A stretch of 33,629 nucleotides of DNA from an uncultured Oscillospiraceae bacterium. GTDB taxonomy: Bacteria > Bacillota > Clostridia > Oscillospirales > Oscillospiraceae. The notes beneath the pieces were generated by a model. That model did no database searches, was not told the origin of the DNA, and saw only the letters and a list, made by a program, of their open reading frames with translations. The stretch covers positions 1 to 33,629 of the forward strand of contig CALWXH010000019.1 of the NCBI GenBank assembly GCA_944385465.1. The letters run 5' to 3'. Positions 1-33,629 of the stretch are shown here, piece by piece; positions within the stretch are counted from its first letter, which is position 1; the number at the start of each line of letters is the position of its first letter. A program made the position numbers and the translations under genes.

Positions 1-189
1 TGGCGGCCCACCGTCCGCGGCTCCGTCATGAACCCCAATGACCACCCCCACGGCGGCGGCGAGGGCAAGAGCCCTGTGGGCCGTCCCGGCCCTGTGACCC
101 CCTGGGGCAAGCCCGCCATGGGTTACAAGACCCGCAAGACCAAGAACCGCACTGACAAGTTCATTGTCAAGCGCCGCAACGCGAAGTAA
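1..189 (+). CDS. rplB: 50S ribosomal protein L2, C-terminal part
   Basis: The window opens inside this gene; only the last 62 codons and the TAA stop are present. L2 is a primary 23S rRNA binding protein needed for subunit association and peptidyl transfer. The visible part carries the L2 signature [13 protein letters not shown] near the start of the fragment, including the histidine loop that lies close to the peptidyl transferase centre, and ends in a basic tail ([10 protein letters not shown]). The next gene, rpsS, follows after 14 bases. The 5' end lies outside the window. Confidence 0.97.
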
Positions 190-203
190 GGAGGCAGTGA
201 AAG

Positions 204-476
204 ATGAGCAGAAGTATCAAGAAAGGCCCCTTTTGCGCCCCTGAGCTGCTGAAGCGGGTCAACGAGATGAACCAGAAGAACGAGAAGAAAGTGCTGAAGA
301 CCTGGAGCCGCGCCTCCACCATCTTCCCCGCCTTCGTGGGCCACACCATCGCCGTCCACGACGGGCGCAAGCACGTGCCCGTCTATGTCACCGAGGACAT
401 GGTGGGCCACAAGCTGGGCGAGTTCGCCCCTACCCGCACCTTCAAGGGCCACGCGGGCAGCAAGACCGGTAAGTAA
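204..476 (+). CDS. rpsS: 30S ribosomal protein S19
   Basis: This 90-residue protein has the normal S19 length. It starts [10 protein letters not shown] and has the [15 protein letters not shown] motif near its C-terminus, both family hallmarks. S19 sits in the head of the small subunit, next to S13. The ATG has a GGAGG ribosome binding site about 10 bases upstream. It lies between rplB and rplV, as in S10 operons generally, and is presumably co-transcribed with them. Confidence 0.97.
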
Positions 477-491
477 GGAGGAGAGAGCAAA

Positions 492-824
492 ATGGAAGCG
501 AAAGCGACACTGAGATATATCCGCATCTCTCCCCGGAAGGTGAGCATCCTGTGTGACCTGATCCGCGGCAAGAGCGTGGCCCAGGCCAGCGCCATTCTGG
601 CCCTGACCCCCAAGGCTGCCGCCGAGCCTCTGGCCAAGCTGGTCAAGAGCGCGGCTGCCAACGCTGAGAACAACCACGGCATGGATCCCGAGAAGCTCTA
701 TGTGGCGGAGACCTACGCTGCCCCCGGCCCCATCATCAAGCGGTTCCGGGCCCAGTCCAAGGGCAGAGCCTCCCGCATCAACAAGAGAACTTCCCATGTG
801 ACCGTCGTGGTCAAAGAGCGCTAA
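492..824 (+). CDS. rplV: 50S ribosomal protein L22
   Basis: This 110-residue protein matches the usual L22 length. The N-terminus (ATLRYIRISPRKV) and the extended beta-hairpin region near the end (SKGRASRINKRTSHV) are typical. In the ribosome that hairpin lines the nascent peptide exit tunnel, where some macrolide-resistance changes map. No insertion is seen in the hairpin. AGGAGG lies just upstream of the ATG, and the gene sits 15 bases after rpsS. Confidence 0.97.
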   Translation: MEAKATLRYIRISPRKVSILCDLIRGKSVAQASAILALTPKAAAEPLAKLVKSAAANAENNHGMDPEKLYVAETYAAPGPIIKRFRAQSKGRASRINKRTSHVTVVVKER

Positions 825-842
825 AGAAGGAGGTCAAGAATA

Positions 843-1676
843 ATGGGACAGAAAGTGAATCCCCACGGTCTGCGCGTGGGTGTCATCAAAGACTGGGACT
901 CCCGTTGGTATGCCCGCAATGAAAAAGTGGGCGACCTCCTGGTTGAGGACTACAAGCTGCGTAACGACCTGAAGAAGCGCCTGTACGCCGCCGGCGTGCC
1001 CAAGATCGAGATCGAGCGGGACAACGCCAAGATCCGCATTTACGTCCACTGCGCCCGCCCCGGCATGATCATCGGCAAGGGCGGCGAGGAGATCGAGAAG
1101 CTGCGCGCCGAGCTGGAGAAGAAGCTGGGCAAGAGCGTGGTGCTGAACATCGTTGAGGTGAAGAACCCCGACATGGACGCCCAGCTGGTGGCCGAGAACA
1201 TCGCCCAGCAGCTGGAGAAGCGCATCGCCTTCCGCCGGGCCATGAAGAACGCCATGGGCCGCGCCATGCGCATGGGCGCCCTGGGCATCAAGGTCCAGGC
1301 CTCCGGCCGTCTCAACGGCGCCGAGATCGCCCGCACCGAGCAGTACCATGACGGCACCATCCCCCTGCAGACCCTCCGGGCCGACATCGAGTACGGCTTT
1401 GCCGAGGCTGCCACCACCTATGGCCGCATCGGCATCAAGGTGTGGATCTACAAGGGCGAGGTGCTCACCCAGACCCTGCGCACCACCCCCCGCACCATCG
1501 ACACCAAGAACTACAAAGAGCGCGAGCAGCGCCCCCGCCGCCGGGATGGCGACCGCCGTCAGGGCGGCTTCAACCGGCAGGGCGGTGACCGTCGCCAGGG
1601 CGGCTTCAACCGCCAGGGCGGCAGCCGTCCCGCGGGCAACCGCACCGCTGCTCCCAAGGAAGGAGGCGCTCAGTAA
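843..1676 (+). CDS. rpsC: 30S ribosomal protein S3 with R/G/Q-rich repeat tail
   Basis: S3 binds the 3' end of 16S rRNA in the head and helps form the mRNA entry site. The start [13 protein letters not shown] and the KH-domain loop GKGG (residues 78-81) are diagnostic. At 277 residues it is about 55-60 longer than common bacterial S3. The extra part is a tail rich in Arg, Gly and Gln that contains a 12-residue unit, [12 protein letters not shown], twice in tandem (residues 236-247 and 248-259). Such a tail could bind RNA, but that is inference. The stop overlaps the rplP start by one base (TAATG), suggesting translational coupling. Confidence 0.96.
1548..1619 (+). repeat. Two tandem 36-bp units inside rpsC
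   Basis: Two adjacent 36-base units (1548-1583 and 1584-1619) each encode [12 protein letters not shown]. They differ at four positions, all in third codon positions and all synonymous. A third, shorter echo (GGS-R) follows. The pattern suggests that an old duplication is kept at the protein level. Confidence 0.9.
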
Positions 1677-2098
1677 TGCTTCTGCCTAAGAGAGTGAAGT
1701 ACCGCCGCGTCCACCGCGGCCGCATGACCGGCGTCGCCACCCGTGGCAACAAGGTTGCCTACGGCGAGTGGGGCCTGGCCACCACTGAGCCTGCCTGGAT
1801 CACCGGCAACCAGATCGAGGCCGCCCGTGTGGCCATGACCCGTTACACCAAGCGTGGCGGTAAGGTCTGGATCAAGATCTTCCCCGACAAGCCCGTGACC
1901 AAGAAGGCCCTGGGTACCCGTATGGGTTCCGGTAAGGGCGCTCCCGAGTACTGGGTTGCCGTTGTCAAGCCCGGCCGTGTCATGTTTGAGATCGCCGGCG
2001 TTTCCGAGGAGGTCGCCCGTGAGGCCCTCCGTCTGGCCAGCCACAAGCTGCCCGTCAAGTGCAAGATTATCAAGAAAGAGACGAATGGTGGTGAATGA
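1676..2098 (+). CDS. rplP: 50S ribosomal protein L16
   Basis: This 140-residue protein begins [17 protein letters not shown] and carries the L16 signature [20 protein letters not shown]16 organises the A-site side of the large subunit near the tRNA elbow. The start overlaps the rpsC stop by one base. Its own TGA overlaps the rpmC ATG (ATGA), so rpsC-rplP-rpmC are tightly packed and probably translationally coupled. The internal GGAGG in the rpsC tail (around 1661) can serve as its ribosome binding site. Confidence 0.97.
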
Positions 2099-2292
2099 AG
2101 ATGAAAGCTAACGAAGTCCGTAAGATGAGCGCAACCGAGCTGGAGACCAAGCTGGTGGAGCTGAAGAAGGACCTGTTCAACCTCCGTCTTCAGCACGCCA
2201 CCAATCAGTTGGAGAATCCCATCCGCATCGCAGAGGTTAAGAAAGACATTGCCCGAGTCAAGACCATCCTGCGTGAGCAGCAGGGCCGATAA
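2095..2292 (+). CDS. rpmC: 50S ribosomal protein L29
   Basis: This 65-residue protein forms the two-helix L29 fold. The motif [23 protein letters not shown] is split around residues 21-41 and is typical. L29 sits at the exit tunnel rim next to L23. The ATG at 2095 overlaps the rplP stop; a second in-frame ATG lies six bases later (MKAN), so the exact first residue is uncertain by two codons. Confidence 0.95.
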
Positions 2293-2305
2293 GGAGGAGT
2301 AAACG

Positions 2306-2569
2306 ATGAGCGAAGTGAGAACCTCTTCTCGTAAGACCAGAGTCGGCCTGGTGGTTTCGGATAAGATGGATAAGACCGTGGTGGTCGCCATCGCCGACCG
2401 CGTGGCCCACCCTCTGTATAAGAAGATTGTCAAGCGCACCTACAAGCTGAAGGCTCACGACGAGCTGAACCAGTGCGGCGTAGGTGACCGTGTTCGTGTG
2501 ATGGAGACCCGCCCCCTGTCCAAGGACAAGCGCTGGCGCGTGGTTGAGATCCTCGAGAAGGCGAAGTAA
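2306..2569 (+). CDS. rpsQ: 30S ribosomal protein S17
   Basis: This 87-residue OB-fold protein binds 16S rRNA early in assembly. The motif [16 protein letters not shown] near the N-terminus and the later [13 protein letters not shown] segment are characteristic. The ATG follows AAGGAGGAG by a normal distance. It lies between rpmC and rplN, as expected in the spc-type block. Confidence 0.96.
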
Positions 2570-2584
2570 GAAGGAGGTGCCAGT

Positions 2585-2953
2585 ATGATTCAGGAAGAAA
2601 GCTATCTGAAGGTTGCCGACAACACCGGCGCCAAGGAGATCAAGACCATCCGCGTACTGGGCGGCTCCAAGCGTAAGTTTGGCAACATCGGCGACGTGAT
2701 CGTCGCCTCCGTGCGCAAGGCCGCCCCCGGCGGCCAGGTCAAGAAGGGCGACGTGGTCAAGGCCGTCATCGTCCGCTCCACCCGCGGCGTGCGCCGCGCC
2801 GACGGCAGCTATGTCCGCTTTGACGACAACGCCGCCGTCCTCATCCGTGAAGACAAGAACCCCCGCGGCACCCGTATCTTTGGCCCGGTGGCCCGTGAGC
2901 TGCGCGACAAGGATTACATGAAGATCCTGTCCCTGGCTCCCGAAGTCCTGTAA
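2585..2953 (+). CDS. rplN: 50S ribosomal protein L14
   Basis: This 122-residue protein has exactly the usual L14 length. It begins [17 protein letters not shown] and contains the C-terminal [13 protein letters not shown] motif. L14 contacts L19 and the small subunit, and is the docking site of the silencing factor RsfS. A strong AAGGAGGTG lies upstream of the ATG. Confidence 0.97.
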
Positions 2954-2968
2954 GGGGGGTAACGAGGT

Positions 2969-3280
2969 ATGAGCATGAACGTAAAGAAGAACGATACCGT
3001 CGTTGTCCTGTCCGGCAAGGACAAGGGCAAGCAGGGTAAGGTCCTCTCTGTGGACCCCGAGAACCGCAAGGTCGTGGTGGAGAAGGTCAACATGGCCTCC
3101 CGCCACCAGAAGCCCCGCAAGCAGGGCGACGAGGGCGGCATCATCCAGAAGGAGATCCCCCTGTACGCCAGCAAGGTCATGACCGTGTGCCCCAAGTGCA
3201 GCAAGCCCACCCGCGTCGCCCACAAGATCGAGGGCGGCAAGAAGGTCCGGGTGTGCAAGCACTGCGGCGCCGAAATCTGA
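2969..3280 (+). CDS. rplX: 50S ribosomal protein L24 with four-cysteine C-terminus
   Basis: This 103-residue assembly-initiator protein has an N-terminal KOW domain (VLSGKDKGKQGKV, about residues 13-25). The C-terminal part has two CxxC pairs, Cys74/Cys77 and Cys96/Cys99, in the arrangement of a zinc ribbon. This cysteine-containing form is known in many bacterial L24 proteins, so it is a variant rather than a fusion. Zinc binding is inferred, not shown. Confidence 0.96.
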   Translation: MSMNVKKNDTVVVLSGKDKGKQGKVLSVDPENRKVVVEKVNMASRHQKPRKQGDEGGIIQKEIPLYASKVMTVCPKCSKPTRVAHKIEGGKKVRVCKHCGAEI

Positions 3281-3299
3281 GAAGGAGGAGGAGTAACAA

Positions 3300-3851
3300 A
3301 TGGCTAACCCCAATCTGAAGGCGAAGTACACCGCCGAAGTCGCTCCTGCTCTGATGCAGAAGTTCGGCTACAAGTCCGTGATGCAGATTCCCCGCATTGA
3401 CAAGATCGTGGTGAACTGCGGCTGCGGCGGGGCCCGGGACAACTCCAAGGTGCTGGAGTCCGTGGTGAACGACCTGTCCGCCATCACCGGCCAGAAGCCC
3501 GTCATCACCAAGGCCAAGAAGTCCGTGGCCAACTTCAAGCTGCGCGAGGGCATGCCCATCGGCGCCAAGGTCACCCTGCGTCAGGACAAGATGTGGGAGT
3601 TCCTGGACCGCCTGTTCAACGTGGCCCTGCCCCGCGTGCGTGACTTCCGGGGCATCAACCCCAACGCCTTTGACGGCCGCGGCAACTATGCCCTGGGCCT
3701 GAAGGAACAGCTGATCTTCCCCGAGATCGACTACGACAAGATCGACAAGATCCGCGGCATGGACATCGTGATCTGCACCACTGCCCGGACCGATGAAGAG
3801 GCCAAGGAGCTGCTGACGCTCCTGGGCGCTCCCTTCACCACCAACGGTTGA
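3300..3851 (+). CDS. rplE: 50S ribosomal protein L5
   Basis: This 183-residue protein binds 5S rRNA in the central protuberance. The segments [32 protein letters not shown] and [18 protein letters not shown] are typical of L5. The Cys-Gly-Cys at residues 40-42 replaces the more usual NxGxG stretch but does not disturb the fold signature. AAGGAGGAGGAG lies upstream of the ATG. rpsZ follows after 16 bases. Confidence 0.96.
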
Positions 3852-3867
3852 TAGGAGGAAGAACAGC

Positions 3868-4053
3868 ATGGCTAAGAAATCTATGATTCTGAAGGCGCAG
3901 CGCGAGCCCAAGTTCTCCAGCCGCCGCAACAACCGCTGCAAGATCTGCGGCCGCCCCCACGCCTATCTCCGGGATTACGGCATCTGCCGTATCTGCTTCC
4001 GGGAGCTGGCCTATAAGGGGCAGATCCCCGGCGTTAAGAAAGCTTCCTGGTAA
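3868..4053 (+). CDS. rpsZ: 30S ribosomal protein S14, zinc-binding (type Z)
   Basis: This is the short 61-residue S14 with a zinc site, Cys24-x2-Cys27 and Cys40-x2-Cys43 (CKIC...CRIC), as in the primary S14 of most Bacillota. It ends in the usual [11 protein letters not shown]. The ribosome binding site TAGGAGGA precedes the ATG. It is the last gene before an 829-base gap; in most relatives rpsH follows within a few tens of bases. Confidence 0.97.
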
Positions 4054-4065
4054 TCTCGTTCCGCC

Positions 4066-4375
4066 ATGCGGCGTTGGCGCGGCTTGCCGTGCACTCGGCA
4101 CTGTCTGCGCCACGCCGCCTTGCCTGGCGAAACGATCTTTACCAGGATGGTGAGGAGTGCCGTCATCCTTCGTTGGACCGGCTCGGCGTACACCAGGTAC
4201 GCCGTCGCCGCTCCGCCTCGTCTGACAGACATCATCTTTACCAATCCGGGTTGCGCGCCCCGCCGCCTTGACTGACGGACTTTGTCAGTCCGGCTGCGGC
4301 AGCGCAGCCCCGCCGCCGGGCTCCGCGGGATCCCCGCTCCACCGGGTTTCCGGTGGACCCAAGAGATGTGCCTGA
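4066..4375. repeat. Chain of palindromic GC-rich hairpins with degenerate repeats
   Basis: Successive inverted repeats are visible: an outer arm near 4072-4085 pairing with 4107-4119; CGGCGTAC/GTACGCCG around ACCAG (about 4183-4205); GACTGAC/GTCAGTC (about 4270-4290); GGCTGCG/CGCAGCC (about 4292-4309); and TCCACCGG/CCGGTGGA around GTTT (about 4337-4357). A motif CCGCCTTG/CCGCCTCG recurs at 4115, 4213 and 4263, the first two followed about 17 bases later by ATCTTTACCA. This resembles decayed copies of a REP- or MITE-like element. It is not assigned to any known family. Confidence 0.6.
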
Positions 4376-4423
4376 GCCCGCCGCGGTCCATACCTGACCC
4401 GGGAAAAACACAGGAAACAATCG

Positions 4424-4470
4424 GCTTCTGCCGGAACAAGCTTCCGGCAGAAGCTGATTTTCCGATTTTT
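4424..4470 (+). terminator. Intrinsic terminator-like hairpin between rpsZ and rpsH
   Basis: A perfect 13-bp stem (GCTTCTGCCGGAA at 4424-4436 with TTCCGGCAGAAGC at 4442-4454) with a 5-base loop is followed by a T-rich tail, TGATTTTCCGATTTTT. It would end transcription coming from the upstream S10/spc genes, fully or in part. Confidence 0.65.
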
Positions 4471-4506
4471 GCGCCCACGTTTTCGGGCGTGCCGCGCAAA
4501 AAAGTG

Positions 4507-4535
4507 TTGCTTTTCTCAAAAGGAAGAGGTATAAT
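4507..4535 (+). promoter_or_regulatory. Sigma-A promoter for the rpsH-side genes
   Basis: TTGCTT (4507-4512) and a consensus TATAAT (4530-4535) are separated by exactly 17 bases. The surrounding DNA is locally A/T-rich in a GC-rich region. The promoter lies just after the terminator-like hairpin. Transcription would start near 4542, giving a leader of about 340 bases before rpsH. Confidence 0.8.
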
Positions 4536-4541
4536 AAATTG

Positions 4542-4882
4542 CTTTTGCCCATGGGGCACATGTCAATATTCACTTCCAACGCATCCGGGAGTGTCAAACC
4601 CGTAAACTGCAGGGGGAAAGCCTGCGGGTACGGGGTTTTGGCATGATTGGCCCAGGCAGGCAGCATGTTTGGTCAAATCCGCCCCTGGCGGTTTGATAAA
4701 TTTCCCCCGGAACGGGGAGAGGCGGATAAAAGGTCGGGAGACCTACCTATCTCACGATACCTTTCCGTCTGTACCGGAAGCGTCTGAACCGTAGCAAAGG
4801 GAAGCGCCCGAACCGTCGCGAGCAGCGCCCCCCAGCGAAGTCCCGCCGTTTCCGGTAAATCAAAACAGGAGGTAAAAGACTC
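4542..4882 (+). promoter_or_regulatory. Long structured 5' leader of rpsH (candidate)
   Basis: The presumed leader has several stem-loops: a two-part hairpin at about 4596-4642 (outer CAAACCCGTA with TACGGGGTTTTG, inner GCAGG with CCTGC); TCAAATCCGCC with GGCGGTTTGA (about 4674-4696, followed by TAAATTT); CCCCG/CGGGG with loop GAA; and AGGTC/GACCT with loop GGGA (4731-4744). Ribosomal protein leaders often carry feedback-binding sites. I do not recognise a known leader family here. Confidence 0.4.
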
Positions 4883-5284
4883 ATGCAAATCACCGATCCC
4901 ATTGCGGATATGCTGACCCGCATCCGCAACGCGAACAACGCCAAGCATGACACCGTGGATGTTCCGGCTTCCAACATGAAGAAGTCCATCGCCCAGATTC
5001 TGCTGGACGAGGGCTACATCAAGAACTTCCAGATCATCAACGATGGCACCCAGGGCGTGATCCGCATCACTCTGAAGTACCTGCAGCCCGGCAAGGAGAA
5101 GGCCATCACCGGCCTGCGCCGGGTGTCCAAGCCCGGCCTGCGCGTCTATGCCGGCGCGGAGGAACTGCCCAAGGTTCTGCGTGGCCTGGGCATCGCCATC
5201 GTGTCCACTTCCAAGGGCGTCATGACCGACAAGAAGGCCCGCGAGGCCCATGTCGGCGGCGAAGTCCTTGCGTTTGTTTGGTAA
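4883..5284 (+). CDS. rpsH: 30S ribosomal protein S8
   Basis: This 133-residue protein starts [18 protein letters not shown] and ends GGEVLAFVW, both S8 hallmarks. S8 binds helix 21 of 16S rRNA, and in Escherichia coli it represses the spc operon. AGGAGG precedes the ATG by 10 bases. It is the first gene after the long spacer and may head its own transcription unit here. Confidence 0.97.
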
Positions 5285-5298
5285 GGAGGGTTATAGGA

Positions 5299-5844
5299 AT
5301 GTCCAGAATTGGTAGAGCTCCTATCGCCGTCCCCGCTGGCGTGGAGGTCAAGATTGAAGAGAATAACGTCGTCACCGTGAAGGGCCCCAAGGGCACCCTC
5401 ACCCAGCAGTTCCACCCCAACATGACCATTGCCATGGAGGGCGCTGAACTGCACGTCACCCGTCCCAACGACCTGAAGGAGAACCGTGCGCTCCACGGCC
5501 TGACCCGCTCCCTGCTGCACAACATGGTGGTGGGCGTCACCGAGGGGTACAAGAAGACTCTGGATGTCAACGGCGTGGGTTACCGTGTGGCCATGGAGGG
5601 CGGCAAGCTGGTGATGAACCTGGGGTATTCCCACCAGGTCATCATGGAGGCCCCCGAGGGCATCACCATTGAGGCCCCCACCCCCAACCAGATCGTCATT
5701 TCCGGTTACGACAAGCAGCTGGTGGGCCAGTTCGCCGCCAACGTGCGCGAGAAGCGGCCCCCCGAACCCTATAAGGGCAAAGGCATCAAATATTCCGACG
5801 AGGTCATCCGCCGCAAGGTTGGTAAGACCGGCGTGAAGAAATAA
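5299..5844 (+). CDS. rplF: 50S ribosomal protein L6
   Basis: This 181-residue protein starts at [17 protein letters not shown], chosen over an earlier in-frame ATG at 5278 because the AAGGAGG box lies just before 5299 and the family begins here. It has two similar domains and the C-terminal signature [13 protein letters not shown], which contacts the sarcin-ricin loop region. Spacing to rpsH and rplR is short. Confidence 0.96.
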
Positions 5845-5863
5845 TTAAGGAGGTGTGCCGATT

Positions 5864-6223
5864 ATGATCAACAGACCCAATACCAAGGCTCAGCGCCTGC
5901 ATCGTCATAAGCGTGTTCGCAGCAAGGTGTCCGGCACCTCCGAGCGTCCCCGCCTGAACGTGTTCCGCAGCGAGACCAACATCTATGCCCAGGTCATCGA
6001 CGATACCAAGGGCATCACCCTGGTTTCCGCTTCTTCCCTGGAGAAGGGCTTTGAGGGCTCCGGCAGCAACTGCGAGGCCGCCAAGAAGGTCGGCCTGGCC
6101 GTGGCTGAGCGGGCCAAGGCCAAGGGCATCGAGACTGTCGTGTTCGACCGCGGCGGCTATCTGTATCACGGCCGTGTCAAGGCTCTGGCCGAGGGCGCCC
6201 GCGAGGGCGGCCTGCAGTTCTAA
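5864..6223 (+). CDS. rplR: 50S ribosomal protein L18
   Basis: This 119-residue 5S rRNA binding protein has the usual [22 protein letters not shown] segment (about residues 14-36) and the C-terminal [28 protein letters not shown] pattern. The start MINRPN at 5864 is preferred over a GTG at 5855 because AAGGAGG ends about 9 bases upstream of it. Confidence 0.95.
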
Positions 6224-6242
6224 GGGAGGAGGAAAGGATCAA

Positions 6243-6743
6243 ATGGCTCGTTTTGAAAGAGAACCCAAGGAGTACGTGGAGAAGGTTGTCTACCTCAACC
6301 GCGTGTCCAAGACTGTAAAGGGCGGCCGTGTGGCCAAGTTCTCCGCTCTGGTCGTCGTGGGCGACGAGAAGGGCAAGGTGGGCTACGGCCTGGGCAAGGC
6401 TGCCGAGGTGGCCGAGGCCATCCGCAAGGGCATCGAGGATGCCAAGAAGAACATGGTGACCATCACCCTGTCCGACAACACCATCCCCCACGAGGTGATC
6501 GGCGAGTTCGGCGCCGGCCGCGTGCTGCTCAAGCCCGCCAGCAAAGGTACCGGCATCATCGCCGGCGGCCCCGTGCGTGCCGTGATGGAGGCTGCCGGTG
6601 TGTCCGACATCCGCGCCAAGTGCCTGCGCACCAACAACCCCCAGAACGTGGTGGCTGCCACCATGGAGGGCCTGAAGGCGCTGCGCAGCCCCGCCGAGGT
6701 GGCCCGCATCCGCGGCAAGAGCGTGGAAGAAATCATTGGTTAA
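6243..6743 (+). CDS. rpsE: 30S ribosomal protein S5
   Basis: This 166-residue protein has the S5 N-terminal double-stranded RNA-binding domain ([12 protein letters not shown]-type segment at about residues 18-30). Its [18 protein letters not shown] and [17 protein letters not shown] motifs are typical. S5 is important for translational fidelity and the mRNA entry helicase. GGGAGGAGG lies upstream of the ATG. Longer open reading upstream in this frame overlaps rplR and is not coding. Confidence 0.96.
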
Positions 6744-6757
6744 GGAGGCTCAAGACC

Positions 6758-6943
6758 ATGGCTAACACGATTGAGATCAAGCTCGTCAAGAGCCTGAACG
6801 GCCGCCTGGCCAAGCACAAGGCGACCGCCGAGGCCCTGGGCCTGCGTACCATCGGCGATGTGACCGTTCAGCCCGACAACGCGGCTACCCGCGGTAAGAT
6901 CGCCAGCATTGGTTACCTGCTCGAGGTAACCGAGAAAGCCTGA
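6758..6943 (+). CDS. rpmD: 50S ribosomal protein L30
   Basis: This 61-residue protein has the L30 pattern [10 protein letters not shown]...[18 protein letters not shown] and the C-terminal IGYLLEV. AAGGAGG lies upstream of the ATG at 6758. It is one of the small dispensable-in-some-lineages large subunit proteins. It sits between rpsE and rplO in the usual order. Confidence 0.95.
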
Positions 6944-6957
6944 GGAGGTACGAAGCA

Positions 6958-7398
6958 ATGAATCTGCATGAACTTTCTCCCGCCCCCGGCTCCACCCAGG
7001 TGGCCAAGCGCAAGGGCCGCGGCCCCGGCACCGGCAACGGCAAGACTGCCGGCCGTGGCCACAAGGGCCAGTGGGCCCGCTCCGGCGGCGGCGTGCGCAT
7101 CGGGTTTGAGGGCGGCCAGATGCCTCTGGCCCGCCGCCTGCCCAAGCGCGGTTTCAACAACATTTTCGCGAAGCGGTTGGAGACCGTCAACGTGGCTTCC
7201 CTGAACAAGTTCGAGGACGGCGCCACCGTGAACGTTTGCGACCTGCTGGAAAAGGGCATCCTTTCCAAGTGCGAATACGGAGTGAAGATCCTGGGCAACG
7301 GGGAGCTGACCAAGAAGCTCACCGTGCGCGCTTCCGCTTTCTCCGCCTCCGCCAAGGAGAAGATCGAAAAGGCAGGCGGGACGGCGGAGGTGATCTGA
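6958..7398 (+). CDS. rplO: 50S ribosomal protein L15
   Basis: This 146-residue protein has the glycine- and basic-rich N-terminal extension of L15 ([21 protein letters not shown]) and the motif [17 protein letters not shown]. That region threads into 23S rRNA domains II and V during late assembly. AGGAGG lies before the ATG. The stop is followed after one base by secY. Confidence 0.96.
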
Positions 7399-7399
7399 G

Positions 7400-8734
7400 A
7401 TGATTCAGACCATCCGCAATGCGTGGAAGGTGCAGGAGCTGCGCAATAAGCTGCTGTTCACCATCTTCGCCCTGCTGATTTTCCGGGTGGGCGCTGCCAT
7501 CCCGGTCCCCTTCATCAACTCCGACCTGCTGGGCCAGTATATGACCCAGCAGTCCGCCAGCATCTTCGGACTGCTCAACGTCATGAGCGGCGACGCCTTC
7601 TCCTACGGTACGGTGTTCGCCCTGTCCATCCAGCCCTATATCAACAGCTCCATCATCGTGCAGCTGCTGACCATCGCCATCCCCGCCCTGGAGCGTATGT
7701 CCCGGGAGGGCGGCGAAGAGGGCAAGAAGAAGATCGCCGCCATCACCCGGTATGTGACCGTGGCCATCGCCCTGATCCAGGCCTTTGGCTACTACACCCT
7801 CATCAACTACTACGGGGTGCTCTCCACCTCCGGCGTGTGGCCCGCCATCGTGATCATCGCCGCCTTCACCGCGGGCTCTGCCTTTGTGATGTGGCTGGGT
7901 GAGCAGATCACCGAGTTCGGCGTGGGCAACGGCATCTCCATCATCCTGTTCGCCGGCATCATCGCCCGGGGTCCCGGCATGGTGTCCTCCATGGTCAGCG
8001 GCGTGCGCAGCTGGGCCAGCGGTGCTGAGAGCTCTTCCAGCTTCACCCTGCACCCCGCGTTCATCCCCCTGATCATTGTGGGCATGCTGCTGCTGGTGGT
8101 CTTCATCGTGTTCATCACCAACTCTGAGCGGCGCATTCCCGTGCAGTACGCCAAGCGGGTGGTGGGCCGGAAGATGTACGGCGGCCAGTCCAGCCACATC
8201 CCCATCAAGGTGAATATGTCCGGCGTCATGCCCATCATTTTCGCCCAGGCGATTGCCTCCATCCCCGCCACCATCGGCATGTTCGTGCCCTCCGCCAGTG
8301 AGGCCGGCAGCGGATGGAACACCTTCCTGAAGATCTTTGACTCCAACGGACTGGTGTACTGCATCATCTACTTCCTGCTGATCGTGCTGTTCAGCTACTT
8401 CTACAACACCATTCAGTTCAACCCCGTGGAGATCTCCAACAACCTGAAGAAGAACGGCGGCTTTATCCCCGGCTTCCGTCCCGGCAAGCCCACCGCCGAC
8501 TTCCTGCGCAAGGTGGTCTCCCGGCTGACCCTGTTTGGCGCGCTCTACCTGGCTGTGGTGGCTCTGCTGCCCGCCATCACGGGCAACATCATGAGCGTCC
8601 TCGGCTCCAGCGCCGGCAGAAGCCTGGCCATCGGCGGCACCTCCATCATCATCGTGGTGGGCGTCGCCCTGGAGACCGTCAAGGCTCTGGAGGCCCAGCT
8701 CATGATGCGCCATTACAAAGGCTTCCTGGAATGA
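7400..8734 (+). CDS. secY: Protein translocase channel subunit SecY
   Basis: This 444-residue protein has ten predicted hydrophobic segments forming the SecYEG channel in the cytoplasmic membrane. It starts MIQTIRNAWKVQELRNKLLFTIFALLIFR-like, has the plug/TM2 region SIFGLLNVMSGDAF and the loop ITEFGVGNGISIILFAGI (TM4-5), and contains the ribosome-binding cytosolic loops (SERRIPVQYAKRVVGRKMYGG, NPVEISNNLKKNGGFIPGFRPGKPT). It keeps the common placement between rplO and adk. The start overlaps the rplO stop region with one base between. Confidence 0.97.
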   Translation: MIQTIRNAWKVQELRNKLLFTIFALLIFRVGAAIPVPFINSDLLGQYMTQQSASIFGLLNVMSGDAFSYGTVFALSIQPYINSSIIVQLLTIAIPALERMSREGGEEGKKKIAAITRYVTVAIALIQAFGYYTLINYYGVLSTSGVWPAIVIIAAFTAGSAFVMWLGEQITEFGVGNGISIILFAGIIARGPGMVSSMVSGVRSWASGAESSSSFTLHPAFIPLIIVGMLLLVVFIVFITNSERRIPVQYAKRVVGRKMYGGQSSHIPIKVNMSGVMPIIFAQAIASIPATIGMFVPSASEAGSGWNTFLKIFDSNGLVYCIIYFLLIVLFSYFYNTIQFNPVEISNNLKKNGGFIPGFRPGKPTADFLRKVVSRLTLFGALYLAVVALLPAITGNIMSVLGSSAGRSLAIGGTSIIIVVGVALETVKALEAQLMMRHYKGFLE

Positions 8735-8752
8735 TGTGAAAGGGTGAAGGGT

Positions 8753-9385
8753 ATGAAGCTGATCATGCTCGGCGCCCCCGGCGCCGGAAAAGGCACCCAG
8801 GCCGCCATCCTCAGCCAGCGGCTGGGCGTTCCCACCATTTCCACCGGCAACATGCTGCGCAGCGCCGCCAAGGCCGGCACCCCTGTGGGGCTGAAGGCCA
8901 AGGCGTACATGGACGCGGGCAAGCTGGTCCCGGACGAGGTCATCATCGACATCGTGGCCCAGCGCCTGGCCCAGCCCGACTGTGCCAACGGTTTCATCCT
9001 GGACGGGGTGCCCCGCACCATTGCCCAGGCGGAGGCCCTGGAGCAGGCCGGGGTGCGCTTTGACACGGTGCTCTCTCTGGAGATCTCCGACGAGGAGATC
9101 GAGGCCCGCATGGAAGGCCGCCGGTTCTGCCACAAGTGCGGGGCCACCTACCATGTGGACAACGCGCCCTCCCGGGTGCCCGGCGTGTGCGACCAGTGCG
9201 GCGGACAGCTGGAGCAGCGGGACGACGACAAGCCGGAGACCGTCAAGCACCGGCTGGAGGTCTATCACCAGGAGACAGAGCCCCTGAAGGACTTTTACGC
9301 CCAGCGGGGGATCCTGTGCCCGGTGGAAAATCAGCCCAGCATCGAAGCCACCACCCAGGTGGTGCTGGACGCCCTGAAGCTGTGA
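8753..9385 (+). CDS. adk: Adenylate kinase, zinc-lid form
   Basis: The enzyme converts ATP and AMP to two ADP. This 210-residue protein has the P-loop GAPGAGKGT (residues 7-15), the AMP-site segment STGNMLR and the long LID. The LID holds Cys126-x2-Cys129 and Cys146-x2-Cys149, a structural zinc site common in Gram-positive bacteria. An in-frame GTG lies nine bases earlier (8744), but MKLIMLGAPG is the normal family start and GAAAGGG lies about 8 bases before 8753. It follows secY closely and precedes map by 5 bases. Confidence 0.96.
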   Translation: MKLIMLGAPGAGKGTQAAILSQRLGVPTISTGNMLRSAAKAGTPVGLKAKAYMDAGKLVPDEVIIDIVAQRLAQPDCANGFILDGVPRTIAQAEALEQAGVRFDTVLSLEISDEEIEARMEGRRFCHKCGATYHVDNAPSRVPGVCDQCGGQLEQRDDDKPETVKHRLEVYHQETEPLKDFYAQRGILCPVENQPSIEATTQVVLDALKL

Positions 9386-9390
9386 GCGAC

Positions 9391-10155
9391 ATGGAATTGA
9401 TCACCCTGAAATCGTCCAGAGAACTGGACTGTATGCGCAAGGCCGGACGGATTACCGCCGGCGCGCGCAAGGTGGCCGCCGGGATGGTCCGTCCCGGTGT
9501 CACCACCCTGGAGATCGACGCGGCGGTGCGCCGCTATATCGAGAGCCAGGGAGCCCGCCCCTCTTTCCTGGGCTACGGGGGCTTCCCCGGATCGGCCTGC
9601 ATCTCGGTGAATGACGTGGTCATCCACGGCATCCCGTCCAGGAAGATCGTGCTGAAGGAGGGGGATATCGTCAGCGTGGACGTGGGGGCCTTCATCGACG
9701 GCTTCCACGGGGACTGCGCCGCCACCTTCCCCTGCGGACAGGTGTCCGACGAGGCCCGGCGGCTGATGGAGGTCACCCAGGCCAGCTTCTGGGAGGGCAT
9801 CAAGTTTGCCCGGGCCGGACAGCGGGTCAGCGACATCTCCCACGCCGTCCAGAAATATGTGGAGGCCAACGGCTTCTCCGTGGTCCGGGATTTTGTGGGC
9901 CACGGCGTGGGCACCAAGCTCCACGAGGCCCCCGAGGTGCCCAACTTCGGCCCTGCCGGCCATGGGGCCCGGCTCCAGCCGGGCATGACCATCGCGGTGG
10001 AGCCCATGGTGTGCCAGGGGGACTGGCGGGTGCGGGTGCTGAAGGACCAGTGGACCACCGTCACCCAGGACGGGTCCCTGGCCGCCCACTATGAAAATAC
10101 CATCCTGATCACGGAGGGCGATCCTGAGATCCTCACCGTGTGCGAGGAAGGCTGA
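9391..10155 (+). CDS. map: Methionine aminopeptidase, type I
   Basis: The enzyme removes the initiator methionine from nascent proteins. This 254-residue protein has the pita-bread fold and the five metal ligands in the expected contexts: Asp in SVDVGAFIDGFHGDC (two), His in FVGHGVGTKLHE, Glu in AVEPM and Glu in HYENTILI. No N-terminal zinc finger or SH3 extension is present, so it is the compact type Ia form. The ribosome binding site is weak (GTGAG), and the start is 5 bases after adk, suggesting coupled translation. Confidence 0.96.
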   Translation: MELITLKSSRELDCMRKAGRITAGARKVAAGMVRPGVTTLEIDAAVRRYIESQGARPSFLGYGGFPGSACISVNDVVIHGIPSRKIVLKEGDIVSVDVGAFIDGFHGDCAATFPCGQVSDEARRLMEVTQASFWEGIKFARAGQRVSDISHAVQKYVEANGFSVVRDFVGHGVGTKLHEAPEVPNFGPAGHGARLQPGMTIAVEPMVCQGDWRVRVLKDQWTTVTQDGSLAAHYENTILITEGDPEILTVCEEG

Positions 10156-10156
10156 C

Positions 10157-10432
10157 ATGGGATATCAAAAAGCCCAGATCGTTCGCGCCCTCCGGGGCAG
10201 GGACAGCGGCTGTCTCTTCTGCGTCATGGACGTGGAGGAGGGCGGCTGGCTGCTGCTGGCGGACGGGAAGCGGCGCCGGGTGGACCGCCCCAAGCGCAAG
10301 CGCGACAAGCACGTGAGCGCGGCGGGGGACTGGAACCACCCGGTGATGGAAAAGGTCCGGACCGGTCAGCCGGTCCGGGACAGAGAGCTCCGGGCGGCCC
10401 TGGCGGCCTTTCGGGAGGAAATGGAGGTATGA
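10157..10432 (+). CDS. KOW-domain RNA-binding protein (L14e-like)
   Basis: This small protein of 91 residues has a KOW-like core ([30 protein letters not shown], about residues 9-38) and a basic stretch [15 protein letters not shown]. Comparable genes are known between map and infA in Clostridia and are annotated as L14e/L27e-like RNA-binding proteins; their exact role is not established. It begins immediately after the map stop (GGCTGACATG) and ends five bases before infA. The C-terminal half is a charged helix with no recognised domain. Confidence 0.85.
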
Positions 10433-10436
10433 CGCT

Positions 10437-10655
10437 TTGGCAAAGGACGATATGATCGAGCTGGAGGGTGTCGTCACCGAGGCCCTGCCCAACACCACCT
10501 TCCATGTGGACATCGGAAACGGCCACATCATTCTGGCCCACATCTCCGGCAAGCTGCGGATGAACTTCATCCGCATCCTGCCCGGAGACAAGGTCACGGT
10601 GCAGATGTCACCCTATGACCTGACCAAGGGGCGCATCACCTGGCGAAGCAAGTGA
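10437..10655 (+). CDS. infA: Translation initiation factor IF-1
   Basis: This 72-residue OB-fold protein binds the ribosomal A site during initiation. The sequence ...[19 protein letters not shown] and [18 protein letters not shown] is typical. The start codon is TTG at 10437. It is supported by GGAGGT at 10423-10428, with 8 bases of spacing, and by the family N-terminus (MAKDD). A rare start codon could limit its translation. Confidence 0.96.
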
Positions 10656-11011
<356 letters not shown>

Positions 11012-11029
11012 AGGAGGGGCAGGAGAAAT

Positions 11030-11398
11030 ATGGCACGTATTGCCGGCATTGATCTGCCGAAGGAAAAGCGAGTCGAGATCGGACTCACCTATATTTACGG
11101 AATTGGCCGCACCAGCGCCAACAAGATTCTGGAGCAGGCGGGCATCAACCCCGACACCCGCGTGAAGGACCTCACCGACGCCGAGGAGGCCAAGCTGCGT
11201 GAGATCATCGGCCACGAGTACGTGGTGGAGGGCGACCTTCGCCGCAACGTGGCGATGGACATCAAGCGCCTGACCGAGATCGGCTGCTACCGCGGCATCC
11301 GTCACCGCAAGGGCCTGCCCGTCCGCGGCCAGCGCTCCAAGACCAACGCCCGTACCCGCAAGGGTCCCAAGCGCACCGTGGCCAATAAGAAGAAGTAA
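11030..11398 (+). CDS. rpsM: 30S ribosomal protein S13
   Basis: This 122-residue head protein contacts the P-site tRNA and the large subunit. It begins [22 protein letters not shown], has the helix-hairpin-helix stretch [12 protein letters not shown], and ends in the basic tail [27 protein letters not shown] lies upstream. rpsK follows after 14 bases. Confidence 0.97.
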
Positions 11399-11412
11399 GG
11401 AGGGATTTACAC

Positions 11413-11808
11413 ATGGCTACCGCTAAGAAAGTAATCAAGCGCCGTCGCGAGCGCAAGAATGTGGAGAAGGGTCAGGTGCACATCCGCTCCTCTTTCAACA
11501 ACACCATGATCACCGTCACCGACATGCAGGGCAACGCTCTGTCCTGGGCCTCCTCCGGTGAGATGGGCTTCCGGGGCTCCCGCAAGTCCACTCCCTTTGC
11601 CGCCCAGACCGCCGCTGAGACCGCTGCCAACGCTGCCATCGAGCAGTGCGGCCTCAAGAGCGTGGAAGTGTACGTGAAGGGTCCCGGCCAGGGCCGCGAG
11701 GCCGCCATCCGGGCGCTGCAGGCCGTGGGCCTGGAGGTTACCCTCATCAAGGACGTGACCCCCGTCCCCCACAACGGCTGCCGCCCCCCCAAGCGCCGCC
11801 GCGTGTAA
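11413..11808 (+). CDS. rpsK: 30S ribosomal protein S11
   Basis: This 131-residue platform protein lies next to the mRNA exit site and S18. The segments [22 protein letters not shown] and the C-terminal [21 protein letters not shown] are hallmarks. It follows rpsM and precedes rpsD, as in most Clostridia. Confidence 0.97.
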
Positions 11809-11829
11809 TCTGGAAGGAGGAAAACCAAG

Positions 11830-12429
11830 ATGGCTAAGAATATGCAGCCCTATCTGAAGCGTTGCGCCACACTGGGGATCTCTCCCGCGGTGATGGGCAT
11901 CAACAAGCAGACCAACCGCCACCCCGGCCCCCAGCGCCGGAGCAAGAAGAGCGAGTATGCGCTCCAGCTCACCGAGAAGCAGAAGGTCAAGTTCATCTAC
12001 GGCGTGCTGGAGAAGCAGTTCCACTCCTACTACGAGAAGGCCGCCCGGATGAAGGGCAACACCGGCGATGAGCTGATGACCCTGCTGGAGCGCCGCCTGG
12101 ACAACGTGGTGTTCCGTCTGGGCCTGGCCAGCACCCGCCGTGAGGCCCGTCAGCTGGTGAACCACGGCCACTTCACCGTCAACGGCAAGCGGGTGAACAT
12201 CCCCTCCTACCTGGTGAAGCTGGACGACGTGATCGCCGTGCGGGAGAAGAGCCGTTCTTCCGCCAAGTTCAAGAAGATGGTGGAGGACGACAAGTTCGTG
12301 GCCGCCCCCAAGTGGCTGGAGAAGAGCAAGAACGCTCCTCTGGAGGGCAAGGTTGTGGCCATGCCCGGCCGGGACGACCTGGACTTCGACGTGTCCGTCA
12401 ACCTCATCGTGGAGCTGTATTCCAAGTAA
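11830..12429 (+). CDS. rpsD: 30S ribosomal protein S4, cysteine-free type
   Basis: This 199-residue protein starts 16S rRNA body assembly. The RNA-binding S4 domain lies at about residues 90-150 (ERRLDNVVFRLGLASTRREARQLVNHGHFTVNG). The N-terminal segment has a lone Cys12 rather than the CxxC zinc motif, so it is the zinc-less form. rpsD lies inside the alpha operon here, which suits Clostridia; in Bacillus it is elsewhere. A 71-base gap leads to rpoA. Confidence 0.97.
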   Translation: MAKNMQPYLKRCATLGISPAVMGINKQTNRHPGPQRRSKKSEYALQLTEKQKVKFIYGVLEKQFHSYYEKAARMKGNTGDELMTLLERRLDNVVFRLGLASTRREARQLVNHGHFTVNGKRVNIPSYLVKLDDVIAVREKSRSSAKFKKMVEDDKFVAAPKWLEKSKNAPLEGKVVAMPGRDDLDFDVSVNLIVELYSK

Positions 12430-12500
12430 TGCAGCAGCCCTCGCGATACCGCAACCATTTCTGGCAGACCATGCCACAGTAAAAGGAGGGTCAACACGAT

Positions 12501-13454
12501 ATGGTAGAAATCCAGAAGCCGCGTATCGAGTGCATTGAAAACGCCGGGGATGATACCTATGGCAAGTACGTGGTGGAGCCCCTGGAGCGGGGCTATGGCA
12601 CCACGATCGGCAACTCTCTGCGCCGCATTCTGCTGTCCTCTCTGCCCGGCACTGCCGTCACCACCATCAAGATCGCCGGTGTGCAGCACGAATTCACCAC
12701 CATTCCCGGCGTCAAGGAAGATGTGACGGAGATCGTGCTCAATGTGAAGGGCATCATCGCCAAGCTGTATAGCGAAGGGGTCAAGACGGTCTACATTGAG
12801 GCCTCCGGCGAGGGCGTCGTCACCGCCGGCGACATCAAGGCCGACAGTGACGTGGAGGTGCTCAATCCCGAGCACCACATCGCCACCCTGGGCCCCGACG
12901 CCACCCTGAATATGGAGCTCACCCTGTCCCAGGGCCGGGGCTACGTCACGGCGGACAAGAACAAGCCCGCCCAGACCATCATCGGGGTCATCCCGGTGGA
13001 CTCCGTCTACACCCCGGTGCGCAAGGTGAACTACACGGTGGAGAACACCCGCGTGGGTGACGCCACCGACTACGACAAGCTGACCCTGGAAGTGTGGACC
13101 AACGGGACCATCTCCGCCCGGGACGCGGTGTCCCTGGGCGCCCGGATCCTGGTGGATCACTTCACCCTGTTCACCGACCTGTCTGAGACCATGGGGTCCA
13201 AGTCCACCGTGGTGGAGAAGGCTGAGGCTCAGCGGGACAAGGTGCTGGAGATGACCATCGAGGAGCTGGATCTGTCCGTGCGCTCTTTCAACTGCCTGAA
13301 GCGGGCCAACATCAACACCGTGGAGGATCTGATTTCCAAGACGGAAGAGGAAATGATGAAGGTGCGCAACCTGGGCCGGAAGAGCCTGGAAGAGGTCATC
13401 AACAAGCTGGCCATGATGGGCCTGTCCCTGGCCAGCGACGAGAATAACGCATAA
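12501..13454 (+). CDS. rpoA: RNA polymerase alpha subunit
   Basis: The 317-residue protein has the N-terminal dimerisation/assembly domain to about residue 230 ([36 protein letters not shown]) and the C-terminal UP-element/activator-binding domain. The latter is seen in [21 protein letters not shown] and [24 protein letters not shown] lies upstream of the ATG. It is followed by a 331-base structured spacer and then rplQ, normally its immediate neighbour. Confidence 0.97.
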
Positions 13455-13785
13455 GCGTGAGGATAGGCGCATAGGGGCGATAAGACGGGAGCGGATGGGC
13501 AAAGCCCAGGGACGGCCGAAGGCCGGGCCGGGTTTGCCCGGAGTCGGACGGCTTATCGTCCCGGCCATGCGCCCAATCCGAGCGTGACAACGCCGTCGCA
13601 AAGTCCGCTTAGTTTTGGTTCCGCCCAAAGGCGGCGAAAACGATGCGGCATCCCCGGGGCACCGTCCCCGGACCCACGGCAGCGTGAGAGTATGTAACGT
13701 TCCTCCTCACGCACTCCTGTCCCGAAAGGGTGCCGGAACGAATCTGATCAGGATCTCGCCACGCGAGGTCGAAGGAGAGTTTACA
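13455..13785. repeat. Structured 331-base spacer between rpoA and rplQ
   Basis: No gene is seen. An imperfect inverted repeat of about 35 bases encloses the left half: GGCGCAT/ATGCGCC and CGATAAG/CTTATCG pair across 13466-13576. Smaller hairpins lie inside (GGGC-AAA-GCCC, CCGGGC/GCCCGG). GCGTGAGG at 13455-13462 also matches CCTCACGC at 13705-13712, and CCGCC/GGCGG forms another hairpin near 13621-13635. The shape, nested arms with several inner hairpins, resembles a multi-branched RNA or a small non-autonomous element. The ribosome binding site of rplQ (GAAGGAGAG) is at its right end. Confidence 0.55.
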
Positions 13786-14127
13786 ATGGCTATCAACCGC
13801 AAGCTGGGCAGAACCAGCGATCAGCGCCGCGCCATGCTGCGCGCCATGACCACCTATCTGCTGGAGAACGGGCAGATCAAGACCACCTACGCCCGCGCGA
13901 AGGAGGTCGCTCCCATGGCCGAGAAGATGATCACTCTGGCCAAGAAGAACAACCTGGCCGCTTACCGCCAGGCTCTGTCCTACCTCACCAAGGAGGATGT
14001 GGCCAATAAGCTGTTCCACCAGATCGGCCCCAAGTACGCCGACCGCAACGGCGGCTACACCCGGGTGCTGAAGATGGGCCCCCGCCGCGGCGATGCCGCT
14101 GAGATGGCCATCGTCCAGCTGGTGTAA
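13786..14127 (+). CDS. rplQ: 50S ribosomal protein L17
   Basis: This 113-residue protein lies near the exit tunnel. It begins [26 protein letters not shown] and ends [13 protein letters not shown], the family pattern. The start is fixed by GAAGGAGAG about 9 bases upstream; the frame stays open further upstream but only through the structured spacer. It is the last gene of the ribosomal block and is followed at once by a terminator. Confidence 0.97.
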
Positions 14128-14140
14128 TGGAGAAGCAGAG

Positions 14141-14168
14141 TCCCCCGTCAACCGACGGGGGATTTTTG
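14141..14168 (+). terminator. Terminator after rplQ
   Basis: A perfect 9-bp stem (TCCCCCGTC with GACGGGGGA) with loop AACC is followed by TTTTTG. It lies 13 bases after the rplQ stop and should end the ribosomal protein transcript. Confidence 0.88.
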
Positions 14169-14230
14169 CGTCGCCGCGGCGGATATTGGGGTCCCCATGA
14201 AAGGCGGAGCCTCTTTGCACTGCCGGGGCA

Positions 14231-14271
14231 TAAAATTACCGGGCCTTTGCCTTCATCCGGCAAAGGCCCGG
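14231..14271 (-). terminator. Terminator of the Nudix gene
   Basis: A perfect 13-bp stem (14239-14251 with 14259-14271) lies just beyond the stop of the minus-strand Nudix gene. On the minus strand it is followed by TAATTTTA. Confidence 0.75.
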
Positions 14272-14276
14272 TGTGC

Positions 14277-14885
14277 TTATGTCTGATCCAGCTGCTCCAC
14301 CAGCCAGCGCACGATGCGCCCGGTGAGGCCCCAGATGGCCCGGTTCCCATAGCGGTAGATGGGCACCTCGGCCTGCCCGGCCCGCCAGGGGTAGCCCTGG
14401 GGGAAGCCGATGAGCTCGTTGGGGAAGTCGTCTCCCACCTGGGGGATAAGAGGATAGGTGTAAGAGAGCGGGGGATGGGCGCGGAAAAAGTCCAGGGGGA
14501 CCAGGAAGGTCTCCTGCACCTCCGCCGGGTTGGGGGCCAGCCGGTCCAGCTTCACCCGGGCCAGGAAGGGGTGGAGCAGGGCGGCGGTGCGATGGTACAG
14601 GCAGTCCAGCGGGGCGAGGAGGGAGATGTCCGGAGCGGGGATGGACAGCTCCTCCCAGGTCTCCCGGAGGGCGCAGTCCTCCGGCGTCTCCCCCGGCTCC
14701 ACTTTGCCACCGGGGAAGCACACCTCGTTGGGCTGATGGCTGAGGGTGCTGGCGCGGACCTCGAAGAGGAGGCTCAGCCCCTCCAGCCCCTCCACCACGG
14801 GGACCAGGACGCCGTAGTGGGCATGCACGTCCATCAGGCCGGGGGCATGGTGCTGAAATGCGCGCTGCAGCTGGGCAAGGGTCAT
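14277..14885 (-). CDS. Nudix hydrolase, CoA pyrophosphatase-like
   Basis: This 202-residue protein is read from the ATG at 14885, supported by AGGAGG about 10 bases upstream; longer versions run through the promoter. The Nudix box is clear: G60-x5-E66-x7-R74-E75-x2-E78-E79, with Ser81 where glycine is usual. The preceding pattern LSHQPNEVCFPGG resembles the CoA pyrophosphatase (NudL/YeaB) subfamily signature, which suggests cleavage of CoA or a related nucleotide diphosphate. The substrate is inferred. It stands alone, divergent from the ABC exporter, with its own promoter and terminator. Confidence 0.85.
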   Translation of the reverse strand: MTLAQLQRAFQHHAPGLMDVHAHYGVLVPVVEGLEGLSLLFEVRASTLSHQPNEVCFPGGKVEPGETPEDCALRETWEELSIPAPDISLLAPLDCLYHRTAALLHPFLARVKLDRLAPNPAEVQETFLVPLDFFRAHPPLSYTYPLIPQVGDDFPNELIGFPQGYPWRAGQAEVPIYRYGNRAIWGLTGRIVRWLVEQLDQT

Positions 14886-14940
14886 GGAGAGGACCTCCTC
14901 GGAAAGACATGGGGAACGCGGGCACGGTGTTCTCTCCTCT

Positions 14941-14969
14941 ATGATAGGCAGTGGGGCGGGGGTTGTCAA
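14941..14969 (-). promoter_or_regulatory. Promoter of the Nudix gene
   Basis: On the minus strand TTGACA (plus positions 14964-14969) and TATCAT (14941-14946) are separated by 17 bases. It is 55-60 bases upstream of the Nudix start. Confidence 0.8.
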
Positions 14970-15003
14970 TGGGAGAAGAGCAGCTCCTGGGCCGTCCCCG
15001 GGG

Positions 15004-15032
15004 TTGACAGGGGGAACAAGTAGGGCTATACT
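15004..15032 (+). promoter_or_regulatory. Promoter of the ABC exporter operon
   Basis: TTGACA (15004-15009), a 17-base spacer and TATACT (15027-15032) form a near-consensus sigma-A promoter. Transcription would start near 15039, just before a leader ORF and a terminator. The divergent Nudix promoter lies 35 bases away. Confidence 0.85.
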
Positions 15033-15062
15033 GAGAAAAACAACGCAAAGGAGGCGCGCAGC

Positions 15063-15143
15063 ATGGTGAAGATGAGAGCAGAGTATCCTGTGAGCAAGCA
15101 TCAGAGTCCCGCCGGAGCGGGAGTGCTGTGCGCCTGGGCATGA
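15063..15143 (+). CDS. 26-residue leader peptide upstream of the ABC exporter
   Basis: A small ORF begins with ATG 8-9 bases after AAAGGAGG and encodes 26 residues, starting MVKMRAEYPVSKH and ending GVLCAWA. The ribosome binding site is as good as those of the ribosomal genes. It is too short for an enzyme. Its place between a strong promoter and a terminator suggests a regulatory leader peptide whose translation controls read-through. Codons 15-20 overlap a hairpin (15107-15122). I know of no homologue by sequence. Confidence 0.6.
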   Translation: MVKMRAEYPVSKHQSPAGAGVLCAWA

Positions 15144-15179
15144 CGGGGTTGCCGCCGCGCCGACGGGCGAGACAACGCG

Positions 15180-15207
15180 CGCCCCTCCGGAGGGAGGGGC
15201 GTTTTTC
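15180..15207 (+). terminator. Leader terminator (attenuator) before the ABC exporter
   Basis: A 9-bp perfect stem (CGCCCCTCC at 15180-15188 with GGAGGGGCG at 15193-15201), loop GGAG and then TTTTTC make a classic intrinsic terminator. It lies between the promoter and the first ABC gene. CCGGAG at 15112-15117 in the leader ORF can pair with CTCCGG at 15185-15190, which would break the terminator. Confidence 0.8.
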
Positions 15208-15233
15208 TATGCCCAGAGAGAAAGGAGAGCTGT

Positions 15234-17081
15234 ATGGACGCGCAACAACAAGTAAAGCTGCCCGGGCGGGAAAAGCTGGCCCTGATTCTCCGGCCGCTGA
15301 GGGGGAATGTCCACTTTTTTGCCTTTGCCCTGACCTGCGCCTGCCTGGGCATGATCTTCAACGCCCTCACCCCCCAGATCATCAAGGTCACTGTGGACTC
15401 GGTGCTGGGGGAGGAAGAGGCCCAAATCCCCGGCTTCCTCCAGGGGCTGGTGGACCTGGCGTGGCTGAAGTCCGACCCCATCCGGGCGCTGTGGATCGCA
15501 GCGGGGGCGGTGCTGCTGGTGGCGGCCCTGCGGGGGGTGTGCACCTACGGCCAGCGGGTGAATCTGGCCAAGGGCTCGGAGGGGTTTGTGAAACGGCTGC
15601 GGGACGCGCTGTTCCGCCACATCCAGCGCCTGCCCTTCGCCTGGCACACCGCCCACGCCACCGGGGATATCATTCAGCGGTGTACTTCCGATGTGGAGGT
15701 GATCCGCACCTTTGTGTGCACCCAGCTGGTGGAGGTGGTGCGCACGGTGTTCCTCATCGCCCTGTACCTGGCCATTATGTTTTCCATGAACCTGCGCCTG
15801 TCCCTGGTGTCCCTGGCCTTCATCCCCATTGTGGGGCTGTCCTCCGGGGTCTTTTACCGGAAGATCTCCCACCGGTTCCAGGCCGCCGACGAGGCGGAGG
15901 GGGCGGTGACCACCTGCGCCCAGGAGAACTTTACCGGCGTGCGGGTGGTGCGGGCCTTTGGCCGGGAGCGCTTCGAGGAGGAGCGCTTCGGAGAGAAGAA
16001 CCAGCGCTTTTCCCAGCTCTGGATCCGCCTGGGCAAGCTGCTGTCCGTCTACTGGGCGTCGGGCACCCTGCTTACCTGCCTGCAGGTGATGGCGGTGATC
16101 CTGGTGGGCACGGTGGAGACGGTGGAGGGGCGCATGACCCTGGGGGGCTTTATCGCCTTTGTGAGCTACAGCGGCTCCCTGGCCTGGCCGGTGCGGTCCC
16201 TGGGCCGGGTGCTCAGCGACATGAGCAAGGCCGGGGTGTCCATGGACCGGGTGGGGTACATCCTCAACTCCCCGGAGGAGGCGGACAGGCCCCAGGCCCG
16301 GGATGTGGAGCTGGCCGGCGACATCGTCTTTGACCACGTCACCTTCGGCTACGGCGGACAGCCGGTGCTGAAGGACGTGTCCTTCACCATCCCCCAGGGG
16401 ACCACCTTCGCGGTGCTGGGGGGGACCGGCTCGGGAAAGAGCACCCTCATCCACCTGCTGGACCGGCTGTACGACCTGGGAGAAGGGCAGGGGAGCATCA
16501 CCATCGGCGGGGTGGACATCCGGGACATCCGCCGGGAGTCCCTGCGCGGCCAGATCGGCCTGGTGCTCCAGGAGCCCTTCCTGTTCTCCCGCACCATCCG
16601 GGAGAACATTGCCGCCACCTGCCCCCACGCGCCGGAGGCGGCGCTGCGCCACGCCGCGGCGGTGGCCTGTGTGGATGAGGCCATCACCCAGTTCCCCGAC
16701 GGGTACGACACCATGGTGGGGGAGCGGGGGGTCACCCTCTCCGGCGGGCAGAAGCAGCGGGTGGCCATCGCCCGGATGCTGATGCAGCGCGCCCCGGTGA
16801 TGGTGTTTGACGACTCTCTGTCCGCGGTGGACGCGGAGACGGACGCCCGGATCCGGGCCGCCCTGGCCAGGGAGATGGGGCAGGCCACGGTGATTCTCAT
16901 CTCCCACCGGATTACCACCCTGATGCAGGCCGACCGCATCCTGGTGCTGGAGGACGGCCGGGTGGCGGACATCGGCACCCACAGCGAGCTGATCGCCCGG
17001 CCGGGCGCCTACCGGGATATCTATGACATTCAGATGAGCAGCGATGACCGGCGGCTCATGGAGGAAGGAGGGGAGGTGTAA
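15234..17081 (+). CDS. ABC exporter half-transporter, degenerate-site subunit
   Basis: This 615-residue protein has an N-terminal exporter-type membrane domain (hydrophobic segments near residues 28-50, 80-98, 150-185 and 262-290) and a C-terminal ATPase domain. Walker A GGTGSGKST is near residue 395, the signature LSGGQKQR near 502 and Walker B VMVFDD near 522, with the H-loop SHR near 557. The residue after the Walker B aspartate is Asp rather than the catalytic Glu, as in the non-hydrolysing partner of heterodimeric exporters such as TM287/288 or BmrCD. AAAGGAGAG precedes the ATG. The stop overlaps the next gene by one base. Drug or lipid export is plausible; the substrate cannot be read from sequence. 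Confidence 0.92.
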   Translation: MDAQQQVKLPGREKLALILRPLRGNVHFFAFALTCACLGMIFNALTPQIIKVTVDSVLGEEEAQIPGFLQGLVDLAWLKSDPIRALWIAAGAVLLVAALRGVCTYGQRVNLAKGSEGFVKRLRDALFRHIQRLPFAWHTAHATGDIIQRCTSDVEVIRTFVCTQLVEVVRTVFLIALYLAIMFSMNLRLSLVSLAFIPIVGLSSGVFYRKISHRFQAADEAEGAVTTCAQENFTGVRVVRAFGRERFEEERFGEKNQRFSQLWIRLGKLLSVYWASGTLLTCLQVMAVILVGTVETVEGRMTLGGFIAFVSYSGSLAWPVRSLGRVLSDMSKAGVSMDRVGYILNSPEEADRPQARDVELAGDIVFDHVTFGYGGQPVLKDVSFTIPQGTTFAVLGGTGSGKSTLIHLLDRLYDLGEGQGSITIGGVDIRDIRRESLRGQIGLVLQEPFLFSRTIRENIAATCPHAPEAALRHAAAVACVDEAITQFPDGYDTMVGERGVTLSGGQKQRVAIARMLMQRAPVMVFDDSLSAVDAETDARIRAALAREMGQATVILISHRITTLMQADRILVLEDGRVADIGTHSELIARPGAYRDIYDIQMSSDDRRLMEEGGEV

Positions 17082-18907
17082 TGGGCCCCTATGACGAGCA
17101 GGAATACACCCAGTCCTTCCGGCTGAACATCTGGCGGCGGCTGCTTCCCCTGTTGTCCAGCTTCCGGCGGGACTTTGCCCTGATGCTGATTTTCAACCTG
17201 GCCTGCGCCGTGGTGGACGTGGCCCTGCCCCTGTTCCAGCGGTACGCCATCGCCACCTTCATCGAGGGGAACACCCTGCGGGGGCTGGTCCCCTATGGGC
17301 TGTGCTATCTGGCGGTGATCCTGTTCCAGGCGCTGTCGGTGGTGGCCTTCGGCCGCAACGCCATGTACATTGAGATGAGCCTGGGCCGGGATCTGCGCCG
17401 GGACCTGTTCCACCATCTGCAGACCCTGTCCCTGTCCTTCTACAACGTCACCCCGGTGGGCTATCTCATCGCCCGGGTGATGAGCGACACCAACCGCATT
17501 GCCGGCATGATCTCCTGGAACCTGGCCGACCTGCTGTGGGCCATCTTCTATGTGCTGGGCTCCTTCGGGGCCATGCTGATTCTCAACTGGAAGCTGGCCC
17601 TGGTGGTGATGCTGGTGGTGCCCGCCATCGCCCTGCTCACCGGCTATTTCCAGGGGCGTATCCTCCACTGGAACCGGAAGGTGCGCAAGCTCAACTCCAA
17701 GATCACCGGGGCCTTCAACGAGGGGATCTCCGGCGCCCGCACCACCAAGACCCTGGGCACCGAGGAGGAGAGCGAGGCGCGCTTCGGCCAGGTCACCGGC
17801 GAGATGCACGACGCCGGAATCCGGGCGGCCCGGCTCAGCGCGGTGTACATTCCCCTGGTGCTGTTCTGCTCCTCCCTGGCGGTGGCCATTGTCCTGCTGC
17901 GGGGCGGAAGCATGGTGGTGGAGCAGGTGCTGGCCATCGCCACCCTCTCCGCCTTTGCCTCCTATGCCGTGGGGGTGTTCGAGCCCATTCAGACCATTGC
18001 CGCCAATCTGTCCGAGTTCATCTCCCTCCAGGCCTCCATTGAGCGGGTCACCGGCCTGCTGGACGAGAAGCCCATGATTGTGGACGCGCCGGAGGTGGTG
18101 GAGCGATACGGCGACGCCTTCCACCCCAAGCAGGAGAACTGGGAGCCCCTGCGGGGGGAGATCGAATTCCGGGACGTGAGTTTCCGCTATCCCGACGGCG
18201 GGGAGGACGTGCTCAGCCACTTCAACCTCCACATCCCGGCGGGCACCACCGTGGCCATCGTGGGGGAGACCGGGGCGGGAAAGAGCACCCTGGTGAACCT
18301 GGCCTGCCGGTTCTTTGAGCCCACCGCCGGCCAGATCCTCATCGACGGCCGGGACTACCGGGAGCGCAGCCAGCTGTGGCTCCACTCCAACATCGGCTAC
18401 GTGCTGCAAAATCCCCACCTGTTTTCCGGCACCGTGCGGGACAACATCCGCTACGGCCGGCTGGAGGCCACCGACGAGGAGGTGGAGGCCGCCGCCCGGG
18501 CGGTGTCCGCCGACACGGTGGTGGCCAAACTGGAGCACGGCTGGGACAGCGACGTGGGCGAGGGGGGTGACCGGCTGTCCACCGGAGAAAAGCAGCTCAT
18601 CTCCTTTGCCCGGGCGGTGCTGGCCGATCCCCGGATCTTCGTGCTGGACGAGGCCACCGCCTCCATTGACACCCAGACCGAGCAGCTCATTCAGCAGGCC
18701 ATCGACCACCTGCTTCGGGACCGCACCTCCTTCCTCATCGCCCACCGGCTGTCCACCATCCGCAGGGCGGACCTGATCTTAGTGGTGCGGGACGGACAGA
18801 TTGTGGAGCGGGGCACCCATGGGGAGTTGCTGCGGAAAAAGGGGTACTATCACGAGCTGTACAGCCGGCAGTTTGCCGAGGAGCACGCCGCCCGGATTTT
18901 GGGATAA
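17081..18907 (+). CDS. ABC exporter half-transporter, catalytic subunit
   Basis: This 608-residue partner of the preceding gene has the same layout: six-helix membrane domain, then ATPase domain. Walker A is GETGAGKST (near residue 395), and Walker B IFVLDEATASID carries the normal catalytic Glu. The signature is LSTGEKQ (near 498) instead of LSGGQ. The altered signature here would face the altered Walker B of the first subunit, giving one dead and one active ATP site, as known for heterodimeric multidrug exporters. The gene starts inside the upstream stop codon (TAATG), consistent with coupled synthesis of equal amounts. Confidence 0.92.
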   Translation: MGPYDEQEYTQSFRLNIWRRLLPLLSSFRRDFALMLIFNLACAVVDVALPLFQRYAIATFIEGNTLRGLVPYGLCYLAVILFQALSVVAFGRNAMYIEMSLGRDLRRDLFHHLQTLSLSFYNVTPVGYLIARVMSDTNRIAGMISWNLADLLWAIFYVLGSFGAMLILNWKLALVVMLVVPAIALLTGYFQGRILHWNRKVRKLNSKITGAFNEGISGARTTKTLGTEEESEARFGQVTGEMHDAGIRAARLSAVYIPLVLFCSSLAVAIVLLRGGSMVVEQVLAIATLSAFASYAVGVFEPIQTIAANLSEFISLQASIERVTGLLDEKPMIVDAPEVVERYGDAFHPKQENWEPLRGEIEFRDVSFRYPDGGEDVLSHFNLHIPAGTTVAIVGETGAGKSTLVNLACRFFEPTAGQILIDGRDYRERSQLWLHSNIGYVLQNPHLFSGTVRDNIRYGRLEATDEEVEAAARAVSADTVVAKLEHGWDSDVGEGGDRLSTGEKQLISFARAVLADPRIFVLDEATASIDTQTEQLIQQAIDHLLRDRTSFLIAHRLSTIRRADLILVVRDGQIVERGTHGELLRKKGYYHELYSRQFAEEHAARILG

Positions 18908-18927
18908 AGAAAAACGCAAAAACATTC

Positions 18928-18957
18928 GGGCCTTCCCCGCGGGGAAGGCCCAAACAT
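18928..18957. terminator. Bidirectional terminator
   Basis: The stem GGGCCTTCCCC/GGGGAAGGCCC (18928-18951) is flanked by A-rich sequence on the left and AAACATTTT on the right. It can stop transcription from the ABC exporter (plus) and from the convergent lyase gene (minus). Confidence 0.8.
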
Positions 18958-18982
18958 TTTGCTCCTTGCTGTGGCCGGGAAA

Positions 18983-20329
18983 TCAGTCCAGGCCCTCCGC
19001 CTTCCGGCGCGCCCTGACTTTGGCGGCATAGCTCAGGGCGATGGCGGCAGCGTCTTTGCCATAGGGGGCGGGGTCCAGCAGCTGGTCGATCTCCTCCGGC
19101 GTGAGGTGGCCGGAGACCCGCTGATCTTCCTTGAGCAGCTGGGCCAGGGGCACGTCCTCCCGCACTGCCCGCACCGCCAGCTCGGTGACGATGCCCTTGG
19201 CGGTCATCTTGCCGATCTTCTTGCCCAGGGCCAGCATGACGGCCTCGGACTCCACCGCGCCCTTCAGCAGATCCAGGTTGCGGCGCATCCGCTCCTTGTT
19301 GACATACAGGGTGGAGATCATCTCCCAGGAGCGATGGAGCAGATCCGCCATGGTGACCCCCATGTGCTCCAGGGTGGTGCGCTCGTCGTCAAAGTGGACC
19401 AGATTGTGCTCGTGGTCAATGCGCATGCACTCCAGACAGTGGGCGGCGTCATACCGCAGAGTGCGGGAGTCGCCCATGATATGCTGGCTGTTGATGGGGT
19501 TGATCTTATGGGGCATGGCGGAGGAGCCCACCAGGCCCTCTGTGTAACCTTCGGACAACTCACCGGTCTCCGTGCCCATGAGCAGGTAGACCTCCTGGGC
19601 GATCCGGCCCAGCGTGCCACCGATGATGGCCAGGATGCCGGCCAGTTCCGCGACGCGGTCCCGGGCGGCGTGCCAGCACAGATCCGGGACGGACAGGCCG
19701 AAGTGGTTGGCCAGCATGGCCTCCAGCTGGGCGCCCTTGCCGTCAAAGGAGGACATGGTGCCGCTGGCGCCGGAGAAGGTGACGGCGAAGATCCGCTCCC
19801 GGCTCTCCCGCAGGCGCTGGATATCCCGGCCGATCTCACTGGCCCAGACGGCCGCTTTGAAGCCGAAGGTGATGGGCAGGGCCTGAATGTTGTGGGTCCG
19901 TCCGGCCATGAGGGTGCCGCTGTGCGCTTCCATCAGGCGCACCAGCTCGCCCTCGATGTCCAGCAGCACTTGCTCGGTGATGTCCCAGACCTGTTTCATC
20001 ATGACCATCTTGGCGATGTCCACCACGTCGTGGGTGGTGGCGCCCAGATGGACATATTCCCCGGCGGGGCCGGCGGCCTGCTTCAGCAGATCCAGAAGGG
20101 GTACCAGCGGGTGCTTGGTCTTTTTGTAGCGCAGCTGGTACTCGTCCATATCAATGTTTTCGATTTTGGCGGCAGCGGCAATCTGGACCGCGGCGTCCTC
20201 CGGGATGATGCCCAGCTGCGCCTGGCACTGGGCCAGGGCCGCCTCCACGTCCAACCAGGTCTGGAGACGGGCCTCGGTGGTGAACAGGCCGGAGACCCGC
20301 TCCTCAATGGAACCGTATTTGTCGTCCAT
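18983..20329 (-). CDS. Fumarase/adenylosuccinate lyase superfamily enzyme
   Basis: This 448-residue protein begins at MDDKYGSIEE; upstream extension of the frame overlaps the neighbouring gene. The three superfamily regions are visible: HLGATTHDVVD (94-104), GRTHNIQALPITFG (143-156) and GSSAMPHKINPINSQ (268-282). Members cleave fumarate or a relative from N-substituted aspartates, or run a similar beta-elimination. It is nearest in pattern to PurB and carboxymuconate cycloisomerase, but the usual Arg of PHKRNP is Ile, the Glu of the NPxxSE motif is Gln, and the Gly of RTHGQ is Asn. So adenylosuccinate is doubtful as substrate. It lies 8 bases after the cyclic amidohydrolase and probably acts on its product or a relative. 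Confidence 0.82.
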   Translation of the reverse strand: MDDKYGSIEERVSGLFTTEARLQTWLDVEAALAQCQAQLGIIPEDAAVQIAAAAKIENIDMDEYQLRYKKTKHPLVPLLDLLKQAAGPAGEYVHLGATTHDVVDIAKMVMMKQVWDITEQVLLDIEGELVRLMEAHSGTLMAGRTHNIQALPITFGFKAAVWASEIGRDIQRLRESRERIFAVTFSGASGTMSSFDGKGAQLEAMLANHFGLSVPDLCWHAARDRVAELAGILAIIGGTLGRIAQEVYLLMGTETGELSEGYTEGLVGSSAMPHKINPINSQHIMGDSRTLRYDAAHCLECMRIDHEHNLVHFDDERTTLEHMGVTMADLLHRSWEMISTLYVNKERMRRNLDLLKGAVESEAVMLALGKKIGKMTAKGIVTELAVRAVREDVPLAQLLKEDQRVSGHLTPEEIDQLLDPAPYGKDAAAIALSYAAKVRARRKAEGLD

Positions 20330-20337
20330 GGCCGGCC

Positions 20338-21714
20338 TCACTTGCTGTTTTGCGGGGTGATGAACTTGCCGTAGCCGGGCACGCCGTTGACCACGCCGTT
20401 CTCCATGACCACGCTGCCCCGCACCACGGTGTGAGTGACCCGGCCGTGCATCTTCCGGCCCACATAGGGGATGGTCTGGGTCTTGGTGTAGACCTTGTCC
20501 TGCTCGGTGATGACCCATTCGTCATTCATGTCCACAATGGTGAAGTCGGCGTCGGTGCCCACGATGTTGGAGCCCTTCCGGGGGTACATGCCGAAGGTCT
20601 TGGCGAAGTTCACGGAGGTGATCTCCACCAGCTTGTTCAGATCGTAGCAGCCCTCGTTCACGTGGCTGACCAGCAGGTGGCCGAAGTAGTCCAGCATGGC
20701 GAAGCCGGCGCCGGTGTGCAGGGCGTCCTCGGGGTGATAATCGCCGGGGGCGTGGGGGGCGTGGTCAGAGCCCACCATGTCGATGACGCCGTCCCGGATG
20801 CCCTTCCAGATCTTCTCCTTATCGGGGCTGGCATCGTGGCCCACAAAGATGTACTTGCCGCTGGCGATGTCGTAGATCTCATCGGAGGGGTCGATGGCGG
20901 GCATGTACTCCATGCTGGACACGATGGTCATATCCCCCCGCTCCTTCAGCATCCGCACCAGATCCACATAGCCGGGCATCCAGCAGTGCATGGCGTACCA
21001 CTTCATGCCGGTCTTGCGGGCGAAATAGGCCAGCTGATAAGCGGCGCCGGTCATCTCCTCGTCGGAGTACCAGCGGTAGCGGGTGTTCTTCAGATCCACC
21101 GGCTTGCCCTCGGCCTTGACCTCTTCCACGGCGGCGTCAAAGAAGTTCTTGTCAAAGGGGTGGACGGAGCAGTAGGCGTCGGCGGCGGCGCAGTCCTGGA
21201 AGGCCTGGTAGATCCGGTGGGTATCCAGGGTGCCGGCGGTGGTGTTGTAGGGATAGGTGGCCACCTTCTCAAACAGTTTGAACCAGGCGGCGCCGGCGTC
21301 CTTGATTTTCTGCACGTCCTCCCGGGGACCCAGGGGGTTGCCGATGGGGTTGAAGTCGATGACCGCCTTGGCCTTGCCGGCCTCCACCTCCTCCATATAG
21401 GCCTCCAGGGTGGAGGGGACGGGCTTGGTGTTGGGCTGGGGGCAGACCATGGTGATGCCGCTGTGGGCGGCGGCCATGGTTCCGGTATAGAAGTCCTCCT
21501 TCTGCGTCAGGCCGGGGTCGCGCAGGTGGCAGTGACAGTCAATGAAACCGGGTAGGACATGCTTGCCCTCTGCGTCGATGACACGCGCGCCCTCCATCTC
21601 CGTGCCGGGCTGGGCCAGAACGGCGATTTTCTCCCCCTTTACGCCGATGTCCAGCTTGTAGAAGCCCTGCTCAGTGTAGACCAGACCGTTTTTGATGACC
21701 AGATCGAAGTTCAT
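20338..21714 (-). CDS. Cyclic amidohydrolase, dihydroorotase/hydantoinase family
   Basis: This 458-residue metallo-hydrolase opens cyclic amides or ureides. The start MNFDLVIKNG follows AAAGGAG by about 8 bases. Binuclear metal ligands fit the family: His61 and His63 (FIDCHCHLRDPG), Lys146 as the carbamylated lysine (AAWFKLFEK), His185, His243 and Asp317 (GSDHAPHAP). Arg65 after the HxH motif resembles dihydroorotase and allantoinase. No pyrB, carAB, pyrE or pyrF lies nearby, so a catabolic role is more likely than pyrimidine synthesis. The lyase gene follows 8 bases downstream. The promoter region is shared with the divergent GntR gene. Confidence 0.85.
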   Translation of the reverse strand: MNFDLVIKNGLVYTEQGFYKLDIGVKGEKIAVLAQPGTEMEGARVIDAEGKHVLPGFIDCHCHLRDPGLTQKEDFYTGTMAAAHSGITMVCPQPNTKPVPSTLEAYMEEVEAGKAKAVIDFNPIGNPLGPREDVQKIKDAGAAWFKLFEKVATYPYNTTAGTLDTHRIYQAFQDCAAADAYCSVHPFDKNFFDAAVEEVKAEGKPVDLKNTRYRWYSDEEMTGAAYQLAYFARKTGMKWYAMHCWMPGYVDLVRMLKERGDMTIVSSMEYMPAIDPSDEIYDIASGKYIFVGHDASPDKEKIWKGIRDGVIDMVGSDHAPHAPGDYHPEDALHTGAGFAMLDYFGHLLVSHVNEGCYDLNKLVEITSVNFAKTFGMYPRKGSNIVGTDADFTIVDMNDEWVITEQDKVYTKTQTIPYVGRKMHGRVTHTVVRGSVVMENGVVNGVPGYGKFITPQNSK

Positions 21715-21804
21715 TGCGGATTCGCTCCTTTCAAAAGATGTGCCCGCACTGCGGCAGAGGCGCAGAGCGGGCGTGGCGGGGCCGTGCCCCTCTTTCTGAA
21801 TCAA

Positions 21805-21834
21805 AGTATACGCAAGGGAAAACACAGGGCGCAA
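21805..21834 (-). promoter_or_regulatory. Possible promoter of the hydrolase-lyase operon
   Basis: On the minus strand TTGCGC (21829-21834) and TATACT (21805-21810) are separated by 18 bases. The -10 box is good and the -35 weak, as expected for a regulated promoter. A GTATAC dyad overlaps the -10 box. Confidence 0.5.
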
Positions 21835-21903
21835 CTGATACATGCTTGTTTGTTGTTATATCGGGATGGGCGGCTGCATACACGAAAATGCAATAATATA
21901 CAT

Positions 21904-21933
21904 TTGACAGGAAAGCCGACAGACAATTATAAT
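21904..21933 (+). promoter_or_regulatory. Promoter of the GntR regulator gene
   Basis: TTGACA (21904-21909) and TATAAT (21928-21933) are separated by 18 bases. Both hexamers match the consensus fully. The TGTAT-like sequence ATATACATT directly overlaps the -35 box, so autoregulation is plausible. Confidence 0.8.
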
Positions 21934-22004
21934 ATATAACAAAACAAACGAGGATCCACCACGGCGGCGGCAGCCGCGCGCGAAGCATGAAGGAGGAAAC
22001 AAGT

Positions 22005-22691
22005 GTGGATGCCAGGATTCAGGGGCTGCTCTCCTGCGTTGTGAAAAAGAAGCAGGCCAGCGACACCCTTTACTATACCATCAAGGAAGGAATTGCCACC
22101 GGACTTTTGCCCATGGGTACCCGACTGCGGGAAGAGGAGTTGGCGGAGGCCTTTGACGTGTCCCGTACGCCAGTGCGGGAGGCTATGAAAAAGCTGGAGT
22201 TGGAGCAGCTCATTGACAGCACGTCCACCAACGGGTCCATTGTACGGGTTCTGACGGTGGATGAGTGCCTGGACACTCTGGAGGTGCTGGAATTGGTGCG
22301 GGCATCTGCCTGCAACCTGCTGGTGGGGCGGATCCCGAGGTCGCTCCTCATGGTGCTGGAGCAGAACACCCGCAAAGGGGAGCAGTGCAAGGATTCTTTC
22401 TCTCAGTATGAGAACAACGCGGAATTCCACGATCTTCTGGTGCGCGCCACGGGGAACAACGTGCTCATCCGCTTCAGCGACCAGCTGGCGTTTATCGAGC
22501 GGATGATCAACAACACCATATTGCCAGTCCACTTCGCCACAGACTACGCGATGCATCACCTTGCGCTGGTGAGGGCCATTGTGGAAAATGACCTGGAGGG
22601 GGTACAGCGGGAGCTGCAGCATAGCCAGGAGAAAGTGGAGGGGAATATGCGCCGCATTGCCGCCGCGTTTCTGGATACAGGGGCAAATTGA
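22005..22691 (+). CDS. GntR-family transcriptional regulator, FCD type
   Basis: This 228-residue protein has an N-terminal winged helix (DTLYYTIKEGIATGLLPMGTRLREEELAEAFDVSRTPVREAMKKLE, split over about residues 19-63) and an all-helical FCD ligand domain. The latter has the usual polar/histidine positions (NAEFHDLLVRATGN; HHLALVRAI). I place the start at GTG 22005 because AAGGAGG lies 8 bases upstream; an ATG at 21987 overlaps that box and has no site of its own. FCD regulators usually repress and release DNA on binding an organic acid. It lies between the hydrolase-lyase pair and the importer operon and most likely controls both. Confidence 0.88.
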   Translation: MDARIQGLLSCVVKKKQASDTLYYTIKEGIATGLLPMGTRLREEELAEAFDVSRTPVREAMKKLELEQLIDSTSTNGSIVRVLTVDECLDTLEVLELVRASACNLLVGRIPRSLLMVLEQNTRKGEQCKDSFSQYENNAEFHDLLVRATGNNVLIRFSDQLAFIERMINNTILPVHFATDYAMHHLALVRAIVENDLEGVQRELQHSQEKVEGNMRRIAAAFLDTGAN

Positions 22692-23109
22692 CCGCCTTTA
22701 CCAGGGAGAAACCGAAAAACATGTGAAACCAAGGTGCCGGGAGAGGATAAGTTTCCCTCCCGGCGCTTTATTCATTTACTCAGAAACCTGCCTGCGGGCC
22801 TGCCGTGGCTGCCCGCAGGCAGGCGGGAGATTTGACGGGTGGTGGAACGAATTGCAGTGAAAATTTCGTATATTTTCAGGCGGATGCGGTAAAATTGAAA
22901 TTTTGAAAAAGAAATTATTGTGCAGATGAAATACGGAGTGCATGTATGCAGAGAAGTACATTCCTGTGCACAGATGTATACCTGGAATTTTGCCGGCCCA
23001 GCACGTATAATTTGTACGAAAAGCTACGAAAGGCTGAGCGAAGCCTGGTAGTTTCTGCGCAAAACGCACGATGCCCCACAAAAACTGAGTAAGGAAAGGA
23101 TGGAACGAC
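22692..23109. promoter_or_regulatory. Regulatory gap before the importer operon
   Basis: This 418-base stretch has no gene. It holds a probable GntR terminator (22736-22772), a perfect 13-bp stem-loop without a T-tail (CCTGCCTGCGGGC at 22787-22799 with 22811-22823), then an A/T-rich promoter area. Upstream of a TATAAT at 23006-23011 lie three dyads: TGCAT-GT-ATGCA (22939-22950), CTGTGCACAG (22964-22973) and GTATAC (22976-22981). The -35 region is poor (TGGAAT at 22983), which suggests activation or strict control. Confidence 0.55.
22736..22772 (+). terminator. Probable terminator of the GntR gene
   Basis: GCCGGGAG (22736-22743) pairs with CTCCCGGC (22757-22764) around a 13-base loop and is followed by GCTTTATTC. 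The stem is good, the T-run weak. Confidence 0.55.
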
Positions 23110-24351
23110 ATGGTGAAAATGAAACGAGTATTGGCTCTGCTTCTGGCTGCGATGATGCTGCTGGGCCTGCTGGCCGCCTGTAGCGGGGACACGACGCCGA
23201 GCCAACAGCCCGACCCCGGCACCAGCGAACAGGGCGGGGAGGAGAATCCCGGTACCGACGTGCCCGAGCGGCAGACCCTGAAGATCGGCATCGCCACCTG
23301 CTTTACCGGAAGCGGCGCCCGGGGCGCTGAGACCCAGCTGTACGGCCTGGAGGCTGCTCTGAACCAGATTGAAGAGAGCGGCTACAGCAAGTATTACGAC
23401 TTCGAGCTGATCAAGGGCGATGACCAGTATGATGCCACCGAGGCGGTGTCCATTGCCAACAAGCTGGTGTACCAGGACGGCGTGAAGGCTGTGTTCGGAC
23501 ACCTGAACGCAGTGGTTACCCTGGCTGGCCTGGGTGTGTATGAAGAGGCCAAAGTGCCCTGCTTCACTCCCTCCGGTTCCTCCGATAAGGTCATCGACTC
23601 CGGCTATCAGTACGTCTACCTGTGCGTGCCCCAGGATCGGATCATCGCCTCCTCTCTGATGGACTATCTGGTCAACGACATGGGCGAGACCAAGATCGGC
23701 ATCCTGTACTGCAACAACGACCAGGGTCAGTCCTGGCTGAATTTCTGTGAGGAAGCTCTGGCGGAGTATGGCGTGGAGTTTGTGGACAAGCAGACCTATC
23801 TGGCCACCGACAACGACTTCACCGGCCAGCTGCTGAGCATGAAGAGCAACGGCGTGGAGGCCCTGGTGATCGGCGGCGGCGAAGTGAGCCAGCGCTCCAT
23901 CATGGTGCAGCAGGCCCGCCAGCTCATCAGTGAGGACGTGGTGATCTCCGGCGACGCCAACTTCTCCAACGCCACCTTCGTCAGCGTCACCGAGCCCGAG
24001 GAGCGGGAAGGCATCGTGTACCCCGCCGCCTGGTCTCCCGCCTTTACCGACGAGCAGAGCCAGCAGTACATTGAGGACTACCTGGAACTGGATCCCCTGA
24101 AGCAGACGCCCGGTGCGGTCACCGTCCGCTTCTATGACGGCATGTACCTGCTGGCCACCGCGCTGAACAACATGGGCCCCTATGATGTCAACGCCGAGGA
24201 CTTCACCGAGAAGCTGAACGCGGCCATCAAGGAGGCCTCCTACGACGGTCTCCAGGGCACCCTGGATCCCCAGGAGAACGGCGAGTGCCTCGACCAGTGC
24301 TATATCGTCCGCTACAACGCCGAGGGCGAAGAGGAACTGGTGGAGCGCTGA
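23110..24351 (+). CDS. Branched-chain amino acid-type ABC importer, substrate-binding lipoprotein
   Basis: This 413-residue protein begins with a lipoprotein signal, MVKMKRVLALLLAAMMLLG followed by LLAAC with Cys24 as the lipidated residue. A linker rich in Pro, Gly and Glu follows, and then a periplasmic-binding-protein fold of the LivJ class (IGIATCFTGSGARGAETQLYGLEAAL; LIKGDDQYDATEAVSIANKLV; CFTPSGSSDKVIDSGYQYVYLCVPQD). Members bind amino acids, amides, urea or small aromatic acids. The true ligand here is probably the cluster's substrate. AAGGAAAGG precedes the ATG. A strong stem-loop separates it from the permease genes. Confidence 0.92.
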   Translation: MVKMKRVLALLLAAMMLLGLLAACSGDTTPSQQPDPGTSEQGGEENPGTDVPERQTLKIGIATCFTGSGARGAETQLYGLEAALNQIEESGYSKYYDFELIKGDDQYDATEAVSIANKLVYQDGVKAVFGHLNAVVTLAGLGVYEEAKVPCFTPSGSSDKVIDSGYQYVYLCVPQDRIIASSLMDYLVNDMGETKIGILYCNNDQGQSWLNFCEEALAEYGVEFVDKQTYLATDNDFTGQLLSMKSNGVEALVIGGGEVSQRSIMVQQARQLISEDVVISGDANFSNATFVSVTEPEEREGIVYPAAWSPAFTDEQSQQYIEDYLELDPLKQTPGAVTVRFYDGMYLLATALNNMGPYDVNAEDFTEKLNAAIKEASYDGLQGTLDPQENGECLDQCYIVRYNAEGEEELVER

Positions 24352-24388
24352 TTTGTAAGAACTCTCTTTGATTCCCATCATGTTGACC

Positions 24389-24427
24389 GGGGGTATATCC
24401 GCGGGATGAACCCGCGGATATACCCCC
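24389..24427 (+). promoter_or_regulatory. 17-bp stem-loop between lipoprotein and permease genes
   Basis: GGGGGTATATCCGCGGG (24389-24405) and its exact complement (24411-24427) enclose a 5-base loop, ATGAA. No T-run follows, so it is more likely an mRNA-stabilising or partial-termination element that keeps the lipoprotein message abundant. Confidence 0.65.
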
Positions 24428-24463
24428 AAGCTATTTCCAATTCCAAGGAAGGGACGCGGAGCG

Positions 24464-25342
24464 ATGAATATTTTTATCCAATGTGTCATCAACGGGGTGG
24501 CGCTGGGCGCGGTGTATACCATCATGGCCCTGAGCTACACCATCCTGTTCGGCACGCTGAAAATCGCCAACTTTGCCCAGGGCGACATTTATATGATCGG
24601 CATGTTGCTGGGCTTTACCTTTTATGTGACGGCCAGCATGCCTTTTGTGGTGGCGCTGATCCTGGCTGTCATCATTACCGCTGCGGTGCTGTTGCTCATC
24701 GAGCGGGCGATCTACCGGCCGATCCTGAAGGTGTCCTCCATGTACCTGTTTATTGCCACCATTGGTATGGCCACCTTCCTGCGCAACGCCGCGCAGCTGG
24801 TGTTCGGCTCTGAGAGCTATTCCTTCCCCCACCTGTTCGGCAGCGACCCCATTCAGATTACGGAGAGCCTCAGCATCATTCCCCAGAACATTGTCATTAT
24901 CGTGGTGTGCGTCATTTTGGTGGTGGCGCTGTTCCTGTTCATGCGCAAGACCAAGACCGGTCTAGCCATGTCGGCGGTTTCCATGAACCCCTTCGCAGCC
25001 TCCCTGATGGGTGTGAACTACAGCCAGATCACCACCATCACCTACACCATCGCCGCGGCGATGGCGGCTATTGCCGGCGTGTTCACCGGGCCGCTGTACA
25101 ACGTCAGCACCACAGTGGGGGCGACCCTGGGGCTGAAGGCACTGATTGCCGCCGTCATGGGTGGATTCGGCAACTCCGCCGGCGCCATTGTGGGCGGCAT
25201 GATCCTGGGTTTGGTGGAGGCGCTGGGTAGCACCTATATCTCCTCCGCCTATAAGGACGCCTTTGCCTTCATTATGCTGCTGATCATCCTGTTCCTGCGT
25301 CCTCAGGGCATCCTGGGCCGCAAGAGCGTGTCCAAAGTTTAA
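24464..25342 (+). CDS. LivH-type ABC importer permease
   Basis: This 292-residue integral membrane protein has about eight hydrophobic segments. It starts MNIFIQCVINGVALGAVYTIMALSYTI and contains the LivH-type motif FGTLKIANFAQGDIYMIG and the ATPase-coupling loop AVSMNPFAASLMGVNYSQI. It forms one half of the import channel with the next gene. AAGGGACGC weakly resembles a ribosome binding site; translation may depend on the operon context. Confidence 0.92.
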   Translation: MNIFIQCVINGVALGAVYTIMALSYTILFGTLKIANFAQGDIYMIGMLLGFTFYVTASMPFVVALILAVIITAAVLLLIERAIYRPILKVSSMYLFIATIGMATFLRNAAQLVFGSESYSFPHLFGSDPIQITESLSIIPQNIVIIVVCVILVVALFLFMRKTKTGLAMSAVSMNPFAASLMGVNYSQITTITYTIAAAMAAIAGVFTGPLYNVSTTVGATLGLKALIAAVMGGFGNSAGAIVGGMILGLVEALGSTYISSAYKDAFAFIMLLIILFLRPQGILGRKSVSKV

Positions 25343-25357
25343 GGGGGGTGGCGGATC

Positions 25358-26359
25358 ATGAAAAAAGTAAAGACGAGAACCAAGATCATCATCGCCATCG
25401 TCCTGCTGCTGGCCATTATCATTCCTGTCTTCACCCGGGAGAACCGCTATTACATGGATGTATTCATCATGCTGGGCATCTATGTGATCCTGGGCGCCTC
25501 CATGAACCTGCTGATCGGTTACTCCGGACAGATCTCTCTGGGCACCGCGGGCTTTTACGGGATCGGGGCTTACGCCTCTGTTTTGCTGGTGATGGAGGCG
25601 AATATGCCCTTCCTGGTGGGCTTGATCTTCGCGGTGGTGCTGTGCTTCCTCATTGGCTATGTGCTGGGATTCCCGGCCACCAAGCTGAACTTTATCTTCC
25701 TGGGTCTGTCCACCGCGGGGTTGAATACCATTATCCAGCTGATCATCACCAACTCTGAGTTTACCGGCGGTGCCTCCGGCATCACCGGCATCCCCTCGGT
25801 GAAGCTCTTCGGGGAGCCCATGACCAAGCTGCAGTACTACTACATGACGCTGATCTTTGTGCTCATCGTGCTGTTTATCTGCTACCGCATCGTCAACTCC
25901 AAGACCGGCCGCGCCCTGATGGCCATCAAGGGCAATCCCATTGCGGCCTCCGCCATGGGCATCAACATCAACCGCTATAAGCTGCTGGTGTTCGCCATCG
26001 TGTCCGCCATGGGCGGGCTGGCCGGCGTGCTGTACGCCTTTAACATCCGCTACATCCAGGCGGAGGCCTTCACCACCAATATGTCCTTCAAGATCCTCAC
26101 CATGGGCATCATCGGCGGCATGGGCGACCTGGGCGGCGGCGTGCTGGGCTCCCTGGTGGCCGGCGCCCTGCCCGAGTTCCTGCGGGATCTGAGCAAGTAT
26201 CAGATGACCATTTACGGCCTGCTCATCGTACTGGTGCTGCGCTTTATGCCCAAGGGCATTGTCCATCCCATCCAGATTGGCCTGGATAAGCTGGAACAGG
26301 CGATTACCGGAGCCCTGGCCAAGCGGAAAGCCGCCAAGGCGAAGAAGAAGGAGGGCTGA
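25358..26359 (+). CDS. LivM-type ABC importer permease
   Basis: This 333-residue membrane protein pairs with the LivH-type permease. Family features are MNLLIGYSGQISLGTAGFYGIGAYAS, TGGASGITGIPS and the coupling loop AIKGNPIAASAMGININRYK. It has about nine to ten hydrophobic segments and a basic cytosolic C-terminus (KRKAAKAKKKEG). AAGGGGGGTG lies upstream of the ATG. The ATPase gene follows after three bases. Confidence 0.92.
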   Translation: MKKVKTRTKIIIAIVLLLAIIIPVFTRENRYYMDVFIMLGIYVILGASMNLLIGYSGQISLGTAGFYGIGAYASVLLVMEANMPFLVGLIFAVVLCFLIGYVLGFPATKLNFIFLGLSTAGLNTIIQLIITNSEFTGGASGITGIPSVKLFGEPMTKLQYYYMTLIFVLIVLFICYRIVNSKTGRALMAIKGNPIAASAMGININRYKLLVFAIVSAMGGLAGVLYAFNIRYIQAEAFTTNMSFKILTMGIIGGMGDLGGGVLGSLVAGALPEFLRDLSKYQMTIYGLLIVLVLRFMPKGIVHPIQIGLDKLEQAITGALAKRKAAKAKKKEG

Positions 26360-26362
26360 GTC

Positions 26363-27136
26363 ATGGGAACCATTTTGAAGACAGAGGCGGCCACCATGCA
26401 GTTTGGCGGCCTGACCGCGGTCGACCATGTGGATATGGAGATCCAGGCCGGCGAGGTCCACGCCCTGCTGGGGCCCAACGGCGCGGGAAAGACCACGCTG
26501 TTCAACATGATTTCCGGCATTTACACCCCCACCTCCGGCAAGGTGATTTTTCAGGGGAACGATATCAGCAAAAAGCGCTCCTTTGAGGTGGCGGCGCTGG
26601 GGATCGGGCGGACTTTCCAGAACATCCTGCTCTTTGATGACTTGAGCGCTTGCGACAATGTGATGATCGGCCGGCACCTAAAAACCAAGCAGCCACTGGT
26701 GGAGTCTATTTTCTGTACCCCCCGGATCCGCCGGGAGGAGAAAAATGCCCGCCAGCGCTCGCTGGAATTGCTCGATTACGTGAATCTGGGGGCGGACGCG
26801 GAGAAAAAGGCGGGCAGCCTGCCCTACGGCAAGAAGCGCCTGCTGGAAATTGCCCGGGCGCTGGCGCTGGAGCCCAGCATGCTGCTGCTGGACGAGCCGG
26901 CGGCGGGCATGAATCCGTCGGAGAGCGTGGAACTGATGGAGATCATCCGAAAGATCCGCGATGACGGCGTCACGGTCCTGATTGTGGAGCACAACATGCG
27001 GGTGGCGATGGGAATCTCCGATGTGGTCACCGTGCTCAACCACGGACAGAAGATCGCCGAAGGTGTGCCGGAAGTGGTGCAGCACGACCCGGCGGTCATT
27101 GAGGCCTATCTCGGGAAAGGCGGTGCAGCGCAATGA
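26363..27136 (+). CDS. LivG-type ABC importer ATPase
   Basis: This 257-residue nucleotide-binding protein has Walker A GPNGAGKTT (near residue 34), the signature LPYGKKRLLEIARAL (a normal LivG variant of LSGGQ), Walker B MLLLDEPAAGMNP and H-loop VEHNM. The C-terminal IAEGVPEVVQHDPAVIEAYLG is typical of LivG. Its TGA overlaps the LivF-type start codon (ATGA). Confidence 0.93.
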   Translation: MGTILKTEAATMQFGGLTAVDHVDMEIQAGEVHALLGPNGAGKTTLFNMISGIYTPTSGKVIFQGNDISKKRSFEVAALGIGRTFQNILLFDDLSACDNVMIGRHLKTKQPLVESIFCTPRIRREEKNARQRSLELLDYVNLGADAEKKAGSLPYGKKRLLEIARALALEPSMLLLDEPAAGMNPSESVELMEIIRKIRDDGVTVLIVEHNMRVAMGISDVVTVLNHGQKIAEGVPEVVQHDPAVIEAYLGKGGAAQ

Positions 27137-27849
27137 GTGAGACCATCCTGAAAGTCAGCGGCGTCAGCGCCCATTACGGCAGCATCAACGCAGTCAAGGA
27201 CGCGTCTCTGGAGGTGAACCAGGGTGAGGTGGTGACGGTCATCGGCGCCAACGGCGCGGGGAAGTCCACGCTGATGAAATGCATTGTGGGCGTCATGCCC
27301 AAGAGCGGCGGTACCGTGGAATATATGGGGCAGGACATCACCAAGACGCCCTCAGACAAGATCGTCCGGATGGGGATCGCCATGGTCCCGGAGGGACGGC
27401 AGATCTTCAGCGAGCTGAGCGTGCTGGAAAATCTGAAGATGGGGGCCTATACCCGCACAAAAAAAGAGGATTTGGCGGCGGACTATGATCTGGTGTTCGG
27501 CATCTTTCCCAGGCTGAAGGAGCGGGCCGGCCAGAAGGGCGGCAGCCTGTCCGGCGGCGAGCAGCAGATGCTGGCGGTGAGCCGGGCGCTGATGTCCCGG
27601 CCCAAGCTGCTGCTCATTGACGAGCTGTCCATGGGCCTTGCCCCGGTGCTGGTGGAATCCTTGTTTGACGCGCTGATGGATATCAACAAAAAGGGGACCA
27701 CCATTGTCCTGGTGGAGCAGGACGCCAATATGGCGCTGAAGTTTTCCAACCGGGCCTATGTCATTGAAAACGGCACAGTGGCGCTGAGCGGAAAATCCTC
27801 CGACCTGATGGCGGACGACCGGGTGCGGGAGCTGTACCTGGGCGGGTAA
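27133..27849 (+). CDS. LivF-type ABC importer ATPase
   Basis: This 238-residue nucleotide-binding protein has Walker A GANGAGKST, signature LSGGEQQMLAVSRAL, Walker B LLLIDELSMGLAP and H-loop VEQDANMAL. It completes a five-component Liv-type importer. It overlaps the preceding gene by four bases and is followed 51 bases later by the enolase-superfamily gene with no terminator between, so transport and metabolism genes share a transcript. Confidence 0.93.
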   Translation: MSETILKVSGVSAHYGSINAVKDASLEVNQGEVVTVIGANGAGKSTLMKCIVGVMPKSGGTVEYMGQDITKTPSDKIVRMGIAMVPEGRQIFSELSVLENLKMGAYTRTKKEDLAADYDLVFGIFPRLKERAGQKGGSLSGGEQQMLAVSRALMSRPKLLLIDELSMGLAPVLVESLFDALMDINKKGTTIVLVEQDANMALKFSNRAYVIENGTVALSGKSSDLMADDRVRELYLGG

Positions 27850-27900
27850 GAATGCCGGCGGAAAACGGGCGCAAATAAATCAGATGCGGGAGGTGCGCGG

Positions 27901-29109
27901 ATGAAGATCACAGATGTCCGGATTCGGACCCTGGTGGGCATTGACGAGAAGCCGGGGATGATTTACAACAACCAGAAGGTGGTGCGGGTGGCGCCCACGG
28001 ATATCCACCCGGAATACCGGAAGAAAAAGGGGCATATCAGCGTGACCCATGTTCCCCAGCCGGATGGGACCTATCGCATCACCCAGAACTTCCTGCTGGT
28101 GGAGACGGACGAGGGAATCACTGGTACGGTGGGGCCCATCAGCAATCCCATGCCTCCGGTGTATATCTTCACCTATTTGAAGCCGATTTTGATTGGGCAG
28201 GACCCCTGGGACGTACAGCGGCTGTGGGACATCATGTACCGATCCTGCGTCAACGGACGCAAAGGGGAAAACATGCAGGCCATCAGTTATGTGGACTGCG
28301 CCCTTTGGGACATCCGGGCCAAGGCCTGCGGCCTGCCGCTTTACAAGCTTTTGGGCGGCAGGGTGCAGAAGAAGATCCGGGCCTACGCCAATACTGCCGG
28401 CTATCCCCAAGATCCGGAGAGTATTGTGGCCGCGGTCCGGGATTTGAAGGACAGAGGATTTACCGCCATCAAATGGGGGGTATCCTATGGCCCGGCCGCC
28501 GGTGACGCGGGGATGAAACAGACGGTGGAGACCGTCCGGCTGCTGAGGGAGACTGCCGGGGACGATATGATGCTGATGCTGGACGCCTGGTCCAGCTGGG
28601 ATGTCCCGTATACCCTGCGCATTGCCCCGAAGCTGGCGGAGTATGATCTGGCCTGGATTGAGGAGCCGGTGATGCCTGATCTGGTGGAGAGCTATGCCTA
28701 TCTCAACCGCCACAGCCCAGTCCCCATTTCTGGCGGAGAGCATGAATATACCCGCTGGGGATATAAGGGCCTGCTGGACGCAGACGCCTGCGCGCTCTAT
28801 CAGCCGGACCCCGCCTGGAGCGGAGGAGTGACTGAGGTGGACAAGATCTTGGGGCTGATCTCCGCCTATGACCGCCGGGCCAGCCTGCACAACAGCCTGC
28901 CCGGACTGGGCGTCCACATGTCCTGCGCCTGGCCTACCAGTGTGGTTCCACTGGCGGAGTACCTGATGCTGGTGGGGGAGGCATCCCAGTATTTTCTCAA
29001 AACGCCCTGCAGGCCGGAAGACGGGTATTTTGCCCCGCTGGAGACGCCGGGCATCGGCCTGGACATTGATGAGTCCAAGGTGGATGAATCCTTCTTCCTG
29101 GAAGCATAG
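27901..29109 (+). CDS. Enolase-superfamily dehydratase, rhamnonate dehydratase-like
   Basis: This 402-residue protein has the two-domain enolase superfamily fold. Metal ligands fit Asp228 (LMLDAW), Glu254 (AWIEEP) and Glu280 (SGGEH); His330 (ASLHNS) is a candidate catalytic base and Lys191 lies on the second strand. The stretch YGPAAGDAGM (196-205) and the spacing of ligands resemble L-rhamnonate dehydratase. These enzymes abstract a proton next to a carboxylate, usually to dehydrate a sugar acid. A sugar acid role is unexpected between an importer and dihydroorotate-dehydrogenase-like genes, so the substrate may be another hydroxy-carboxylate. GGGAGGTG precedes the ATG. Confidence 0.85.
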   Translation: MKITDVRIRTLVGIDEKPGMIYNNQKVVRVAPTDIHPEYRKKKGHISVTHVPQPDGTYRITQNFLLVETDEGITGTVGPISNPMPPVYIFTYLKPILIGQDPWDVQRLWDIMYRSCVNGRKGENMQAISYVDCALWDIRAKACGLPLYKLLGGRVQKKIRAYANTAGYPQDPESIVAAVRDLKDRGFTAIKWGVSYGPAAGDAGMKQTVETVRLLRETAGDDMMLMLDAWSSWDVPYTLRIAPKLAEYDLAWIEEPVMPDLVESYAYLNRHSPVPISGGEHEYTRWGYKGLLDADACALYQPDPAWSGGVTEVDKILGLISAYDRRASLHNSLPGLGVHMSCAWPTSVVPLAEYLMLVGEASQYFLKTPCRPEDGYFAPLETPGIGLDIDESKVDESFFLEA

Positions 29110-29133
29110 GCGCGTGGGGAAAGGAGGCAGGCA

Positions 29134-30330
29134 ATGCGCAGATTGGAGCAGGCCATCGGCGGCATTTCTTTTCGCAGCCCGCTGGTGATTGGCGCCGGGC
29201 CACTGTCAGACCGACCGGATCTGATTGAACGGGCGGCAGCCTGCGGCGCCGGTGCGGTGAGCATCAAGCAGACGGCCTGGAGTGAGCCGAGGCCCGGCGT
29301 ACGAAAAATGTACGCTCAGAAGGGAGAGTGCTTTTTCAACCCCAGTGACCGCCGGCTGAAGCCGGAGGCTGCGGCCCGGCTGATTTATCAGGTGAGGCAG
29401 GTCACGGATATCCCGCTGCTGGTCAATATTCTGGGCAGCGGCGGAGATGCTGAGACCTGGGTTCAGCTGGGAGAGCAGATGGAGCAGGCCGGGGCGGACG
29501 GGCTGGAGCTGAATTTCGCCTGCCCCAATCCACCGGCCCAGAAAGACGCAGCGGGGCAGAACCTGCGCTACGGCGCGGCGCTGAGCCAGGAACCGGATCT
29601 GGCGGGCGCCATCATACGGGCCATCACGGAAAAAGTGAGCATTCCTGTCTGGGTCAAATTTTCCGGTGATGGAACAGACACCCCGGCCCTGTGCCGGGCG
29701 GCAGCGGCGGCAGGCGCGGCTGGGGTGACGGCCTTTTGCAGTCCACGGGGCGCCTTTCCCATTGACATTGAACAGGGAGGCAGGCCCAAGTTGGCGGATC
29801 TCTCCGTGTGCAGCTTCGGCGGTATCAACGGCCCGGCCATCCGGCCGGCCTCCAACCGGGTGGTGGCTGAGGCGGCCCAGGCGGTCCCGGGCCTTCCCGT
29901 TATGGGGGGCGGCGGAATCTCCAGGGTGGAACACGTGGTGGAGACCATCATGTACGGAGCCAGCCTGACCTTCCTGTTTACCCAGGTGATGCTGGAGGGC
30001 TTTGAGGTGCTGACAAAGCTGAATCAGCAGCTGGAGGCTTTTCTGGACTGCCATGGATATGAGAATGTGGAGGAGATGCGGGGGCTGGCGCTGCGGTACT
30101 TGGTGCCCAACAGTGAACTGGACTACCGGATCGGCAGGCCGGCGCGGATCGACCCGCGAAAGTGCCGGGGGTGCGGAACCTGCGGGAAGATCGCCTTTTG
30201 CCGGGCCATTCAGATGGAGGGCAAGACGGCGCAGGTCCAGCCGCGGCTGTGTGAGAGCTGCGGACTGTGCGCCAGTTTGTGCCCCTTCGATGCCATTTCT
30301 TTTGACGACGATCCGGAAGGGGGAGATTGA
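29134..30330 (+). CDS. DHOD/dihydropyrimidine dehydrogenase-type flavoenzyme with two Fe-S motifs
   Basis: This 398-residue protein has an FMN-binding barrel of the class I dihydroorotate dehydrogenase type. It shows ELNFACPNP with the likely catalytic Cys130, Lys175 (VWVKFSG), GGINGPAIRPAS and the FMN-phosphate segment GGGGISRVEHVVETIMYGAS. The C-terminus adds ferredoxin-like cysteines: Cys344/347/350/356 and Cys373/376/379/383. This order, barrel then two clusters, is like PreA and the C-terminal part of dihydropyrimidine dehydrogenase. The first cluster spacing, C-x2-C-x2-C-x5-C, is unusual. No PreT-like partner is adjacent, so the PyrK-like protein downstream may deliver electrons. AAAGGAGG precedes the ATG. 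Confidence 0.85.
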   Translation: MRRLEQAIGGISFRSPLVIGAGPLSDRPDLIERAAACGAGAVSIKQTAWSEPRPGVRKMYAQKGECFFNPSDRRLKPEAAARLIYQVRQVTDIPLLVNILGSGGDAETWVQLGEQMEQAGADGLELNFACPNPPAQKDAAGQNLRYGAALSQEPDLAGAIIRAITEKVSIPVWVKFSGDGTDTPALCRAAAAAGAAGVTAFCSPRGAFPIDIEQGGRPKLADLSVCSFGGINGPAIRPASNRVVAEAAQAVPGLPVMGGGGISRVEHVVETIMYGASLTFLFTQVMLEGFEVLTKLNQQLEAFLDCHGYENVEEMRGLALRYLVPNSELDYRIGRPARIDPRKCRGCGTCGKIAFCRAIQMEGKTAQVQPRLCESCGLCASLCPFDAISFDDDPEGGD

Positions 30331-30332
30331 CT

Positions 30333-31073
30333 GTGCTGGATACCTCGGGATGGCCCTATGTGGACGGACAGCGGGGGCGGATCGGACTGATCACACCGGC
30401 TCCGGGCAGCTCCACAGAGTGGGAGTTTAATCGCTATAAACCAGATGGAGTGGCGGTGCTCACCACCCGGGTTCCGTTGTTCGGAATCTCCTACGAGGGA
30501 ATTGCCCATATGACGCAGTATGTGGATCAGGCGGCGGAAATGTTGGCCAGAAGCTCTATTGTAGATCTGATCCTGTTCAGCTGTACAGCCGGCAGCTTCC
30601 TGGAGGGCGGGGACTATGACCGTCAGATGATCCAGCACCTGGAGGCGCTGACAGGGGTGCGGACTACCACCACCAGCACCTGTGTCCGTGAGGCGCTGAA
30701 CACGCTGGGTATTCGGGCGCTGCATGTGGTGACGCCCTATTCCGATGAAATCAATCAGCGGGAGCGGATATTTTTGGAGCAGTGCGGTGTGAAGGTACTC
30801 AGTATCACGGGAGCGCTGCTGGATCGCTCCCAAAATACGCCCAAGATCCCAGGCGGTGTGATGGCGGACTATGTCCGCCGGGCGGATACCGACCAGGCGG
30901 ACGGGATCTTCATCAGCTGCACGGGGCTGCATGTGGATGAGATCCTGGAGCCCCTGGAGCGGGAACTGGGCAAGCCGGTGCTGGCCAGCAATCAGTGCGG
31001 GCTGTGGGGCAGTCTGCGGGCGCTGGGGATCCAGGAGCAGATCCCGGGGCTGGGACAGCTCTTTTTCCACTGA
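30333..31073 (+). CDS. Asp/Glu racemase superfamily enzyme, two-cysteine form
   Basis: This 246-residue protein belongs to the superfamily that includes maleate isomerase, arylmalonate decarboxylase and hydantoin racemase. The motifs TTRVPL, FSCTAGSF with Cys84, VVTPYSDEINQ and ISCTGLH with Cys196 are present. Two facing cysteines are the catalytic pair of racemases and isomerases. The start is probably GTG at 30333, seven bases after AAGGGGGAG; an in-frame TTG at 30327 sits almost on that box. It follows the flavoenzyme stop directly and is paralogous to the next gene. Confidence 0.85.
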   Translation: MLDTSGWPYVDGQRGRIGLITPAPGSSTEWEFNRYKPDGVAVLTTRVPLFGISYEGIAHMTQYVDQAAEMLARSSIVDLILFSCTAGSFLEGGDYDRQMIQHLEALTGVRTTTTSTCVREALNTLGIRALHVVTPYSDEINQRERIFLEQCGVKVLSITGALLDRSQNTPKIPGGVMADYVRRADTDQADGIFISCTGLHVDEILEPLERELGKPVLASNQCGLWGSLRALGIQEQIPGLGQLFFH

Positions 31074-31085
31074 GAGGAGAACGCG

Positions 31086-31814
31086 ATGGGCAGACAATTT
31101 GTAGACGGCTACCGGGGGCGTATTGGCCTGGTGGCCACGGCGCCCGGAAATGCCACAGAGGCGGACTTCAACCGTTATCGCCCGGAGGGGGTGGCAGTGA
31201 TGACCACCCGGATTCCACTGACCAGTTCTACCCCGGAGGGGATTGGAGAGATGAATCAACAGCTGGAGGATGCGGTGCGGATGCTGGCGGGAAACGCCTA
31301 CTGCGATGTGGTTCTGTGCAGCAGCACGGCGGGCAGCTTTCTGGATGGACGCCAAGCGGATGAGGCGCGGGCGGCCCGGCTGAGCCGGGAGACAGGCTGT
31401 CAGGTGATCACCTCGGCGCAGTGCATGCTGAGCGCAATGGAGGCGCTGGATGTGAAGCGAGTTGCCCTGGTCACGCCTTCTTCCCGGGAACTGAATGAGG
31501 TGGAGTGCGCCTTCCTGGCGGAGGCGGGAGTGGACGTGGTGAGCCAAGGAGAATTTGACCTGAAGAGCCCCAGGGATATCCTGTGTACTGCGCCGGAGGA
31601 AGTGGAAGCGATGGTCCGGCAGGCGGATCGGAGGCAGGCACAGGGCATTCTCATCAGCTGCTCCGGCCTGCATGTCATGGAGTTGATCCCCAGACTGGAG
31701 GCCGAGCTGGGCAAGCCGGTGCTGGCCAGCAATCAGTTCGGATTGTGGGGCTGCCTGCGGGCGCTGCAGCTGCGAATGGACATGCCGGAGCTCGGTGCGC
31801 TGTTCCAGCATTGA
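31086..31814 (+). CDS. Asp/Glu racemase superfamily enzyme, one-cysteine form
   Basis: This 242-residue paralogue of the preceding gene keeps TTRIPL, STAGSF, VTPSSRELNE and ISCSGLH with Cys192. The first catalytic cysteine is replaced by Ser80 (SSTAGSF instead of SCTAGSF). In arylmalonate decarboxylase only the second cysteine is present. So this copy may be a decarboxylase-like or one-base enzyme, or a non-catalytic partner. GAGAGGAG precedes the ATG, 12 bases after the previous stop. Similar end segments (GKPVLASNQ-GLWG) point to gene duplication. Confidence 0.83.
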   Translation: MGRQFVDGYRGRIGLVATAPGNATEADFNRYRPEGVAVMTTRIPLTSSTPEGIGEMNQQLEDAVRMLAGNAYCDVVLCSSTAGSFLDGRQADEARAARLSRETGCQVITSAQCMLSAMEALDVKRVALVTPSSRELNEVECAFLAEAGVDVVSQGEFDLKSPRDILCTAPEEVEAMVRQADRRQAQGILISCSGLHVMELIPRLEAELGKPVLASNQFGLWGCLRALQLRMDMPELGALFQH

Positions 31815-31841
31815 ATGGTAAACTTAGGAGGAGATGATCGC

Positions 31842-32603
31842 ATGATTGCCAGACTGATCCAGTCCCGCCGGATCACGGCGCGGGACACCCTGTACGAGTT
31901 TGACTGCCCGGAACTGGCCCGGAAAGCGGCTCCGGGGCAGTTCGTGGAATTGGCCTTGGGAGAGGGAGAGGGGGAGGGATCGTTCCTCCGCAGGCCCATC
32001 AGCATATTTGACTGCGATGGGGAGCGCCGCTTTTTCCTGCTGGTGCGCACCGTGGGCCGGGGCACACAGGCGATGACCGGTTGGAAGCCCGGCCGGGAGG
32101 TGGATGTGCTGGGTCCGCTGGGCAATGGTTTCAGCTGGCCGGAGAGCGCCGGCGTCTGCGTGCTGGTGGGGGGCGGCATCGGGCTGGCTCCGCTGACCTA
32201 TCTGGCCCGCAGATTGCTGGAGACAGGGTGGACGGTTCGGCTGCTTTTCTCCCCGCGGAGGGAGGACGAGCTGCTGGATGCGCTGCCCCAGCGGGAAAAG
32301 CTGGAGATCCGCTGCGCGGAAAACCGCACGCAGCTGCCGGTGATTCTGGAGGAGATGCTGGCCCAGGCGGACTGTGTCTTTGCCTGTGGCCCGGAGGGTA
32401 TGCTGGAGACCGTGGCCGTCAAAACCATGCAGAGAGACATCCCCTGCCAGCTGTCCATGGAGCGGCATATGGCCTGCGGGATCGGGATCTGTCTGGGCTG
32501 CGCCATTGCGGTGCGCACGCCAGAGGGCCTGACCTATCAGAAGGTGTGCAAAGACGGCCCGGTGTTCCGGGCGGAGGAGGTGTCGTTCCATGAACAGCCT
32601 TGA
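31842..32603 (+). CDS. PyrK-like electron transfer subunit (FAD, 2Fe-2S)
   Basis: This 253-residue protein of the ferredoxin-NAD reductase type has the FAD-binding motif RRPIS (50-54) and a nucleotide-binding loop VGGGIGLAPL (109-118). The 2Fe-2S motif of PyrK is complete: Cys212-x4-Cys217-x2-Cys220-x15-Cys236. PyrK passes electrons between NAD(H) and the FMN of class 1B dihydroorotate dehydrogenase. The start at 31842 follows TTAGGAGGAG at a normal distance; an earlier ATG (31815) lies before that box. The 3' end overlaps the PyrD-like gene by 14 bases. Confidence 0.88.
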   Translation: MIARLIQSRRITARDTLYEFDCPELARKAAPGQFVELALGEGEGEGSFLRRPISIFDCDGERRFFLLVRTVGRGTQAMTGWKPGREVDVLGPLGNGFSWPESAGVCVLVGGGIGLAPLTYLARRLLETGWTVRLLFSPRREDELLDALPQREKLEIRCAENRTQLPVILEEMLAQADCVFACGPEGMLETVAVKTMQRDIPCQLSMERHMACGIGICLGCAIAVRTPEGLTYQKVCKDGPVFRAEEVSFHEQP

Positions 32604-33513
32604 GACGAGATTGGGCCGGGCGGTGTTCCGCAATCCGGTTATGGGCGCGTCCGGCTGCACTGGGCACGGTTATGAGCTGGCCGAGTATACAGACTTGTCC
32701 CGCTATGGGGCGGTGAGTTTGAAAACCGTGACCTATCACGCCAGGCCGGGGAACCCGCCGGAGCGGGTCAACGAGGTGCCCGGCGGAATCATCAGCTCCA
32801 TCGGCCTGCAGAATCCGGGGCCGGACGTCTTTCTGGCGCAGACTATGCCGAAATCGCTGGCTGCTTTGGACCGGGATCAGATCGTAGTCAGCGTGGCGGG
32901 AGATACCGTGGAAGAGTATGTAGAGCTGTGCCGGCGTACTGTGGAGCGGTATGGGGACCAGATTGCCGCGGTGGAAGTGAACGCGGCCTGCCCCAACGTG
33001 AATCATGGCGCGGGCTACTACAGCCGGGATGCCCAGGCGGCCCGGGAGCTGGTGACAGCGGCGAAAGAAGCGGTGGACGTGCCGGTGTTTTACAAGTTCA
33101 ATACGAATTTTGAGAACTACCTGGAGGTAGCCGCCGCGGTGAGCGAGACCGGGGTGGACGCCATCTACACCAGCAACACACCCATGGGATTGAAGATCGA
33201 CATCCGCAAAAAGCGCCCGGTGCTGGGGAATGTGGTGGGGCCGGTGTGCGGCTCGGCCATCCGGCCCATCGGTATGCTCCGGATCTGGAACCTGTATCAA
33301 GTGGTCTCTGTTCCGTTGGTGGCCAGCGGCGGCGCCAGCACCTGGGAAGATGTGATCGAGTACATGCTGGCGGGCGCCACGGCGGTGGGGGTGGGCAGCG
33401 CCCAGTTTGCCCATCCGGACATCGTGCCGCAAATTGTAAGCGGGTTGGAAGAATATGTGCGTAGAGAGGGTTTGGACAGCCTCTCCACCCTGGTGGGGGC
33501 GGCGCACGCGTAA
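32590..33513 (+). CDS. PyrD-like class 1B dihydroorotate dehydrogenase family protein
   Basis: This 307-residue FMN enzyme is the expected partner of the PyrK-like protein. It has the class 1B features NPVMGASGCTGHG, a lysine in SLKTVT (Lys45), SSIGLQNPG (69-77), NAACPNVNHG with catalytic-type Cys134, and Lys169. Differences from biosynthetic PyrD include Ala for Ser before Cys134 (AACPN for ISCPN), NTNF where LSPN is common, and GPVCGSAIRP for GGLSGPAIKP. The ring-binding area is thus altered, and the substrate may be an orotate-like ring or another cyclic imide. The gene lies in a catabolic-type operon and is followed by a terminator. Confidence 0.85.
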   Translation: MNSLETRLGRAVFRNPVMGASGCTGHGYELAEYTDLSRYGAVSLKTVTYHARPGNPPERVNEVPGGIISSIGLQNPGPDVFLAQTMPKSLAALDRDQIVVSVAGDTVEEYVELCRRTVERYGDQIAAVEVNAACPNVNHGAGYYSRDAQAARELVTAAKEAVDVPVFYKFNTNFENYLEVAAAVSETGVDAIYTSNTPMGLKIDIRKKRPVLGNVVGPVCGSAIRPIGMLRIWNLYQVVSVPLVASGGASTWEDVIEYMLAGATAVGVGSAQFAHPDIVPQIVSGLEEYVRREGLDSLSTLVGAAHA

Positions 33514-33523
33514 CCCAGAACAT

Positions 33524-33559
33524 AAAAAGAGGTATGGTCCCGGGACCATACCTCTTTTT
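33524..33559. terminator. Perfect 36-bp palindromic terminator
   Basis: Two 18-base arms, five A then GAGGTATGGTCCC and its exact complement ending in five T, meet with no spacer. It lies 11 bases after the PyrD-like stop and should terminate transcription from both sides. Confidence 0.82.
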
Positions 33560-33629
33560 GTACTAAAGAAAACCACTCGCTAGGCGAGTGGTTCAAGAGA
33601 AGCCTAAAGGCGATGATGAAGACAAAAAG
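33560..33629. mobile_element. Possible edge of an IS200/IS605-type element
   Basis: A perfect 10-bp stem, AACCACTCGC (33571-33580) with GCGAGTGGTT (33584-33593) and loop TAG, is followed by the purine-rich CAAGAGAAGCCTAAAGGCGATGATG. This resembles the hairpin ends of IS200/IS605-type elements, which lie next to a small Y1 transposase gene. The window ends before any transposase could be read, so this is tentative. Confidence 0.4.

Follow-up and report, generated by a model that had tools for sequence, protein, structure and literature searches.

A candidate catabolic cluster for orotate or a related cyclic ureide in Oscillospiraceae

In the classical orotate fermentation of Clostridium (Zymobacterium) oroticum, ureidosuccinase hydrolyzes N-carbamoylaspartate to aspartate. 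The gene cluster described here, from an uncultured Oscillospiraceae bacterium, draws on the same enzyme families and would likewise carry out NADH-linked reduction of orotate and ring opening to N-carbamoylaspartate, but it holds no M20 carbamoylase above the family cut-off and instead has a lyase (LYA) beside the amidohydrolase (AMH). With reductive pyrimidine catabolism (PreTA, dihydropyrimidinase and β-ureidopropionase) it shares a DHOD-fold 4Fe-4S reductase (FES) and a hydantoinase-like amidohydrolase; unlike that pathway, it has neither PreT nor a ureidopropionase among its genes in a Pfam search, and FES scores 174 of the 335 bits of the PreA model. In Clostridiaceae bacterium BRH_c20a (locus L061), PyrK and PyrD lie together with relatives of AMH (29%) and of the AMD proteins listed below (27–28%). 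That locus differs in having an M20 carbamoylase (402 bits, cut-off 204) and, judged by eye, TRAP-type transporter genes, and it contains no match to LYA even at E 0.01.

There is a precedent for a lyase of this superfamily replacing a different class of enzyme in a catabolic cluster and releasing fumarate, with an equilibrium that favors the adduct (PMC9706529). The S-(2-succino) lyase (2SL) of the yxe clusters described there would resemble LYA in being a class I lyase, in its catabolic setting, in the replacement of another enzyme class and in yielding fumarate. Whereas its neighbors are the yxe acetyltransferase and deacetylase, those of LYA are the dihydroorotase-like AMH and PyrDK. Our searches of one open-licence library listed no paper describing a carbamoylaspartate lyase or a gene cluster for orotate fermentation, nor any on the C. 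oroticum pathway.

Organization of the locus

The window, the whole stretch of 33,629 nucleotides that was analyzed, is the entire contig C19 of the source assembly. All 14 genes of the original prediction lie where it placed them, each with a Pfam match above the curated cut-off, except that its minus-strand starts (20518 and 21843) were wrong. The Met starts are 20329 for LYA, whose alignment with the orthologue in the sister genome G039 begins at query residue 61, and 21714 for AMH, a start that follows a Shine-Dalgarno-like sequence and whose frame is closed by an upstream stop in G039. The features are as follows.

18919..18960, minus: terminator-like stem-loop (19-pair stem, T-rich tail) separating the lyase gene from an upstream ABC exporter gene
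18983..20329, minus: LYA, fumarase/adenylosuccinate-lyase superfamily lyase (Pfam Lyase_1 and ADSL_C)
20338..21714, minus: AMH, cyclic amidohydrolase, dihydroorotase/hydantoinase-like (Pfam Amidohydro_1)
21831..21854, minus: candidate operator (PWM), directly behind a TATAAC box, ahead of AMH
21904..21933, plus: sigma-70-type promoter, TTGACA-18-TATAAT (12/12 consensus matches), ahead of the regulator gene
21987..22691, plus: GntR/FCD regulator (Pfam GntR and FCD)
23110..24351, plus: lipoprotein-like substrate-binding protein of a Liv/HAAT-type ABC importer (Pfam periplasmic binding protein)
24464..25342, plus: LivH-type permease (BPD_transp_2; Pfam and NCBIfam)
25358..26359, plus: LivM-type permease (BPD_transp_2)
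26363..27136, plus: LivG-type ATPase (Pfam ABC ATPase)
27133..27849, plus: LivF-type ATPase (Pfam ABC ATPase)
27901..29109, plus: ENO, MR/MLE enolase-superfamily enzyme, nearest to acid-sugar dehydratases
29134..30330, plus: FES, DHOD-fold flavoenzyme with a C-terminal two-[4Fe-4S] domain, PreA-like architecture (Pfam DHO_dh and 4Fe-4S)
30327..31073, plus: AMD1, AMDase/maleate-isomerase/EutA superfamily, both cysteine positions filled
31086..31814, plus: AMD2, same superfamily, first cysteine position Ser, second Cys
31842..32603, plus: PyrK-type FAD/[2Fe-2S] electron-transfer subunit (Pfam DHODB_Fe-S_bind)
32590..33513, plus: PyrD1B-type dihydroorotate dehydrogenase paralogue (Pfam DHO_dh)
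33524..33559, no strand: perfect inverted repeat of 36 bases with a terminal T5, resembling a bidirectional terminator, 3′ of PyrD

PyrK probably starts at 31842, which has the better ribosome-binding site in a frame open from 31815. The region holds 26 terminator-like sites (10.1 expected) and five promoter-like sites (4.1 expected), the only perfect promoter match being that at 21904..21933; the repeat at 33524..33559 falls outside the terminator count, whose rule required a loop of 3–8. The contig ends 116 bases past PyrD, which in G039 is also the last gene of the run, with convergent frames opposite.

Conservation and paralogy

Our scan for AMH used two peptide patterns only, so that more distant orthologues may be missed. 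Of the 41 loci it returned, we accepted as orthologues only the four at 79–97% identity, whose genomes bear the label Oscillospiraceae or Flavonifractor; the remaining 37, L061 among them, are weaker (23–31% over long stretches, or partial). Five genomes therefore carry the gene (the window genome, G039, G002, L058 and L059), and one carrier, Flavonifractor sp. AGMB03687, is probably an isolate, judging by its strain name. AMH and LYA sit side by side in all five. The GntR regulator and PyrK plus PyrD are each present in 4/4 genomes with sequence available, and regulators 71–74% identical adjoin AMH in three relatives. The shared core is the GntR regulator, amidohydrolase, lyase, PyrK and PyrD. 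The original prediction asked whether its 11–12 genes move together; our neighborhood comparison found only these five to be constant. At this locus the Liv importer, ENO and FES are common only to the window and G039; in G002, L058 and L059 nothing at the corresponding loci matches them, except that FES hits PyrD. ENO has an orthologue in G039 (94.5%) and, at E ≤ 1e-70, in no further genome among 394. As the AMD pair is patchy (three of five genomes, a remnant in a fourth, absent in one relative), we regard it as accessory.

Between the window and G002, L058 and L059, LYA is only 48–49% identical while AMH is 79–81%, so the lyase substrate could differ. A malic enzyme gene directly follows LYA in 3/5 genomes, and a class I fumarase adjoins the GntR gene in 2/5, with both subunits above curated cut-offs in L059; the window cluster contains neither. 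Gene order would couple fumarase and malic enzyme to the proposed lyase route. LYA matches at E ≤ 1e-40 occur in five genomes; G055 and G025, which have no AMH match in the fetched stretch, were left out of the core counts. In G025 a more distant LYA relative (35–38%) is followed by malic enzyme and a fumarase of class II, the latter at 694 of 665 bits. This relative scores 327.8 against the purB cut-off of 326.2, a margin of 1.6 bits, and since PurB too releases fumarate, it is weaker as independent evidence for catabolism.

Other AMH relatives were not accepted as the same system: those at 28% in G331 and G454 (L112 and L113), which lie, by eye, in other neighborhoods, and plasmid amidohydrolases at 33% (two neighborhoods viewed). 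AMD relatives also occur on plasmids, where neither of two annotated neighborhoods points to a clear function.

The original prediction saw no other pyrimidine biosynthesis genes, which holds within the window and fails genome-wide, as housekeeping pyrC-pyrF-pyrK-pyrD lies on contig C4, where purB is also found. It had added that a dedicated catabolic role would be unlikely if these were the only PyrDK and dihydroorotase of the genome; given the set on C4, that possibility is rejected. The cluster adds to the housekeeping enzymes a separate and diverged pyrimidine-type set. In our tree a single clade (100/100, stem 1.29) unites the cluster PyrDs of four genomes, separate from housekeeping PyrDs; the BRH_c20a PyrD joins it, a grouping to be read with the caution that long branches meet there. 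This long-stemmed clade, with housekeeping pyr genes and purB elsewhere, supports the dedicated role originally suggested, catabolism being only probable.

Enzyme relationships and a candidate operator

In an alignment, AMH shares HLR(D/E)PG (as HLRDPG), PN, the metal-site histidines and DHAPH with housekeeping PyrC. The class I dihydroorotase residues are present: the Arg in HxHLR, which we take to be the carboxylate-binding arginine, and the Asn in PN and metal ligands, whose roles we likewise assume. The lysine of its FK motif is presumably a hydantoinase-like feature. AMH matches 57 NCBIfam families, and in the best 25 of them it stays below every cut-off (top score 206 of 482 bits); pyrC_multi gives 178 bits against a cut-off of 279 (housekeeping PyrC, 422), and hydantoin-5-propionate amidohydrolase gives 161 of 650. 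Among solved structures its best relative is the L-hydantoinase 1gkr (E 1.8e-52), which outranks all the dihydroorotase chains in the list. No dihydroorotase cut-off is reached among those 25 families, and the substrate in the reading developed below is deduced from family membership.

PyrD scores above the cut-offs of two NCBIfam models for type 1B dihydroorotate dehydrogenase, with 288 of 269 bits in one and 274 of 270 in the other. PyrK carries the family Fe-S domain and scores below NCBIfam cut-offs, as does housekeeping PyrK; together, by sequence, the pair classes as a predicted type 1B enzyme. PyrD keeps Lys, Asn, Cys and an NT pair at what we take to be orotate-binding positions. The PyrDs of the window, G039 and L061 have Ser where those of G002, L059 and the housekeeping set have Asn, a position that presumably also belongs to the orotate-binding site.

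LYA carries the Lyase_1 domain and the GSSxMPxKxNP signature loop of the fumarase/aspartase (lyase class I) superfamily, and misses the cut-off of every one of the 19 NCBIfam families it matches, among them an XcbD model (386 bits), a PurB-like subfamily model (387) and purB (283 of 326). It is not the housekeeping purB, since the true one lies on C4 (393 bits) and purB is elsewhere in 3/4 genomes. G002 (94% complete) has no purB above the cut-off, its best match being LYA itself (310 of 326 bits), so a purB role for LYA is possible there. Because malic enzyme follows LYA and fumarase lies beside the regulator in relatives, the lyase would release fumarate. No M20 hydantoinase or carbamoylase exceeds the cut-off in 4/4 genomes searched (control: above cut-off in 6/14 genomes). 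These neighbors and this lack strengthen the original guess that the lyase replaces a carbamoylase, and we propose that LYA is an N-carbamoylaspartate lyase, a new activity forming fumarate and urea. Urease was not found in four genomes, so urea would remain as a leftover.

AMD1 and AMD2 had been described as Asp/Glu racemase relatives. The arylmalonate decarboxylase family PF17645 fits far better (121 and 97 bits, against 24 and 36 for Asp_Glu_race, cut-off 31), AMD2 still passing both; the curated arylmalonate decarboxylase cut-off of 225 bits is missed (116 and 88). The cysteine pattern of the pair is the same in three genomes. We take two filled positions, as in AMD1, to be typical of the racemases and isomerases of the superfamily, and the single second Cys of AMD2 to be the arylmalonate decarboxylase pattern. 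FES was rejected as proof of pyrimidine chemistry because its homologues occur in other neighborhoods: those at 33–34% in six genomes lie, by eye, amid sugar or sugar-acid genes at 4/6 loci and amid housekeeping genes at the remaining two (L135 and L136, one genus), and a 40% homologue adjoins two aconitase-family subunits. Outside the window and G039, sugar-type or aconitase-type genes accompany FES homologues at 5/7 loci viewed (partly by eye). An orotate route requires none of ENO, FES, AMD1 and AMD2.

The candidate operator comprises seven sites in five loci, the window site and six in four other loci, which precede AMH, the AMD pair and an Nramp-AMH-LYA operon. The window site scores 32.9 and the next best in the window 8.4, with a PWM built from the scored sites, this one included; its G002 input row was off by one base, and the L054 scan gives the site in register at 22.9 bits. 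As the scan gave no such site ahead of the window's Liv-to-PyrD operon (best score there 7.8), joint control of the two halves of the cluster is a proposal only. A search for the GntR/FCD TNGT-ACNA operator gave three scattered single hits only, and a different motif emerged.

A proposed route, its alternatives and its implications

From the observed gene content, conservation, paralogy and motifs we infer the following reactions, substrates and regulation. We tentatively favor, at a little under an even chance, a regulon dedicated to the catabolism of orotate, or of a closely related cyclic ureide with a carboxylate, that would end in fumarate and urea. The Liv-type importer would take the compound in, the extra PyrK/PyrD would use NAD(P)H to reduce it, which for orotate gives L-dihydroorotate, AMH would open the ring to N-carbamoyl-L-aspartate and LYA, in place of the usual carbamoylase, would eliminate urea to give fumarate. 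In relatives, the cluster fumarase and malic enzyme could carry fumarate to pyruvate, which would recoup the reducing equivalent used for ring reduction and draw the unfavorable elimination forward. The GntR/FCD protein would control the cluster. In the window genome, ENO, the PreA-like FES and AMD1/AMD2 probably feed related compounds into core intermediates; candidate inputs are isomers, enantiomers and carboxylated or hydroxylated precursors. The full scheme, a redox-neutral, anaerobic conversion of orotate to pyruvate, CO2 and urea in Oscillospiraceae via an undescribed N-carbamoyl-L-aspartate lyase, is conceivable but doubtful. What survives of the original interpretation is the dedicated, probably catabolic role and the lyase in place of a carbamoylase; the single co-moving set does not.

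It is also possible, if unlikely, that LYA splits another substituted succinate (S-succino, another N-succino or a C-C adduct) and that AMH and PyrDK act on a non-pyrimidine. The superfamily is catalytically broad, LYA scores about as high on the XcbD as on the PurB-like model and higher than on purB, all below cut-off, and its solved relatives include trans-aconitate decarboxylase and 3-carboxymuconate cycloisomerase. The acid-sugar dehydratases nearest to ENO and the company kept by FES homologues fit as well, and S-(2-succino) lyases occur in bacterial catabolic clusters (PMC9706529). However, this would leave unexplained why a dihydroorotase-like AMH and PyrDK constantly accompany LYA and why no carbamoylase exceeds its cut-off.

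A rather improbable variant keeps the same end, N-carbamoylaspartate to fumarate and urea, and has a five-membered hydantoin such as 5-carboxymethylhydantoin enter, with AMD1 racemizing it, AMH opening it and PyrDK and FES handling unsaturated relatives. Such an entry would suit the 1gkr relationship, the FK lysine, the hydantoin-5-propionate amidohydrolase match, the two cysteines of AMD1 and the recurrence of AMD and AMH relatives together in L061. Yet a hydantoin requires no PyrDK, PyrK and PyrD are present in 4/4 clusters with sequence while AMD is inconstant, and AMH has the dihydroorotase-type arginine. That PyrD passes the type 1B cut-offs would also agree with PyrDK and AMH serving pyrimidine synthesis or redox balance, as a backup or solely as an orotate electron sink, with LYA unrelated. 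We consider this very improbable given the housekeeping set, the importer here, the malic enzyme and fumarase of relatives, and the finding that no carbamoyltransferase or other pyrimidine synthesis gene is among the cluster's genes in a Pfam search.

Oscillospiraceae are often gut anaerobes, and orotate is plentiful in milk. If the favored orotate reading is right, it would explain how some members of this family could use orotate as a carbon source and electron sink. It would also give pyrimidine catabolism a lyase branch and extend the argininosuccinate/adenylosuccinate lyase superfamily by one reaction. Finally, alongside arginase and the breakdown of allantoate and ureidoglycolate, bacteria would have one more route to urea, a urea-forming way of breaking pyrimidine rings.

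Genomic setting and housekeeping counterparts

The window is one complete contig of a 2.1-Mb draft genome. On it, the cluster comes after two ABC exporter genes and, ahead of those, a ribosomal-operon-type region encoding SecY, RpoA and an M24 peptidase (as in methionine aminopeptidase). Start codons were revised using orthologues and ribosome-binding sites. Two genes lie on the minus strand:

18983-20329, minus: LYA, a lyase of the fumarase/adenylosuccinate-lyase superfamily, downstream of AMH
20338-21714, minus: AMH, a cyclic amidohydrolase (dihydroorotase/hydantoinase-like), with LYA next downstream

Divergent from these runs a GntR/FCD regulator, a Liv-type importer, ENO (MR/MLE enolase-superfamily enzyme), FES (DHOD-fold 4Fe-4S flavoenzyme), AMD1 and AMD2 (arylmalonate decarboxylase-family proteins), PyrK and PyrD, in that order. 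A consensus promoter precedes the regulator gene, and a 36-base inverted repeat with a terminal T5 lies downstream of PyrD. The G+C content is 57% in window 22001-26000 (two 2-kb bins, GntR-Liv), 61–67% in the bins of 14001-22000 and 61–62% in those of 26001-32000; the low value over GntR-Liv would be compatible with later insertion of the importer.

The original prediction held that a dedicated catabolic role would be unlikely if the genome had no other pyrDK and dihydroorotase. That case is ruled out, since pyrC, pyrF, pyrK and pyrD are consecutive on another contig, C4, and the cluster PyrDs form a clade of their own. Of the three DHO_dh matches in the genome, two are inside the cluster and one is on C4. 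The C4 pyrC, pyrF and pyrD exceed their cut-offs (422 bits versus 279, 263 versus 111 and 417 versus 269, respectively); pyrK, at 212 bits, is under its cut-offs, as is the cluster PyrK. In a 30-row tree, the cluster PyrDs of the window, its sister genome G039, the relative G002 and Flavonifractor sp. AGMB03687 form a single clade (100/100; stem of 1.29 changes per column) apart from same-genus housekeeping PyrDs. With the purB model, a C4 gene scores 393 bits and LYA 283 against a cut-off of 326, placing the true purB on C4. It does not fit this simple picture that no purB above the cut-off was found in G002, which has its own LYA.

The system looks rare. Of 41 loci that a pattern scan picked up in the named genome collection, four have an AMH orthologue (79–97%): those of G039, G002 (locus L054), an uncultured Flavonifractor MAG (L058) and Flavonifractor sp. 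AGMB03687 (L059). A search with AMH against 394 genomes of the order gave matches at E ≤ 1e-50 in four, namely the window genome, G172 (taken as the same genome as L059, as the match coordinates are identical) and two at 28%. LYA was matched at E ≤ 1e-40 in 5/149 genomes, the window genome counted in.

Core genes, accessory genes and a candidate operator

AMH and LYA are adjacent in all five genomes (window, G039, G002, L058 and L059). The GntR gene is present in all four whose contig extends that far (G039, where the contig ends 186 bases upstream of AMH, is outside this count), and PyrK and PyrD are present in all four with sequence there, the L058 contig ending within the malic enzyme gene. 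The Liv-to-PyrD half of G039 lies on a separate contig, with 84–97% identity to the window, and the contig ends would fit two adjoining halves, without proving adjacency. AMD1 and AMD2 occur in the window, G039 and L058 (68 and 62% in the last). Since neither has a match in G002, and L059 retains only a remnant of ~54 codons (8297-8476), immediately behind a retained copy of the candidate operator, the pair is dispensable to the core. When the corresponding loci of G002, L058 and L059 were searched at E 0.01, neither the importer nor ENO gave a match, and the sole match of FES was PyrD.

The 11–12 genes once viewed as a fixed set thus shrink to a core of five, accompanied by two accessory genes and by three functions added locally. 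Whether the two halves occur independently in relatives has a mixed answer: PyrK/PyrD and the AMD genes are common to the halves across genomes, but the importer, ENO and FES are not.

A Nramp-family transporter (L054 9934-11157, PF01566; L058 8534-9904; L059 8618-9913) is the only transporter of the AMH-LYA operon in these three loci, with the Liv importer in the window instead. Its cargo may be metal for the enzymes or the organic substrate itself.

Seven copies of a 24-base motif (core ATGTATCA-TTGC) are spread over five loci. Three of them precede the Nramp-AMH-LYA operon (G002, L058 and L059), two precede AMH (window and G039), and the other two stand in front of AMD genes, namely the pair of L058 and the remnant of L059. 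A TATAA(C/A) box lies directly or nearly directly upstream at five of the seven sites, with TACAGT and TACAAC in its place at the two before AMD genes. By a matrix built from these very sites, the one in the window scores 32.9 and the runner-up in the window 8.4. We infer that GntR binds this candidate operator. A search in front of the window's Liv-to-PyrD operon found no such site (best 7.8), so common control of both halves there is unproven.

Proposed ring chemistry and lyase step

What would the lyase cleave? A dihydroorotase-type AMH with PyrDK upstream would make N-carbamoylaspartate from orotate, and N-substituted aspartates such as argininosuccinate and adenylosuccinate are frequent substrates of the lyase superfamily; carbamoylaspartate is therefore the favored LYA substrate. 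At the gene level, the evidence argues moderately for carbamoylaspartate, and moderately to weakly for orotate as the natural substrate. In an alignment, AMH and the housekeeping PyrC both have HLR(D/E)PG, PN, the metal-site histidines and DHAPH. AMH also has an FK lysine, a hydantoinase feature. Some observations do not fit. AMH exceeds no NCBIfam cut-off among the best 25 of 57 families matched, and among solved structures it is closest to an L-hydantoinase. In PyrD, a presumed orotate-contact position is Asn in L. lactis PyrDB, the housekeeping enzyme, G002 and L059 but Ser in the window, G039 and Clostridiaceae bacterium BRH_c20a.

In none of the four genomes covered (those of the window, G039, G002 and G172) did an M20 hydantoinase/carbamoylase exceed its cut-off, the strongest of the weak matches reaching 24.5 of 204 bits. 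Since urease was not found in the same four genomes, where only AMH itself matched, at about the cut-off, urea from the LYA step would remain as an end product.

BRH_c20a contains a large, distantly related catabolic cluster (L061 1459-17573) that encodes PyrK, PyrD, AMH-like and AMD-like proteins, an M20 carbamoylase, a deaminase-like amidohydrolase, an aldehyde ferredoxin oxidoreductase-like protein and OrtB, and resembles an island for purine/pyrimidine or ornithine-type degradation. Although it shares the first four with the window, it differs in having the M20 carbamoylase (402 of 204 bits); LYA had no match there.

Gene content argues fairly well that LYA releases fumarate. Malic enzyme directly follows LYA in G002, L058 (as far as the contig reaches) and L059, and a two-subunit class I fumarase adjoins the regulator gene in G002 and L059. 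Both L059 subunits exceed curated cut-offs (411 of 276 and 279 of 238 bits); the G002 alpha subunit is 81% identical to that of L059, and its beta subunit was recognized by eye. In another genome, G025, genes for class II fumarase (694 of 665 bits) and malic enzyme come after a LYA relative, but as this relative exceeds the purB cut-off by 1.6 bits, it may be PurB. According to PMC9706529, the equilibrium of elimination by this superfamily favors the adduct, so fumarase and malic enzyme would pull the reaction.

LYA relatives (35–38%) in L056 1375-6000 (G025) and L055 9134-11793 (G055) both adjoin transporter genes, that of L055 being a DASS-type match under the cut-off, and AMH and PyrDK had no matches beside them. 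Perhaps these serve another substituted-succinate pathway, with the PurB caveat for the G025 lyase.

Additional enzymes and the likely role of the cluster

ENO, FES and the AMD proteins fit this chemistry poorly. ENO resembles acid-sugar dehydratases. Judged by eye, FES relatives at 33–34% have sugar-type genes around them in four of six loci, and housekeeping genes in the other two. These enzymes may either widen the diet, or the true substrate of the window may be an orotate relative that needs them first. The AMD1 sequence has cysteines at both positions and AMD2 only at the second, as in all three genomes with both proteins; a racemase/isomerase with a decarboxylase-like partner is possible.

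Related proteins occur in other contexts. By eye, FES homologues (33–34%) in L133, L134, L137 and L138 lie by GFO/IDH-type dehydrogenases and hydroxyacid or sugar enzymes, and appear to be an uncharacterized DHOD-like Fe-S enzyme of sugar-acid clusters. A 40% homologue in L043 5169-11151 (G065) adjoins two aconitase/3-isopropylmalate-dehydratase-type large subunits and creatinase-like proteins, also by eye, suggesting a further use of this Fe-S flavoenzyme. AMD homologues (36–40%) are found at L111 348-9050 (contig C38 of the window genome), L109 and L110, by eye with PrpD-like proteins and, in L111, a molybdopterin oxidoreductase set; adjacent pairs occur in G379 and G267. The AMD family seems to serve several carboxylate pathways.

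The cluster is real and rare, and is probably a regulon dedicated to catabolism; the most likely job of its core is to degrade a pyrimidine-type ring to fumarate and urea via a lyase branch.
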